Source: Prorocentrum cordatum
Lineage: Eukaryota; Sar; Dinophyceae; Prorocentrales; Prorocentraceae
Assembly (NCBI GenBank): GCA_963575745.1
Contig: CAUYUJ010011447.1
Coordinates: 897,501 to 961,500, forward strand
DNA length: 64,000 nt
Reading direction: 5' to 3'
Positions 1 to 64,000 of this stretch are shown here, one piece after another (position 1 is the first letter of the stretch; every line of letters starts with the position of its first letter). The notes under the pieces are model-generated. The model was not told where the DNA came from, ran no database searches, and was given only the letters and a program-made list of their open reading frames with translations. A program made the position numbers and the translations under genes.

Positions 1-1837
1 GCGTTGTTTAGCACGTCGTTTTCGACGTCCTCAGATCATTATTCTAGCGTCTTCTTTCCCCGATGGAATTATTATATGTTGCTTTTGCTCGTCTCTTGCC
101 GTCGCTGCTGGCTGGTCGCGGGGCCTCTGGGCCTGTTTCGCGCCGGTGTTAGACGGGTGTTAGGGTGTTATTTTGTGCTGTTTGATCTGCGCGCGGAGCG
201 GGAGGAACGGGAGGCAGCAGGAACGGGAGAGCGGGAGCGAAGACGGCAGGGAAGACAAGGAGCAGCCCTCGACAAGATATCAAAAACACACACACACAAA
301 AAAAAAACATAATAATCCTCAGCGACGGGCTCACAAAGGCCAACACGAACGACTTCTAGTAGCTGACAACAAAAAAACTAGTGTTAACCGCTTCAGCACG
401 TCAAGAGTCCAAAGTACAACTCATGTTGAATTGCTGTTTTTTGCGTTTTCTTCACGCACAACGCCCTGGGCGCTTTCGGATGATCCGAGCGGAACGGGGC
501 CCGTGCGGCGGAACGCTTGGGAAGTGGGGTCAGGGCTGCCGGCGGAACGGCCAGCGATCCCAGCGCAGGCTCGGCATCCCAGCTGGTGCTATGCAGAATG
601 TGGGACAATCTTGCGCGGGAGGCGGCTGTGAACCACCGCCATCCCTGGCCAGGGCCATCCCAGGCTCTGGGTTGGTGTGCATGCCTTCCTGGCCTCGACC
701 AGGTGCATACAGTCCTCGTGCTAACTCAAGGAACTCTGGAGAAAGAACGGCGCCCCCCAAAAACACCCGGATGCATGAGAAACGCTCGGAAAACAACCGT
801 GAAACAACAAAAGGAACAGCGAGCCCCCTCCGAGCCAGAACTGCTCCTCATTTCAGCGTCTTGACTGTGCACCACCCTGGGGGCCGGTAGTTCTGGCCCT
901 GGTCAGGGCTGGTTGCGGTGTACAGCTGCTTTTTGCAGAAACCTTCCAACCCCGAAACTCTCGGGGCTGACGACACAGAGGTTCGCAAAGGGGGTGGTTA
1001 GCGAGACCACGTGTAGCTGATTTTCCAGGCGCCTCAAGGCGCCAGGAGCGCCCACGCATCGAGGAAAGCGACTGGCGTGGGGCCGAAGCCAGGTGCACGC
1101 AGCAGTTCTCGCAACTCCCTGTCTTTTTCTCGCTCCTTTCGGACCGCACGAGTCCTTCGAGCCATGGAATTTAAGCTGGGATTGGTTGGGCAGCGCGCAG
1201 GAGGGTGACGGCAGGTTTCTCCTTGAATGAATCGGCCCCTTCAGAGGCCATGCTCCCCCCTACCTTCAGAGGAGGGGGTTCATGCGGCCAGTCGCCCCAT
1301 CCTGCCCCCTTCTGGTGAGCACCGCAAATGGGAAATTCAAAACTCACCGTTCAACCCTCGGTGACATTTTACGGCAATTTCGTGTCATGACGACGTGTGC
1401 GCTGGTTTCTGACACCGCGTTGGTCGTCCAACCTTGAACGATCGCGGCTTTCCGATAGCGCCACTCGTTCGATACCAACAGATCCCAAATACTGGCGGCA
1501 TTCGACCTTCAACGTCCGCGCGGATCGCCGCCACGTAAATACGATGCGAACCTGCAATACCGTCCAAGCAAGTTCGCTTGCTGTGTCCGCCCCTTTTGTC
1601 CCAGAGTTCGGCATACAGTGCTCGCCAATACAACCCCGGCAATGTACAACTGACGGTGCAAGATGTCCTGTATTATTTTCAAAGGTGCCTAAATCAAGGT
1701 GGCTCGACATACATGGGCACCCACGCAGACACAGCATTACGATCGTGGGACATGCTGCGTATTGCCTCTACTGGGCTGCGTCTCGCGCCAGCGCGCTGAA
1801 ACACGATCCCAAAAGACGGGCCCCACCATATCAACTT
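1..1837. other. Left flank, no gene recognised
   Basis: Open frames here are short, overlap on both strands and show no motif I recognise. An A-rich stretch with a short CA repeat lies near 283-310. I see no RNA gene, no CTTCA-loop hairpin and almost no CCCTGGA motif, which separates this DNA from the retrotransposon that begins at 3070. Confidence 0.5.
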
Positions 1838-2089
1838 TTACCTGGCCTTCGACACCTCGACCTGCACGCGATGCACCTCCCCCACGTGCTGGACCAAGGC
1901 CTCCAAATCCGTGAACCACTTCACGCAAGGCCCGCACTGCCCAAAGCATGTCTCGCCGCTCGCTGGTGGAAAAAACTTATGAGATGTCGCCAGCACAACA
2001 TTCAAGTTATGCTTCTTGCCGCGTAAGTGTCCAGCGAGATCCTCCGACCCACCTTTGGACTGCCACCCGCACTGGCACTTGAACGGCAT
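1838..2089 (-). CDS. C2H2 zinc-finger protein fragment or exon
   Basis: The minus-strand frame from the Met codon ending at 2089 gives about 83 residues. It begins MPFKCQCGW and holds two zinc-finger-like units. The first is C-x-C followed by H-x4-H (HLRGKKH). The second is C-x2-C followed by H-x4-H (QHVGEVH). The frame stays open upstream to 2521, but that part shows no domain and is probably non-coding or another exon. Nucleic-acid binding is the usual role of such fingers; no specific function can be given. It could be a single-exon gene, one exon of a spliced gene, or a relic. It is not part of the retrotransposon. Confidence 0.45.
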   Translation of the reverse strand: MPFKCQCGWQSKGGSEDLAGHLRGKKHNLNVVLATSHKFFPPASGETCFGQCGPCVKWFTDLEALVQHVGEVHRVQVEVSKAR

Positions 2090-3069
2090 CCGAATGTTCC
2101 CACGCAGAGGCGAACGCGGCCGCGTTCCGACAGATCGCCTGGGGACGGGACCCGCCGTTCTGCAACTTGAGCAACAACGGCTACACTTTGAATCGGCAGT
2201 GCGGACGATGCTATGCCATTGCATGGTGTCAGATGCCTCATAGGTGGGAAAGAACAAATGGATGAAGCAGGAGGACGCAAGGGTATCCGGCGAAGCATGC
2301 CAGGGTGCCGAGCGAATCATTGTTATCCGAACGACTACCTTGGATCGTAGGGAAATCTGCTGTCCTGCGGCACCAATGTTCTGCGTAGAGGGGCCATGTT
2401 GACCACCATAGAAGCACAACCAACGGCTGGGAGCTATGCGCGTCGGTCGGCACAAGCAAGGAATGACATTTGGTAGGAGGGTGTTCACCGGTGCTCCGCA
2501 CCAGAGATGGAAGAAGCACACATGCCTTTCGATTCTTGAAATGGGGGCACTTCAAATAATGTAGTTCTGGTGCTCCTGGGATGCACAATTCAACGCCCAA
2601 GTGTCCATCTGAACCGCCCGTGCCATGGGTACTATAACATGTCGTTGCGCATTGTGTTGGCACAACGAATTGGCGGTCTGACGTTACACTGAACGTGTTA
2701 ACAACGCAACAGCGACAAGCTACAATGCCACGCGTGGCCTGCATAAACAAAGGCAGGCCTAGATCAATAATTAGCTGCGAGCTTGCCGTGCAGCATCGCC
2801 TGGCAACCTTTCCCTGGAAACACACGCCTACAGACCCTTCGGCACCTGTCCCGAACGTTCGCGCATAAACGCTCTGGGCTGGTGGATGTCATTGCGAGGA
2901 GCCTTAAGCATAGACATGCGTTCCAGTGTCCCACATTGACCTGGGGGTTGCCTCCCTGAAAAATCGGTTCGTCTGTAGTCCAGCCTTGTTAAAACCTTAC
3001 CGGCAAACAAAACAATTGATGAAGAAAGACATGCGCAAAACAAAAACACAATTCTAGACGCTTCGCGTA
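2090..3069. other. Left flank next to the element, no gene recognised
   Basis: Only short frames without motifs are seen. The last bases, ending cttcgcgta, directly precede the 5' end of copy A. A target-site duplication cannot be tested because the 3' end of copy A is followed by copy B and copy B has lost its own 3' end. Confidence 0.45.
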
Positions 3070-3257
3070 TCCCCACCAGCGTCCGTAGCCAGTCTGGCTC
3101 AAGCCGTCTCTGGGCCCCGGTCCCTCGGCCGGGTCTCCCAGCTCAAGGGGTTTCCCCTAGGAGTCTTTTTGCCGCGCGTCTCCCCCGGGGCCAGGCCGCC
3201 ATTGCAGACTCCCTGGATTCCTCGTCTACGGCTACGTGCGGGGCCCCGCGGCTTAGC
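3070..3257 (+). promoter_or_regulatory. 5' leader of copy A
   Basis: The 188-nt untranslated leader is conserved with 29536-29737 of copy B. It holds 12 bases (tccccaccagcg) before the spliced-leader relict. A second GCTCAAG lies further down, inside a sequence that could be an older, decayed spliced leader. The ORF1 ATG sits in the shared context gcttagcATGGATGGG. Any internal promoter must lie here or in the flank; I cannot identify one. Confidence 0.6.
3082..3103 (+). other. Degenerate dinoflagellate spliced-leader (DinoSL) relict
   Basis: These 22 bases match the dinoflagellate trans-spliced leader except at two positions in the middle (T to G and T to C). In copy B the same site matches exactly. 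No GT donor follows the final CAAG, so this is not an SL RNA gene. It is what remains when a trans-spliced mRNA is reverse transcribed back into the genome. Confidence 0.8.
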
Positions 3258-3683
3258 ATGGATGGGCGACCGATCGGCGAGGATCCTGCCATCCTGGTGG
3301 CAACGAGGACTGCGTCACCAGTCGTCGACCTTGGGGTCGATGGACTGACTGACTCAAGACACCCTCGCCCTGGATCTCAGGACACCATCCCGCCAGGACA
3401 GCCGTCGCCACCTGCTCCCTGGAGTGGGAATGCTTCGGCCGACGCCTCATGCGCACGAGAACCGTTGGCCTTCAGCCAATCGGAGGGAGGGGCTGAGGCT
3501 CTCAACCCTGCGATGCACACTGATATTGCGACCTTCAGTCGCTTCCCTGGACTTGAGAGCGGCAGGCACGTCGCGGTAGGAGGGGTTGATTCGTTCAGCC
3601 CCCCGATTCACACTGACATTGCGACCTTCAGTCGCTTCCCTGGATGTGATAATGGCAGGCATGATGCCCTCCCGCCTAGCTGA
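3258..3683 (+). CDS. ORF1 N-terminus, copy A
   Basis: The start MDGRPIGED aligns with MDGNPIDDG at 29738, in the same nucleotide context, which fixes the ATG. The 141-residue segment is Pro/Gly/Ser-rich and disordered-looking. It twice encodes HTDIATFSRFPG, whose DNA is the CTTCA hairpin plus CCCTGGA module. It ends at TGA 3681; copy B has a sense codon there and a related unit in copy A near 4450 has TTA, so the stop is a private nonsense mutation. The frame continues after it. No domain is recognised and function is unknown; by position it is the gag-like ORF of the element. Confidence 0.6.
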   Translation: MDGRPIGEDPAILVATRTASPVVDLGVDGLTDSRHPRPGSQDTIPPGQPSPPAPWSGNASADASCAREPLAFSQSEGGAEALNPAMHTDIATFSRFPGLESGRHVAVGGVDSFSPPIHTDIATFSRFPGCDNGRHDALPPS

Positions 3684-5155
3684 TCCCCCTCTCTCACCCC
3701 AACCCTTCCCATGCCCATTGCTGAGCGCCCATTCTCCTCTTCTCCAGGCGGTGCTGGGCATAGTGGGATCGCCCTCGGCGATGCCAGACTCACGGGGGGC
3801 GGAGGCCCCACTCCTGAAACAGCTAATCCCCCCGCGGCTTCTGGTCCTCGTAGGCAGTCGGACGAGGGGCAGAGGGGTGCCCTCGGCGTTCGATCCAGGG
3901 CCCCCTGTGACGTGGAGGGGGGAACTAGGGATCCGACACCCCCGATGGGGCGCTCGCGAGGGCGTCGGGGGGGGAGACGGGCAGACGCCTGCACTTGGCC
4001 CCGACATGGTTCACAGAGGCTTGCGCCCTCGCTCCGCCGAGCACCCCCTTCTTGATGCGACTGCGCCGAGTGAAGGAGCCTTCCGCCGCGAATTGAACAT
4101 AGAAGACGTGCCCTCAAACCCTGGAGCGCATTCCGATGCCGACGCAGTGCTCGGTCGCTTCCATGGACCTGAGAGCGGCAAGCAGGACACTGGAGAAGGG
4201 GGTGATGCATCCATCCCTGCGATACGCACAGATCGTGCGACCTTCAGTCGCTTCCCTGGATCGGATGACGGCTGGCAAAGGGGTGCCCGTGGCGTTCGAC
4301 CCAGGGAGCGTTGTGACGTGGAGGAGAGGACCAAGGATCTTGCTCCCGCAGGGGGTGGTCGCGAGCACGTCGGCAGTAGGCACACTGACGTTGCGACCTT
4401 CAGTCGCTTCCCTGGATGTGAGGACGGCACGCGCGACACCCTTCCGCCTAGCTTATCCCCCTCTCTCACTCGTTCCGCTCACATGCCCACTGCTGGGCGC
4501 CCAATTTCCTTCTCCCCAGGCGATGCTGGACAGATTGGGACTGCCCTCGGCGACACCAGGTGTACGGGGGGCGAGGACCCCACTCCTGTTCAAGCGCCCC
4601 CCCGCCCACGGGCCCAGGTCCTCGTGGGCAGACTGACGAGGGGCAGAGGGATGCCCTCGACGTTCGACCCAGGGGCCACTGCGACTTGGAGGGGGGGCCC
4701 AGGGAACTGACACCCCCAGGGGGCGCTCGCGAGGGGGTCGGCAGGAGAGACGGGCAGGCGCCCGACCTTAGTCCCGACTCGCTTCACAGAGGCTCGCGCC
4801 TACACTCCGCCGAGACCCCCCCTCATGGACGCGCCCGCGCCGAGTGAGGCAGCCGTCGGCTGCGAGTTGAACGCAGAAGATGCGCCTTCAGCCCTTGGAG
4901 CGCATTCCGACGCCGACGCAGCGCGCGGTCGCCTCCATGGATCTGAGAGCGGCAGGCGCGACACTGGAGGAGGGGGTGATGCATCCATCCCTGCGTTACA
5001 CGCGGATCTTGCGACCTTCAGTCGCTTCCCTGGATCGGATGACGGCAGGCAGAGGGAGGCCCACGGCGTTCGACCCAGGGAATTTTGGGACGTTGAAAAG
5101 AGGACCAGGGACCTGGCTCCCACAGGGGTTGGTCGGGAGGGCGTCGCCAGTATGC
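3610..5155 (+). repeat. Imperfect tandem duplication of about 773 bp in ORF1
   Basis: Bases from about 3610 recur at 4381 and begin again at 5156, giving two full units of about 771 and 775 bp plus the start of a third. Landmarks repeated at this offset are cacactgac before the hairpin, the segment with ctcgcgagggcgtc or ctcgcgagggggtc, and tggagcgcattccga. Copy B has one unit. The units differ at many positions, so the duplication is not recent. Confidence 0.7.
3684..4824 (+). pseudogene. ORF1 repeat region with frame changes, copy A
   Basis: The ORF1 frame continues after the 3681 stop to about 3970, changes frame at a run of eight G, goes on to about 4690, changes at another G run, and returns at 4825. 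The protein pieces repeat those on either side (SDADA..GRFHGPESG, RTDRATFSRFPG, HTDVATFSRFPG). This is the inside of the ~773-bp duplication. The changes at homopolymers may be real indels or assembly errors. Confidence 0.55.
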
Positions 5156-8100
5156 ACACTGACGTTGCGACCTTCAGTCGCTCCCCTGGAGGTGAGAGCG
5201 GCAGGCGCGCCACTGAAGGAGGGGGTGATGCGTTCATCCATGCGATTCACACAGATATTGCGACCTTCAGTCGCTTCCCTGGATCTGACGGCGAGACCAG
5301 CCTTCAGCAAGAAGGAAGAGAGCGAGAGCCGGGTAATCACGATGGTAGTGGTTGCAGGGAGGTGCCCTCCTCCACGGAGAGGATCGATCGCAACAGACCT
5401 TCCGTGGGGGTGGCGGCTGGACGGCCCATGGGACTTCCCCCCTCGCCCAACGCCTCCAGGATCGCTTCTGATCTTGCGCTCGGGGCCGCTCCTGTGGGTG
5501 ATCGGACCGGTCGATCTCCGATCGCTGCCGCGGGATCGCCCTGCGCCTTCCCTCCCTCGCCCACCAGCTCTTCTCCCGACTTCTCCCCTCCTGGCCCGCC
5601 TCCAGGGCTCGAGTGTCCTGATGGCCCGTTCGGCGGATGGCGCCGCGGCCTTGAGTTCTCGTCGCAAGGCAGAAAGCGGGGGCCCCTCCTTTGGACGGAC
5701 AGCGGCTCGCCTTTCGTGGTGAGCCGTGCGGCGCACGGGGGCCCTGTCCGCGTTGACCCCCCCTATTTCCCATCCCCAGACCTTGCCCTGGAAGAGGAGT
5801 TGCGGATGGAAAATCCGCCCACCCCCTCGGATGCTGAGGACCCCAGTCAAGCACTGAGGAACAGAGGGCAAGGCGCCACTGACCTCCACGCCCGGTGGTT
5901 GGACGCTACAGGGCACACGAATGCTGAGTGGGCGGCTAGCCGGGAGGCCGACGGACCCATATGTGGCCCGCGCGTGGCGGATGCCAGGATCACCGGCAGG
6001 GGGGGCACCATGAGTGCCCTCCGTCGGCACCTGGTACGCATTGGAGGTCCGTGGCGCGAGGTCCCCGACCGTGGAGCGCCGAGAACCCCGCGCGAGAACA
6101 GCAACCTGGAGCTTCTCATACACCATGCGTGGAGGGGGCACCGCCCAGGCCACCCAGGCATTCGAGCAGACAGCCCCATGCGGGCGGCCCCCGCAGAAGC
6201 CGCCCTCCCTGGACGCGGCTCGGAGCTAGCCACTTCAGCCCCGATCCTCGCCATCCTGGACCACTCCTGGCTTGTCTGGTCTGTCACTGGAGGAGACTAC
6301 GAAGGGCGTCTGGGAGGCGTACAACCTGACCCAATACAGGTCCTCGCCTGTCGCTTTGCGAGCATCACCCACGACCCCTGCATAAGAAGGGAGAGACTAG
6401 ACGCCGCCGACCCCTCAGTGACGGAGAGACAGTTGGCTCGTCTCGAATACGTTGCCATGGTCGCCGCGGCGCATTATTGCGACGTAGGCATGGAGCTCCC
6501 GAGCGGGTTCGACACAGATAGGATGCTCATGCCCACCAGATCTCCCGAAGACGTTGCCCCCCTGCACAGCAGTGGCCCGAACCGAACAGACGGGACGCAG
6601 GACCCCGCGGATGACGAGACCATGAGGTATGCGCGCAGAGTCCAAATTCACGAGCGCTGGCAAAACATAATCCACTTTGCAGACCATGGGGACGTCAGGC
6701 AGTGGGCCATCACGAGAGGGAACCTCGAACGGGTGGGGAACGACGTGCACTCGAGAAGACAAGCAGGGAGAAGCCCAGTACCATGGGCAGAGCCCGCCCT
6801 CTCGGGGATACCCGCCAGCTCAACGGGCATCCCTGGAGTACCCATTCAAGGAAGCGACGACAGCGACAACATGTGGCCATGGACCACTACAGCGCATAGG
6901 CTTCGGCTGCGGGACATTTTCTGCCCGACTGAGAGATGTGACTTCTGCGGCACTTCGATGCTTCGAGACCCAGCAGGGAGAAACTGCATCACCTGTCACA
7001 GGCTGGCCAACCCCTGGAGCTACAACCCTGGGGAGCCACGGGCAGATGACGCACCACCAAGACACCCAGGGTCAGGCCCGGGCCAACCACCCAACAGGCA
7101 TGCCCTCGACCTCCTGGTCACCGCTCTGCTGCTGCAGCTTGTCAGGGCGGGCATGCGGTATGCCCCGATCGCAGAGCATCTCTACTCCCCCACCCAGCCG
7201 GGCCCCTCCGACTTCACCCCGACCTGGCTCGTGGGCGAACTCCTAGGAGCCTGGAGACACATGGTGGCCCACGCCGCAAGCCTACCTGAAATCTGGGCCT
7301 ACGAAGAAGCAGGAGCCCTCGAGGAAGTCGGGAGCGACTGGCAGCTCCGCACAACAGCGATCTCGCTGGCCTTGCTCTGCTCGGCGCCAGGCTCCTGGGC
7401 CCTAAGCGTCTGCCAGAAAATGCGAAACGTCATCAGGACCAACCCCCAAGGGCGACTAGTTGGTTGGTTCCCTCAGCCTCTCTATCACGAGGGCCCAGAC
7501 GCGCACTCACCACCATACTGTAGGCCTCCCCTGTCCAGCAGGACAACCGCTACCGTCTCCATAGGGCCGAACACCGTGGTGCACCTGGATGATCTCTGCT
7601 GGCTAAGATACACCCTCGGCGGGGATCACCTTGATCGTGCTATAAGCGACGTACGAAACGTTGCGGACCTCAGTAGCCGCTGGTGGCACAACAGAGACAG
7701 CCTACACTCTCAGGCAGCAGAAGTAATGAGAGGCGCGCTACAAGCAGCCGCACGCACCGACTGGCGCCCAATACACCCCCAAATGGGACAGGGTACCCCC
7801 CTGGGCAACCTTGTCACAGATGCCGTCATCAGGCGACTGGATGCAGACAGTAGGGGTCAGGACCAAGGGCGCGCTGGGCGCCCCAGTGACGGGCACTCTC
7901 CCATGGATGTGGACAACCCTCGCAGCGGCAGGGAGAGCCACACGGGCTGGGAAGGGGTGGGAACGAGACCCCCCCAGGGACCCCCCCCCAGTTCCGGCGG
8001 AAGGGGCTTTCCCAAGCGGAGCGCTCCCAGCGAGAAGCATTCCTCGATGAGGCGCGGAGGATCAGGACGAGGGTTGCCAGCAACTCCGTCACCCCAGGCA

Positions 8101-8271
8101 TGCGGTGGAGCAGAATCTTGGCCCCCTTCATATGGGGCACCGCGACCGAGAGAGGACGGAGCGTGCTCGAGCAGGCCTTTACGAGCAGCAACATTGGCAC
8201 CACCATCATCGACCATGCAGCAGCCTGGTGGAGAGCACGGGGCGTCAGTTCGTACACAGATGCCCAGTTAG
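4825..8271 (+). CDS. ORF1 main part, copy A (low-complexity region and Cys cluster)
   Basis: The 1148-codon open segment is the continuation of ORF1; the ATG at 4825 is probably internal. Residues 1-150 repeat the HTDIATFSRFPG units and are followed by a long Pro/Arg/Gly-rich stretch. A conserved block shared with copy B begins near 6800 and contains CPTERCDFC followed by CITC, a likely four-Cys zinc site, then a helical region (LLLQLVRAGMRYAPIAEHLY, TWLVGELLGAWRHMVAHA). Similarity to copy B in this frame ends near 8000 at C runs, after which the coding frame moves by one base. In copy B the last Cys of the cluster is replaced by Gly. Function unknown; a nucleic-acid-binding ORF1 protein is the natural guess. 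Confidence 0.6.
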   Translation: MDAPAPSEAAVGCELNAEDAPSALGAHSDADAARGRLHGSESGRRDTGGGGDASIPALHADLATFSRFPGSDDGRQREAHGVRPREFWDVEKRTRDLAPTGVGREGVASMHTDVATFSRSPGGESGRRATEGGGDAFIHAIHTDIATFSRFPGSDGETSLQQEGREREPGNHDGSGCREVPSSTERIDRNRPSVGVAAGRPMGLPPSPNASRIASDLALGAAPVGDRTGRSPIAAAGSPCAFPPSPTSSSPDFSPPGPPPGLECPDGPFGGWRRGLEFSSQGRKRGPLLWTDSGSPFVVSRAAHGGPVRVDPPYFPSPDLALEEELRMENPPTPSDAEDPSQALRNRGQGATDLHARWLDATGHTNAEWAASREADGPICGPRVADARITGRGGTMSALRRHLVRIGGPWREVPDRGAPRTPRENSNLELLIHHAWRGHRPGHPGIRADSPMRAAPAEAALPGRGSELATSAPILAILDHSWLVWSVTGGDYEGRLGGVQPDPIQVLACRFASITHDPCIRRERLDAADPSVTERQLARLEYVAMVAAAHYCDVGMELPSGFDTDRMLMPTRSPEDVAPLHSSGPNRTDGTQDPADDETMRYARRVQIHERWQNIIHFADHGDVRQWAITRGNLERVGNDVHSRRQAGRSPVPWAEPALSGIPASSTGIPGVPIQGSDDSDNMWPWTTTAHRLRLRDIFCPTERCDFCGTSMLRDPAGRNCITCHRLANPWSYNPGEPRADDAPPRHPGSGPGQPPNRHALDLLVTALLLQLVRAGMRYAPIAEHLYSPTQPGPSDFTPTWLVGELLGAWRHMVAHAASLPEIWAYEEAGALEEVGSDWQLRTTAISLALLCSAPGSWALSVCQKMRNVIRTNPQGRLVGWFPQPLYHEGPDAHSPPYCRPPLSSRTTATVSIGPNTVVHLDDLCWLRYTLGGDHLDRAISDVRNVADLSSRWWHNRDSLHSQAAEVMRGALQAAARTDWRPIHPQMGQGTPLGNLVTDAVIRRLDADSRGQDQGRAGRPSDGHSPMDVDNPRSGRESHTGWEGVGTRPPQGPPPSSGGRGFPKRSAPSEKHSSMRRGGSGRGLPATPSPQACGGAESWPPSYGAPRPREDGACSSRPLRAATLAPPSSTMQQPGGEHGASVRTQMPS

Positions 8272-8660
8272 TACTTGCGGCTGAAACAGACATATCGTCC
8301 AGGACAGAAGGTGCCACGTTCGAGGCCCCCGAAGTGGGCGGCTACATCGCACCCCTGCTCCAGGAACGGATGATGCTGCACCTGGATGCAAATGGCTTCC
8401 TCCAGTCTGCCATCCTGACAGGAGATCGGCGGGCAGTAGAGGCTGGAGCGAGGGTGAGAGCGCAGCTTGTCAGTACAGAACCGAGGCCAAACCCAAGGAG
8501 TCACGGGCCCACGTTCGAAGGCAGGACTCGCCCTGGAGCGGAGGCCGAGACTGTGGAAGCCTCAAGCACAACCACGCCCTGGCACGCGGACATACGACAG
8601 ATGCTCAATCGGGCAGGCTTCGCTACTCCCCAGGGCGGACTACCACCTGGCAGTACCAGA
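8006..8660 (+). pseudogene. ORF1 helical segment in a shifted frame, copy A
   Basis: In this frame the protein reads LSQAERSQREAFLDEARRIR, then SNSVTPGMRWSRILAPFIWG and on to the ADIRQMLNRAGF region. Copy B reads the same from about 32660. The segment is predicted helical and without motifs. It links the Cys-cluster part with the RING part, so the ancestral ORF1 was one chain. The frame is left again near 8655, where copy A differs from copy B by an indel. Confidence 0.5.
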
Positions 8661-10155
8661 AGGGCTCCTGGACAGACTCATCCGCACTCTTGATGCCAGA
8701 CAACGGGACGAGGAGGGGGCGGGCAGAGGGACCATGCCGGCCCCGGAAGGAAGGACCTCCGTCAACGGGGATCAGGCGCAGTGCCTGGCACAGAGCATGC
8801 TCCTGGAGCACAGGGTAGATCGACAACCAGGTCCCTGGATCTCTAGAGCCCTATGGCTCTGCCTGGCACCGCACTACTTCCCCCTCCTCAGACCAGTGCT
8901 GACTGTGCGGGCAGTGGACTCCCGACCCTACGACGTTCTCTACCGCTGGATGACCAGGAACGAGATACATACGCCGGAGGACGTGGTGTCCTGTCTCCGT
9001 AGGGAGTTCCCTGAGGCCGATCTATCCCCATATTCCGATCTCACCAACGTACACATCCAAACCCTCATATGCCATCTCAGTGAGGGGGCTAATCTGACTC
9101 ACCTCGACGCTAGTGTGTCCGCCAGAGCCCTCATTGAGAGCTTGGGGGACGGCCTTTCCCAACTCAGCCACCCCCCTGGAGACAACGCCAGACTTCCACC
9201 GGAAAGCATGGGCGCCGTGGACGTTCCTCCTTGGGACCTGGACATAGGTACTCCCCTATGCATGATCTGCAGCGAAAACATCTTAGGCTTCGCGGAGGTC
9301 CTGATGTCTTGCGGCCACCTGTTCCACGCCGAATGCCTGAGACAGTGGAGGGTTAGCCAGCCCGCGCAGGCCCACTCCCACGGAAGATGCTTCCCAGTAA
9401 ACTGTCCGAGTTGCCGCTCTAACGATAGGGGTAGCGTCACCGCAAGGTTGCCAGGGCTAGTCCGAGACGCCGACGCTGCAGAAGTGGCGGTACCACCAGA
9501 CCTCCTGCAGCTTCGCGATGGGACCTTACCCCCGCTGCAGCCATTCTTGAGCCTGCAGGAGTTAGCCGAGGCAGTCAGACACTTGGCCCCAGACCTGGAC
9601 TGCCTCAGAGCGCAAGCGCTCTCCATCCGACGGCCCCACACATACGTCACGCTTTCGGACATGCGCAGAATCCACGTGCACGTCACCGAGAGGAGAGCCG
9701 CTCAGGAGGCACGCCAGGCCCCGATGGAGGCGGACGCAACCCCACCTGACGGTGGAAGCGGTGGAAGCGGCATGGACCCCGATGACACTCACGGCAGCTC
9801 GCAGAGCCCTGGGACCCTGCCTCCACAGCGACCCCTCGGTCCCACCAAAAGGGCGGATAGGATCCGGCAAGCCCCGCGGATCACTTTTCTGCTGGGACGG
9901 ACCCCCCCAGAGGACGAACCCAGGAAGAGAGGGCCCGGGCGGTTCCCGGTGGGGCTGCTAACCACGGCCGTCCGAGACATCGCAGCCGACCTGGTAATTT
10001 CCAGAAGCACGTACGTCGGCGAACGAGTAGCTGATGAGACTGGGGTCACTTTCGCCCTTGCAGGCCCAGACGCCTGGGAGCAGATCAAAGCAAGTGGTCT
10101 TGGAGCGCAGGAACCAGCCTCAGGGGAGCGCCGCCCCAACGATCCTCGTGGTTGA
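8467..10155 (+). CDS. ORF1 C-terminal part with RING-H2 finger, copy A
   Basis: The coding match to copy B starts near 8655. The RING finger is at 9259-9414: C-x2-C, then CGH-x2-H-x2-C, then a final C-x2-C, the order of a RING-H2 domain. RING proteins usually recruit E2 enzymes as ubiquitin ligases; that activity is inferred from the family. After the RING comes a helical stretch (LLQLRDG, LSLQELAEAVRHLAPDLDCL) and a basic Pro-rich tail. The segment ends at TGA 10153-10155, which overlaps the start of the ORF2 frame (GTG at 10148, ATG in copy B). Copy B lacks this stop, so the ORF1 end is not certain. Outside the RING I recognise nothing. Confidence 0.65.
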   Translation: MSVQNRGQTQGVTGPRSKAGLALERRPRLWKPQAQPRPGTRTYDRCSIGQASLLPRADYHLAVPEGLLDRLIRTLDARQRDEEGAGRGTMPAPEGRTSVNGDQAQCLAQSMLLEHRVDRQPGPWISRALWLCLAPHYFPLLRPVLTVRAVDSRPYDVLYRWMTRNEIHTPEDVVSCLRREFPEADLSPYSDLTNVHIQTLICHLSEGANLTHLDASVSARALIESLGDGLSQLSHPPGDNARLPPESMGAVDVPPWDLDIGTPLCMICSENILGFAEVLMSCGHLFHAECLRQWRVSQPAQAHSHGRCFPVNCPSCRSNDRGSVTARLPGLVRDADAAEVAVPPDLLQLRDGTLPPLQPFLSLQELAEAVRHLAPDLDCLRAQALSIRRPHTYVTLSDMRRIHVHVTERRAAQEARQAPMEADATPPDGGSGGSGMDPDDTHGSSQSPGTLPPQRPLGPTKRADRIRQAPRITFLLGRTPPEDEPRKRGPGRFPVGLLTTAVRDIAADLVISRSTYVGERVADETGVTFALAGPDAWEQIKASGLGAQEPASGERRPNDPRG

Positions 10156-12154
10156 TGCTCTAGCTCGCAGATGGATGCCGCCCTGGCGGCAGCTTCTGCT
10201 GCGGGTAGCCCAGGGAGTGCCATCCCCTGGAGGACCGGATCCGGTCGAACTCACGGCCCTGGCAAACGCGCAGTGGGGGTACCGAGCGGCCAGCAAAATT
10301 ACCCACCTCGTCCCGATCGGTCACCCCTACCGAACTGGCAAGCCCAGCCCACCAATGCAACCGCTCTTTGCCGCTCAATTTGACTTAGCGGGCAGGACAC
10401 TGCGCACGATCCTGCCCCCGTCAATAGTCGTGCACTGGGGAGGGAGGAGCGGGGGCACCTCTGACGCACTGCACATCCGAACCCCTGAGAGCGGCAACGA
10501 CGGTGTCGTCGCGCAGATCATGAGTTGGAAGGAAGAGCTAACACGATCCCACAACGGCACGATCGCAGCCGACTGGGTCACCACGAGGGTGCAACTCCCC
10601 CGGGATGAGCTACTAGGATACCAGGGACTCGAGATGCTCTTCCATAACGTTCTTCGCCGCAGAGCAGCGAGACCTGTGAGCGGAGGAGTCGGCATACGTT
10701 TCCCCCTGGATAACCTGCAGGCGGCGGCTCAAATCACCACGCTGGCCCACCAGACGGCTTGCGTCTGGAGAACCCACGAGACGAGCGATTCAGTGCACAT
10801 CCCAGTCCCCCCCAGGGCGATCTGCATAGCCCACTCCGTCGCCTCCGCAACAGCCGGAGCTATGGGACACAGAGTGGGAATTTGCGGGACGGGGCTCCTT
10901 CTGATCTCCACTCCAGAAAAGATTGCCGCCCCCGTCTTGAGACACCTCCGGGACGAGTTTCCACGTGTCTTCGGAGACGGTTCCTCCTCCACGGCGCTAG
11001 GACCGCGCCGCATCCTTCTGGAAGGACCCTGGGATGGTGGACCCTCGTTCGTTCGCCTTTCCGACCCCGAGGATGGTTCCCACTTCCGGTGGAACCTCGC
11101 GGACATGGGACAAACACGGCCGGCGGATGTCTTGCAAGCCGTAGAGGCCACCACCGGCCCTGGCACGGTCGAGCAGGTTTCCACTGTGTACGCCTGGTTC
11201 CCAGACATCTCTGACTACAGGTACATGATGCAGGTCCGCATTCGCCTGGCAGCGGCCGACGCCATGGCGGCAGCCTTTGTGGGCACCAATTGTATAGTGA
11301 TCGGAGCCCAGACCGTCAGGATCTTCCCTGCGACGCCTAGCAGGGACCCCATGCACAGAGCAGCCGCTGCACCCAGGGAGCTACAGGATCATGTGGACGC
11401 GCTGGCCAGTATCTCGGTACGGCAAGCCCCCAGACGCGCTGTTCAACCCCAAGTCCTCGAAATCACCACTTTCGACAGGCACGGGACGCAGCTAGGAGAA
11501 GTTCGCCCCCGCAGCATGCGCCCTGACGCGTGGCTCCCTGGACACAACACGTTACGGCTCTTCTCTGCCTCGGTCGGCTCGGCAAATGCGCAGATACTAA
11601 CCCGACTCTGGCCACTCCCGGACGGCCCGGACGGCACCTCGCACCCAGCCAACACCAGAGCTGCCCCACCTATCATTACAAGGGATTGGCTCCGGGATAA
11701 CGCTGGGGCGATGAGCAGGAGTGCGCCCAACGCGGTACCTAGCGTGTCTCAGGAGAGTGGCCTAAGGGACTACGAGACTGTCCTACAACCTGGAGACTAC
11801 CTGCGTGCTGCAATAGCGGCTAGTGGAGCCGTCGAGGTTACCACGAGCGGCGAAGCTGGTTTCCTCTTCACTTCGGCCCCCACCTGGGTGACTGTACTCC
11901 TCCCCGCGGACGCGGACATTAGGGCAGCCACGAGAGGTGCGGACAGACCACAAGCCAGACTCAAACTGCAACTCGCCGCGGGCCCCATTCACGTGTCGCG
12001 CCTGGACTCCGCCCCTGCAGCCACGCCAACCCCCGCCTCCGTGGGGCTGCGGGTCAACGCTCCTTCCCAACAACCACTGCCTAGGCGCACCTCTGCATCC
12101 CTCAACCCACTCCCGGGACCCGCCAGGCCCACACACTTTCCGGAACTGGCCTAG
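10148..12154 (+). CDS. ORF2, unassigned protein, copy A
   Basis: The frame is taken from the codon equivalent to ATG 34808 of copy B; here it is GTG. A short frame slip lies between about 10160 and 10216, after which the match is continuous from VPSPGGPDPVEL. About 600 residues are conserved with copy B. The stretch VEQVSTVYAWFPDISDYRYM to TVRIFPA has a beta-alpha-beta look that could be an RRM-like fold, but this is a weak guess. The segment stops at TAG 12152 where copy B has GAG, and the frame continues to about 12364 before a one-base insertion. Function unknown. Confidence 0.55.
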   Translation: MVDALARRWMPPWRQLLLRVAQGVPSPGGPDPVELTALANAQWGYRAASKITHLVPIGHPYRTGKPSPPMQPLFAAQFDLAGRTLRTILPPSIVVHWGGRSGGTSDALHIRTPESGNDGVVAQIMSWKEELTRSHNGTIAADWVTTRVQLPRDELLGYQGLEMLFHNVLRRRAARPVSGGVGIRFPLDNLQAAAQITTLAHQTACVWRTHETSDSVHIPVPPRAICIAHSVASATAGAMGHRVGICGTGLLLISTPEKIAAPVLRHLRDEFPRVFGDGSSSTALGPRRILLEGPWDGGPSFVRLSDPEDGSHFRWNLADMGQTRPADVLQAVEATTGPGTVEQVSTVYAWFPDISDYRYMMQVRIRLAAADAMAAAFVGTNCIVIGAQTVRIFPATPSRDPMHRAAAAPRELQDHVDALASISVRQAPRRAVQPQVLEITTFDRHGTQLGEVRPRSMRPDAWLPGHNTLRLFSASVGSANAQILTRLWPLPDGPDGTSHPANTRAAPPIITRDWLRDNAGAMSRSAPNAVPSVSQESGLRDYETVLQPGDYLRAAIAASGAVEVTTSGEAGFLFTSAPTWVTVLLPADADIRAATRGADRPQARLKLQLAAGPIHVSRLDSAPAATPTPASVGLRVNAPSQQPLPRRTSASLNPLPGPARPTHFPELA

Positions 12155-12365
12155 GGGCTAGTGAGTGCATGTAGGCCGTCCCCGACAGGGCTGGTGAGAG
12201 CCGATGAAGATGCAGTACGCATCGCTCGTGGTATGTTGGGTAGAGTCGCCGCCGTGGTCCCAGAGCAAGCGGTCCACGACATGGCGCGCGGTTTCCAGCG
12301 CCGGATCGCCCTCGAAATCCGCAGGCAACTAGAAGGCCGGCCCATACAAAGGTACAACTGGGGAT

Positions 12366-13526
12366 ATGTTCGCCGCGATCTGGATCCTTCAGCTGGCCAA
12401 CTCGGGAAGCCTGGACCGTGACCACGTCTGGCAGCTCATCCGAGAGCTCGGGATCCGAGAAGAGGTCACGAGGCAGCTCCCCTTCACGCAATGGCTTGCG
12501 CCTGAGCCTGACGACACCTACTCAGCCCACCAGCCCTGGCTCGAAGTCCCTGGATCCAGAGGTGCAGACGTCGACGCCACTACCGCGCTCTCTTTCCCAG
12601 AAAACGTCACTGGTGCCCTGGATGCCCTGATCAACAGGCTTTCAAAGCTGCACGGGGAGGAGCGGCAACGCCACGACCCCTGCAGAGTCACTCGGGGGCG
12701 GAGAGGAGCTTCCCAGACGTCCAGAGCCGCAGGAACGGGGGACAGACCAGCGGACAACCCAGGTACGAGCCAGCGGAGAAGCCGCAGCCGGGCGAACAAC
12801 GAGACGGATGCTGCAGGCACGCAAGCCTGCGACGCGAGGCTGCCCGCCACCGCAGGCTCTAGACTGCTGGCCACACCGGCAAGCCCTGGGCTCCCTACAT
12901 CGGCGACATCACAGGCAAACGCAAGCCCCAACCGTGGAACTAGCGACAGCCCTGCTCTGACCGCACAGGGAGCACAGCCTCAGACCCAGCGGACGGCACC
13001 CGAACAGAATGCGGCACCACCCTCCCTGGACAGACCTACTGGCGACGGAGAGGTGGACAACGGCATAAGCCGCAATAGCATCTGCCAAACCCCACCACGG
13101 ACGACTCCTGCGAACCCCGCGACACCCAGAGAGGGATCGGCACGGTCGCTCGCTCCGCTCCGCGCAACCACGCCGAGCCCAGGCGTAGCGGAAGTCCTCT
13201 CCCCATCTGGCAACTCTGCAGAAGCAGCAGGAAGAGATAGCGTGGACACCGCAGGACCTCTCGAGAGCCGCACCGACGTGAACATCCCCAGAAGCGCGAG
13301 GACCTCTCAAGCAGAGGCAAGCACCAGCACGGAGCAGCGCATGACTGGGAGGGGTGGATCCACGACCCTGGACAGCACAGAAGACGCCCAGCACACGCCC
13401 GCGGCCGCTAGGGCTGCCCGCATAAGGGGGCGCGGCGGGCAGTGTGGGTGCACCTCCACGGGTCCCCACGGACGCGGCAACAGCCCAGAGCAGGAGACCG
13501 CCTCCAGGCACGGTGCAAAGTTCTAG
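12366..13526 (+). CDS. ORF2 C-terminal part, copy A
   Basis: The frame follows a one-base insertion relative to copy B (NWGY here, NWDM in copy B). The first 100 residues are conserved (MFAAIWILQLAN, DHVWQLIRELGIREEVTRQL, ALINRLSKLH). The rest is an unstructured Ser/Thr/Pro/Ala/Gly-rich linker poorly conserved with copy B. It ends with TAG directly followed by TAA at 13524-13529, which I take as the true end of ORF2; ORF3 starts 58 bases later. No domain is recognised. Confidence 0.5.
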   Translation: MFAAIWILQLANSGSLDRDHVWQLIRELGIREEVTRQLPFTQWLAPEPDDTYSAHQPWLEVPGSRGADVDATTALSFPENVTGALDALINRLSKLHGEERQRHDPCRVTRGRRGASQTSRAAGTGDRPADNPGTSQRRSRSRANNETDAAGTQACDARLPATAGSRLLATPASPGLPTSATSQANASPNRGTSDSPALTAQGAQPQTQRTAPEQNAAPPSLDRPTGDGEVDNGISRNSICQTPPRTTPANPATPREGSARSLAPLRATTPSPGVAEVLSPSGNSAEAAGRDSVDTAGPLESRTDVNIPRSARTSQAEASTSTEQRMTGRGGSTTLDSTEDAQHTPAAARAARIRGRGGQCGCTSTGPHGRGNSPEQETASRHGAKF

Positions 13527-13584
13527 TAACGATCCACTGGGGCGAGGGGACACGCCGAGAAGCGGGCCTGACCTCCCCCCGTGC

Positions 13585-15375
13585 ATGGAGGTGGACTGGA
13601 GGCGGGAGTATGAAGCCATGGCGCGCACGCTCAGACAGGCGCAGGCGCGCGCCTCCGACGGCTCAGGTAGTCCCCCCTCCGAGGACGAATGGAAACAAGT
13701 GCTCAAAGTGATTGCGTGGGCTGCAGCGATACCCCAGCTTGACAAAACCGTTCGGGAACTGCACGAAGAGCTTGGACTTGCAATGCGAATCCCAGACGCC
13801 TTCAGCGCCTATTGGAACACCCATCCACCTCCGGGCACGCGCAACCCCACCGGCAGGAGGATACACTCACGCCATGCGGCGCTGACCGCTGACGCGGCCT
13901 GCGCCCAATTGAGACAACTCGAAGGCAGCCCGGCCTCTCGCTCGGACAGCGCGTCGGCACCCGAGGCCCCCTTTCAGAGCCTAACGCCCGCCATGCTCCG
14001 CACCATCCTGCGCGCGGGAGCTGGCGCCCCATTCACCGACGACAGGGATCAGGTTCTGAGCGAGACAATAGAGGCCTCCCCAAGGAACCTCCGCAGGACT
14101 GGAAACGCCGCCCGGCGCACCGGCACGCCCAGACCCGCGCGTGCCCCTGCTGAGACAGCTGGGAACGCAGCTAACAACGGCGTGACCAGGCGCGCTCGAA
14201 GCAGAAACGCGACAGGGCAGCGACCGGTCGAGCCTAGCACCCAGCCTCGCGCTACCGCCGCTGAGAGAGCCCGTGGGAGCCCGCCACACCGTGCCCCCCG
14301 AGGTAGGAATGAAGGCACACGCAGGACCGCACTGCGGGGTGCGACCCGCGTTAGAGCTGTGGGCAACACAGGCAGGGAAAGGTCCACCCGACCAGGCAGC
14401 AGACCCCCCAACCCAAGGACTCTGGTCGACCTGTGGGAGCGCTCCCGTACAGGAGAGGGCCCCCCCACCGGTGTCGCTGGACGGGGCGTCACAAGGCGGG
14501 CGTCCAGACCGGCGAGTGCGGAGGGCGCACGAATCCGCAGACCGCGACCTCGTCCAACCGTTTTCTCTCCAGACGAGCCCGCGGCCGCCCCCCAGCCTGC
14601 TGACGTGCTCCAGCAGGTATGGGAGCGTCACAGGGATGGGCAAACCGGTCTCTCTCCAGTCGCACCGGCCGACACAACACTCGCTGCGTACCAGATTGCA
14701 GGTCTGGACAATACACGCATCATCAGCACTCTAATGACTCTCCAGCAGGACGGCCTTGTCTCCAGCGGTTCCCCCGACGGAACCTGGGACATCACGGGAC
14801 ACCTTAGGCTCCACCCAGTCATTGATCCCAGGCACGGGGACGACTGGACGCACGACTTCACCCAGCAAGCAAGAGCGCGCATAGTCAACCCTCGACCCAG
14901 CCCGAGTGCCGCCGTGGGACCAAGTCTACACCTCGTATCACTCTTCGATGAATGGGGTCTGGCGAGACTTGCGATTGGCGACCTCATGACCAAAGTCGCC
15001 ACGACTCGAGCACGGGCTCGGGATCCCATCCCCAGGAGAACGGGCCCGAGCATGGGGCCTCGGGTCCTACTTTCGGTCCCTGGACATCAGAGGAAAGAAA
15101 CTCTACGACGCCGTGGGGGCCCACCTGGACCCGAGGTGTCTCCAACGCAGACTCGCTACCGCCATCCTGGAGTGGAGCAGGAGCGAGAACATCTCCGGCC
15201 GTCAGCACGAGGCTCCGACAGAAAGCCACATTTTTGGACTGCTTGGAGGCAGACACGTAGCTTCGCCGACAGAACCTGCCCCTGGGCGTCGCTCGCTGGG
15301 AACCCTTGTCCAGACGACATAGTCAGAACTATGCTGCAGCAGCAGCTCCTTGATCAAGGGCTGCCGTTCCCCTAG
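13585..15375 (+). CDS. ORF3 N-terminal part, copy A, methyltransferase deleted
   Basis: The start MEVDWRREYEAMARTLRQAQ matches MEADWRRKCEAMARALRQAQ of copy B at 38242. A helical N-terminus (EDEWKQVLKVIAWAAAIPQL, RIPDAFSAYWNTHP) is followed by a long Arg/Ala/Pro-rich linker and a helical block (QQVWERHRDG, DTTLAAYQIAGLDNT). Methyltransferase motif I then begins (LVSLFDEWGL, with Glu where copy B has Gly) but breaks off near 15005. An 893-nt piece present in copy B (39663-40555) is missing, with CACG at both deletion ends. Coding then resumes with small frame slips before the endonuclease. TAG at 15373 replaces the CAG of copy B. Confidence 0.65.
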   Translation: MEVDWRREYEAMARTLRQAQARASDGSGSPPSEDEWKQVLKVIAWAAAIPQLDKTVRELHEELGLAMRIPDAFSAYWNTHPPPGTRNPTGRRIHSRHAALTADAACAQLRQLEGSPASRSDSASAPEAPFQSLTPAMLRTILRAGAGAPFTDDRDQVLSETIEASPRNLRRTGNAARRTGTPRPARAPAETAGNAANNGVTRRARSRNATGQRPVEPSTQPRATAAERARGSPPHRAPRGRNEGTRRTALRGATRVRAVGNTGRERSTRPGSRPPNPRTLVDLWERSRTGEGPPTGVAGRGVTRRASRPASAEGARIRRPRPRPTVFSPDEPAAAPQPADVLQQVWERHRDGQTGLSPVAPADTTLAAYQIAGLDNTRIISTLMTLQQDGLVSSGSPDGTWDITGHLRLHPVIDPRHGDDWTHDFTQQARARIVNPRPSPSAAVGPSLHLVSLFDEWGLARLAIGDLMTKVATTRARARDPIPRRTGPSMGPRVLLSVPGHQRKETLRRRGGPPGPEVSPTQTRYRHPGVEQEREHLRPSARGSDRKPHFWTAWRQTRSFADRTCPWASLAGNPCPDDIVRTMLQQQLLDQGLPFP

Positions 15376-16158
15376 CCTCGCACGAAGACCCAGGGACGCT
15401 TCATCTTGCCCTTGGGCCTTGGGTCTCCCCCGCTCACGAATCTCGTTCTGGGGGCGAGAACCAGAGCTTGGCAACTTGCCTGCTCCTCCTTGAGCCGCGC
15501 CCTTGCACTGCATAGCAATCGCACCGTCCGGCGGCCGCGATCCCTCTGGGCCTTTCTACATACCACCCCCTGGAATAACCCCACCTGGGCGGATCTCTGT
15601 GGCGACCTCTCCCTTCGCGCCCTGGTCGACGCCATCTCTCACGCCACGCAGGCCGGCACGCTCAAAGTGGGCTGCTGGAACGTTAGATATCTCAGAAGCA
15701 CGACCGCTCATAAGAACATGATCAAACACGCCTTCTTAACGCAGATGACTACCAACGGTAGGATTGGACTTATACAGGAGACCCACTGGACGGAGCACGA
15801 AGCGGCGGTCTGGTCCACCATGTTTCACGCTCGCACGCTCCTCGCCTCTCCAGCCTACAGCGGACCAGCCGGGGGGTGCGCCGGCGGAGTGGCGATTATC
15901 ATTCCGCGCGGCACTGCGCTCCTCCGGGCGGAAGACCTCGTCCCCGGTTGCGCCGTAGCAGCCACCATCAGACGAGGTGACAGCACCTACCGCCTCGTCT
16001 CGGTTTACCTTCCACCATCCAGAAAAGCCGAGACCATTGAGGCCATCAGACAGGCCATCGGAAGATGGGACGATACCCCTACGTACTGGGGGGGTGACGT
16101 CAACATCCAGTTGGACAACCCCAGAGACGGCGAAACAGAAGGCCGCGGCCCTCGCTGA
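15376..16158 (+). CDS. ORF3: APE-type endonuclease, N-terminal two thirds, copy A
   Basis: This is the same frame as the preceding segment after the TAG at 15373. It carries the exonuclease-endonuclease-phosphatase fold of LINE endonucleases: the Asn motif GCWNVRYL, the catalytic Glu in QETHWTEH, the strands GGVAIIIP and YRLVSVYLPPSR, and the WGGDVN motif. The enzyme nicks target DNA to prime reverse transcription. The frame is lost near 16140 through indels relative to copy B, so the last motifs lie in the next segment. Confidence 0.75.
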   Translation, partial: PRTKTQGRFILPLGLGSPPLTNLVLGARTRAWQLACSSLSRALALHSNRTVRRPRSLWAFLHTTPWNNPTWADLCGDLSLRALVDAISHATQAGTLKVGCWNVRYLRSTTAHKNMIKHAFLTQMTTNGRIGLIQETHWTEHEAAVWSTMFHARTLLASPAYSGPAGGCAGGVAIIIPRGTALLRAEDLVPGCAVAATIRRGDSTYRLVSVYLPPSRKAETIEAIRQAIGRWDDTPTYWGGDVNIQLDNPRDGETEGRGPR

Positions 16159-16208
16159 CCTGCTCTCACACTGGATCAAGCGTCTGCCACTGTGACGGGC
16201 CCACCAGA

Positions 16209-17090
16209 GTGGACGCTGACAATGAATCACAGATCGATATCGTCGCGTGCCCTTTTCGACAGCTTGGGGCCTACGGAGTCAGGAAGGCCTGGAAACCCTC
16301 GGTCTCCGACCATGCCATCCTGTACCTTGAGCCACAGGGCGCCCCCAAGACCCGCAGGGACAACACCATTCGTGCGGGTGAACTACGCCTACTTCCAAGC
16401 GAGGCACACGCGAAATTAAGGACCCTCTACTCCTTCCTCGAGCGCACATTCGGGCTGCCCGACGTCGATCTGACCGGCCTCTTACAACCCGCCGACTGGG
16501 TCCGCCCGGCGACCCCTGGACAGTTCCCAGCCAGCCACTGTGACAACGACGACGGCGAAGGAGAAAGAGAGCAGGAACCCTCCGCTCCGCCCCCTGCCCC
16601 TAACCCGGGTGATGATCATACCGCCCCGCTATTGCCTGCCCTTCTCTCTCTTGGTCGCCACGCCATGTCCGCTGCTATACAGGACTGGTGGAGGAAGTGG
16701 CGCAGAAGCAAAACCAACCGCTCGCCAGGGGCCCTGCTCGCGGTTGCAGTAAGATCGGACTCCACGACACGCCCGGTGGGGGCACTTGCGGCTTGGCTCG
16801 CTGAATATGAGTGGGACGGCAACGACTTGACACCTCAGCAGGCGGCCCGCTGGCTACGTAGGTGGGACAACGACGCGGCACAGAGACGCGCCGCCCGCCT
16901 CACTCCCGCGCAAAGGGGCCCCGGGGTCGAGCGCCCCGCCCTCGCCCCCCACTGCAGGACGGGACGTGAAATCTTCGTCAGGACGCACGCCGTACTCGGA
17001 GTACGTGACGTGGACGGAAGTTGGAAGGAACGCACGAAGGAAGTCGACGATGTTCTATGGCGGAGCCGAGGCCCGATCTGGCAAACCGCC
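16209..17090 (+). CDS. ORF3: endonuclease C-terminus and linker to RT, copy A
   Basis: The segment begins in the endonuclease (ESQIDIVACPFRQLGAYGVR) and contains the catalytic Asp/His motif SDHAILYLEP. It continues into a helical region shared with copy B (LGRHAMSAAIQDWWRKWRR, GREIFVRTHAVLGVRDVDGS). The open frame runs to 17216, but similarity ends at a run of about ten C near 17090, after which coding passes to the next frame. The C run makes a sequencing or assembly indel a fair alternative to a real mutation. Confidence 0.65.
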
Positions 17091-17757
17091 CCCCCCCCTT
17101 CCCCCGGCTGCGAACCGTATCCTGGACGAATATTTCAAGCAAAAGGACGCCGGACATTTCCCGCCCTCTCCCAGCCCGCAGTGGGGCAGGATCGCCTCCC
17201 TCGTCCTGGGCCCTAGTGGTAGCGCCCCCGGTGTGGACGGAGAGCCGTGCGAGCTTTACCATCTCGGAGCGCGCTTCGTTGCCGGGCTTCTCGCGCAGGC
17301 CTGGTACGCTGCGGAGCTTAATCCAAAGCTCCTGGACCTGGTCCTCGGCCCCTCCGTTGACCTCCTGGTCTGGATTGGCAAGAAACCGGCCGCCGAGCTT
17401 CCCAATGACATGCGCCCCTTGCAGCTCCCAACTTGCCTACGAAGACTGCACGGAGCAACCATAGCCGACTGCCTCGGCTCCGTGATCGAACCCAGGCTTA
17501 GCCCCAATCGAGCTGCCAAGCGCCAGGGGCAATGCGGTCCCAACATCACTTCCGCCACCAACCACCTTGCCCTGGATCCGGTCGCCGACGCCGAACCCGG
17601 GCCCTCGTGGGCCGCCCTGCTTGGCGCGCACCAAGACGCCGTTGACCAGTATATACAGGACGCTGCAAGGCACCTAGGCCCCGCCCCAAGCACAGCCGTC
17701 CTCTTCTGCGACCAGAACAAAGCCTTCGAGCGCATATCCTTGCAATGGATGGGGTAG
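17090..17757 (+). CDS. ORF3: reverse transcriptase, N-terminal blocks, copy A
   Basis: Blocks typical of non-LTR reverse transcriptases are present: GSAPGVDGEP, NDMRPLQLPTCLRRLHGATI, QCGPNITSATNHLAL, and motif A as CDQNKAFERIS with the catalytic Asp at 17710-17712. The frame ends at TAG 17755, where copy B has CAG after the shared QWMG; the change is a single C to T. The frame then continues into the next entry. The enzyme copies element RNA at the nicked target. Confidence 0.75.
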
Positions 17758-20700
17758 CTGGCGAGGCGGTGGCAGTTCCTTAGCTGGCTCCTGCACTCCG
17801 TGGATTGCCTCGTTGGCAGCAGGAGCGCGCGCACCTGTAAAGGTAAGTGCAAGAGCAGAATAAGGAAACTCTTGCGGTCCATCGGAATGGGAGGCGCGGC
17901 CTCCCCACTCCTCTGGTGCCTGGGCTGCGACCCCCTCATCAGCGCCCTTGCCGACATCACCGGGGCAGACGATCCGACGTACGTGGGTGATCTGGCTGCC
18001 CTATTGGGCGCCACCGCCCAAGCACTACGCGCCGGCATCGCCCTACCCTGGCTCGCAAGAGCGGCAGGTCTCCTCGTCGAAGCCCACAAGTGCAGGGGCA
18101 TTGAAGCCCCATCCGCAATCAACGTCAGGCAGCACCTAGACACTGCCCCTGTCGACTGCATTGACAAAGGCACCACTGCAACAGTTACTGGCCTACCAGC
18201 GGGGCTCATCCTGGAAATGATCAGGCGAACCGGCGGCCCCGGAATCGCGGCGCAGTGCACCCCCTGGAGCCGCCCATGCAGTTGCAACTTTAAAACGGCA
18301 CTGGTTCCTGCCAGCAACCACGAGTGGTGGAGACGTACCATGGACTACACCCCTTTTGGCTCGTCCGCCGTTCGTTCTCAGTGGCCCTACCTCGGCGCCT
18401 GCGTCGTATCTCGGGCCGCCGAAAGAGAAAGCTTGCCGCCCAGGAGTGCCATGACAAGAGGACAACTCGACGCCCTCGTTGCCGGCACCTGGGGAAAACC
18501 TCTCCCCAAGCTACGGGACCGAGCCATGGCCCTGCACCTTGCCAGCATGTCTTCCACCAATACCGCCATCGCCTGGAACACCTACCTCATCGCGCTCATC
18601 CCCTACCCATCCCACTACTCCCTTCCAGACACCGTGCAAGAGAGGGTGCTCCGGGCCCACCTGCGGGTCGCCCTCGGTCTCGCCGCCGCCTCCTGGATCC
18701 CCGACAACATCCTCACTGGCCTGGGCATTCACTTCCAAGTCCCTGGCTGCCCCAAGTGCCCGGTTGCCACCTCGCGTGCGATTGCGGCCAGGGCGCGTGC
18801 CCTGGGTGACCTGCGGGGGCCCCCGCAGGCGCGGCACAAGGCAGGGGGAAGGTGGAACAAACTTGTAAAGTGGGCTTGGGAATTTACCCCACGGGATGAA
18901 CCACGCAGGATGGGCTCCAAAAATCTGACTGACGCCAGGGCTGCAAACCTCTTCACTCGTGCGATGAGAGAGCCCCCCCGACGCCGGGCTCGCTACTTCG
19001 GGCGCGTAGTATACGTCGCGGCTTGGACTCAGCTCCACGGGCACGTTGTGAGCAGCTGGTTCTTCACAACCAGCGTCGAGCGAAGGTGGGCCCAAACAGA
19101 CGGCGCGGAATGGTCTCTCCTGTGGCATTGCGCCTCCTTCACCGAGGCGCATCACGTCCTACGAATCCTGGCTAACGGACTGCCTGGGTCCGCGCGTCGA
19201 CGGAGTGTTGCTGACAGGATCCCCCGCCTGTGCGGCTGCGGCAGGGCGGCCAAAAGAGTCTGGCTCACTGCCGGACAGCGGGATCGCGGCCAGGCCTGGT
19301 GTGACTCGCCCCTCGGGCCCTGGACTGGAGAGGCTTCCCTCTGGCCCCTCCTTGGCGAGGACGCGTTGCCCGAGGACCTGCGTCCACTTGCTGCAGAGCG
19401 AAGAAGGCAACTCGGCAGCATCAGCATTCCTATCCGGCAAGGACTCTATGGAGCCTGCCCTCTCTGCGGCCTGGGCGAAGCCACCGCCGAACACGCGTGG
19501 TGCTGGTGCCCCGCCGCTGCCCTTGCCTGGGAAAGAGCCAGAGACCCAGACCACCCCAGAGACCTTCCCACCGCGATGTGCACCAGGGGTCAGCAGAGGC
19601 TTGTCTGCCGCCTTCTACACCAGACCTCCTTCAGATACTGCGTGAACCTGGACTGCGCCCCCATCGGTGCCGACGAAGCTGCCAGACTCATCGTCCAGGG
19701 AAACACTGTGCCCGACACCGACCTCCAGGAAGACAACGATGAGGGCGACGACATGCAAGAAGGGCAGACCCCGGCTGCACCTGCGGATGAAACCGCCGCC
19801 TGGGCCCCCATGCTCGACCCCTGTCAGCACTGTAACCCCCAAGGGCCACACCTGCTGCGCATTCGTGGGGCTGCCGGGCCGCGCCGCGGCAGACAAGCTC
19901 CGCGCGCCGGGGGGGGAATCCGGCGCCTCCCTGTCACGATCAGGGCCGCACGGAGTGGGGATCGCCTCGCCGTTCTCCAAACTTGCGACCCCAGGGCGAG
20001 CTGCATGCCACCAGGGGTGGGCTGGTTCCCCTGTCCCAGGACGGACAGGTCCCCCAGTGCCCTCTGGACCAAGACTTATTGCAGACTCTGCGACCTGCAT
20101 ACTCCGGTGCTCAGAGCTGGCAGGGATATGGACGCGGGCGAAGAAATCACCGTCGGAGACTCCCCGCTCCCCGCCGCCGACACTGCCCAATCGCCCTATG
20201 ACCTCACGTTCGATGTTGGGGCTCGCCGGATCGGGGAAGGTGACAAGGTCTCCGGCGCGGCCGCGGTCCTCTGGAGACACGACCCGCACCGCGGCTACCC
20301 GCGCGTTGTCGCTGTCGCCGTCGTGGCTCTCCCAGACTGCGACAACGCACAGACGGCGGAGGCCTCCGGGTGCAGAGCGGGCCTCGCCCTGCTCCCCCAC
20401 GTAGACAGTGCACTTCGAGGGGTCAGAGTGGTTGGCGACAACCTGGCGGCTATCCGGTACGGAGCCGGCACAAGCCGCTATCGCCGGCTCCACCTGGCAC
20501 AACAGCTGGATTTCGCCCCCAGACAAGCCAGTGAGGCTGGCTGGACCCTCACATGGCAGGCTGTGCGTCGTCGCCTCAATAGAGCAGCCGACCGTCTCGC
20601 GACACTTAGGGGTTTTCTGGGCCGACGCCCTTCGGCGCGCTGGCGACCTGGCGGTCACCTCCTGGATCGTCTGGGACGGCTCCCAGTCCCCTCCCCCCCC

Positions 20701-20805
20701 CCTTTTCCCATGCTGCGGGGGTCGACCTCTGCGACTTGGACCAGGTTGCCCTGTGCGTTGACGCTCTCGAAAATCCCCCTCTCGCCCCCCGCCGCGGCAC
20801 ACTAA
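17758..20805 (+). CDS. ORF3: RT C-terminus, zinc knuckle and RNase H, copy A
   Basis: The segment is open for about 1000 codons. It continues the RT with the block IGMGGAASPLLW and the active-site strand PTYVGDLAALL at 17980-17991; YVGD stands where YxDD is expected, so the first catalytic Asp is Gly, as in copy B. A thumb-like region follows. A zinc-binding motif CPLCGLGEATAEHAWCWCPA resembles the RT-associated zinc finger of LINEs. RNase H is complete in key residues: Asp 20212, Glu 20359, Asp 20437 and Asp 20590. After the RNase H the frame may slip, because a conserved end (GVDLCDLDQVAL, ALENPP) is read one base later. Confidence 0.75.
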   Translation: MARRWQFLSWLLHSVDCLVGSRSARTCKGKCKSRIRKLLRSIGMGGAASPLLWCLGCDPLISALADITGADDPTYVGDLAALLGATAQALRAGIALPWLARAAGLLVEAHKCRGIEAPSAINVRQHLDTAPVDCIDKGTTATVTGLPAGLILEMIRRTGGPGIAAQCTPWSRPCSCNFKTALVPASNHEWWRRTMDYTPFGSSAVRSQWPYLGACVVSRAAERESLPPRSAMTRGQLDALVAGTWGKPLPKLRDRAMALHLASMSSTNTAIAWNTYLIALIPYPSHYSLPDTVQERVLRAHLRVALGLAAASWIPDNILTGLGIHFQVPGCPKCPVATSRAIAARARALGDLRGPPQARHKAGGRWNKLVKWAWEFTPRDEPRRMGSKNLTDARAANLFTRAMREPPRRRARYFGRVVYVAAWTQLHGHVVSSWFFTTSVERRWAQTDGAEWSLLWHCASFTEAHHVLRILANGLPGSARRRSVADRIPRLCGCGRAAKRVWLTAGQRDRGQAWCDSPLGPWTGEASLWPLLGEDALPEDLRPLAAERRRQLGSISIPIRQGLYGACPLCGLGEATAEHAWCWCPAAALAWERARDPDHPRDLPTAMCTRGQQRLVCRLLHQTSFRYCVNLDCAPIGADEAARLIVQGNTVPDTDLQEDNDEGDDMQEGQTPAAPADETAAWAPMLDPCQHCNPQGPHLLRIRGAAGPRRGRQAPRAGGGIRRLPVTIRAARSGDRLAVLQTCDPRASCMPPGVGWFPCPRTDRSPSALWTKTYCRLCDLHTPVLRAGRDMDAGEEITVGDSPLPAADTAQSPYDLTFDVGARRIGEGDKVSGAAAVLWRHDPHRGYPRVVAVAVVALPDCDNAQTAEASGCRAGLALLPHVDSALRGVRVVGDNLAAIRYGAGTSRYRRLHLAQQLDFAPRQASEAGWTLTWQAVRRRLNRAADRLATLRGFLGRRPSARWRPGGHLLDRLGRLPVPSPPPFPMLRGSTSATWTRLPCALTLSKIPLSPPAAAH

Positions 20806-20891
20806 GGCCCTGACGGGTCGCAGCCTTCAGCTGCCGCAACGAGATATAGCAGCCTTCAGCTGCCACCCTGGATTGTTTGACGCCCTGGATC
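20806..20891 (+). other. ORF3/ORF4 spacer with two CTTCA hairpins, copy A
   Basis: Two hairpins with stem GCAGC/GCTGC and loop CTTCA lie at 20820-20834 and 20849-20863. The second is followed, two bases on, by CCCTGGA, and another CCCTGGA lies just before the ORF4 ATG. Copy B has one such hairpin in the matching spacer. The position between two ORFs suggests a role in RNA structure, translation or processing; this is inference. Confidence 0.6.
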
Positions 20892-22574
20892 ATGCCCAAA
20901 AACAACCAAGGCCCCATCCGTCGATGGCCCTCCTGCCTGCCGTACAGTGACGACGGGCCGCCAATGCGCATGGGCACGCGTGTCTTCCTGGCCCGCTTCT
21001 GTCCCTGGATGCGTTGGGTCTACTTCCACGGCGGGCGGCGGCACTGGCGCGAGATCTGCCAGGAGCCCGTAGACGACACAGAGCACATTCTAAGCGAAAG
21101 GCGCTACGAGATGTCGGAAGCACGGTGCCAGGACGGATGGCCAGACCCGAACACCTTCGTCACTCCTGGAAATCTCTGGAGCAACTGTGGAGGGGAATCC
21201 TACGATGCGTTCCACCAGGTGTCCATCGTGCGGAAGCCTTGGCCCGGCTGGAAACCAATCAAACCCTCGGTTACCCGTGACGGGGCACGCTCGCCCCCTG
21301 GCATTTCGATCCCAGATGACGCGCTGCACGTGCCCACCACCTACCCCCTCTGGGACGATCCGTCAACGCACAACTGCCCCGGGGGCACCAGGGTGGACCC
21401 GGAGAGGGTGCGGACTCACATAACGGACAGGCGGGGCGCCACAAGAGAAGGCCTCAGGCTGTCCGAGGGCGGCGACGGGAACCGGATGCGAGCAAAATCG
21501 ACCATCGGGCCACTCCCTAATGTCCCTGGACAGACCACCTGCGCCTCAGTCTTGCCTCCTCCCCCGCCCCCGCCGCCTCGCCCTCCTCCCGCCTGGGGCC
21601 CGCCCAGTCAGCAGCGAAAAGTTTTGTTGGTCGAAGACAGTGCGATGCCCTCAGAGGGTGACGCTCTCTCCCCGACAAGCCCAGCTGCCCTGGATGAGTC
21701 GCTGGCCATGCAGGCGGCCACAGAGGCCGCCAGTCTCTATTCGGCTCCCCTGGACTCCCCGCATTCAAGGGTCCATCCCAAGGCGGCGCTCGGGGAGCTG
21801 ATCGGTGCCGTTCGTCTCCCCTCACAATGGCCTTTCTCTCTGCAGGACCGAGGACAAACGCTACGGAGAATTGCCTGGGTGGAAAGCCAGGCCTCGGTCG
21901 AGACGGTAGACGACGGTAGAGGCTCCACGCGAGAGGATCTCGCCAGGAGAGGTAACTGTGCTCTCGGAGTTCGAGTCTCCAGGATCGATGCCAACACTGA
22001 GCTGGAGGACCTGGATACCTTTCGGCTGCGGAACGCTATGAACCTACCTGACGGTAAAGAACTTTTCTTGCTGGAGTGGCCCTCAATGCACAAGGTTGCA
22101 TCCCGACCCCTGGAACGCGACAAAGAGAGCAGGGGGCTGTATATTTCCGTCACGGGCCCTACAGTCGACAAGATCGCAGACGTCACTGTCTGGTGGCCTC
22201 CTGCTCTGGGAGGCCCCATCCACCCCAGGGGCGCACTAGCGCTAGGTCTCGGCCCTTCCGCCAGGTATCCCTCCAACAGGTGCATTGTGGTCTACAATAG
22301 CGGGAAGGGAGGTCAGTTCCACGAAGACGAAACCAAGGCGAAACGCCCCCCGAGCGATGATGTTCCCTGGCATCGCGTGGACGAAGCCCCTTCTGACATC
22401 CAGTTCTGGCGGCAGTGTTGGGCGCTCGACCAGATCTACTACCCTCGCCAGAACCCAGCGGATTTGTTTGCCCACCAGCTGTCCCCGGTGACATTTCTCT
22501 TGGCCTTTGTGCACGCCCCACGGTCCGAGCGACTTTTGGCCACACCCTGGGGCGCACTCGTTCACTGGGGCTGA
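20892..22574 (+). CDS. ORF4 N-terminal region, copy A
   Basis: The ATG is fixed by the shared start MPKNNQGPIRRWPSCLP (MPKNKQGPTRRWPSCLP in copy B). Residues 40-75 form a zinc-finger-like block; copy B keeps C-x2-C and two His, while copy A has Arg for one Cys and one His. A proline run and a conserved domain follow (GQTLRRIAWVESQASVETVD, DKIADVTVWWPPALGG, WRQCWALDQIYY) that lies before the helicase core as in UPF1-family proteins. The frame ends at TGA 22572 after an indel near 22550 relative to copy B. Confidence 0.65.
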   Translation: MPKNNQGPIRRWPSCLPYSDDGPPMRMGTRVFLARFCPWMRWVYFHGGRRHWREICQEPVDDTEHILSERRYEMSEARCQDGWPDPNTFVTPGNLWSNCGGESYDAFHQVSIVRKPWPGWKPIKPSVTRDGARSPPGISIPDDALHVPTTYPLWDDPSTHNCPGGTRVDPERVRTHITDRRGATREGLRLSEGGDGNRMRAKSTIGPLPNVPGQTTCASVLPPPPPPPPRPPPAWGPPSQQRKVLLVEDSAMPSEGDALSPTSPAALDESLAMQAATEAASLYSAPLDSPHSRVHPKAALGELIGAVRLPSQWPFSLQDRGQTLRRIAWVESQASVETVDDGRGSTREDLARRGNCALGVRVSRIDANTELEDLDTFRLRNAMNLPDGKELFLLEWPSMHKVASRPLERDKESRGLYISVTGPTVDKIADVTVWWPPALGGPIHPRGALALGLGPSARYPSNRCIVVYNSGKGGQFHEDETKAKRPPSDDVPWHRVDEAPSDIQFWRQCWALDQIYYPRQNPADLFAHQLSPVTFLLAFVHAPRSERLLATPWGALVHWG

Positions 22575-23335
22575 GCCTCCGGGCCAGGGCGGCTGCCACC
22601 CTGGGCCAGGGCGTTCCCGACGCCGACCACACGCAGGATGTCGGAGACGGCCTTCTACAGCAAGCGCCGCCTCTCCCCCAGGGACTGAGGGCTTTCTCTG
22701 ACGAAGAGATCTCGGAGGCGACAGGCTCTGTCTTCCAGAGAGTACGTCCTACTCCCAGCCTGGACACCCTCAACAGCATATTGGACAAGCACAAGCCGAA
22801 CAGCGACGCGACCAGGGCCCTGCAGGCCATCTTGAGCCACCACGCCGTACTAGTGCATGGACCCCCTGGAACGGGCAAGACCACCTTCTCTGTAGCCTGC
22901 CTGGACATGTGGGGCTCCTGCCTACGCCCTGGACAGGCCGTCGCATTGGCAGCAGGCTCCAACACAGCGGTGGACCAGACAGCTTTGGCAATGATCGAAG
23001 CACATCGGCAGCATCGCCTGGGCCCAGACACGGGATTCCCTGGAAACTTCGCGCGCCTGGCAAAGAAGGACCGCGTCAACGAGGCACTCGTCGACCTGGC
23101 GGCCGAAGGCCACTACAGGAACGCCCGCGGTGATTTCCCGTTCCAGGACGGGGACAAGAGCCAGGACTTCAGACCTTGCAAGGCGAGCCTACTACGGGAG
23201 GCCAGGGTAATCATGTCTACACACGAAGCGTCCGAGGCCCTCGGTCAAAAAGACAGCCCCCACATCGTACTCCTGGTAATCGACGAGGCTGGACAGGCCA
23301 CTGAGCTCCACGCACTCATGCCCATGGCAATTTAA
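22560..23335 (+). CDS. ORF4: SF1 helicase motifs I-II, copy A
   Basis: The open frame reaches back to 22415, but the match to copy B starts near 22560. Motif I (Walker A) is GPPGTGKTTF at 22859, with motif Ia in AGSNTAVDQTAL. Motif II is VIDEAGQATE near 23279, the DEAG form of UPF1-like superfamily 1 helicases. These bind ATP and move along RNA or DNA. The frame is lost at TAA 23333 by an indel and resumes in the next entry. Confidence 0.75.
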
Positions 23336-23352
23336 TCAACAATGATGGAACC

Positions 23353-24237
23353 TTGGTCCTCGTGGGTGACCCGAACCAGCTGCCCCCCACGGTGCTCTCC
23401 AAGCTGGCGAACGACCTCGGGCTTTGCGTCGGCATTTTCGACAGGATGTGTCACGCGCTCCGCGGCCAGGAATCGTCCGTGGTTCACCTGTCGATCTGCT
23501 ACCCGATGCATCCGCAGCTGCTCGCCGTTCCGAACGCAGCCAACTACGGGAAAGGCATGGAGTCTGGCATCCTGGATCCGCTCAGCGAACGGCCAATCGT
23601 TGGAGGCATCCCCTGGAGGGACATTAGTGCTTGGGAACCCGGGCGTCTGACAGCGCTGGCGAAACTCACCGAGTCTGACGAGGATGACCTCCGCACCACC
23701 CTCGAACAGCTAGATCCCCCGCCTAGCGCAGACAAGCACTGCTTCCTCCTCGTTCACACACCCTCCTGGGAGGTCACGTCAGACCTGCAACCAGGCTTTG
23801 CCAACCTTCCGGAGGCAGCTCAGGCCGTGGACATCGTGCGTGCACTTCTGCCCGAGCTCGACAAGGGCACCTCTGTCAGACATGTGGTCGGATGCCGGCT
23901 CCAGACGGCTATCCTCATGGACGGACGGCCGCAGGGTCCCCGCCACCTCTCCGGCGCCCTGCGCAACACTAAAGGACGTGGGAAGGGGCAGACCGGCAAG
24001 GGGGGAGACGGCTCTGGGCGCGAAGGTCAAGACACCCCTGGCCCTGGACAACCCCCTCAGGGACACAGGGTGGACACTCACCGTTGGCAACACGTGTTCC
24101 GAGAGGACCACACTGTTCATACGGCTATCAGCACTTCCTTCCCTGGACTACGACAGGTCGCGGGTGAACACATGAAGAGCGGGGCGCTCAAGCTCGCCAC
24201 AATCGACTCCAGCCAGGGGGGGAGGCGGACATTGTAA
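23353..24237 (+). CDS. ORF4: SF1 helicase motifs III-V, copy A
   Basis: Motif III is LVGDPNQLPPTV (from 23359), absent from copy B. It is followed by HLSICYPMHPQLLA, the motif IV region of UPF1-like enzymes, where Pro replaces the usual Arg of YRMHP found in copy B. Motif V begins as TIDSSQGG and is cut by an indel near 24225. The motif order and spacing match UPF1/SMG-2 type helicases rather than Pif1 or RecQ. Confidence 0.75.
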   Translation: MVLVGDPNQLPPTVLSKLANDLGLCVGIFDRMCHALRGQESSVVHLSICYPMHPQLLAVPNAANYGKGMESGILDPLSERPIVGGIPWRDISAWEPGRLTALAKLTESDEDDLRTTLEQLDPPPSADKHCFLLVHTPSWEVTSDLQPGFANLPEAAQAVDIVRALLPELDKGTSVRHVVGCRLQTAILMDGRPQGPRHLSGALRNTKGRGKGQTGKGGDGSGREGQDTPGPGQPPQGHRVDTHRWQHVFREDHTVHTAISTSFPGLRQVAGEHMKSGALKLATIDSSQGGRRTL

Positions 24238-24239
24238 TC

Positions 24240-26275
24240 GTGCTAACTACACGGAGCAACGGGAACTACAACTGGGGTTGGGTCGATGACGCCAAACGCC
24301 TGAACGTGGCGATCACCAGGGCCAAGCGGAATATCCTGATCTTGGGAGACGGGCGTATGTTCGCTAACGCCACCTGGTCCCAGCTTCGCGTACTCTCGGA
24401 GTACGGGCGATTGACTCGCCTCTGGGTCCGATTCTGTGGCGACGCCTCCGTGGGCCGCAGGCTCTCCCTGGATATCGACGAGAGCTCCGACCCACTCCAG
24501 GACCTTGCCGCATGGATACCCTCGCCCGTCGCCTGGAGCTGCGACGCAAAGGGGGAGAGCGGACAGAACGAGCTGGACGCTGCCAAGAAGAAAGCGCGCG
24601 ACGCCCAGGCCACCGGTTTCGCTGAGCGCTACAACACACCCCTGGACGAGCACTTCGACTGGGAAGCCTTGGGTAAACTAATTTCGGGAGGGCTCCACGA
24701 TATCCTCTCGACGCCTGCCTTTCACGTGCTCACATACCTGATGTCCGGGCTGCGCCCCCACGAGTTTTCACTGGCCACGACGCCGCAACAGCCGGGCATG
24801 CTCGACCGCAAGGCTCGGTCGCACCTGGGCTTCCTGTTTGACATGTCTCTGGGGCTAAACGCAACCAATCTAGTCTACAACATGCTGTGGGCAGCAATGG
24901 TGTGGACGCTCGGCCTAGGCACCCCCTGGGAAAACGCGAGCTACGCAGTCCCCGACGACTCCCTTCCTCCGCTGCCCCACACCAGTGGCAGGCGCGTAAC
25001 ACTCTGGAAGCGTCGCCAGTGCACCCCCAAAGGGCTCTTGCGTCAGGTCCCCAAGGCGTGGAGCACCGCCACCAAGGACTGCTGCAAGCACAGGAAGCAC
25101 CCTGGAATGGCCGGATTGGGAGAGATCCTCCGAGGGTGTGGCTCCATGATGGACGAGTTCCGTGAGGGAATCATAGACGCCGACGGCCTCCCCATGGAAT
25201 CCTGCAAGGCCCGGTCGCTTCTGGTCGTCATGATGCCCATGCTCCGCGAGCCGCGAGTGTTTCTGTGGCCCTTCTCTCATGCAGAGCAGGCCGGGGACGT
25301 CATCGAAGCCATCCTGGGGTTCTGTGTCCCCTGGCAAGAGGTTCACCAGGATTTCCGACGCCAATTCGCCCGAACCTGGAGCCTCACGCTGGACGACCTT
25401 GCCGACCTACACGGCCGCATCGAGGCGGTCCTTCCTCACATCTCCAAGCTCGTGGCCTTGGCGCATCACCACCCGATTGCGCAGGAAGCCGGCTGCCCGC
25501 AGACCTGGAGCGAGATGGACAGGCAAGACTTTCAGTTAAAAGCACCTATGCTCGCAACTCTGCACTCCCTGGATACACGCGGCTGCTCAGTGCGTGCGCT
25601 ACACGTCGCGCTGGCGGGGGCCCACGCCTCCTTGGGTCCTGACGATCGGCTTGCGGGTCTCTCCTACATCGGCGGCGGACTTGCCTTGTCCAACACCGAC
25701 CTCAATGCCCCCCCGCCGCCGACTCCCGCCCCAGGCACCAGGCTGGACCCTCCATACATCCCCGACGAGAGACTCGCACTCGAACAGAAAAACGGCAGAT
25801 TCATGTGCGACCAGCGCGGGAAGGACCACCTGAGTTCCGCTGATGGCACCTGGATCTCCGACATCACGCGCCAGATGGTCGCTCAGAACAGGCCTCAGGC
25901 CTACATCAACGGCGCCAACATGGGGTGGCACTGCGACACCTGCTGGCTACGCCACCTGGAGGAACAGGGCCTCCCAGCGCCGGCAGGAGCGAAACTCGCC
26001 GACAGGATCAAGGAGCATGCGCAGCAGAGGACTGGCGTCAACAACGACAAGGCGAGCGCCCTCCCTTCCCTGGGACACCTTCCACTTGGCTTTGGATGCA
26101 GCCCCCTGGAGGACACGAGGACGCTAGCGGACCTCCTCATGGAGCCGACGGGCATGAAGATCCCCGAGCGAGCCAACACCACCACTCCCATCCTGCGGAT
26201 CCGGGACGAGCGCTTCTGCCTCAAAGCCGCGCAGACGCAGACCTACTCCGCGCGGTGCGACACATGCCCCCAAGG
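24240..26275 (+). CDS. ORF4: helicase motif VI and C-terminal domain, copy A
   Basis: The segment starts in the remainder of motif V (VLTTRSN) and contains motif VI (RLNVAITRAKRNILILGD). A long domain unlike known helicase tails follows: helical parts (LGFLFDMSLGLNATNLVYNM, EAGCPQTWSEMDRQDFQLK), a two-Cys site WHCDTCWLRHLEEQG, and CDTC at the end. The open frame runs to 26588, but the conserved sequence leaves it near 26275 by a +1 step. Copy B makes the same step at the same place. Confidence 0.7.
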
Positions 26276-27440
26276 GGGCCCCGCTCCTTGTCTGGGATCC
26301 TGGCTCCCCGCCCCTGGGATGTTTCATATGGAAGCCGGCGGAAGGCATAGGCGTTCCCGAGCAAGCTGGACTGCAACCCATCGACAAGCGGGCCCTGGCC
26401 TGGTGGGGGCGCCAATGGAACGCTACATGGTGCTGCCGACGCTGCCTGGCCCCGATATGGAACATAGGCCCGGCCACCCTGGATCACATCCTGGATCGAG
26501 ACTTCAGACCTCTGTATCCGGGAAACCCTCCAGCCCTGCCCTCGCTCAGCAGCCAGATTGGATTCGATGCGCCTGTGGACATTTCTGATTCTCTCCCTTG
26601 GCTAGGCGTGGACGCCAAGGTCCAGGACCGATTCACCAAGGTCGGAGCAAGCAATCCCCCTGGATCCAGCGCTGTGGGCAGCACTGGTGCAGCGTCAGAG
26701 CAGACTCCTAGGACCCTCGCCCAGCTCTTGGAGCTCTTGCCAGACCTGCCAGCACCGCAAGGCCCTCTCCTGAGCGACAGGAGCGTCGATAATCCCACCC
26801 TAAGCGCCGAGGACCCCAGCAGACCTGGTACCGGCGGATTGTCCGCACGGCGGTTGCCGGTATCCTTCCTCCGCGATTTCCATCCTGGACTGGATTACAC
26901 CTGGAGGCAGTTTTGCATCGCCAATCGCGACAGAGGTGCCCCTGAGCCCAGGTACGACGAGGCCTCCTTGCCCGACGATTTCCTCTCAGAGTTCCTCAGG
27001 GCTATATATGGTGACCACATCCCAAACAACTGCCCCCCTCCCAACCAGCGCTGGGAAGGTAAGCGTGTGGCCGCGGCGCGAGTCGTAGCACACCTGACCA
27101 ACGGCGAGAGACAGAAGGAGCCCTGGAGGATTTATGCGGAGACGCTGGCCCCGGCAAGCGGTCTCTCTCCCATCCGGCATGAGATCAGCACGCTGACGGG
27201 GTTCATACTCAGCCTCAGTGCCGATGCCCTCGCCTCTGCATCCATCACCTCCTTGGCCGAGTCTCCCCCACCAGGCGTGTTGACAATGAGCGACGATAGA
27301 CCAGACACTCCCATGGCCGCCGACACAGATAGGTCTCAGGGCACGATGGACAACGACTCGCTTATGGGCCACCAGGACCCACCCGACCGCAGCGGCAACG
27401 ACGAGAGCGCGGAAGACGGCATCCCCCCTACAAGATGGAG
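26275..27440 (+). CDS. ORF4 C-terminal region with CCRRC zinc site, copy A
   Basis: Read in the frame of the ATG at 26575 but starting upstream, the protein is PLLVWDPGSPPLGCFIWKP, then WNATWCCRRCLAP and DISDSLPWLG, matching copy B closely. CDTC before the frame step and CCRRC after it could form one four-Cys zinc site. A conserved stretch FLRDFHPGLDYTWRQ ends exactly where copy B stops matching (26916 here). Downstream, only copy A has the region. The open frame continues to 27651, but a more protein-like acidic frame takes over near 27440. Confidence 0.6.
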
Positions 27441-27764
27441 TCTCCCGACTTTGGAGAAGACGAGCCCCCTCGACCTCTTACTTGCTCGGATTCGGCCTCG
27501 GACGACGATAGAAGGCGCCCTGGCGACGAGGCGTCTCAGCATAGCCCATCGGCCGACAGCTCCGACTCCAGCCGCGAGGATGCCCCGACCTCGGCCGGGG
27601 AGGAGGCGCCCGACGCCGACCACAGTAGAGACCCAACAAGGGGACCCGTGAGGAACGAGAGTACCCGCGACCGAGGTGGCTCGCGGACCGAGCGCTCCGC
27701 CGCGCCCACCCCGCAGCTCCCTGGACAGAGGCGCTATCACCATCGCCATACCCGCACATCGTAG
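27435..27764 (+). CDS. ORF4 acidic Ser-rich tail, copy A
   Basis: About 110 residues rich in Asp, Glu, Ser and Arg (SDSASDDDRRRPGDEASQ, SADSSDSSRED), probably disordered. The frame is probably reached from the preceding region by an indel near 27440. It ends at TAG 27762; the same frame re-opens and reaches the ATG at 27810, so ORF5 might be its continuation. There is no copy B sequence for comparison. Confidence 0.4.
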   Translation: MESPDFGEDEPPRPLTCSDSASDDDRRRPGDEASQHSPSADSSDSSREDAPTSAGEEAPDADHSRDPTRGPVRNESTRDRGGSRTERSAAPTPQLPGQRRYHHRHTRTS

Positions 27765-27809
27765 CAGGAGGCCCTCAACCGGCTGACCTGTCCGGAGGGG
27801 GGCGGCCCC

Positions 27810-28322
27810 ATGCACAAAGTCTGGCTGGGCACGGTAGACCTCGAACGTCCCAACGAGACGCCTGCCAGACGCATAGCCAGGCTTCAGTCAGAGTTGGGCG
27901 CAGTCTTCTGCGCGCTGTGGACAGCGCACACGCAGCGAACCTGCCCCCCTGGATCCAGGGCGCCCAAATCCGACCCGACATTGCACACGGCCGCGTCCAT
28001 CAATAAGTTTCTTGATGACTGGAAGGACTGCGGGTATGACGCCTACCAGATGAGCACGATGCTGGGTTACGGCATTGACTGGGACAGGCTACGAGCCAAC
28101 TACCTGCGACACTCCCGCACCGACGACAGGGGCAAATGCAGCTACCGCCAGACCGGCTGGCGTGACCGCGCGACAAGCTCCTGGGACACCTGGGGCAGCT
28201 GGCAGGGCGAATGGAGTGATGGATGGCGCGAAGATCGCTGGCAGTCGGGCGGCAAACGCGGCGGAGGCCGCCCCGACGAACGGGGCGATAGAGACGAAAA
28301 GAGGCCCCGATGGAGGGACTGA
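27810..28322 (+). CDS. ORF5, small basic Gly/Arg/Trp-rich protein, copy A
   Basis: The 170-codon frame starts at MHKVWLGTVDLERP. Its first 100 residues look folded and helical (RRIARLQSELGAVFCALWTA, ASINKFLDDWKDCGYDAYQM). The last 50 are rich in Gly, Arg, Trp, Asp and Ser with RGG-like steps (SGGKRGGGRPDERGD), as in many RNA-binding proteins. It lies last before the 3' UTR, in the frame of the ORF4 tail after one stop, so it may be a separate ORF or the true C-terminus of ORF4. It is missing from copy B because of truncation. Function unknown; RNA binding is inferred from composition only. Confidence 0.5.
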   Translation: MHKVWLGTVDLERPNETPARRIARLQSELGAVFCALWTAHTQRTCPPGSRAPKSDPTLHTAASINKFLDDWKDCGYDAYQMSTMLGYGIDWDRLRANYLRHSRTDDRGKCSYRQTGWRDRATSSWDTWGSWQGEWSDGWREDRWQSGGKRGGGRPDERGDRDEKRPRWRD

Positions 28323-29473
28323 GCCTACTCCCCGCTCCCAGCGCCTAGCGCCACCACGACAACCTCACCGCACACTGTGTGCGGCCTCCGCCGCTTTCTT
28401 TCTCCAACTGCGGGGTAGCTCGTCTGCCCCCCCCCCCTGGACGGCACTCCTCCTACCTTTGGACCATGGGATGCCGCCCAGTAATACCATCTGCACTTTG
28501 CGTGACGGTGCGCAGCCTGCAGACCCTAGCTGGCCCCTGGCCCTGCTGCCCTACTCTCACCTGTGGCTGCTGCATCCTTGCCGCAGGGCCCACGTTCTCC
28601 GCTTCACTGTGTTTCACACCCTGGAATCCCTCTGGCGCAGCCTTGTGCCGCGCTGCGGGCTCCGTTTTACCGCGGCTTTTCGCCGCCCTCCACCGACGCG
28701 CGCACCTCCTGCCTTCGGAGTCAGGTGTGCTCTTCGGTAATACTGTCCACTGCCACTCCGGGTGGTGGACCCGTGGCCCCCGGCCTTACTGTAGATCTCT
28801 CACCCGCCAGGCGCGACCTGGCCCGCCTGTGGACTCCGGCACCGCCCGTCCATAGGCTCATTCCCTGGACTTCTCAACCGCTTAACGGCCTTCAGCCGTG
28901 ACCCTGGATCGATGTGACTCTGAGGGGCGCGTTTTGGGTATACGACGGTCCCGTCCCTCGGGTGCTACCTGACTCGCTTTCGGGTGGCGCTGAGACACTT
29001 TGGATGTGCACCCTCGGCCCGCGTTCCTACCGTGTGGCTTTGTGCGCACTGCTGCGCCCTTATCTGTCGGTGGATCAACGGCCTGACGCATCACAGTTGT
29101 GGAAGTTTCTTTCTGGCCACTCTCATTCCACACCCTGGATGCGTATACTGACGTTGCGATGTACTGATCCGCCGTCAGGTCCTCCCGTTGGACATTGTCG
29201 CCAGACAGTCTGTGTTACCCGTCAGACTCCCTGGATAGACGTCTTCGGGACCGTTCCTACCTGTTCGACTCGACCTGTTGGGAGCGCCTTGCGCGCCATT
29301 TTGGCTGCGCTCGGCTTCCTCGGCGCCTGTTTTCAGACTCCCTGGATGCGTCGTTGCATGGCCCGTCCTGGGACTGCCCTGCAGACTCCCTGGATTGCAC
29401 GCTTGGCTCAGACGCCCTGGGTAGCTGCTGCCCGCCGCCTGACCGCGGCTTCGCGCGCGCCCGCCGCTAGTCG
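28323..29473 (+). other. 3' untranslated region of copy A
   Basis: About 1.15 kb without a convincing reading frame. A CTTCA hairpin with stem ACGGC/GCCGT is at 28885-28899, followed two bases later by CCCTGGA. CCCTGGA recurs at about 28438, 28618, 28863, 29133, 29230, 29340 and 29388, several times inside actccctgga. The regular recurrence suggests a structural or protein-binding element in the 3' end of the RNA. Confidence 0.55.
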
Positions 29474-29535
29474 CGGCCGCAGCCCGCCCGCGACCGCCCG
29501 CCGCCGGCGCTTCCGCCTGCGGCCGTAAAAAAAAA
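29474..29535 (+). other. 3' terminal stem-loop and (A)9 tail of copy A
   Basis: CGGCCGCAG (29474-29482) pairs perfectly with CTGCGGCCG (29517-29525) across a 34-nt GC-rich loop. One T and nine A follow, and then copy B begins. Several LINE and R2 families end in a stem-loop that their reverse transcriptase recognises to start copying; that role is inferred here. The A run is the remnant of the poly(A) tail or of a terminal A repeat. Confidence 0.65.
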
Positions 29536-29737
29536 TCCCCACCAGCGTCCGTAGCCATTTTGGCTCAAGCCGTCTCTGGGCCCTGGCTCCTCGGCCAGGT
29601 CTCCCAGCTCAAGGGGTCATCCCCTAGGAGTTTGCGGGCTGCGCGCTGCCCCCCGGGCCGCGCTCCGGCCATATCAGACTCCCTGGGTTTCGCCCTTGCG
29701 GCGCGGCGCGGCAGCCAGCCTGCAGGTCAGGCTTAGC
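29536..29737 (+). promoter_or_regulatory. 5' leader of copy B
   Basis: The leader matches that of copy A: twelve bases, a spliced-leader match, a second GCTCAAG about 40 bases downstream in a possible older leader relict, then GC-rich sequence to the ATG. It differs from copy A mainly by an insertion near 29690-29730. No promoter motif can be named. Confidence 0.6.
29548..29569 (+). other. Exact dinoflagellate spliced-leader (DinoSL) sequence
   Basis: All 22 bases agree with the dinoflagellate spliced leader, from TCCGTAGCC to GGCTCAAG. The next bases are ccgtctc, so the GT donor of an SL RNA gene is missing. The leader was therefore acquired by trans-splicing of an element transcript followed by reverse transcription, or has become a fixed part of the element. 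It is the firmest taxonomic marker in the window. Confidence 0.9.
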
Positions 29738-32623
29738 ATGGATGGGAACCCGATCGACGACGGATCTAGGATTCCTGGGAACTCCGCGGGCGACGATGCA
29801 AGCCCAGTCGACGGCCAGGGGGCCCACAGACTGGCTGGTTCAAGACATCCTCCCCCAGGATCACAGGACACCATCCCGTCAGGGCAGCCGTCGCCCCTCG
29901 CTCCCTGGGACCCTCCGAGCACGGGCGGTCCGAACGCGCCCGCGGACCCCTTGATCGTTCCCGTCGATTTTGCATACACGCGAGAACCATCGGCCTTCAG
30001 CCAGACGGGAGGGGGTGCCACGGTTAGCGCCGCGAGACACACCGATATTGCGACCTTCAATCGCTTTCCTGGGTTTGACAATGTCAGTAACGGCTCCTTC
30101 CCGCCGGACTTGCTTCCCTCCCTTACCCCGACACTTCCTCTGCCCCTGGCTGGGCGTCCAATGTCCTTCTCTCCTGGCGGTGAAGGGCAGAACTGGATCG
30201 CCCACGGCGATGCCAGGGCCACGGGGGGCGCTGGCCCCACTCCTGATCAAGTGCATCCCCCGACGGACTCAGGCCCATTCTGGCCGCGCAGGAGCGACCG
30301 CCAGAGAGGCGCTCTCGACGATCGGCCCAGGGGCCTCACCGACGAGGGCGGGTGGCCTAGGGTTGAGGCCACCCAAGAGGGTGACCACGGTCACGACAGG
30401 AGGGGAGGCGGACAAACGCCTGCCCATGTCCCCGATCCGCATCCGATGGGCTTGCGCCTACATTCCGCCGAGCGCCCCCCCTTGGACGCTTCAATGCCGA
30501 GAGAAGCAGCCTTCAGCTGCGAAGGGGCCAATCTTCTAACTGTGGAGGCTGGCGTCCCAGTCGCGCAGCCGACTCCCCCCGCGGACGTAGGCCGACGTCT
30601 AGACGGCTGTCGCCTCACGCCCGCCGCCCTCCCTGGATGCAGCAGCGTGGTACACACAGAAGACGGGCCTTCAGCCCTTGGAGCGCCGTGCGAGACAGCA
30701 GGTTTGAGGGGGTCTGCAGCTCGGGATGCTTCAAACGGACTGGTGGGCGCCGACGACGACGCGGCGACCAGTCAACTCCCTGGCCACTCCCGTAATCCCG
30801 AGGACTCCCGTCAGCCACCCGCCCCCCAGTCGGACAGTCGCAGACGGGACGAGCCTTCAGCTCGGGATTCTCAGGCGGGACGAGCCTTCAGCTCGAGGCT
30901 CCAAGGCGTATCGGGCAATCTCAGAAGTGACGAGCCTTTAGCTCGAGAGCCAGAGACAGCGCCAGTGGACGCCGAGAGCGCCGCAGAAGCTGCGACCACG
31001 AGTGGCGACGACACCGACCCTCCTGCCATCCCTGGTGAATCCACTCAGGGCCTCCCCCATCAGGTGGGCCCCCAAGCCAGCTGCGGACGACCGACCGACC
31101 CCGCCGACGTAGTCATGGAGGAGACTGGCTCCACAACGGGGCCGTCCCAGAGGAGACGCTTCGAGGGCCGCGCGGCTGGCACAGCCAGCGGTGCAAGCGG
31201 ATCAGTTGGCTGCCGCCATGACACCGCCGCTCCCCTCCCTGGAGACTTGGACTCCGCTACAGCAGCAGCGCCCAGCTCCCATGCCGCTAACCTCACCGAC
31301 GGGACTGGCCTTCAGCCAGGAAGAAGCGAGCAGGAGACAGTTGGGATGGGCGACAGGGGTTACAGAGCGGCACGCCCCGCTGCCGAAACGACCGACCGCG
31401 ACCAACCTTCCCTGGGAACGACGACGGCGTTGTCCGCGGGCCGACTCGAGCCAGCCCTAACAGGAGTAACAGCCAGCTCAATGGGCATCCCTGGGGTAGC
31501 GATCCAAGGTGGCGACAGTAACGACAACGCATGGCCCTGGTCCACCACAGCGCACCGCCTGCTGCTACAGGACTTCTTTTGCCCGACTCAACGGTGCGAC
31601 TTCTGCGGGTCGTGGATGCTTCGAGACCCTACGGGCCGACGCTGCATCACCGGCCAGAGGTTGGCCAACCCGTGGAGCTATAACGGGGGCGAGCGGCAAT
31701 CGGGCGACCCCCACCAGGTTCACCCCAGCGCCGACACGGAACAGCCACTCAACAGGCACGCACTCGACCTTCTTGATAGCACCTTGCTACTGCAGCTGGT
31801 CAGGGCAGGCATGCGGTACGCCCCAATCGCAGAGCACCTCTACTCCCCAGCTCAACCGGGCCCCTCTGATTTCACCCCGACCTGGCTCGTGAGCGAACTC
31901 CTGGGAGCCTGGAGACACATGGTGGCCCAAGCCTCCGGGTTGGCTGAGATCTGGGCCAACGACGGCACCATCGGCAGGGCAGACTTTGAAGGCGAGTGGC
32001 AACTGCGCACAGCAGTGGTCTCCCTTGCCCTACTTTGCTCCGCGCCAGACTCCTGGGCCCTTAATGCCTGCCAAAAAATACGCCGCGTCCTTAGGACTTG
32101 CCCAGAGGGGCGACTGGACGGCTGGTTCCCACCGCAGCTTTATCACGAAGACACGAACGCGCACCCACCACCGCACTGGAGGGGTCCCCCAATGAGCAGG
32201 CCAACCGCGACGATCACGATAAGACCGAACACTGTGGTAGACCTGGACGATCTGCGCTGGCTAAACAACACCATCGGCGGTGACCACCTGGACCGAGCCA
32301 TAAGCGACACACGAAACGACGTGGACCTCAGCAGACGCTGGTGGCACACCAGAGACAGCCCACACGCCCAGGCAGCTGAGGTTATGAGAGGAGCGCTACA
32401 GGCTGCAGCACGCACCGACTGGCGCCCACTACATGCCCAAATGGGGCAAGGACCCCCCCTGGGAAACCTCGTTACAGACGCTGTCATCCGACGCCTAGAG
32501 TCAGACAGTGGTATCCTTGACCACGAACACGCGGAGCGAACCAGTGGCGGATGCGCCCCCATGGACGCGGGCGACCCCTGGCGCGGCGGAAGAAGCTCCA
32601 CCAGCGGAAATGGAGGCATATAA
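29738..32623 (+). CDS. ORF1 N-terminal part, copy B
   Basis: An open frame of 961 codons from MDGNPIDDG; an in-frame upstream start exists but copy A supports this ATG. The first ~600 residues are low-complexity, rich in Pro, Gly, Ser, Arg and Asp, with one HTDIATFNRFPG unit and several hairpin-encoded repeats (DEPSA). The conserved part holds FCPTQRCDFCG and CITG; the last Cys of the cluster seen in copy A is Gly. A helical domain follows (LLLQLVRAGMRYAPIAEHLY). It ends at TAA 32621, and the same frame continues to match copy A downstream, so this is likely a nonsense or local rearrangement rather than the natural end. Function unknown. Confidence 0.65.
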   Translation: MDGNPIDDGSRIPGNSAGDDASPVDGQGAHRLAGSRHPPPGSQDTIPSGQPSPLAPWDPPSTGGPNAPADPLIVPVDFAYTREPSAFSQTGGGATVSAARHTDIATFNRFPGFDNVSNGSFPPDLLPSLTPTLPLPLAGRPMSFSPGGEGQNWIAHGDARATGGAGPTPDQVHPPTDSGPFWPRRSDRQRGALDDRPRGLTDEGGWPRVEATQEGDHGHDRRGGGQTPAHVPDPHPMGLRLHSAERPPLDASMPREAAFSCEGANLLTVEAGVPVAQPTPPADVGRRLDGCRLTPAALPGCSSVVHTEDGPSALGAPCETAGLRGSAARDASNGLVGADDDAATSQLPGHSRNPEDSRQPPAPQSDSRRRDEPSARDSQAGRAFSSRLQGVSGNLRSDEPLAREPETAPVDAESAAEAATTSGDDTDPPAIPGESTQGLPHQVGPQASCGRPTDPADVVMEETGSTTGPSQRRRFEGRAAGTASGASGSVGCRHDTAAPLPGDLDSATAAAPSSHAANLTDGTGLQPGRSEQETVGMGDRGYRAARPAAETTDRDQPSLGTTTALSAGRLEPALTGVTASSMGIPGVAIQGGDSNDNAWPWSTTAHRLLLQDFFCPTQRCDFCGSWMLRDPTGRRCITGQRLANPWSYNGGERQSGDPHQVHPSADTEQPLNRHALDLLDSTLLLQLVRAGMRYAPIAEHLYSPAQPGPSDFTPTWLVSELLGAWRHMVAQASGLAEIWANDGTIGRADFEGEWQLRTAVVSLALLCSAPDSWALNACQKIRRVLRTCPEGRLDGWFPPQLYHEDTNAHPPPHWRGPPMSRPTATITIRPNTVVDLDDLRWLNNTIGGDHLDRAISDTRNDVDLSRRWWHTRDSPHAQAAEVMRGALQAAARTDWRPLHAQMGQGPPLGNLVTDAVIRRLESDSGILDHEHAERTSGGCAPMDAGDPWRGGRSSTSGNGGI
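30506..31319 (+). repeat. CTTCA-loop hairpin cluster, copy B ORF1
   Basis: Hairpins with the CTTCA loop and different paired stems: GCAGC/GCTGC at 30506-30520, GGGC/GCCC at 30665-30677, CGAGC/GCTCG at 30850-30864 and 30881-30895, a CTTTA-loop version at 30931-30945, and CTGGC/GCCAG at 31305-31319. A further unit at 30050-30064 has one mismatch. Stem changes that keep pairing point to selection on the fold or to copying of a palindromic cassette. Confidence 0.65.
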
Positions 32624-33533
32624 ACAGCCCTCTACAGACCTCCCCCCGACCCCGTGCAAGACCTTTCCCCCGCTGAGCGGTCCCAGTGAGAAGCGTTCGT
32701 CGACGAGATACACCGAATCAGGAGGATGGTGGCCAGTAACTCCGTCACCCCAGGCATGCGGTGGAGCCGGATCCTGGTTCCCTTCATATGGGGCACCGCC
32801 GCAGACAGGGGTCGCATCGTGCTCGAGCAGGCGTTTAGGTCCACCAATATCAATACCAATATCATCAACCAGGCAGCCACATGGGAGAGCGCGAGACGTC
32901 CTCTCATACAGGGGCGCCCAGGCAGTCCTTGCGTCAGAGGCAGACACATCCTCCAGGGCCACTGGATCCACGCTTGAGGCACCCGAAGCGGGCAGCTACA
33001 TTGCGCCACGGCTTCAGGAGTGGATGATGGAACAACTAGACGCGAGTGGCTCCCTTCAGACAGCCATCCTGTCAGGGGATCGGCAGGCAGTAGGAGCGGG
33101 AGCGAGGGTGCGAGCGGAGCAGGCCAGGACCGAGCAGAGAACGAATCCTAGGAACCAATGGCCTACGCAGATTGGAAGGGCACGGCTCGGAACAGAGGCC
33201 GCGGCTGCGGAAGCCGCGAGCACAACCACCCCCTGGCACGCAGACATACGACAACTGCTCAATCGAGCGAATTTTGCTATCCCGCAGGGCAGACTACCAC
33301 CAGGCAGCACGAGAGAAGAACACCTGGACAGACTCATCCGCACGCTAGACGCCAGACAGCGGGACGAGGAGGGCGCAGGCAGGGGAACCATGCCCGCCCC
33401 CGAAGGAAGAACCTCCGTCAATGGCGACCAGGCGCAGTGCCTCGCACAGAGCATGTTACTAGACCACAGAACTAACGGGCAACCAGGCTCCTGGATCTCC
33501 AAAGCCCGGTGGCTCTGCCTGGCACCACACTAA
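32624..33533 (+). pseudogene. ORF1 middle region with stops, copy B
   Basis: Matches the helical segment of copy A in two frames: to about 32905 in the frame of the preceding ORF (SNSVTPGMRWSRILVPFIWG), then in the next frame (AQAVLASEADTSSRATG to WLCLAPH). A TGA near 32688 replaces a CGA of copy A, and TAA at 33531 replaces TAC in the shared LAPHYFP. It links the Cys-cluster part and the RING part of ORF1. Confidence 0.55.
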
Positions 33534-33560
33534 TTTCCCCTCCTGAGGCCAGTACTGATT

Positions 33561-34091
33561 GTGCGAGCGCTGGACTCCCGGCCTCACGACTTACTCTACC
33601 GGTGGATGACGAGAGCCGAGATGCACACGCCAGAAGACGTGGTTACCTGTCTCAGCAGGGAGGTGCCAGGAGCCAATCTGACGCCATACTCCGAGCTCAG
33701 TAACCTGCACATTCAGGCCCTCATGAATCACCTCGGCGAGGCGGCCTGTCTGACGGATCTCGACGCGAGCGTCTCCGCCAGAGCTCTCATCGAGAGTCTG
33801 GGAGACGGCCTTACCCGGATCGGCCACCACCCAGGAGACAATGCCAGACTTCCCCCAGAGAACATGGACGCTGTAGAGGTCCCCTCCTGGGACCTTGACG
33901 AAGGAACCCCCCTTATGCATGATCTGCAGCGAAAAGATTCTGGGCACTTCGGAAGTCCTGATGCCATGCGGCCATTTGTTCCATGCCGAGTGTCTGAGCC
34001 AGTGGAGGGTGAGTCAGCCGACGCAGGCCCACACCTACGGAAGATGCTTCCCAGTAAACTGCCCCAACTGCCGCTCGAACGACAGGGGTAG
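33561..34091 (+). pseudogene. ORF1 segment before the RING finger, copy B
   Basis: This is the same frame as the preceding segment after TAA 33531. Residues match copy A up to SWDLDEGTP near 33905 (MTRAEMHTPEDVVTCL, DASVSARALIESLGDGL). At a run of six C the real coding moves one frame on, into the RING entry; the remainder of this open frame is out of frame. Copy A has fewer C there and no frame change. Confidence 0.55.
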
Positions 34092-34551
34092 CATCACCGT
34101 GAGACTGCCAGGGCGAGTCTGCGACGCCGACGCCGCTGCCGTGGCGGTACCACCAGACCTGCTGCAACTACGGGACGGTGCCCTAGCCCCGCTGCAGCCG
34201 TTCCTGGGCCTACACGAGCTAGCCGAAGCGGTCAGGCATGTGGCCCCAGACCTGGACTGCCTTAGAGCGCAGACGCTATCGATTCGACGGCCCCACACAT
34301 ATGTCACGCTTGCGGACATGCGCAGAATCCACGAGAAAGTGAGCGAGAGGAGGTCCACACAGGAGAGGGAGCAAGCCCCAATGGATGTGGACGGAGCCCC
34401 GCCCGACGGCGGAGCCGGCCCGGACCCTGATGATACGCAAAACAGCTCGCAAAGCCCTGGATCACCTCTGCCAGCGGGACCTCCCGGCCCCACCAGCAGG
34501 GCCGACAGGATACGACAAGCTCCGCGGATCACATTTGGAAGATGGGCCTGA
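33895..34551 (+). CDS. ORF1 RING-H2 finger and tail, copy B
   Basis: From about 33908 the frame encodes the RING: C-x2-C at 33916, then CGHLFHAEC, then CPNCRSN ending at 34071. All eight zinc ligands agree with copy A, although the surrounding codons differ. The helical stretch and Pro-rich tail follow. TGA at 34549 lies in a short insertion absent from copy A; the frame then goes on (PPEDEPRKRG, SLLTTAVRDIAADLVF) to about 34800. Retention of all ligands in two diverged copies argues that the RING was functional in the ancestor. Ubiquitin-ligase activity is inferred. Confidence 0.65.
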   Translation: MTKEPPLCMICSEKILGTSEVLMPCGHLFHAECLSQWRVSQPTQAHTYGRCFPVNCPNCRSNDRGSITVRLPGRVCDADAAAVAVPPDLLQLRDGALAPLQPFLGLHELAEAVRHVAPDLDCLRAQTLSIRRPHTYVTLADMRRIHEKVSERRSTQEREQAPMDVDGAPPDGGAGPDPDDTQNSSQSPGSPLPAGPPGPTSRADRIRQAPRITFGRWA

Positions 34552-34611
34552 CTTCTCGGACGAAATCCTCCCGAGGATGAACCCAGAAAGAGAGGACCAC
34601 TGCGGTTCCCA

Positions 34612-34807
34612 GTGAGCCTACTAACCACGGCGGTCCGAGACATTGCAGCCGATTTGGTATTCTTCAGAACTGCGTACGTTGGCGATCGAGTCGCCGATGA
34701 AACTGGGGTCACGTTTGCCCTCGCTGGCCCCGACGCTTGGGAGCATATCAAAGCCCTGGTCACGGAGCGCAGAGATCAGTCTCCTGGGAGCGCCGTCCCA
34801 GCGACCC
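34612..34807 (+). pseudogene. ORF1 extreme C-terminus, copy B
   Basis: Encodes SLLTTAVRDIAADLV and FALAGPDAWEHIKAL, matching copy A before its stop at 10153. The open frame runs on to 35175, but similarity ends near 34800 where ORF2 begins in another frame. Copy A reads GGT TGA where copy B reads GGT AGA, so copy B has either lost, or copy A has gained, the ORF1 stop. Confidence 0.5.
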
Positions 34808-36163
34808 ATGGTAGATGCGCGAGCTGCGCAGATGGACGCCGCCCTGGCGGCAGCATCTTCAGCGGGAGGTCCGTGCTGTGTCCTCGCCCTGGCCACCGAG
34901 GGAGTGCCATCCCCTGGAGGACCGGACCCCATCGAGCTCGCGACCCTGGCAAACGCGCAGTGGGGGTACAGAGCGACCAGCAAGATCACTCACCTAGTCC
35001 CGATTGGCTACCCCTATCGAACCGGCAAGCCCAGCCCGCCGATGCAGCAGTTGTTTGCGGCGCAATTCGACATAGCAGGTGGGGCACTTCGCACAATTCT
35101 GCCCCCGTCTATAGTCGTACACTGGGGAGGGAGATCTGGAGACACCTCCGACGCCATACACGCATTAACCCCTGAGAGCGGCAACGACGGCGTCGTCGCG
35201 CAGATCACGCGGTGGAAGGAAGAGCTGAGACAATCCAGCAACGGTACGATTACAGCCGAGTGGGTCACCACGAGAGTGCAGCTCCCCAGGGACGAATTGC
35301 TAAGGCACCAAGGACTCGAGATGCTCTTCCACCATGTACTTCGCTGTCGAGCAGCGAGACCCATGGCCGGAGATGACGGCCTACGTGCCCCCCTGGACAA
35401 CCTACAGGCGGCAGCCCAAATTACCACGCTGGCCCACCCGACTGCGTGCATCTGGAGAACCCACGAGACGAGCGACTCAGTGCACATCCCTGTCCCTCCC
35501 AGAGCAGCATGCCTGGCTCACGCCATAGCTTCTGCGACAGCCGGGGCCATTGGGCACAGAGTGGGTATCTGTGGAACAGGACTACTCCTCCTAGCTACTC
35601 CCGAGAGAATCGCCGCCCCTGTCCTGAGGCACCTTCGCGATGAGCTCCCGCGTATATTTGGAGATGGATCCTCCTCACCAGCCCTGGGACCACGCCGCAT
35701 CCTCCTGGAAGGACCCTGGGACGGCGGATCCTCCTTTGTTCGCCTCTCCGACCCTGAGGACGGCTTCCACCTGCGGTGGAACCTGGCCGACATGGGACAG
35801 ACACGGCCCGCTGACGTCATGCAAGCCGTAGAGGCCACCACCGGACCCGACACCGTCGAACAAGTCTCCACTGTGTACGCCTGGTTCCCCGACGTCTCGG
35901 ACTATAGGTGCATGACGCAAGTCCGCATACGCCTGGTGGCGGCAGACGCCATGGCAGCGGCCTTTGTTGGCACCAGCTGCATAGTGATCGGTGCCCAGAC
36001 AGTTCGGATCTTCCCTGCGACGCCGAGCAGGGATCCTATGCACAGAGCGGCCGCCGTCTCCAGAGAACAGCAGGAGCACGTGGACGCCCTGGCCAGCACC
36101 TCCGTCCGAGGCCCCCAGGCGCGCCATACAGCCCCAAATACTCGAAATCACCACGATGGATAG
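34808..36163 (+). CDS. ORF2 N-terminal part, copy B
   Basis: The start MVDARAAQMDAALAAAS has an ATG; the corresponding codon in copy A is GTG. The sequence follows copy A through THLVPIGYPYRTGKPSPP, GWTTR-like stretches and VYAWFPDVSDYR. The frame is lost near 36110 by a one-base change and continues in the next entry. Mostly third-position differences from copy A indicate that this protein was under selection. No domain is recognised; an RRM-like fold near the end of the segment is a weak possibility. Confidence 0.55.
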   Translation: MVDARAAQMDAALAAASSAGGPCCVLALATEGVPSPGGPDPIELATLANAQWGYRATSKITHLVPIGYPYRTGKPSPPMQQLFAAQFDIAGGALRTILPPSIVVHWGGRSGDTSDAIHALTPESGNDGVVAQITRWKEELRQSSNGTITAEWVTTRVQLPRDELLRHQGLEMLFHHVLRCRAARPMAGDDGLRAPLDNLQAAAQITTLAHPTACIWRTHETSDSVHIPVPPRAACLAHAIASATAGAIGHRVGICGTGLLLLATPERIAAPVLRHLRDELPRIFGDGSSSPALGPRRILLEGPWDGGSSFVRLSDPEDGFHLRWNLADMGQTRPADVMQAVEATTGPDTVEQVSTVYAWFPDVSDYRCMTQVRIRLVAADAMAAAFVGTSCIVIGAQTVRIFPATPSRDPMHRAAAVSREQQEHVDALASTSVRGPQARHTAPNTRNHHDG

Positions 36164-37367
36164 GCACGGCGCCCAGCTCGGAGAGGTACGCCTACGCAGT
36201 ATGCGCCCGGATGCTTGGCTCCCTGGGCACAGTGCGCTTCGGCTCTATTCAGCGGATGTGGGCTCGGCGAATGCGCAGATACTAACTCGACTCTGGCCAC
36301 TACCAGACGGCCCGAACGGGACCTCACACCCAGCCAACACCAGGGCCGCCCCACCTGTCATCACAGACGACTGGCTACGAGACAACGCCAGGGCAATGAG
36401 CAGGAACGCACCAAACACGCTACCCAACGAGTACCACGGAGAAGGCCTGCGGGACTACGAGACTGTCCTTCAGCCTGGGGAATACCTGCTCGCGGCAGTG
36501 GCTGCAGGGGGAGCAGTAGAGCTTACCACTAGTGGTGAGGCAGGCTTCCTCTTCACCTCAGTCCCTACCTGGGCGACGATACTCCTCCCCGCAGACGCAG
36601 ACATTAGAGCAGCCGCAAGGGGTGCAGACAGACCACAAGCCAGGCTGAAGCTACAACTGGCCGCTGGTCCAATACACGTCGCACGCCTGGACTCCACTCC
36701 CGCGGTGGCCCCATTCCCCGCCTCTGTGGGACTGCAGGTCAACGTACCCACTCAGCAACCTCTCCCCAGACGCACCACCGCCTCCCTTAACCCACTCCCT
36801 GGTCCAGCCAGGCCCACACACTTCCCAGAGCTGGCCGAGGTCCTCGCGAGCACATGCAGACCCTCCCCGGGAGACCTGGCACGAGCAGACGAGGATGCCG
36901 TAGGAATCGCGCGAGGCATGTTGGGTAGGTTCGTTGCAGTTGTCCCTGAGCAATTGGTGCACGACATGGCCCGGGGCGTGCAGCGCCGGATCGCGCTCGA
37001 AATTCGAAGGCACTTGGAAGGCCGGCCCATGCAGAGGTACAACTGGGACATGTTCGCCGCAATCTGGATCCTGCAGCTCGCCAACCCGAGAAACCTGGAC
37101 CGTGACCACGTGTGGCAGCTCATCCGTGAGCTCGGAATCCGAGAGGAGGTCACGAGACAGCTCCCGTTCACACAATGGCTCGCGCCCGAAACTGGCGCCA
37201 CTTATTCGGCACACCAGCCATGGCTCGAGGTCCCTGGATCTAGGCGCCGATGTGGACGCCGCTACTGCGCATCCCATCCCAGAGAATGTCACCAACGCCC
37301 TGGGCGCCCTTATCAACCGGCTCTCAAACCTCCACTGGGAAGAGCGGCAACGATCCTGGTAGAGTGA
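35991..37367 (+). CDS. ORF2 middle part, copy B
   Basis: Real coding runs from about 36110 (PRRAIQPQILEITTMDRHG) to about 37240 (WLEVPGS). It covers the conserved RMRPDAWLPGH-like block, LTRLWPLPDGPNGTSHP, GEAGFLFTSVPTWATILLPA and NWDMFAAIWILQLAN. Unlike copy A, it has no stop at FPELAEVLA. After 37240 coding passes through another frame for about 120 bases before the linker. Confidence 0.55.
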   Translation: MPRQFGSSLRRRAGILCTERPPSPENSRSTWTPWPAPPSEAPRRAIQPQILEITTMDRHGAQLGEVRLRSMRPDAWLPGHSALRLYSADVGSANAQILTRLWPLPDGPNGTSHPANTRAAPPVITDDWLRDNARAMSRNAPNTLPNEYHGEGLRDYETVLQPGEYLLAAVAAGGAVELTTSGEAGFLFTSVPTWATILLPADADIRAAARGADRPQARLKLQLAAGPIHVARLDSTPAVAPFPASVGLQVNVPTQQPLPRRTTASLNPLPGPARPTHFPELAEVLASTCRPSPGDLARADEDAVGIARGMLGRFVAVVPEQLVHDMARGVQRRIALEIRRHLEGRPMQRYNWDMFAAIWILQLANPRNLDRDHVWQLIRELGIREEVTRQLPFTQWLAPETGATYSAHQPWLEVPGSRRRCGRRYCASHPRECHQRPGRPYQPALKPPLGRAATILVE

Positions 37368-38165
37368 CTCGGGGACGGAGAGGAGGCTCCCAGGCAGCCA
37401 GAACCACAGACGCGGGGGACAGGCCCGTCGACCCTCCAGGTACTAACGAGCGCAGGAGCCGCAGCCGGGTAAACCCCGCGACCGACGCTGCAGGCACGCA
37501 AGCCAGCGCCGAGAGACCGTCAGCCACCCCAGGCCTCGGTTCGACAGCGCACCCGGCAGGCCCAGAGATGGCGACAGCGCCAACAGAACAGACGGGTGCA
37601 GGCCCCAATGCGGGGTCCGAAGACAGCCCTGCTACGGATGCGGGTGGGACACAACCACAGACCGCGGCACCAGCACCAGGCGCGGGTGCGGCACCACCAT
37701 CCCTGGGCAGCACGCCAGGAGGAGGCGGAGCGGTGGACAACGGCGAAGGGCGCGAGGACTACACCAGGCAAGGGCCCCCGCGGATGACCCCTGTGAATCC
37801 CGCGACACCCAGCGGGGGAACTATGCAGACCCGGGCCCCTGCAGATGAAGCGAGACGGAGCCCCGGGAGTGCAGACAACCCCGCGCCAAAGGATACCCCT
37901 GCCGCGCCAGCAGGAGAAAATGGAACGGGCACCGCAGGCAGTCCCGAGAACCACATTAACGCAGATCCCCCCAGGAGCGATCATACCTTCCCAGCAGATG
38001 CGCGAGCCAACCTGGAGCAGCCCACAGCAGGAAACGAGGAGGCCGCGACGCCAGACAGCGCCAGGGACAGGCAGTACACACCAGAAGCCACCAGGGCAGC
38101 GAGCAACGGAGGGGAAGGAGCCTTGACAAACGCACCTCCACGGGTCTCAACGGACCCGACACCAG
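37250..38165 (+). CDS. ORF2 C-terminal linker, copy B
   Basis: From about 37365 the frame encodes a Pro/Ala/Gly/Thr-rich, poorly conserved linker that ends near the ORF3 start. The copy A equivalent ends in TAG TAA; in copy B a one-base difference removes the stop in this frame, which stays open to 38362. The first ~110 bases belong to a neighbouring frame. Confidence 0.4.
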
Positions 38166-38241
38166 CACGGTGGAAAGTTGCACTAGCGAGCCCCTGGGTC
38201 GAGGAGATACGCCGAGAAACGGGCTTGGGCTCCCACCGTGC

Positions 38242-40707
38242 ATGGAGGCGGATTGGCGACGGAAGTGCGAAGCAATGGCGCGCGCGCTCAGGCAAGCACA
38301 ATTGCAGGTCACAGACGGCACAGGTAGTCCTCCCACCGCAGACGAATGGAACCGAGTGCTGAGCGCGATAGCTTGGGCCGCTGCAATACCACAACTTGAC
38401 AAAACTGTGCGGGACCTGCATGAAGACCTTGACCTAGCAAATCGAATTCCAGACGCCTTCAGCGCCTATTGGAACACCCATCCACCCACTGGGACGCGCA
38501 ACCCCATGGGTAGGATAATTCACACACGCGTTGCGGCGCTAACGGCAGACGCGGCCTGTGCCCAACTACGGCAGCTTGCTGGCGGCCCAGCGGCTCGCTC
38601 GGACAACGCGCTGGCTCCCGAGGCCCCCTTCCAGGACCTTACACCTGCCATGCTTCGCACCATTCTGCGGGCGGGCGCCGGCTCTCCATTCTCCGACGAC
38701 AGAGACCAGGTCTTAAAGGAAACGGTAGAGGCCTCCGCAAGGAACCTCCGCAGAACCGGAAGCACCGCCCGTCGCGCCAGCACGCCCAGACGCGCACGCG
38801 CACCGGCCGAAACTGGCGGGAACACAGCAGAGACCGCTGCAGCCAGGCGCGGCCGAACCAGAAGGGCGGCCGGACCACGACTGCGTGGAGCTAGCGCTCA
38901 GCCACGCAGCACCGCTGCCGCCAGGGCGCACAGAAGCCCGTCCCGCCGAGCTCCCCGGGGCACGGCGGAAGGCGCACGTAGGACAACCCAACGAGACACT
39001 TCACGAGCCAGACCAGCAGGCAACACCAGCAGGGAAAGATCCACCAGACCAGGCACCAGGACACCCAATTCCAGGACCCTGGTCGATCTCTGGGAGCGCA
39101 CCAGCCATCGAGCGGACGATGGCACCCCTCCCGCCATCGCAGGCCGCGGCATCACAAGGCAAGCATCCAGGCCAGCAAGTGCAGAGGACGGCCAAACACG
39201 CAGAGCGCGGCCCCGACCAGCGGGGTTCACACCAGACGAGGCCACCGCAGCTCCCCAGCCGGCCGACGTACTCCAACAGGTATGGGAGCGCCACAGGGAT
39301 GAACGGACCGGTCTCTCCCCAGTCGCCCCCGCAGACACTACGCTTGCTGCGTACCAAATTGCAGGTCTGGACAACACACAGATCATCGGCACGCTCAGGA
39401 CTCTTCAGCAGGACGGCGTTGTTTCCCTCTGCCCCACCGACGACGCCTGGGATATCTCGGGACACCTCAGGCTTCATACAAACGCCCGCCCTGGACAAGG
39501 CGACGACTGGACACTCGATTTCACACAGCAGACAAGAGCCCGAGTTGTAGACCCGAGACCGAGCCCGTGTGCGGCCACAGGACCAAGCCTACACCTCGTC
39601 TCACTCTTCGATGGATGGGGACTGCCAAGACTAGCGATCGGCGACCTCATGGCAAAAGTCGTCACGGTTCCACGCTTCAGAGCCTCCGCCTTTGTCGAAA
39701 TTAACGAAGAAGCCGCATCTCGAGTGGAGAGGCGCTGGGGCCGCGACAACGCTGCACGTTGCGATGGAGGCCCTCCGCACGAGAGACTAGGAGTCGACGT
39801 CTGGGACCTGCTAAGGGGAGAGGAGGATCATAATCCCTGGTCTAGCCACCTGAGAACTCTTGACCCTGGAAGCCTCCTGGTCATCATTGCCGGACTCCCA
39901 TGCAAAAACCTGTCCTCAGCAAGCCAACACGGACAATTGGACGGACTTGCCGGCTCCCAGTCGGTGCACTTCTTCGTCGTGCCGCTCCTGTGGGGCATCG
40001 CACGCAGGCTACGGCCGGACGTCCGCGTCCTAGTGTGCTGCGAAAGCCCAGCCACGATGCAAGCGGCACACAAGCAGGCAATGTGTACGGCCCTGGGAGA
40101 GATACCGCTCGACTGGGCGGCGCGCCTCGATGCTGCCTCCTCAGTGGCCAGCCCAAGAGACCGCCTCTGGCTCAGTAATTGTCCTCCCGCTGAAGATTCC
40201 GTCACGCATCCCAGACTCCCGAGCCCCTGGGGAAAACGGTGGACATACCGACCAGACGGACGCATCCCAACTTGGACCCAGTCCAGGGCCCCGGCCAGTG
40301 CCCCCGAAGCCATAGTCCCGAGCAGCTACCAGACGCACCCATTGTGCCTCCTGTACAGCGAAGACAGCAGCTACAGGTGGCTCCTCCGCACTCTTGCCGA
40401 CACCAGGAACGGCATCAAGAACATCCTCGCGGGGGCGGGGGCCGAGCGATGTTTCCAGGGCTGCACTGAGGGGCTGGCTCTCGTCTGTCAAGGCAGAGAA
40501 CGGGAGTCTAGCCAGCGAAGGAAAGGTCAAGGCTTGGGCAGGATGGCTGCTTGCGCACGGAAGAGAGCATGGACTCCGGGTCCCATCCCCCGAAGAGCGG
40601 GCTCGAGCAGTGGGCCTCGGGTCCTACTACCGGTCCTTAGCCGTCAGGGGGAGAATGCTCTACGACGCCGTTGGCATCCATTGCGACCCGAGGTGCCTCC
40701 AACGTAG
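38242..40707 (+). CDS. ORF3 N-terminus with DNMT3-like cytosine-C5 methyltransferase, copy B
   Basis: The start MEADWRRKCEAMARALRQAQ is supported by copy A. Residues 1-100 are helical, about 100-380 an Arg/Ala/Pro-rich linker, and about 450-720 a C5-methyltransferase. Motif I is LVSLFDGWG (Asp at residue 457). An acidic residue after motif I is in AFVEINEEA. Motif IV is AGLPCKNLSSA with the catalytic Cys at residue 554 (39901-39903). Motif VI is CESPATM, where ENV is usual; the Glu is kept. Motif VIII is PRDRLWLSN at residue 638. Spacing between motifs IV and VI looks closest to DNMT3. Family activity is transfer of methyl from S-adenosylmethionine to cytosine in DNA. The frame is left near 40440 at G runs; the end of the open frame is not coding. 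Confidence 0.75.
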   Translation: MEADWRRKCEAMARALRQAQLQVTDGTGSPPTADEWNRVLSAIAWAAAIPQLDKTVRDLHEDLDLANRIPDAFSAYWNTHPPTGTRNPMGRIIHTRVAALTADAACAQLRQLAGGPAARSDNALAPEAPFQDLTPAMLRTILRAGAGSPFSDDRDQVLKETVEASARNLRRTGSTARRASTPRRARAPAETGGNTAETAAARRGRTRRAAGPRLRGASAQPRSTAAARAHRSPSRRAPRGTAEGARRTTQRDTSRARPAGNTSRERSTRPGTRTPNSRTLVDLWERTSHRADDGTPPAIAGRGITRQASRPASAEDGQTRRARPRPAGFTPDEATAAPQPADVLQQVWERHRDERTGLSPVAPADTTLAAYQIAGLDNTQIIGTLRTLQQDGVVSLCPTDDAWDISGHLRLHTNARPGQGDDWTLDFTQQTRARVVDPRPSPCAATGPSLHLVSLFDGWGLPRLAIGDLMAKVVTVPRFRASAFVEINEEAASRVERRWGRDNAARCDGGPPHERLGVDVWDLLRGEEDHNPWSSHLRTLDPGSLLVIIAGLPCKNLSSASQHGQLDGLAGSQSVHFFVVPLLWGIARRLRPDVRVLVCCESPATMQAAHKQAMCTALGEIPLDWAARLDAASSVASPRDRLWLSNCPPAEDSVTHPRLPSPWGKRWTYRPDGRIPTWTQSRAPASAPEAIVPSSYQTHPLCLLYSEDSSYRWLLRTLADTRNGIKNILAGAGAERCFQGCTEGLALVCQGRERESSQRRKGQGLGRMAACARKRAWTPGPIPRRAGSSSGPRVLLPVLSRQGENALRRRWHPLRPEVPPT

Positions 40708-40945
40708 ACTCGTTTCCTGCATCCTGGCATGGAGCAGGGACGAACCCATACCCGGACAGCAGCATGATGCACCGACCGAGAGGCACGTGTGGACCGCATG
40801 GAGACAGGCGCGCAGCTTCGCGGACAGAAACTGCCCCTGGGCACCGCTCGCCGAAAACCCCTTCCCAGACGACATAGTACGAAGCAAGCTGCAGCAGCAG
40901 CATGTCCAGCCCGGGCTGCCGTTCCCCCAGACTCGCCTGAAGACC
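40394..40945 (+). CDS. ORF3 region between methyltransferase and endonuclease, copy B
   Basis: From about 40440 this frame continues ORF3: LRGWLSSVKAENGSLASEG, WAGWLLAHGREHGLRVPS, DPRCLQRRLVSCILAWSRD, TAWRQARSFADRNCPWAPL. Part of it is found in copy A after the deletion. It may be the C-terminal part of the methyltransferase domain or a separate helical domain. Near 40945 coding passes to the endonuclease frame. Confidence 0.55.
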
Positions 40946-42855
40946 CAAGGTCGCTGCACCGCGCCCTCGGGTCTCCCCCGACCACGAATCTCGTACCGGG
41001 GGCGAGAACTAGAGCATGGCAAGCTGCCAGCTCTTCCCTGGGTCGTGCCTTGGCACTGCGCTGTAACTACACCGTCCGGCGGCCACGGTCCCTCTGGGCT
41101 TACCTACACGCATCCGCCTGGGACAACCCCACATGGGCGGACATGTGTGGGGATCGGTCTTTGCGGACCTTGGTAGACGCAATTGCTAACGCCACGCAGC
41201 CCGGCACGCTGAAACTGGGCTGCTGGAACGTCAGATACCTCAAAAGTACGACAGCACACAAGAACATGATCAAGCACGCCTTTCTGACGCAGATGACCAC
41301 CAACGGGAGAATTAGACTCATTCAGGAGACCCACTGGACTGAGCATGAAGCGGCCGTCTGGTCCACCATGTGCCACGCTCGCACGCTTATCGCATCGCCT
41401 GCCTACATAGGACCGGCCGGGGGCCGCGCCGGCGGCGTGGCAATCCTCATCCCGCACGGCACGGCGCTTGTTCGGACTGAGGATCTTGTCCCTGGGTGCG
41501 CCGTTGCAGCCACGATCAGACGAGGTGAAAGCACCTACCGCCTGGCATCGGTGTACCTCCCTCCGTCCAGGAAGTCCGAAACCATAGATGCGATTCGTCA
41601 GGCCATCGAGAGATGGGATGACACCCCCACATACTGGGGGGGTGACATGAACATACAGGTTGACAACCCCAGAGAAGGCGAAACCGACGAAGCTGCGGCC
41701 CTCACCGACCTGCTCGCGCAGACAGGATTGAGCGTCTGCCACTGCGACGGCCCCACCAGGGTTGACGCAGACAACGAGTCGCAAATCGACATCGTCGCTT
41801 GCCCTTACCGACAACTTGGGGCCTATGGAGTCAGGAAAGCATGGAAACCGTCAGTATCTGACCACGCCATCCTGTACCTGGAGCCACAGGGCGCCCCCAG
41901 AACCCGCAGAGACAACACCATACGGGCCGGTGACTTACGCCTCCTGCCGGGCGAGGCGCATGCCGAACTAAGAGCCCTTTACACCTTCCTCGAGCGTGCC
42001 TTCGGACTGCCCGACATCGACCTGGCTGGACTCCTGCAACCTGCCGACTGGGTCCGTCCGGCGGCCCCTGGTCAATTCCCAGCGAGACACAGGGACAACG
42101 ACGACGGTGAAGGAGAAAGAGATCAGGAGCCTTCAGCTCCACCTCTGGCCCCTCCCCTGGTGGGCGATCACACCGTCCCCCTCGGTCCTGCCCTGCTCAC
42201 TCTTGGTCGCCACGCCATGTCGGCGGCCATACAGGACTGGTGGAGGAAGTGGCGCAGGGTCAAAACCAATCGCTCCCCAGGTACCCTGCTCGCTGCTGCG
42301 GCGAGATCCGAGTCCAGCACACGCCCAGTGGGGACACTCGCGGCCTGGATTGCCGAGTACGAGTGGGACGGCAACGACCTGACCCCCCAGCAGGCCGCCT
42401 TCTGGTTACGAAAGTGGGACAACGACACTGCTCAGAGACGGGCTGCTCGACTCACCCCCGTACAAAGGAGCCCTGGCGTCGAGCGCCCCGCTCTCGCCTC
42501 GCACAACCGCACGGGCCGAGAAATCTTTGTCAAAACGCACGCCATTCTCGGGGTGCGTGACACTGATGGGAGGTGGAAGAAACGCACGAAGGAATTTGAC
42601 GACGTCCTCTGGCGGAGCCGTAACCACATCTGGCAAACTGCTCCCCCCCTTCCCCCAGCTGCGGACCGAATCCTTGACGAGTACTTCCGGCACAAGGATC
42701 TTGGGCAGTTCCCGGACTCCCCAAATCCGCAGTGGGGCAGGATTGCCTCCCTCGTCTTGGGTCCAAGCGGCAGTGCTCCTGGGGTGGATGGAGAACCGTG
42801 CGAACCGTACCACCCCGGGGCCCGTTTCGTTGCCTGCCTGCTCGCGCAAGCCTAG
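40945..42855 (+). CDS. ORF3: APE-type endonuclease and start of RT, copy B
   Basis: The open frame begins at 40789; coding similarity starts near 40945. The endonuclease is complete: GCWNVRYL (Asn 41227), QETHWTEH (Glu 41326), GGVAILIP, YRLASVYLPPSR, WGGDMN (Asp 41644), DADNESQIDIVA, and SDHAILYLEP (Asp 41860, His 41863). The 310-residue helical linker and the first RT block GSAPGVDGEP follow. TAG at 42853 replaces TGG of copy A. As the only uninterrupted endonuclease in the window it is the best guide to the family. Confidence 0.8.
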   Translation, partial: PRSLHRALGSPPTTNLVPGARTRAWQAASSSLGRALALRCNYTVRRPRSLWAYLHASAWDNPTWADMCGDRSLRTLVDAIANATQPGTLKLGCWNVRYLKSTTAHKNMIKHAFLTQMTTNGRIRLIQETHWTEHEAAVWSTMCHARTLIASPAYIGPAGGRAGGVAILIPHGTALVRTEDLVPGCAVAATIRRGESTYRLASVYLPPSRKSETIDAIRQAIERWDDTPTYWGGDMNIQVDNPREGETDEAAALTDLLAQTGLSVCHCDGPTRVDADNESQIDIVACPYRQLGAYGVRKAWKPSVSDHAILYLEPQGAPRTRRDNTIRAGDLRLLPGEAHAELRALYTFLERAFGLPDIDLAGLLQPADWVRPAAPGQFPARHRDNDDGEGERDQEPSAPPLAPPLVGDHTVPLGPALLTLGRHAMSAAIQDWWRKWRRVKTNRSPGTLLAAAARSESSTRPVGTLAAWIAEYEWDGNDLTPQQAAFWLRKWDNDTAQRRAARLTPVQRSPGVERPALASHNRTGREIFVKTHAILGVRDTDGRWKKRTKEFDDVLWRSRNHIWQTAPPLPPAADRILDEYFRHKDLGQFPDSPNPQWGRIASLVLGPSGSAPGVDGEPCEPYHPGARFVACLLAQA

Positions 42856-42915
42856 TACGCCGCTGACCTGAATCCAGATCTTATAGACCTGGTCCTGGGC
42901 CCTTCCATTGATCTG

Positions 42916-43188
42916 TTGGTCTGGATCGGCAAAAAGGCGACTGCTGAGTTGCCCAGCGACATGCGACCCTTACAACTCCCCACCTGCCTACGGAGACTGC
43001 ACGGTGCGACCATTGCCGACCAGCTTGGCCCCGTGATCGAACCCAGACTCAGCCCTCATCAAGCGGCCAAGCGAGGGGGACAGTGCGGCCCAAACATCAC
43101 ATCTGCCACTAACCACCTTGCCCTGGACCCGGTGCCCGACACCGAACCCGGGCCATCGTGGACAGCCCTGCTGGGCGAGCACCAATAG
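42916..43188 (+). CDS. ORF3: RT blocks after the first stop, copy B
   Basis: Same frame after TAG 42853. Encodes the blocks SDMRPLQLPTCLRRLHGATI and QCGPNITSATNHLAL of the reverse transcriptase. Ends at TAG 43186; copy A reads through at this site. The frame re-opens directly in the next entry. Confidence 0.65.
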   Translation: MVWIGKKATAELPSDMRPLQLPTCLRRLHGATIADQLGPVIEPRLSPHQAAKRGGQCGPNITSATNHLALDPVPDTEPGPSWTALLGEHQ

Positions 43189-43191
43189 GCC

Positions 43192-44607
43192 GTGGACCAG
43201 TACATACAGAGCGCCACAAGATCCCTGGGCCCAGCCCCCAGCACGGCCGTCCTCTTCTGCGACCAGAACAAAACTTTTGAGCGCATATCCCTGCAATGGA
43301 TGGGGCAGCTGACGGATCGCTGGCAACTCCCCAGCTGGCTTCTTCACTCAGTGGACGCCCTGGTCAGCAGCAGGAGCGTGCGCACCTGCAAAGGGAAATA
43401 CAAGAGCAGGATAAGGAAGCTCCTCCGCTCCATCGGAATGGGGGGCACCGCCTCCCCGCTCCTCTGGCGCCTGGGCTATGACCCTCTCATCTGCGCCCTT
43501 GCAAACATCACGGGGTCGGGTGACCCGACGTACGTGGGCGACCTGGCCGCGCTACTAGGCGCCACAGCCCAAACACTCCGTGCTGGCATTGCGCTGCCGT
43601 GGCTCGCAAGGGCGGCCGGACTCCTGGTTGAAGCCCACAAGTGCAAGGGCATCGAGGCACCATGCAGGGTCGACGTCAGGCAACTCCTGGCAACTGCCCC
43701 CGTGGACTTCACTGACAATGGCACCACGACGACGGTCACGGGCCTTCCGGAGGCACTTATACTGGAAATGATCAGACGGGTCGGAGGGCCGGACAACGCC
43801 GCGTTGTGTACTCCCTGGAGCTGCCCCTGCAGGTGCAACTTCAAAACGGCGCTGGTTCCAGCCAGCAACCACGAGTGGTGGAGACGCGCCATGGACTACA
43901 CCCCCTTCGGCTCGTCCGCTGTGCGGCCTCAGTGGCCCTACCTCGGCGCCTGCGTCGTATCTCGGGCTGCCGAAGGAGAGACCTCACCGCCCAGGGGCAC
44001 CATGACCCGAGGACAGCTCGATGCTCTCGTCGCGGGCACTTGGGGCAAACCGCTCCCCAAACTCCGGGACAAAGCCATGGCCCTGCATCTGGCCAACATG
44101 TCGCCTAACAAAACCGTCCTTGCCTGGAATACCTATCTGATTGCGCTCATCCCCTACCCCTCGCATTACTCTCTCCCCGACACCGTTCATGAAAGGGCGC
44201 TTCGAGCCCACCTTAGAGTCGCTCTCGGCCTGGCCTCTGCTTCCTGGATTCCCGACAACATTCTCACTGGCCTGGGCATCCGGTTCCAGATCCCTGGCTG
44301 CCCCAAGTGCCCGGTCGCCACCTCGCGTGCAATCGCAGCCAGAGCCCACGTCCTGGACGACCTGTGGGGCCCGCCCCAGTCACGACAGAAGGCTGGGAGA
44401 AGGTGGAACAAACTCGCGAAATGGGCACGGAAATTTCCGCCCCGGCAAGAGCCCCTCAGACCCGGCTCCAAGGTTCTGACTGACTCCAGGGCAGCCGACT
44501 TATTCAATCGAGCGGTGAGAGAGCCTCGATGGCGGGCTCGCTACTTCGGTTGGGTGGTCTATGTCGCGGCCTGGTCGCAGCTACATGGACACATCGTCAA
44601 CAAATGA
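43192..44607 (+). CDS. ORF3: RT catalytic region, copy B
   Basis: Motif A is CDQNKTFERIS with Asp at 43261-43263. The block IGMGGTASPLLW precedes the active-site strand PTYVGDLAALL at 43531-43542. As in copy A, Gly replaces the first Asp of YxDD, and the Gly codons differ (GGC here, GGT there), so the residue is kept rather than newly mutated. The following 350 residues match the RT thumb and linker of copy A. TGA at 44605 replaces TGG. Confidence 0.7.
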   Translation: MDQYIQSATRSLGPAPSTAVLFCDQNKTFERISLQWMGQLTDRWQLPSWLLHSVDALVSSRSVRTCKGKYKSRIRKLLRSIGMGGTASPLLWRLGYDPLICALANITGSGDPTYVGDLAALLGATAQTLRAGIALPWLARAAGLLVEAHKCKGIEAPCRVDVRQLLATAPVDFTDNGTTTTVTGLPEALILEMIRRVGGPDNAALCTPWSCPCRCNFKTALVPASNHEWWRRAMDYTPFGSSAVRPQWPYLGACVVSRAAEGETSPPRGTMTRGQLDALVAGTWGKPLPKLRDKAMALHLANMSPNKTVLAWNTYLIALIPYPSHYSLPDTVHERALRAHLRVALGLASASWIPDNILTGLGIRFQIPGCPKCPVATSRAIAARAHVLDDLWGPPQSRQKAGRRWNKLAKWARKFPPRQEPLRPGSKVLTDSRAADLFNRAVREPRWRARYFGWVVYVAAWSQLHGHIVNK

Positions 44608-45504
44608 TTCACCGCAACCAGCGACGAGCGCAGATGGGCGCAGACAGATGGCGCGGAATGGTCTCTCCTGGGACACTGTGCATCCTTTACCGAGGCACAC
44701 CACGTCCTCCGGCATCTGGCCAAGGGGCTACCCGGTTCTGCGCGACGGCGAAGCGTGGCAGACAGGATCCCCCACCAGTGCAGCTGCGGCAGACCTGCCA
44801 AGAGAGTTTGGCTCACAGCCGGCCAGCGAGACGACGGACAGGCCTGGTGTGACGCCTGCCTTAGGTCCTGGAGCGGTGAGGCCGTCCTCTGGCCTCTCCT
44901 AGACGACGACGCCCCCCCCGAAGACCTGCGCGCACTTGCTGCCGAGCGAAGAAGGCACCATGCTAGCATTAGCGTCTCCATGCGGCAAGGACTCTACGGA
45001 GCCTGTCCACTCTGTGGCCTTGGAGAGGCCACAACCGAGCACGTGTGGTGCTGGTGCCCCGCGGCTGCCCTTGCCTGGGAAAAATCCAAAGCCCCGGACC
45101 GTCCCAGGGACCTGGCCACGGCGATGTGCACTAGGGGACTACACCAGAGGCTAGTCTGCCGACTGTTGCACCAACTCTCCTTCAGGTACTGTGTGAACTT
45201 GGACTGCACCCCCATTGGCGCTGACGAAGCCGCCAGACTCATTGTCCAGGGTATCGCTGTCCCCGACTCCGACCTCCAGGACGACGACGAAGCTGACGAT
45301 GACCTGCATGAAGGGCAGCCTCCCGTCGCCCCGGCAGACGAAACCGCAGTCTGGGCCCCTATGCTCGACCTCTGTCAGCTGCGCCACCCAAGGGCCGCAC
45401 TTACGGCGCATCCGCGGTGCCGCCGGACCACATCTTGGCAGACAAGCACCACGCGCCGGAGGGGAAATCCGGCGCCCCCCTATCACCACGAGAGCCACGC
45501 GTAG
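44608..45504 (+). CDS. ORF3: zinc knuckle region, copy B
   Basis: Same frame after TGA 44605; the first Met is at 44755, but coding similarity runs through from 44608. A C-x-C-x3..C-rich stretch (CSCGRPAKRVW) and the motif CPLCGLGEATTEHVWCWCPA are shared with copy A and resemble the zinc finger found after the RT in LINEs. Conserved sequence leaves the frame near 45370; the rest is out of frame. Confidence 0.65.
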   Translation, partial: FTATSDERRWAQTDGAEWSLLGHCASFTEAHHVLRHLAKGLPGSARRRSVADRIPHQCSCGRPAKRVWLTAGQRDDGQAWCDACLRSWSGEAVLWPLLDDDAPPEDLRALAAERRRHHASISVSMRQGLYGACPLCGLGEATTEHVWCWCPAAALAWEKSKAPDRPRDLATAMCTRGLHQRLVCRLLHQLSFRYCVNLDCTPIGADEAARLIVQGIAVPDSDLQDDDEADDDLHEGQPPVAPADETAVWAPMLDLCQLRHPRAALTAHPRCRRTTSWQTSTTRRRGNPAPPYHHESHA

Positions 45505-46144
45505 TGGTGACAGGCTAGCAGTCCTCCAAGCCGGTGACCCCAGAGCGGGCTGGATGCCCCCTGGGCGGGGCTGGTTCCCATGCCCCAGGACAGACAGGGA
45601 CCCCAGCGCCCTCTGGACCAAAGCGTATTGCAAACTCTGTGACCAACACACCCTCGTGCTCAGAGCCGGCAGGGACATGGGCGTTGGCGAAGAAATCACA
45701 GTCAGAGACTCCCCGCTCCCTGCCGCCGACTCTGCCCAATGGCCCTGCGAGCTTGCGTTCGACGGGGGGGCACGCCGAATCGGAGAAGGGGACAAGGTCT
45801 CGGGTGCGGCGGCGGTTCTTTGGAGGCATGACCCACGCCGCGGCTACCCGCGCGTCGCAGCGGTCGCTGCGGTGGCCCTCCCAGGCTGCGACGCGCACAG
45901 ACGGCCGAGGCCTCTGGGTGCAGAGCTGGCCTCGCCCTGCTCCCTCACGTTGAAGACACGCTCCGTGGCGCCAATGTGGTTGGCGAGAACCTGGCTGCCA
46001 TCCGATACGGGGCCGGCACTGGACGCTATCGGCGGCTCCATCTGGCACAACAAATGGACTTTGCCCTCAGGCAAGCCAGTGAGTCGGGATGGGCCCTCAC
46101 ATGGCAGGCGGTGCGACGTCGGCTCAACACACGGCACTAATTAG
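45215..46144 (+). CDS. ORF3: RNase H, frame-shifted, copy B
   Basis: From about 45370 the frame encodes the linker and the start of RNase H (LAFDGGARRIGEGDKVSG, first catalytic Asp). One base is missing near 45892 relative to copy A (gacgcgcac versus gacaacgcac), so the Glu and the later Asp residues are coded in the next frame, followed by a decayed end. Copy A has the full RNase H set. RNase H would remove element RNA from the RNA-DNA hybrid. Confidence 0.6.
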   Translation: MALTKPPDSLSRVSLSPTPTSRTTTKLTMTCMKGSLPSPRQTKPQSGPLCSTSVSCATQGPHLRRIRGAAGPHLGRQAPRAGGEIRRPPITTRATRSGDRLAVLQAGDPRAGWMPPGRGWFPCPRTDRDPSALWTKAYCKLCDQHTLVLRAGRDMGVGEEITVRDSPLPAADSAQWPCELAFDGGARRIGEGDKVSGAAAVLWRHDPRRGYPRVAAVAAVALPGCDAHRRPRPLGAELASPCSLTLKTRSVAPMWLARTWLPSDTGPALDAIGGSIWHNKWTLPSGKPVSRDGPSHGRRCDVGSTHGTN

Positions 46145-46417
46145 GGTTTTTTTGGGGCCAGCGCCCTCAGACACGCCGGTGATCATGCGGTCACCACCTG
46201 GGTCGTGTGGGAAGACACCCATCGCTCCCCTCCTCCTCTTCCCCGCCGCCGGAGTCGACATCTGCAGCTTGAACAAGGTCGCCCTGTTCGTAAACGCTCT
46301 CGAAAACCCCCCTCCTCCTCATCCCCCCTGATCGTGCCCGGTCCGACACACTAAGGCCACGACAGCCCGCAGCCTTCAGCTGCCTCCCTGGGTTACGACT
46401 GGACGCTCCCTGGGACC
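46145..46417 (+). other. ORF3 end and ORF3/ORF4 spacer with CTTCA hairpin, copy B
   Basis: The decayed ORF3 end (GVDICSLNKVAL, ALENPP) stops near 46330. A hairpin with stem GCAGC/GCTGC and loop CTTCA lies at 46369-46383, followed two bases later by CCCTGGG. The spacer of copy A has two such hairpins, so the number of units varies between copies while the position is kept. Confidence 0.6.
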
Positions 46418-47080
46418 ATGCCCAAGAACAAACAAGGCCCCACCCGACGTTGGCCCTCGTGCCTGCCGCACTGTGAGGACGGACAGCCATTCCGATTGGG
46501 CACGCGCGTTTTCCTTGCTCGGTTCTGTCCCTGGATGCGTTGGGTTTTCTTCAACGGCGGGCGGCGCCACTGGTGCGAGATCTGCCAGGGGCCCGTGGAT
46601 GACACTCAGCACATCCTAAGCGACAAGCACTACGAAATGTCGCAAAAGCGCTACAGCGACGGGTGGCCTGACCCAAACACCTTTGTCACCCCTGGGAATC
46701 TGTGGAGCATGTGCAGTGGATCGACCTGGGACTCAAATCACCGTGTGCATATCGAGCGAAGGCCCTGGCCAGGCTGGAGGCCCGTCCAACCCTTGGTATC
46801 CCAAGACGGTGTACGCTCACGCCCTGGTCTCGTGATTCCGGAAGACGCGCTGCACGTGCCCACCACCTACCCTCTCTGGGACGACGAACCGACGTACAAC
46901 TGCCCTGGAGGCACCAGATCCGACCCAGAGCACGCGAGGTCGCACCTGATGGACACACGAGAGGCCAGGCGGACGGGCGTCAGACAGCCCGACGTTGGCG
47001 GAAGGGGCCAACGCGCTAGCAAAATCGTCCGTCGGATCACTGCCTGCCACCTGGGCAACCCGCAGCCTCGAATGGACCTT
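46418..47080 (+). CDS. ORF4 N-terminus with zinc-finger-like motif, copy B
   Basis: The start is MPKNKQGPTRRWPSCLP. The zinc-finger-like block is WCEICQGPVDDTQHILSDKH, that is C-x2-C-x9-H-x5-H, intact here but damaged in copy A. It is followed by conserved GWPDPNTFVTPGNLW and DALHVPTTYPLWDD. The open frame goes on to 47143, but conserved coding moves to the next frame near 47080 in the proline-rich stretch. Confidence 0.6.
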
Positions 47081-50000
47081 TGCCTCCGCCCCCGCCGCCC
47101 CACCCTCCGCCCGCCTGGGACCAGCCCAGCCAGCAGCGAATAGTGATGCTGGCAAAGGAAGAAGATACATCACTAGCAGGCCCGTCGGAACAGCAGCTGG
47201 ACGATTCGTTGGCACTCCAAGCGGCCGCCGACGCACTTAGTCTCTACTCTGTGCCCCTGGACTCTCCGCACTCCCGAGTCCACCCCAAGGCGGCGCTAGG
47301 GGACCTGCCCGAGGCCGTGCGGCTCCCCTCGCAGTGGCCTTACTCCCTCCAGGATCGTGGACAGACACTTCGGAGGATTGCCTGGGTAGAAAGCCAAGCG
47401 TCTGTCGAGACGGTGGACAACAGAAAAGACTCCACACTCGAAGACCTGGCCAGGAAAGGCAACTGCGCGCTCGGCGTCCGTGTCACCAGGATCGACGCCA
47501 ACTCGGACTTGGGCGACCTGGACACCTTCCGGCTACGCAACGCGCTGGAGATTCCAGAGGGTAATGAACTCTACCTACTGGAGTGGCCCTCTAAGTACAA
47601 AGTGACATCCAGGACCCAGGAGGGAGACAAGGAAGGCAAAGAACTGCACATTTCTGTCACCGGCCCCACAGTCGACAAAATTGCTGACGCCACGATCTGG
47701 TGGCCCCCCTCCCTGGGCGGTGCCATTCACCCAAGAGACGCCCAAGTGCTCGGCCTCAGCCCGTCCACCAGGTACCCGTCCGACAGATGCATAGTGCTGT
47801 ACAACAGTGGAAAGTGGGGGCCATTCCATGAAGACGAGACCAAGGCGAAACGCCCCCCAAACGACGAGGTTCCCTGGTACCGAGTGGACGAGGCCCCCTC
47901 CGACATCCAGTTCTGGCGCCAGTGTTGGGCTCTCGACCAGATCTACTACCTCCGGCAGAATGCCGCGGATCTGTTCGCCCGCACGCTGTCTCCCCTGACG
48001 TTCCTCTTAGCCCTCTTGCACGCCCCCCGGGCCGACCGACTTGCGGCCAACGACCTGCGGCGTACCAGCACAGTGGGCTCGAACCTGAGGGTCAGGGCCG
48101 CCGTCACCCTGGACTGCGACGTCCCCGACGCTGACCTCACTCAGGCTGTCCGATGCGGCCTTCTGCCGCAGGTACCGCCGCTTCCCCTGGGTTTGAAGGC
48201 TTTCTCCGACGATGAGATCTCGGACGCGACGGGGTCGGTCTTCCAGAGGGTGCGCCCCGCACCCAGTCTGGCGACCTTCCGCGACAGGGTGGACAAACAA
48301 AAGCCACACAACGACGCGATCAAGGCCCTTCAGGCCACCTTGTATCACCACGCCGTACTGGTGCACGGGCCCCCCGGGACAGGCAAGACCACCTTTTCCG
48401 TCGCATGCCTGGACATGTGGGGATGCTGCCTACGTCCGGGACAAGCAGTCGCGTTGGCAGCCGGTTCGAACACGGCGGTAGACCAGCCAGCCCTGGCAAT
48501 GTCCGAAGCGCATCAGCAACGTCGTCTCGATCCCGACACGGGGTTCCCTGGGAAATTCGTGCGCCTGGCAAGGAAGGAGCGTGTCAACGAGGGACTCGTG
48601 GACCTGACACCAGAGGGCCACTACAATAACGCCCACGGGGAGTTCCCGTTCCAGGACGGGGACAAGAGCCAGGACTTCAAGCCCTACAAGGCTAGCCTGC
48701 TTCGAGATGCCAGGGTGATCATGTCCACACACGAGGCGGCCGGAGCCCTCGGACCGAAAGACAGTCCTAACATTGTCCTCCTGGAAATCGATGAAGCTGG
48801 GCAGGCCACGGAGCTTCATGCGCTCATGTCTATGGTGAACTTGATCAACAGCGGCGGAGCCCTGGTACTGGTGGGCGAAGATACGGCTGTGGTCCACCTG
48901 TCGATCTGCTACCGCATGCATCCGCAGCTACTCGCCTTTCCGAACGCAGCCTACTACGGCAAGGGTATGACGACTGGCATCCTGGACCCGCTCAGGGACA
49001 GGCCCATCGTTGAAGGCATCCCATGGAGAGACATCACACCCTGGGAACCCGGGCGACTGACTGAACTGGCCAACCTCACCGGCTCCGACGAGGCCGACCT
49101 TCGCGCGACCCTCAAGCAGTTGGATCCTCAGCAAGACGGAGACAAGCACCGTTTCCTGCTGGTCGACACACCCTCATGGGAAGTAACGTATAGCCTCCAG
49201 CCAGGCTACGCCAACCTCCCCGAGGCAGCGCAGGCCGTGGACATCGCGCGGGCACTCCTGCCCGAGCTCGAAAAAGGCACCACCTTCAGAATCGTCGTCG
49301 GCTACCAGCTCCAGACGGCCATCCTCACGGACGGCTGGCCTCAAGGCCCCCGCCACCTCTGCGGTGTCCTGCGGAATTCAAAGGGTGGCAAGAAGGGGAA
49401 GTCAGGAAAGGGAACAGGCAGTGTTGTTCGCGACGGACAAGACATCCCTGGCCCTGGAGCTGACCCCCAAGGGCACGTGGTGGACGATCACCGATGGGAA
49501 ACCGTCTTGCGGGAGGACCACAACGCCCACACAGCCATCGGCGCTGCCTTCCCCGGACTCAGGCAGGTTGCGGGAAAGCACATGAAGAGTGGGGCTCTCA
49601 AACTTACCACCATCGACTCCAGCCAGGGTGGTGAGGCAGACATCGTAATCGTACTGACCACCAGGAGCAACGGGAAGCACAATTCGGGCTTTGTCGACGA
49701 CGCCAAACGCCTGAACGTGGCAATCACTAGGGCCAAGCGGAGTATCCTGATGTTGGGAGACGGGCGCATGTTCGCCAATGCCACCTGGTCCCAGCTGCGT
49801 GTGCTCTCGGAGTACGGGCGCTTGACCCGCCTCTGGGTCCGATTCGGGGGCGGCGCACCTGCTGGCCACAGGAGATCCCTGGTCATAGACGAGAGCTTTG
49901 ACCCACTGCCCGACCTCGCCACCTGGGTACCGTCCCCCGTCGCCTGGAGCTGCGACGCAAAGGGGGAGGACGGGCGAAATGAGCTTGATGCGGCCAAAAA

Positions 50001-51165
50001 GAAAGCCCGCGACGCCCAGGCGAGCGGCTTCGCAGAGCGCTACAACACTCCACTGGCCGAGGACTTCGACTGGGACTCCCTGGGTAAGCTAATCTCGGCC
50101 GGCCTCAACGAGATCCTCTCGACGCCTGCCTTCCACGTGCTCATCTATGTGGTGGCGGGGCTACACCCGCACGAGTTCTCGCTGGCAGAAACACCGCGAC
50201 AACCTGGCAGACTCGACCGCAAGGCTTGGTCGCACCTGGGCTTCCTGTTCGACATGTCCCTGGGTCTAGACGCGACCAATCTTGTCTACAGCATGCTCTG
50301 GGCAGCCATTGTGTGGACGCTCGGCCTTGGCACTCCCTGGGATGACGCAAACCGCGCAGTGCACGACGACTCCCTCCCTCCGGTGCCGCACGTCAAAGGA
50401 CGACGTGTAACGCTCTGTGGTCGGCGCCAGTGCACCCCCAAGGGACTCTTCCGGCAGGTTCCCCAGGCGTGGAGTGCAGCAACCAAGGATTGCTGCAGAC
50501 ACAGGAAGCACCCTGGAATGGCCGGCCTACAGGAGATTCTCAGCGGCGCCCCCGACGACCCAAAGTGGGACCAGTTCCGGAAGGAACTTAAAGACACAGA
50601 TGGCCTCCCCATGGAATCCTGCAAGACCCGGTGGCTCTTGGTCGTCATGATGTCAATGCTCCGCGAGCCGCGCGTGTTCTTGTGGCCTTTCCCCCACGCA
50701 GAGCAGGCTGGGGATGTGATCGAAGCCATCCTGGGTTTCTGTGTCCCATGGCAAGAAGCGCACCGAGGAATTCGGCACGACTTCGCAAGAACCTGGGGAC
50801 TCACGCTGGACGATCTGGCCGACCTCCACGGTCGCATCGAGGCAATCCTGCCCCACATCTCCAAGCTCGTAGCGGTGGCGCACCACCACCCGGACGCGCA
50901 GGCAGCCGGCTGCCCGCAGACCTGGAGTGAAATGGACAGGCAGGACTTTCAGATGAAGGCGCCGATGCTTGTCCTCGAGAAGATCGTCCCAGCCGCCTCC
51001 CTGGCCCCCCTGGGCACGCACCGCTGCTCGGTGTGCGCGCTTCACGTCGCGCTCGCGGGCTCTGACGCCTCCCTGGGTGACGACGATCGGTGTGCTGGGC
51101 TCGCCTACATCGGCGGCGGATTCGCGCTATCCAACACCGACCTGGACGCCCCCTTGCCGTCCACC
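47080..51165 (+). CDS. ORF4: UPF1-like SF1 helicase, copy B, motif III missing
   Basis: The longest continuous helicase frame in the window (open to 51603, conserved to about 51165). In order: SQWPYSLQDRGQTLRRIAWV; GPPGTGKTTF (motif I, 48367); AGSNTAVDQPAL; EIDEAGQATE (motif II); LSICYRMHPQLLA; TIDSSQGGEADIVIV (motif V); RLNVAITRAKRSILMLGD (motif VI). Between ALVLVGE and VVHLSICY about 33 codons are absent, including DPNQLPP of motif III, so ATP hydrolysis coupling would probably fail. UPF1-like enzymes act on RNA or DNA 5' to 3'. The C-terminal domain matches copy A. Placement after the RT ORF suggests a helper in copying or exporting the long RNA, but that is inference. Confidence 0.78.
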
Positions 51166-51712
51166 AGGCACCAAGCAGGACCCTCCACACATTCCCGACG
51201 ACAGGCTGACAGCCGAACAGAAGAACGGCAGGTTCGAGTGCGACAGGCGCGGCAAGGACCAGCTACGCTCCACAGAAGGCACGTGGATATCCGACGACAC
51301 ACGCCTGATGGTAGCACAGAACCGGCCCCAGGCCTACCTCGACGGTGCGAACATGGGATGGCACTGCGAGATCTGCTGGATCCGACACCTGGAGGACCAG
51401 GGCATCCCAGCTCCAACCGGTGCGACAGTTGCGGACAAGGTCAAGGAACACGAGCAGCAGAGGATCGGTGCCGCAAACGACAAAAAGGCGGGTGCCCTCC
51501 CGTCCCTGGGTCACCTCCCACTTGGCTTTGGATGCAGCCCCCAGGCGGACGCGAGATCGCTGTCGGACCTCATCATGACGCCGACGGGCATGCAGATCCC
51601 TGAGCGCGCCAACACCACCATTCCCATCCTACGGGTCAGAGATGAGCGGTTCGGCCTCAAAGCTGCGGAGAACAAATTCTACTCCGCACGGTGTGACACA
51701 TGCCCCCCCAGG
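51165..51712 (+). CDS. ORF4 C-terminal domain, first part, copy B
   Basis: Read in the frame of the open segment 50969-51931, this continues the copy A domain: PHIPDDRLTAEQKNGRFECD, GWHCEICWIRHLEDQG, ALPSLGHLPLGFGCSP, and RVRDERFGLKAAE up to CDTC. It follows a small indel near 51165 relative to copy A. At 51712 both copies step to the +1 frame. Confidence 0.6.
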
Positions 51713-52361
51713 GGCACCGCTCCTCGTCTGGAACACCGGAGCACCTCCCCTGGGCTGCTTCCTATGGAAGCCAGCGGAGGGGGTAGGGGTTCCCGAGCAA
51801 GCTGGGCTGCCTCCCATCGAGCGGCGAGCCATAGCCTGGTGGGAGCGCAACTGGAACGCCACTTGGTGCTGCCGACGCTGCCTGGCCCCAGTATGGAACA
51901 TCGGTCCTGCAACCCTGGGCCACATCCTTGACAGAGACTACAGGGCGCTGTACCCAGCCGAGGCCCCTGTCCTCCCAACGCTCAACAGCCAGATAGTAGC
52001 GGAGGTGCCAGTGGACATTTTCAGTTCTCTTCCATGGATAGGCGCTGACGCCAAGGCCCAAGGCGCTGACGCCAAGGCCTTCGCCAAGGCAGGAGCGGCA
52101 AACCTCCCTGGGTCTAGCGCCTCGGGTGGAGCGGCCCCCGCGGCCGAGCAAGCCCGCAGGACTCCTGCACAGCCCATGGAACTCCTGCCAGAGCTGCCAG
52201 TCCCGCAGTGGCCGCTCCTGGACAGCAGGGACGTCAACAACCCCACGCTGAGCTCAGACGACCCCAGGAGCGGATCGGCCAATGGAGACGCGGCTGTTCA
52301 GCGACTCCTGGTAACCTACCTCCGGGACTTCCACCCTGGACTGGACTACACTTGGCGACAG
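51712..52361 (+). CDS. ORF4 C-terminal domain, truncated end, copy B
   Basis: Read in the frame of the open segment 51642-52517: PLLVWNTGAPPLGCFLWKP, NWNATWCCRRCLAPVWN, VDIFSSLPWIG, then a short duplication (ADAKAQGADAKAF), and FHPGLDYTWRQ. Similarity to copy A ends at 52361; the codons after it are flanking sequence. Confidence 0.6.
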
Positions 52362-52700
52362 TCGAGGAGAAGTTATCACCCCCCCCCCCACCCACTTGGG
52401 GCCAGGGGGGGGCCGACATTTCCATTGGTTTCGCGGACGAGGCACGGAGCGGCATCTACGACTTCCCCATGCCCCTTCCACAATCGTCTCGAGGCCCACT
52501 CCCAAGGAAGACCGTAAACACACGTGTAACTCGAACGGTTACGTTAACTCGAGCATAATTCTGGGACGATATCGAACTCTGCGCGTAACTCCAGGCCTAA
52601 CACCAAATCTAACAATAACCTCAGCCGCAATTCAAAGTCGCGTCCAAATCTGAATCGATACTTGAGCCTACCACGAACCTCAACATTAACACTTCATCTT
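52362..52700. other. Junction region downstream of copy B
   Basis: No similarity to copy A is seen from 52362. A C run and G runs (52378-52415) lie close to the break. From about 52510 to 52690 the sequence is rich in AAC and TAAC at short, irregular intervals, like a decayed hexamer repeat. No gene and no A tail or stem-loop of the element are found. Confidence 0.5.
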
Positions 52701-53190
52701 ATCTCCGATCCTCCTCCTCCCTCCTCCCCCTCCCGCCTGCCCTCCCCCACTCCCCATCTCTACCTCCTCCTCCTCCCCCTGCCCTCCCCCGCGCTAATCT
52801 CCCTCCTCCTCCCCCCGCGCCCTCCTCCACTCCTCTCCTTTCCGTCGCGCGGGCGCTCGGCGCTTGCCCGAGCCTCCAGAGCTCTCTCGGCGCACGAGCC
52901 CGCGCGGCCGCCAGAGCGGCTGGCAGAAAGTGCTTCCCTCCAGGGACGGCGGCGACGACGACGGCGACGGCGACGGCGACGAAGGCGACGGCGACGACGC
53001 TGACGACGGCGACGGCAACGACGACGGCGACGGCGGCGACTACGACGCCGACGACGGCGACGACCGCAACGCCGACGCCATCGCCGCCCCCCTCCGAGTC
53101 GCCGAGGGCCGCCGAACGCCGACGAGGGCCGCCGAGGGCCGCGGAAGCCCCGCCGAAGCCCCGCCGAATGCCGCCGAGGGCCGCATCCAT
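52700..53190. repeat. Triplet-rich low-complexity DNA
   Basis: CTCCTCC-type pyrimidine repeats (52700-52850) are followed by GGCGACGAC triplet repeats (52940-53090) and GCCGAGGGCCGCCGAA-type repeats (53100-53180). Long open frames on both strands here are a by-product of the triplet period, so I do not call genes in it. Confidence 0.6.
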
Positions 53191-53306
53191 CTGCGCATCC
53201 TCCTCCTCACCCTGCTCAACCTCATCCTGCCCCACTCTCCTAGTCATTATCCTCCTCCGCCTTCGACCGATCCTCGACCTCGTCCTCCTAGCTCCTTCAC
53301 CTCCAC

Positions 53307-53399
53307 GGCGAAGCCCTCGGGCCCTCCGTCCGAGCCCGAGGAGTCGGTGGGGCCCTGCTCGTCGCCAGCGTTCTTCCGCTTCTTGTTGCTGACCTCCGC
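53307..53399 (-). CDS. Possible exon, Lys/Gly/Asp-rich
   Basis: Minus-strand frame beginning after a CGGAG acceptor-like sequence: VSNKKRKNAGDEQGPTDSSG, then SDGGPEGFAVE before GTGAAG, a good donor. It looks like a nuclear-localisation-like and disordered segment. It could be a downstream exon of the minus-strand gene. The plus strand just downstream has a competing open frame. Confidence 0.3.
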
Positions 53400-53708
53400 G
53401 GCACGAGGAGAAGGACGAGGAGAGAGCGCGGGGATGAGGGTGAGGACGAGGAGCCGAGCGAAAGACCAAGAGGGCCAGAACGATACGAGGATGACTACGC
53501 AGGGGAGGAGGGGGATGACGATAGACGCATCGATGGGGAAGGACACGGGCCACGTGAGGATCGCGAGCGGGCGAGGGGGCGGGGCGGTGGAGGAGGCAGG
53601 TCCGATGACTGGGATGGCCGAGTGGAGGAGGAGAGCGATGAGGACCAGCACAAACCCAGGGCGCACCATTCAAGTAAAAAGAAAACAACGCCCATTATTT
53701 TACCATAA
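53400..53708 (+). CDS. Possible acidic Arg/Gly-rich exon or relic
   Basis: A plus-strand frame without a start codon reads acidic and RGG-like sequence (DEGEDEEPSERPRGPERYED, DDDRRIDGEGHGPREDRERA, SDDWDGRVEEESDEDQ) and ends KKKTTPIILP at TAA 53706-53708. Composition varies and is not a simple repeat, which favours a real exon. However, no start, partner exon or domain is seen, and the opposite strand also has a candidate exon nearby. Confidence 0.25.
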   Translation, partial: GTRRRTRRERGDEGEDEEPSERPRGPERYEDDYAGEEGDDDRRIDGEGHGPREDRERARGRGGGGGRSDDWDGRVEEESDEDQHKPRAHHSSKKKTTPIILP

Positions 53709-54084
53709 ATGACGCATCCTGTGTCTAAGCTGATCCTCCTCCGCCCTCCCCCACCGATCGGCCGCTCTCATTCGCATTGCACGCCGCGCGGCCGAAATCG
53801 CCTGTCTCCTCCTCCACTCCTCCTCTCCTTGCTCCCCCTCCACTCGGCCAATCTCATCTTCACCCCCCCTCCTCCACAACTCCTCTCCGTCTCCTCCCCT
53901 TTTTCCTACCCTCCACTCGGCTCTTCTCCTCCACCTTATCTGCATCATGGCCGATTGGAGGCAGCAGTCCGTTCCGCCCGCCCCCCCCCCCTCTACCCCG
54001 CCCTCCACTTCATTGCCCTCCGCCCCCTCTCCACCCGCACCCCCGCCACCCCTCCGCGGGGCCGCCTGCGCGGGAGACGCGACA

Positions 54085-54669
54085 GCGCCGAGCGGGCGCT
54101 CGATGAAGATGCCATCCTTGCCGAGTTCCATGACCGCCTTCTCGGCCCAGTACTTCACGACGTCGATCATGTGCTTCTGCTGCGCCACGTTCACGGGCAT
54201 GATGTCCAGCTTCTCCGCCTGCTGCGGCGTGAGCCCCAAGAGGAGCTCGATAGTCATGTCCTTCACGCGCATGACCTGGATGATGCGGTCCAGCGGGCTG
54301 ACGGTGGTGAGCGTGGTGATCTTGCGGAGGTCGAACAAGCCCGCGTCGTCCGCCTTGAAGCCGCGCTCGATGCCCGAGTAGGCGAAGGTCGCGACGATGG
54401 AACGGTCCACGAAGAAACCGCCAGTGTGCAAGCCAGTCTCCGTGTCCAGCCCGCCAGCGTAGGGCTCGTTGAAGAAAAGGCCCGTAATCCAAGACTTGAG
54501 CATCTCCTCAGACGGCATGCTCGTGGACCCGTACCTGGCATCCAGACGAGAAAGAGACTGGCCAGCGGGACGATCGACCCCATCCCAGTCCCAAGCTGGC
54601 CCGCGGATGCAGCAGAACCCGTAGTCCCACGAGTTGCACAGCTCGATCTGCCCCTCACGTTCCAAGTCC
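54085..54669 (-). CDS. Exon of unassigned minus-strand gene (RGPAWDW exon)
   Basis: An AG acceptor (CCTCAG) precedes the codons for DLEREGQIELCNSWDYGF. The ~195-residue exon continues CCIRGPAWDWDGVDRP, LKSWITGLFFNEPYAGG, GGFFVDRSIVATFAYSGIER, LDRIIQVMRVKDMTIELLLG, DVVKYWAEKAVMEL and ends near FIERPLG. Codons are varied and the residues well mixed, unlike the repeats around it. The lower border is not fixed. Reading phase allows direct joining to the 55915-56049 exon through a GT-AG intron. I do not recognise the family. Confidence 0.6.
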
Positions 54670-55914
54670 TGAGGAGGGGCCCGGCGCGTCCGACCCCTCC
54701 GCCCGCCCCGTCGAGGGGCGCCCCCTAGGAGCCCCGCGAGGACCAAAGGGCCGCCAAGGCCCCCAGATGCCGCGCCGAAAAAGTCCTCCCCCGCCCCATC
54801 ACACAAAAGCCCCGCGAGGGCAACGGGGCCGTGAAACCACGCTCCGATGTGACTCCGAAGGGTCGCCCACCCCGACCCCTGCAAACCTACTCTGTCCACG
54901 TGGTCGACAGCCACGCCCGCCGCCCACGGCTTTGAATTTACACCATCCCCCGTTTTATCCGCGCACCCGCCAACCCTTCAGAGGGGGCCTCGCGCGCGCG
55001 CGAAGCGGCCCCAGTGGGCGGGACCCTCGATCAGGAGCACCCCGACACCTCTCTCTAGAGCTCGGGGGGCGGGGGGGGGGTGCGCACTGAATCCTCAATG
55101 CTGACGTTGAACGCGGCAGCGCTGATGTCGCCGACGGCCGACGACGAGCTCATGGCTGGGGCGGAGCCGACCCCCTCCCAATCGCAACAAGAAGAGGCCA
55201 CTGGATACGGCAACTGGGCGGCACGGCGAAGCGTTGTGAACTGACCCCTGCGTCCCGAGGTCAGCCCCCCCACCCATCGATCCCCCCTCAAACAGGTCCC
55301 CCCGCTGCCCTCCGACCACCCCGCATCTGACGGAAAGGGCTGCGATCCGACCCCACCCCACTTGCCCTCAGAAAACCCTGCCTCCAGAACCCCCAAGGCG
55401 GCTCTCACACCTCAAAGGAAGACCATAGCCCCTGCAACGCTACCCCCATGAAACAATGGAAGCGTGGAGGGGGGGGGGGGGGGGCGGTCGACACGCACGC
55501 GTATTTCTCGGCGTGCCCGCGCCGAATCAGAGCGGCCGTCTCGCCGCGAACAGGCGCGCCCCCGTGCCTGCCAAAATGCAGATGACAGAATTTGAAACTG
55601 CCCCCCGATCATCCCAACGGCCAGGGAACAACGGCAATCGCTCAAGAGTCTAACCCTGGGATCGTTAACGTGCTCTACTATCGTAACATCATGCTTGCCG
55701 ACGCGTCCCCAGCCTTAGAACAGCCCCGGGATCGGGCAGTGGGAGTCGGGGAGCCCGTGGTCAGACAGCCACAGCCTCCAAGCATCTTGCATGCAAGATT
55801 CCATCGCCAAGAAGCTGTCGCCGCCGAACCTACTCCAGGGGCAGCTGCCCCGCTTGTGGGGCGGCAAATGAAAGCTCCACCCGCCTCTCACGTTTGCCCT
55901 CCAGATGTGGCAAC
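54670..55914. other. Probable intron and low-complexity DNA
   Basis: Contains GC-rich sequence, a G run near 55468-55486 and scattered short frames. A 48-codon plus-strand frame at 55098 is discussed under rejected items. If the exons on both sides belong to one gene, this is a 1245-nt GT-AG intron on the minus strand. Confidence 0.4.
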
Positions 55915-56049
55915 CTGGAGGCAATAAGCATTTGCCTCCTTCTGGCTCGGGTCGTCATCGGCGCGCAGCGCCGCCACCTTGTACTCCTTCTTGTAGAGGG
56001 GATGGCCCTTGCACTTGGACGACTGCGCGGGCTTCCCCTTCACTTTCAC
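55915..56049 (-). CDS. 135-nt exon of unassigned minus-strand gene
   Basis: Exactly 45 codons lie between a CAG acceptor and a GTTGCC donor, in phase 0 at both ends: VKVKGKPAQSSKCKGHPLYK, KEYKVAALRADDDPSQKEAN, then AYCLQ. The clean borders and lack of repeats support an exon. It is lysine-rich; no domain is recognised. Confidence 0.55.
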
Positions 56050-56369
56050 CTGGGCTGGGGCGGAGAAACAGGGCGGGGGATGGGGAGGGCAGACGAGGCC
56101 ACCACCTCGCGACGTCCCCAAAACAGTGCTTGCACATAAAGGGCCTTACTTCGGCCTCCACGGGGCTGGTCGGGCACGCGCGGGGTCCACGATGAGAACG
56201 GCACCGCGCCGAATGCCAGCTGCGGGCCGCGCCGCCGCTGACCCTGGGGGAGGGGTGGAGGCGACGAGACCAAACAGAAGTGGAGGAAATGGCGATCGCA
56301 GGTGCAGCGTCACGAGGGGTGGCAGACGGGCGCTGGGACCGCGGGCGATGGCCCTCCCTCGCCAAGGAG

Positions 56370-57085
56370 GCTGAGAGCGCCGAGGAGGCTGGGGGGGGCG
56401 ACGAGGCTGGGGAGGGGGGGGAGGGGGGGGGGTGGGGGGGGCTGATGCGGACGAGGGGGCGCTGAGGCGGTTGCGGAGGCTGGCGAAGCTGAGGAAGCTG
56501 AAGGGAGGGAGGGGTAAAAGGGGGCTACGGAGGCGAAGGAGGCTAATGAGACGAAGGAGACGAAGGAGGCGAACGAGGCGAAGTGGGCTGAGGGGGCTAG
56601 GAATGCTAAGGAGGCGAAGGATGCGAAGCTTGGCGAGGACGCGGGTGGAATTGAGGAGGTGCAGGGTGCTAAGTGTGCTACGCAGGCTACGAAGGACAGG
56701 GAGGCGACGGATGCGAAGGGATCCGAGGGCGCTGGGGAAGCGGATGAAGGAGGCAAGCGACGCTGAGGAGGCTGATGAGGCTGGGGAAGCTGGGGAGGCT
56801 GAGAATGCTGGGAGCTCTGATGAGGGGAGGGGGGTGGGGGAGTCGGGCTGAGTAGGCTGAGTAGGCTGAGTGGGCCCAGGAGGCTGAGGGGGCTAAGGGG
56901 GCCAAGGGTGCGAAGGGTGTTAATGAGGCTGAGGAGGCTAAGGAGGCTAAGGGGGCGAATGGGGCGAACGATGTTACGGAGGCGAAGGGGGATAAGGAGC
57001 CTGAGGAGGCGAACGAGGCGAAGGTGGCGAAGGATGCGAAGGAGGCGAACGAGGCGAAGGAGGCGAATGAGGCGACGGAGGCGTC
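56370..57085. repeat. Degenerate 9-bp minisatellite (GAGGCTGAG / GAGGCGAAG)
   Basis: The plus strand is built from GAGGCGAAG, GAGGCTGAG and AGGGGGCTA-like units with a 3-bp and 9-bp period, after a G-rich tract at 56390-56445. Both strands give long open frames of Glu/Ala or Ala/Ser/Phe repeats that are artefacts of the period. Probably intronic to the minus-strand gene. A similar array lies at 63685-63835. Confidence 0.65.
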
Positions 57086-57330
57086 ACATATCCTGGTCAG
57101 GATGCCCTCGTCAAAGCATTCATCGTCACCACCTGCATCGTCGCCACGTTCATCGCCGTCACCGTCACCATTACCGTTGTCATCTCCACCGTCAGCGTTG
57201 TCACCGCCACGATCATCGTCCACACCTGCCGCCATAACCTTTCACCGATACCACCGCCATCGAGACATGCCCACTTGTCAATCACCTAGTTCGCTGCCTC
57301 GCCGTCGCCTTCGTCGTCATCGTCATCGTC
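57086..57330. repeat. CAC/CGTC-rich simple-sequence stretch
   Basis: Repeated cgtcaccac-like and catcgtc-like units. No coding signal beyond triplet-period frames. Confidence 0.45.
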
Positions 57331-57349
57331 ATCACCAACGCCATTTGGA

Positions 57350-57776
57350 TCTATCCTTGTGCGCCCGAAACAAGCTGAGGTCCTTGATGAAGTCCGTCTT
57401 GTTCGTCTTGACGGTGGCGCTGCTCTTGATCTCCTTGGCCATCTCCTCCGAAATCTTCTGGTCGAACGCCTCCGTGACCCAGTCCAAGGCCACGAGCTCG
57501 TCCATCCAGCGGTCGTCCTCGAAGGTCAAGGCGCGCTTCTGCAGGAGCGACAACATGTGGTCGTCGCTGATAGGGTGCAAGATCGACTTGCACGCAGCCA
57601 CGAGCAAGCCGACCAAGCCCGTCGAAGCGTACTCGATCCCCCTGTAGTCGCAGAGCTCGCGCAACCACCAGGCGGGGAGCCTGAAAAACGCCTCCTTCGC
57701 CGCCAAGGAGAGCAGCGACGTCGCGTCGCCGAGCTGCTGGGCAATGATTGGCAGCTTGGGATACTTGCGGGCTTCC
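57350..57776 (-). CDS. Exon of unassigned minus-strand gene (AWWLRELCDYRG exon)
   Basis: About 140 residues with ordinary codon usage: EARKYPKLPIIAQQLGDATS, LLSLAAKEAFFRLPAWWLRE, LCDYRGIEYASTGLVGLLVA, ACKSILHPISDDHMLSLLQK, RALTFEDDRWMDELVALDWV, and DFIKDLSLFRAHK. The upper border follows an AG, but the lower donor is not a clear GT; dinoflagellates also use GC and GA donors. It looks helical and is not recognised. Confidence 0.6.
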
Positions 57777-57999
57777 TCTCGCGGGGGGGCGCCCGCGCTG
57801 GAGCCCCCCACGGGCGATGGTGGAGAGGGATTAAGGGGGGTGGTGGTGTTGCTGAACCCGCGGCCCCTCCGCCCCCCCCCCCCCCCCCCCCCTCCTCCGC
57901 CACAACAACAGGCGCGGCTCTACTTGGCCCGTTCTGCACTGGCGGGCGCAGGCGCGGCAGGCCCCCGCTGCGCGGACGCGCGCGCTCGGATGAGAAAGT

Positions 58000-58390
58000 C
58001 ATCGAAGGCCGCACTTGCAAGAATCGCACGGCGGCCGCTCCCTCATGTCAGCACACCCCTGACGCGTTTCGCTGCCCCGCAGGGGGCCCTCCCGAAGGCC
58101 CCAGCGGCGAGAATCGCGCGGCGACCTCCCCGCCCCAATTCGGGTAGGCCCACCACGCGTTTCGCGGCTTAGGGGGGCCCACTGAAAACCTAACCGAAAA
58201 GCAGGAGACGCACGGTGACCGACCACTCATGTCTGCACGCCCATCACACGTTTCGCGATGCCAAAGGGAACCACCGAAAACCCCAGTGTCACGCCCCTCA
58301 TGGCAGCCGTCAAATTTCTGCGCACTCATCGCACCGCCCGCGGCCCCATATGGCTACCCACCGAAGGCCCCGACGGTGACGGTCGCACGG
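58000..58390. repeat. Tandem repeat, period about 92 bp
   Basis: The marker cgtttcgc recurs at 58065, 58158 and 58249, spaced 93 and 91 bp, with a shared upstream ctcatgt at 58042 and 58226 and a GGCCCACCGAAA-like part in each unit. Units are diverged. No coding function is apparent. Confidence 0.5.
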
Positions 58391-59037
58391 CTCCGCCCCC
58401 ATCTCGCCGACCCTGCGTCATCCGCAGCTGCATATGGTTGGGCCCTTCGATTGCGCGCGCGCCTGCGTTGCGCCGTTGCGGTGCACGCGGGGGGGGGGTG
58501 GGGGGTGGGGCGCTGGAAGAGAGACGCGGACGTAGGCGCGCCACCAAAAACAACGAACCAGCACGCGCGCCCATGCATTGCCCCGAAACAGAACGCTGCG
58601 GAACGGGACGCGGGAAGGAGGGGACGGAGGGCGGGGAAGCCAGGGGAGCCACAGCGAGGGAGAGCAACAAGGATGGATAACGAAAGGGGGGGTGAGGGGG
58701 GGGATTGCGACGTCGGAGCGGACGAAGGAGACAGACAGACAGACACACAGGCCCATGGAATCCCTCATCCGCTTAGCACCGAAGAAATCAAAAAATACAG
58801 ACAAGCGGGGATTCTGAGGGGCGAAACTTGGTTCGCCAGTTTAACAGTGGGAACCGTGCCCACGTCCTGGCACGGGCGCCCCCACCAGGAGGAAGAGACG
58901 CGAGCACGGTGGAGCCCCAAGGGCCACAGGCCCGAAGACCAACCACCTTGCTAGCTTCTCCCACCACCCGAACGGGCGCCGCTGCCCGACGCACCGCCCC
59001 TAGCAGGGGCAACCTCTACCGAAGCATGTGGCCTCGA

Positions 59038-59085
59038 GGGGGGGGGGGGGGGGGGGGAGGTGGGGGGGGGGGGGGGGGGGCGCGG
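59038..59085. repeat. Long G tract
   Basis: Almost pure G for about 48 bases, interrupted by few other bases. It could form G-quadruplexes and is a likely place for assembly errors. Confidence 0.7.
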
Positions 59086-59159
59086 GGGGCTGGGGCCCGC
59101 CCTTCCCGCTGGACCCCCTCCCGTGCGAAACCGCCGGAGCCTGAGTTGGAACCCCCCCA

Positions 59160-59420
59160 TCAGGCCACGAAACGTGCGAGGCGGGTGCCGAAGTGTGCGG
59201 CGTGGACGCATGTGGCCGCAGCCGCTGAACCTCAGGTGGGGCTCCCAGCTGGGGCCACGAAGCGTGCGAGAGGTGGGCCGAATTGCGCGGCGGCGACGCA
59301 TGCGGCCGCAGCCGTGCGAGGGTTGCGCCGAAGTGCGCGGTGCGGGCGCATGTGGCCGCAGCAACTGGCGCGTTGGGGAGGCGCACTTTGGGCCAACGAC
59401 ACGTGCAAGGGCGTGCCGAC
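59160..59420. repeat. Tandem repeat, period about 90 bp, possibly inverted relative to 58000-58390
   Basis: ggccacga recurs at 59163 and 59253 (90 bp), each followed by cgtgcgag, gccgaa and gcatgyggccgcag. A third partial unit follows. The reverse complement contains gcacgtttcg, similar to the cacgtttcgc core of the array at 58000-58390, so the two arrays may be inverted relatives. Confidence 0.45.
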
Positions 59421-60139
59421 ATAGGCTGGCGACGACGACGGTGACAATGACGTTGATGGCGATGGAGGCGCCGCCGAGATACAGCTGACGATGACGGTGA
59501 CGATTAGGATGACCACAATGATGGCGGCGATGGCGATGATAATGGCGACGGTGGAATGCGCAGACATAAGCAGGGAACAGAGGAAGAATAAAGGCAGGAA
59601 CGCTGGGCACCGTCTCTCCAGAACAAGTGCGGGAAATACAAGACGTTTGGGAACGCATCTGAGAACCGAACAGAAAAAATAGAACGCATATGCGCGGCTT
59701 CAATTGCAAAAACAACGCGTAGGTGGATCCTTGCAACCTCCCAGCCGCCGCCCCCTCCAGACACGGAGACCCGCCCCCGTCCGCCGCCCCCCCCCCCGCC
59801 CCCCGCGACGCCCTGCCATCGCCATATTACCCTGGGCCCATCCCCGTCGCCATCAAGCTCGACAAAGCCATTGCCAACCAATGCGCCCGTCGCCTGCCGC
59901 CCCCCACCCCAGCCCCCGTGCTCGTGTTCACCCCCTCTCATGCACCACCCCCCGCGCATCATAACCCATCCACCTCATCTCGCCACAGCGCGCCGTTCCA
60001 TCCCGCCCCATCCCACCCCACCTCTGCCCTATCCTGGCCCGCCACCCCCCTCGCCACCCGACCCACCGCATCCCGCCCTGGCAACTCCCCCGCCCCATCC
60101 CATCGCATCCCACCTCGCCCGCTGCATGCCCCCCCGCAT

Positions 60140-60885
60140 TCGGCGGCCCCAGAAAATCCTTCAGCTCCAGCCCAGCGTCGGCAGTCGAGCGCGGGCCCTT
60201 CGCGGCCATCTCGATGCGCATGGCCTCGTGGAGAGGAGATCGGTACTGAACGGCGAAACCTTCGAAGTCAGACGGGTCCAAGACAAGGAACAGCTTCCTC
60301 TCCTTCGTCAAATCTGGAACCCACTTCGCAACGTTGGGCCCGATCCTCTTCATGGGCCGCCCCGCGGCCAGGCTGTTGCTCAAGCACCCGATGCCGAGCA
60401 GCCACTCGTCGGTCCCCTTGCGCCTCAGGATGATGCCAGAGTTGACGAGGCCTGCCAACCATCTGCGGTGCAACGACTCCATTGCACCCATGGCGTTGGC
60501 CTGCCTGAGGACCTCGATGTCCACGAGGTTCTCGTTGTAGTTGTGCGCGGTTGTGCTGCACCACGAGGGCGGGCCCGCGCCCGCGACGCCGAAGAGCTTC
60601 AAGTCGGCGGTCTCCTTGTCCAGCTTCTTCCGCTGCAGCACGGGCTTAAAAGCAGTGGGGCATAACGAAACATTACGCTCTGGTGGGACATCGTTGCGAT
60701 CAATCTCCATGTGCCTATGCGTCGTGCTCAGGACCTTCGAATCCACGAGGACGGCCATGGTGGCCTGCGGCGCGCAGACGCTGTTAGACATGCGGTCAAC
60801 TCGCGACTTGACCTTTCCAAAACTATCCTCGACCAATTGCTGGCACATGAAACGATCGGCTACCCTGGACACCCACTTGCGCAAC
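60140..60885 (-). CDS. Exon of unassigned minus-strand gene (large exon)
   Basis: The acceptor TTTCGCAG ends at 60886 and the exon reads LRKWVSRVADRFMCQQLVED, SFGKVKSRVDRMSNSVCAPQ, TMAVLVDSKVLSTTHRHMEI and on to IEMAAKGPRSTADAGLELKD. It joins in phase to the 61017 exon across a 131-nt intron. About 248 residues, well mixed, no repeats; the lower border near 60140 is not resolved. Similar multicopy dinoflagellate proteins may exist, but I cannot name the family. Confidence 0.65.
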
Positions 60886-61016
60886 CTGCGAAACACAATG
60901 CAGATCCTACCCGTCGCCCCCTTCCCCCCACCCCCCCTCCTCTCGGCGAGAAGCCCCCGTTGGGAGGCAGGGGGGTGGGGCGACGGGTAGCATTCGGCAT
61001 CTTGTTCACCGCCTAC
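60886..61016 (-). other. 131-nt GT-AG intron
   Basis: On the minus strand it begins GTAGGCGG and ends TTTCGCAG. Splicing joins HWIVTK plus AG to G plus TTGCGC, keeping one frame (..VTKR-LRKW..). G-rich in its middle, as are the other introns of the region. Confidence 0.55.
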
Positions 61017-61560
61017 CTCTTCGTAACGATCCAGTGCTCCTCCTCCATGCAGAGCACGAGCTGGAGCACTGGCATCCTGTTGAACACTGAGCGCTCCGCC
61101 ATGGCGGTCGAGCCTGGAAACGTGCAGTCGTCCTTCAGACGCTTGAAGGGCCTCCAATCCTCCCTCAGCTGGGCCACGAAGCTGTCGCACGTCGCGCCGT
61201 CCAAGGGAAGGGCCATGCGCTTCGGCAGGCCGTGAGTGTACGTGAAACCCCGCCTGACGTGTTCCATCGTGGCCTTGATGCTCAAGTCGACCATCGTGGC
61301 GGCCAGCACGTCGGAACTCGCCACCCGCGGGTGGCCCAAGCACGTCGAGGTGGCGTTCCAGGAGGTCTCGATGCCCATAGCGTTATAATTCTGGATGTCG
61401 GTGAAGTTCGACATGGCCAAGTGCTCGAGCTTCTTGCGCCCCCCCCCCTTGCACGCGCCAAGCTCCCACTCGATGGCCGCGCCCTTCTCCCTCAACAACT
61501 TGCTCTGCCTCGGCAGTGCCGCCATCATCGTCAAAACTGACGTCGTCATCGCCGCCAGCC
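61017..61560 (-). CDS. Exon of unassigned minus-strand gene
   Basis: About 180 residues: MTTSVLTMMAALPRQSKLLR, KKLEHLAMSNFTDIQNYNAM, GIETSWNATSTCLGHPRVAS, SDVLAATMVDLSIKATMEHV, PLDGATCDSFVAQLREDWRP, VLQLVLCMEEEHWIVTKR, then a clear GT donor (GTAGGC). The upper border is uncertain. Not recognised; ordinary cytosolic or nuclear protein composition, no signal peptide or membrane segment. Confidence 0.6.
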
Positions 61561-61881
61561 CTGGCGCCGAACCACCATCTTGCCACCCCCTCCTCATCCT
61601 TCGCGAGCGAAGGGCGAAAGGGGTGGCAAGACGATGGGGTCGAAGTCGGAGCCAGAGGAGGCAACGATCCGATGAGGAGGATGGGCCAGAGGGGGGAGGC
61701 GATCGAGGCGGCGAGGGCTACCGACACCGCACTCGCATCTTAGACCCCGCGGCGCCTCGCGCGCAGCTCGCAAGTCGGGTGGAGCACGGGCACTATGATC
61801 TGCTGGACGAAATAAACCGGCCAGCCCTCTGGGCGTAGATGGTCCAACGTGGTTCCTCATCCAAAACCCCTTATACTGCTT

Positions 61882-61903
61882 CGGGGGGGCGTTTGCCCCC
61901 CCG
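61882..61903. repeat. Perfect G/C hairpin
   Basis: CGGGGGGGC, loop GTTT, GCCCCCCCG: nine perfect base pairs. It lies in probable intron DNA between exons of the minus-strand gene. No open frame or element boundary is attached to it. Confidence 0.6.
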
Positions 61904-62029
61904 AGGCCCCCCCCCTGGACCTGGACGGGGAAGGCCGCGACGCGTCGGGGCGTCCAATATGGCCCAAGACGGCCCCCAGAGGGCCTCGGATAGACCAGGG
62001 CCCCCGATGGGGGGTGGGGCGCTAAAGGA

Positions 62030-62520
62030 CCCCCCCCCCCCCTCCCCTTAATTTGATCGACGTCCTCCAACATGACCCCAAGCGCGGCCCGAAAGCCCCC
62101 GGGATCGCCCCGAGAAGCGCCCAGACTGCCCCAAGAAGCGCCCAAGGGGCCCCCAAGAGGTCCCCAGGAGACCCCCCAAGAAGCCTCAAGAGGACAACCG
62201 AAACAAATGTTTGAGACGCTTCTGGCTCTTCGGTCCGCCGTCCTCTTCCTCTGCCTCATCAACCTATTCCCCCCCCCCTCCCTCCCCCCCTTCATCCTGG
62301 CGCGCTTCATCCTCCCCCCCCCCCCCCCCTACTTCTCATCATTATCATCATTATCCGCCTTCGCGCCCTTCCCATCCTCGCCCAACTCCATCTCCCCCTC
62401 ATCATTCTGATCATCCTGCTCCTCCTCATCATCCTCTTCACCCTCATCATCATCATCTTCCTCCTCCTCCTGCGACGACGACGACGGTTCCTCCTCCTCC
62501 CCCCCCTTTTTGGGAGGGTC
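62030..62520. repeat. C runs and CCCAAGAAG / TCATCC simple repeats
   Basis: A C run at 62030-62045, then degenerate cccaagaagcgcccaag-like units (62090-62190), then pyrimidine-rich and TCATCC-type repeats to 62520. Probably intronic. No gene is called. Confidence 0.5.
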
Positions 62521-62559
62521 TAAGGCAGCCCCCCCCCGCCCTTTGTTCTTATGCACGCC

Positions 62560-62750
62560 CCCCTGCTTCCCTGATCAACTCAACTCCTCTACAGCACCGT
62601 TTCTGGATGGGATGGTGGGGCCACGCGAAGCGTCGACAATTTTCGATATCTCCAAAAACGTATGCTGCGCGGTCGAGTTGGTTTGTCGTCTCAGCAGTCC
62701 AGGGCTCTCGTCCAGCTTGCTTCACTGTTGGTTTCGACTCCATGTCGGGG
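62560..62750 (-). CDS. Exon of unassigned minus-strand gene
   Basis: The minus frame reads DMESKPTVKQAGREPWTAET, TNQLDRAAYVFGDIENCRRF, AWPHHPIQKRCCRGVELIRE. Mixed composition and lower GC than the surroundings. Splice borders are not fixed; AG occurs upstream. Probably part of the same gene as the other exons. Confidence 0.5.
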
Positions 62751-62794
62751 GCGGGTGGCGGCGCTGCTGGGGGCTGTCGGCGGTCACTCCCTCT

Positions 62795-62985
62795 GAGTCC
62801 AATCCGCAACGCTGCCGCGTTGTAAAAAATATGCTTTCAAGGAATGCATGCCCAATGTCTTTTTAGCGATGTGGACTGGGGCCTGGTATTTGCCTAGATT
62901 GCAGCGCTCGCAATTGTTCTTCAAAAAAACGTGGTCGACCAAGCCTCTCCAAATGGTTTCAGCATCTCCAGAGGCCGAGGCTGGG
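62795..62985 (-). CDS. Exon of unassigned minus-strand gene (NCERCNLGKYQ exon)
   Basis: The minus frame reads ASASGDAETIWRGLVDHVFL, KNNCERCNLGKYQAPVHIAK, KTLGMHSLKAYFLQRGSVAD. The Cys pair C-x2-C could be half of a zinc site. AT content is higher than in the neighbouring introns, as for other exons here. Borders are approximate. Confidence 0.5.
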
Positions 62986-62989
62986 TCCA

Positions 62990-63290
62990 CCTGGAGGATG
63001 GAGGAGAGGAAGGACGATGGGAGGCAACATCATGGATGGGGAGGAGGGCGGGGGGGGCGGGGCGACGAGGAGGGGGCGACGGAGGAAGAGGAGGAGGAAC
63101 AATAACACAATGACGACGATGAAGGGATGAAGGAGATGGGCGGGGGATGACGAGGAGGACGAAGAAGGCGGAGGGAGGCGCGAAGAGAGGGGGAGGGGGC
63201 GGAGGAGGGGAGGAGGAGCTGGAACACAATGGCGACGAGGAGGGGATGAAGGAGATGAGGGGCGAGGAGGAGGGGGAGAGGGGAGAGAGG
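62990..63290. repeat. GAGGAGG-rich simple sequence
   Basis: GGAGGAGG and GACGAGGAGG repeats dominate. Frames on both strands (Glu/Arg/Gly or Pro/Ser) are period artefacts. Probably an intron of the minus-strand gene. Confidence 0.5.
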
Positions 63291-63296
63291 CCCACC

Positions 63297-63478
63297 CCCA
63301 ATTGCATGCGGATGTACGGCAAATACAGCTGGAAGATCGAGTCGGCGTCGCATGTGCAGCTGGAAAGATGGCCCCGCACTGCTCCTCGGAGTTGCTGAAG
63401 CCGGGGGGGGGGGGGTGAAAGTGTTGACCCGTACGCGCAGTTTTGTGCTGTAGCCATGGGCACTTGGAACTTCCACAG
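63297..63478 (-). CDS. Exon(s) of unassigned minus-strand gene
   Basis: The minus frame contains NLWKFQVPMATAQNCAYG, then after a C run LRGAVRGHLSSCTCDADSIF, QLYLPYIRMQLG followed by GTGGGC, a possible donor. The C run in the middle (63402-63416) may mark a small intron with acceptor GCTTCAG. These are the first recognisable coding pieces of the gene in transcript order. Confidence 0.4.
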
Positions 63479-63684
63479 GTTAGCATTCCTGGGGCGACAG
63501 CAGCAGAAGAGACAACATGGATGCGAGGGAGCGGTGCGATGGGGGGACGGGGCGGGGGAGGGGCAAGACGTAAAGGAGGGGCTAGAGGGAGAGGGTGCAT
63601 AAAAAAAGGAAAGACGGTGCCTGGGGAGGACAGGAGTGCTAGAGGGTGCCCTAGGGAGAGGGGGGGGGGGCATTATAGACGGTA

Positions 63685-63840
63685 GGCTGCGGAGGCCGAG
63701 GAGGCTGAGGACGGGTGCGAAGGAGGCCGAGGAGGCTGATGAGGCTGAGAGGGCTGGCGAGGCTGAGGAGGCCGATGAGGCTGACGAGGCCGACGGGGCC
63801 GAAGGGCCTCCTCGAGGAGGCTGAGGAACTGAGGAGGCAG
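63685..63840. repeat. Degenerate 9-bp minisatellite (GAGGCTGAG / GAGGCCGAG)
   Basis: Units GAGGCTGAG, GAGGCCGAG and GACGAGGCC follow one another. It is the same unit family as the array at 56370-57085. No gene is called; the rest to 64000 is GCC/GTC-rich simple sequence. Confidence 0.6.
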
Positions 63841-64000
63841 AGGAGGCTGGACGGGGCTAAGCCTCACCATCGTCAAGCGCATCCCAATAGTCGTCGCCAC
63901 CGTCGCCGCCGCCGCCGTCGTCGCCAAAATCGCCGCCGTCATCGCCGTTAGCCCGAACGACGTCGTCATCGTCGGCTGCCCCATCGTAGTTGTCGCCATC

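Follow-up and report, generated by a model that had tools for sequence, protein, structure and literature searches.

LINEs are usually 4-8 kb long and have one or two ORFs. The window analyzed here, a stretch of 64,000 nucleotides from the dinoflagellate Prorocentrum cordatum, raises the question whether a LINE-like element of ~26 kb, proposed in a first-pass annotation to lie here in two head-to-tail copies, is a single unit or a row of neighbors.

Collinear copies and their ends

Self-BLASTN of the whole window bore out the proposal and revealed a giant LINE-like unit in two collinear head-to-tail copies, A and B. Four blocks align: 3069-3422 with 29535-29908 (74.6% identity), 6790-15003 with 31448-39666 (75.8%), 15008-23369 with 40565-48878 (78.0%) and 23479-26911 with 48889-52362 (77.7%). 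The intervening parts of ORF1 are 68-69% alike or unalignable. In the main aligned blocks 22-25% of positions differ between the copies, and most of these differences fall on third codon positions. The collinearity of A and B is far beyond chance.

Copy A (3082-29534, 26.45 kb) extends from a spliced leader (DinoSL) to an A-run and has a perfect 13-bp repeat at both flanks. In copy B the leader follows directly after the second 13-bp repeat, and the sequence is A-like up to 52361, where the 3' end is lost. Since the last 2.6 kb of B are missing, A is the only complete copy seen, and the earlier statement that one copy has both ends holds for A. The earlier start at 3070 needs correction: the element proper begins at the DinoSL, at 3082 in A and 29548 in B, after the 13-bp repeat. 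The terminal features are:

3069-3081, + strand: 13-bp ATCCCCACCAGCG, identical to 29535-29547, probable target-site duplication of A (left side)
3082-3103, + strand: DNA-encoded DinoSL, 5' end of A, 2 mismatches to the DinoSL as given in PMC6050394
3104-3257, + strand: 5' leader (5'UTR) of copy A
28323-29526, + strand: 3'UTR of copy A, predicted terminal stem-loop at 29500-29523
29527-29534, + strand: A-run (poly(A) tail) of copy A, 8 A
29535-29547, + strand: second copy of the 13-bp duplication (right side of A), which forms the 5' flank of B as well
29548-29569, + strand: DinoSL, exact 22 nt, 5' end of copy B

The 13-mer occurs exactly twice in the window, and among 499 pairs of randomly chosen 40-bp stretches none shared at least 13 consecutive bases. 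The leader has 0 mismatches in B and 2 in A (expected mean 0.00); no second leader relic was found beside either DinoSL. The 13-bp duplication abuts the DinoSL on one side and the A-run on the other, so that no spacer exists at the unit boundary. Copy A thus shows the marks of a LINE insertion, i. e. an 8-A tail, a probable 13-bp target-site duplication and no long terminal repeats (none of at least 60 bp among the self-BLAST matches listed). No Rfam family matched in the window at gathering thresholds, Pfam at E up to 0.01 gave no family for one piece of ORF1 or for nine ORFs located beyond the element, and the viral and genome contigs scanned yielded no confirmed relatives.

We consider it likely that the element is a giant APE-type LINE (non-LTR retrotransposon) of a dinoflagellate whose very long ORFs, about four in number, lie on the sense strand, and that its genomic RNA is a polyadenylated transcript carrying the host spliced leader. 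An unlikely variant, which is compatible with a LINE, is that the 13 bp belong to the element, whose RNA would then begin 13 nt before the leader, and that the pair arose in a single event by RT template jumping or recombination. The same 13-mer stands 5' of both leaders, as this would predict, and a duplication falling exactly at the 5' edge of copy B requires a site-specific enzyme. Copy B has no 3' flank in which a third copy of the duplication could be sought. However, the 13-mer begins directly outside the DinoSL, and mRNAs receive this leader at their 5' terminus (PMC6050394). Moreover, it is identical at 13 of 13 positions compared with 74.6% for the whole leader block, although short identical stretches occur inside the leader, too.

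Coding capacity, decay and selection

The coding features are:

3258-10155, + strand: ORF1 of copy A, disrupted by indels and a ~770-bp internal duplication, RING-H2 at 9256-9417
10034-15400, + strand: ORF2 of copy A, end approximate, DNMT-like middle deleted at ~15004
15398-20761, + strand: ORF3 of copy A with approximate start, APE endonuclease, RT with YVGD as motif C at 17980, CCHC at 19456, RNase H
20762-20891, + strand: ORF3/ORF4 junction of copy A, pyrimidine-rich tract, ACACTAAGG common to B, two CUUCA-loop hairpins, two CCCTGG motifs
20892-28322, + strand: ORF4 of copy A, broken, C2H2-like zinc finger, UPF1/SMUBP2-like SF1 helicase (AAA_12, AAA_11), long C-terminal tail
29738-34810, + strand: ORF1 of copy B, broken, end approximate, RING at ~33916-34068, seen in translation only
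34697-41176, + strand: ORF2 of copy B, broken, end approximate, DNMT-like domain at ~39580-40740
40953-46354, + strand: ORF3 of copy B, both ends approximate, APE endonuclease, YVGD at 43531, CCHC at 45004, RNase H
46418-52361, + strand: ORF4 of copy B, zinc finger, UPF1-like helicase (AAA_12, AAA_11), 3' end lost

The earlier count of at least five ORFs reflects decayed pieces; comparison of codons between the copies and two unbroken relatives point to an ancestral plan of probably about four very long ORFs; a junction near 13.1-13.4 kb, if genuine, would raise the number to five. ORF1 would encode a RING-H2 protein, ORF2 a probable C5-methyltransferase, ORF3 the APE endonuclease, RT, CCHC and RNase H, and ORF4 the zinc finger and helicase. 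The giant LINE-like element with this set of domains, as first described, is supported, the methyltransferase being the weakest call.

The ORF1 ATG lies at an equal position in A and B. In copy A, ORF1 contains an internal duplication (3609-4439 with 4381-5213 in self-BLASTN), and its RING finger scored above the Pfam cut-off (1.5e-6). ORF2 of copy A consists of a ~700-aa conserved region, then a low-complexity basic region, then the DNMT-like domain. The N-terminal region (10031-12151) had no match in Pfam, NCBIfam or PHROG. Self-BLASTN placed a ~900-bp deletion in the methyltransferase region of copy A, and ~100 bp of the A helicase region are absent from B; thus of the claim that both copies have the same leader, ORF order and domains, the leader and order stand, and the domains only in part.

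The assignment of ORF2 as a probable DNA methyltransferase draws on PHROG, weak phage matches and motif order. Two PHROG 'DNA methyltransferase' families matched the DNMT-like domain of B (0.0037 and 0.039), and phage cytosine methylases matched it weakly in tblastn (E 0.1 or above). The position upstream of the endonuclease-RT-RNase H ORF and the motifs fit a C5-DNMT, but the domain matched no Pfam, NCBIfam or PDB sequence, and PF00145 gave no match at E up to 10. Predicted structures had a mean pLDDT of 28.9 for the first 706 aa of ORF2 and 31.8 for the DNMT fragment.

ORF3 has an unbroken relative of 1735 aa (P0001) encoded on another contig of 21.3 kb. P0001 aligns to 15613-20737, and in a search with a 1015-aa query it showed 42% identity over 94% of the query; against PDB sequences P0001 had no match at E up to 1. 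The APE-like endonuclease lies upstream of the RT, within one ORF in P0001, and its motifs WNVR, QETH, GGDVN and SDHA are present in both A and P0001. In copy B, Exo_endo_phos_2 scored above the Pfam cut-off (4.1e-7). RVT_1 was below the curated cut-off in B (0.0019) and P0001 (3.7e-6) and above it in a further relative, P0002 (1.2e-8), and RVT_3 in A was below it (2.6e-4). A CCHC motif follows the RT in A, B and P0001 (residue 1290).

The complete RT active site YxDD is absent in A and B, which have YVGD, and present as YVDD in P0001 and P0002; hence we make no claim that A or B is active. The Gly codon of the shared YVGD shows a synonymous change between A and B. YVGD at motif C is inactive by standard RT chemistry, and the A/B lineage may therefore depend on RT made elsewhere.

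For ORF4, the helicase of copy B matched AAA_11 (1.4e-14) and AAA_12 (6.9e-26). An unbroken relative on another contig of 15.6 kb (P0003, 2541 aa, 50% identity over 87%) aligns piecewise to 20892-28316, except for residues 2120-2347; it starts at the ORF4 ATG and ends one codon short of the ORF4 stop in A, a TGA at 28320.

The scored frames contain four in-frame stops in A and five in B; the A stop at 15373 may be where ORF2 naturally ends. Nine frame changes are specific to A and ten to B. Most frame breaks are confined to one copy, and both copies are broken; a +1 frame change near 26268 in A and 51704 in B is shared. Over 6.5-26.9 kb, segments of at least 50 codons (~6,400 codons compared in all) gave a dN/dS of 0.06-0.26 and a dS of 0.55-1.09 between A and B, with 0.53 in one low-complexity stretch. 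In copy A ORF2 the dN/dS over 10.19-12.66 kb was 0.06-0.10, and the scorable N-terminal part of ORF1 had a higher value (0.38, 150 codons). Purifying selection and similar dS over the unit indicate that ORFs 1 to 4 share one history and evolved as one element. The linkage of ORFs 1 and 2 to ORFs 3 and 4 is seen in copies A and B only, since the first 707 aa of ORF2 had no relative among the 7,995 homologue candidates scored.

Many distinct domains in series could also reflect a chance row of neighboring genes with nested insertions, the outcome that would have spoken against the first-pass annotation. Yet the order is repeated twice with equal 5' ends, dS is similar and selection purifying across the unit, and P0003 covers almost the entire ORF4 as one protein. 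This candidate was rejected, and we regard it as extremely improbable.

Tandem arrays of head-to-tail genes are common in dinoflagellates. The pair could accordingly be one old retro-insertion that was duplicated in place, kept as host genes and immobile. Strong purifying selection on both copies would fit, as would the shared YVGD with its synonymous Gly change and the shared +1 frame change. Against this stand the stops and frame changes in both copies, the spacer-free boundary of A-run, duplication and leader, and the unbroken relatives on other contigs. We regard such an array as improbable.

A spliced leader at the 5' edge

For a giant LINE the following cycle can be proposed. The host would transcribe the genomic RNA, cap it with the host spliced leader and polyadenylate it. 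ORF3 would nick the target, and target-primed reverse transcription would reach the very 5' end of the RNA, so that the leader is present in the DNA of each new copy. With AG as its last two bases, the encoded leader could act as acceptor for a fresh leader; in that case the 5' end would be renewed each round, an own promoter would be unnecessary and leader relics would not pile up. Internal trans-splicing may free the downstream ORFs. Possibly, the UPF1-like helicase helps the RT to traverse the structured, G+C-rich RNA of 26 kb, or protects the multi-ORF RNA from decay, and the RING and DNMT proteins might act on the host. The head-to-tail pair would result from two insertions at one 13-bp-staggered site.

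The motif CCCTGG is in excess in the element. CTGG is enriched and CCGG depleted, the CCGG deficit being partly forced by the null model. An origin of the excess by CpG deamination was rejected: the A-B differences at CCGG sites were TG:CA 25:24, and mutation alone is probably insufficient. A hairpin upstream of every CCCTGG was likewise rejected as a general rule, since folding of 90 sites in A and 77 in B, with 200 random sites per copy as control, showed only slight local differences, largest at the motif GG. A rather doubtful extension of the proposed cycle is that the LINE gave its 5' end to the host spliced-leader machinery, with the leader renewed each round and no promoter needed, and that CCCUGG plus A or G, dispersed on the sense strand, tags the 26-kb RNA to be read by its own proteins. 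In this reading the last base of the tag, A for copy A and G for copy B, has changed from one subfamily to the other, and each would recognize its own RNA.

Relation to known elements and significance

A close parallel is SymbioLINE-Dnmt (de Mendoza et al. 2018, PMC5890265), a dinoflagellate LINE in which a DNMT ORF precedes the ORF for endonuclease, RT and RNase H, and for which target-site duplications, conserved UTRs and purifying selection on DNMT and RT are described as well. That the present element is a full-length member of this family, a reading which overlaps with the one we prefer, fits these shared traits but seems to us rather unlikely. The element here has 26.45 kb and two further long coding blocks (RING ORF1 and helicase ORF4), and the main text on SymbioLINE-Dnmt does not contain the word 'helicase'. 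Poly-A is reported absent there (PMC5890265), whereas here an 8-A run stands at the 3' end and a DinoSL at the 5' end. Its authors used Pfam PF00145 (PMC5890265), which does not recognize the DNMT here.

Acquisition of an SF1 RNA helicase is described for insect R1/TRAS and Jockey LINEs (PMC6338049, PMC5563155, PMC4686597). That helicase is tobamovirus-like and located at the ORF2 C-terminus (PMC6338049), whereas here it is UPF1/SMUBP2/SEN1-like and lies in its own ~2.5-kaa ORF. The Terminons of rotifers are giant multi-ORF retroelements of up to 40 kb in head-to-tail arrays, too, but are reported as Penelope-like in their RT, without endonuclease, and with a hammerhead ribozyme and telomeric-repeat ends (PMC6431247). 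In contrast, the present element has an APE endonuclease and a target duplication, and no ribozyme was matched in Rfam at gathering thresholds.

The L1Tc/ingi LINEs of trypanosomatids also live in a spliced-leader host, yet they are described with a Pr77 promoter at the 5' end and unspliced transcripts (PMC4748587, PMC8190864); in the present element the 5' edge is formed by the leader itself. In dinoflagellate retrogenes with DinoSL relics the leader was likewise written into DNA via reverse transcription of mRNA, but those are host genes (PMC6050394, PMC12014239). The carrier here is a retroelement that encodes an RT itself; its leader is complete and single, no tandem relic having been found. 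Thus neither a DNMT in a dinoflagellate LINE (PMC5890265) nor a helicase in a LINE (PMC6338049) is new. What appears new is the size and the combination of domains, for which no match was found among the papers compared.

A 26-kb LINE under purifying selection would suggest that target-primed reverse transcription can copy very long RNAs, and would let one ask how an element benefits from extra proteins such as a helicase, a RING protein and a methyltransferase. The DinoSL at the inserted 5' edge links LINE biology to spliced-leader trans-splicing, and offers an answer to how a LINE may keep its 5' end and promoter and how one RNA may express many ORFs. The source of the RT behind leader-tagged retrogenes has been called unknown, with Ty1/copia favored (PMC6050394). 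Elements like the one described here are a candidate source of the RT behind the thousands of such retrogenes in dinoflagellates.

Ends of the copies and a possible route of replication

Comparison of the window with itself revealed two collinear copies, A (3082-29534) and B (29548-52361), of a giant LINE-like element. Both begin with the dinoflagellate spliced leader (DinoSL; the pattern used was that given in PMC6050394), with two mismatches at 3082 in copy A and exactly over 22 nt at 29548 in copy B. The 13-mer ATCCCCACCAGCG lies directly outside both leaders (3069-3081 and 29535-29547), and at the second place it also adjoins the run of eight A residues (29527-29534) that closes copy A. 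The whole window holds only these two sites, and of 499 pairs of 40-bp stretches drawn at random from the window, none shared at least 13 consecutive bases, the largest shared run being 9. The simplest reading of this arrangement would be a target-site duplication around copy A, whose 26.45 kb from leader to A-tail would lie between the two repeats. The DinoSL also points to a dinoflagellate as the host.

Copy B matches A as far as 52361 and has lost its 3' end. A search for the 3' part of A beyond this point gave no match past the first few codons, apart from weak, scattered tblastx pieces rich in repeats. This right flank (52362-64000) contains many short tandem repeats, e. g. of CCTCCT, CGGCGA and AGGAGG units, and eight ORFs from it that were scanned against Pfam had no match.

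LINE-type enzymes, a leader at the 5' edge, and an A-run with a duplication at the 3' edge are the sequence basis on which we propose that the element would replicate from a 26-kb mRNA with spliced leader and poly(A) tail, copied by target-primed reverse transcription. In ordinary dinoflagellate retrogenes that undergo renewed transcription, a 15-nt leader relic follows the new leader (PMC12014239). When such a relic was sought with up to three mismatches, only the two leaders themselves were found near the elements. This suggests that the 3' end of the old leader itself (…CAAG) would receive the new leader, or that the transcript would simply begin there. The ORF3/ORF4 junction of both copies contains pyrimidine-rich tracts and a common ACACTAAGG, which we suggest as a candidate internal acceptor.

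Possible CCCTGG and CUUCA-hairpin signals

With protein and codon usage held fixed (200 permutations), CCCTGG was among the most over-represented hexamers in both copies. It ranked first in B (70 versus a mean of 22.6, permutation maximum 35); first in A was CCTGGA (74 versus 22.5, permutation maximum 38). CCCTGG is found in each of the three codon frames and also in the UTRs; the 3'UTR of A has it ten times in sense and never in antisense orientation. It is rarer in the right flank (0.60 versus 3.4 per kb) and also in the left flank (1.6 per kb, over 3 kb only). Half of the sites of A (38/76) are kept in B, versus 0.196 for all hexamers. Copy A has CCCTGGA 62 times and CCCTGGG 13 times, copy B 17 and 34 times, respectively; among sites with CCCTGG in both copies, nine have A as the seventh base in copy A and G in copy B, and two the reverse, a small sample. 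CCCTGG (3082-29526 and 29548-52361) is a possible RNA identity or packaging tag; alternatively, its excess could come from a general coding habit of the host.

CUUCA-loop hairpins with 5-bp stems number 11 in A and six in B, all in sense orientation, with none in antisense. Eight of the 11 in A lie at 3466-5273, the repeat-bearing part of ORF1. The right flank has one CUUCA hairpin, with a 4-bp stem.

CUUCA hairpins
Copy A: 3465, 3528, 20820, 28885 and others; sense; stems differ, yet are paired
Copy B: 30506, 30850, 31305, 42126, 46369 and others; sense; stems differ, yet are paired

Of the hairpins with 4-bp stems, 11/20 were aligned (A 4/11, B 7/8, right flank 0/1), and in nine of these 11 the fifth pair, the sole one free of the selection for four perfect pairs, is formed. 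Several CUUCA hairpins have CCCTGG within a few bases downstream.

Encoded proteins and precedents

ORF1 of A encodes a RING finger (Pfam, 1.5e-6), which in B was read from the translation only. ORF1 of A also contains a duplication (3609-5213, offset about 770 bp, 81.5% identical) and further shorter internal repeats. In ORF2, about 700 conserved residues are followed by a basic low-complexity region and a DNA methyltransferase (DNMT)-like domain. The conserved residues matched nothing in Pfam, NCBIfam or PHROG, nor among 7,995 homologue candidates. The DNMT-like part of B gave nothing in Pfam, NCBIfam or PDB sequence searches; in PHROG it matched two families, both 'DNA methyltransferase' (0.0037 and 0.039), and in tblastn three of the four matched phage records were annotated as cytosine methylases, weakly, at E of 0.1 or above. 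Motifs that are similar to I, IV, VI and VIII of C5-methyltransferases follow in order at 39601, 39892, 40039 and 40153. The domain is probably a C5-type DNMT.

ORF3 encodes an APE endonuclease, reverse transcriptase (RT), CCHC and RNase H; in both copies, RT and RNase H scored below the Pfam cut-offs. Judged by motif, ORF4 has a C2H2-like finger. It also has a helicase, which among PDB sequences matched UPF1, SEN1 and SMUBP-2 best, over a short stretch. The best match of P0003, an unbroken ORF4 relative from another contig, is the IGHMBP2-family model, under that model's cut-off.

SF1 helicases have been published for insect LINEs (PMC6338049), and giant retroelements for other classes (PMC6431247). 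A DNMT has likewise been described in a dinoflagellate LINE (PMC5890265). The size and gene set of A and B had no precedent in a LINE among the matches listed from the open-access literature (titles and abstract starts); nor had a spliced leader as the 5' end of a LINE.

ORF plan, selection and unity of the element

Frame changes present in a single copy (nine in A and ten in B, counted from the segmentation with the ORF3/ORF4 junction excluded) are decay or sequencing indels, and both copies are now broken. Five places change frame in both.

Frame changes common to A and B
10.15 kb: ORF1/ORF2 overlap
near 13.1 kb: low-complexity junction
15.0 kb: region of a 900-bp deletion
20.6-20.8 kb: ORF3/ORF4 junction
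26268 (A) / 51704 (B): inside ORF4; +1, near a run of C

The change at 26268/51704 has coding constraint on either side and P0003 reads straight through it; a programmed frameshift, a split ORF and a systematic sequencing indel are the alternatives. P0001 (1735 aa), an unbroken ORF3 relative from another contig, aligns to 15613-20737, and P0003 (2541 aa) to 20892-28316 except for its residues 2120-2347, starting at ORF4's ATG and ending one codon short of the ORF4 stop in copy A. Shared frame changes and these relatives point to an ancestral plan of about four ORFs, the extents of ORF1 and ORF2 being less sure since neither has an unbroken relative.

Starts of the ORFs
ORF1: ATG 3258 (A) / 29738 (B)
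ORF2: about 10034 (A) / 34697 (B)
ORF3: about 15.4 kb
ORF4: 20892 (A) / 46418 (B)

Near the point where ORF3 of A shifts frame relative to P0001 lies CTTAGGG (20605-20611; one other site in the window, 58168), which we take to resemble the yeast Ty1 +1 shift heptamer. Copy B lacks 13 bases right beside this place.

Between 6.8 and 26.9 kb, A/B mismatches cluster at a single codon position in almost all 300-base windows, weakly near 12.7-13.4 kb. dN and dS were determined per segment from the frame segmentation of A versus B (about 6,400 codons); A 3847-6520 could not be aligned with B. In segments of at least 50 codons (6.5-26.9 kb) dS was 0.55-1.09 and dN/dS 0.06-0.26, with one exception, a low-complexity stretch near 12.7-13.1 kb (dN/dS 0.53). 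Shorter pieces gave dN/dS of 0.09-0.45; for the 150 codons scored first in ORF1 it was 0.38 (dS 0.58).

RT motif C is YVGD in A (17980) and B (43531), with Gly encoded by GGT in the former and by GGC in the latter; it is YVDD in P0001 and in P0002, a further RT relative. Despite YVGD, dN/dS of the RT region is about 0.11. Although this value is low, YVGD in both copies and their shared frame change at 26268/51704 suggest that A and B may come from an RT-borrowing lineage.

The first-pass annotation had proposed one element and named a chance assembly of neighbours as the scenario that would speak against it. Taken alone, P0001 and P0003 are no proof of linkage to ORF1 and ORF2. As far as two copies allow, chance neighbours are contradicted by the similar dS and the low dN/dS, which bear out the element as one unit. 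Similar dS throughout indicates that the parts of the unit diverged together, and low dN/dS that A and B derive from lineages needing these proteins.
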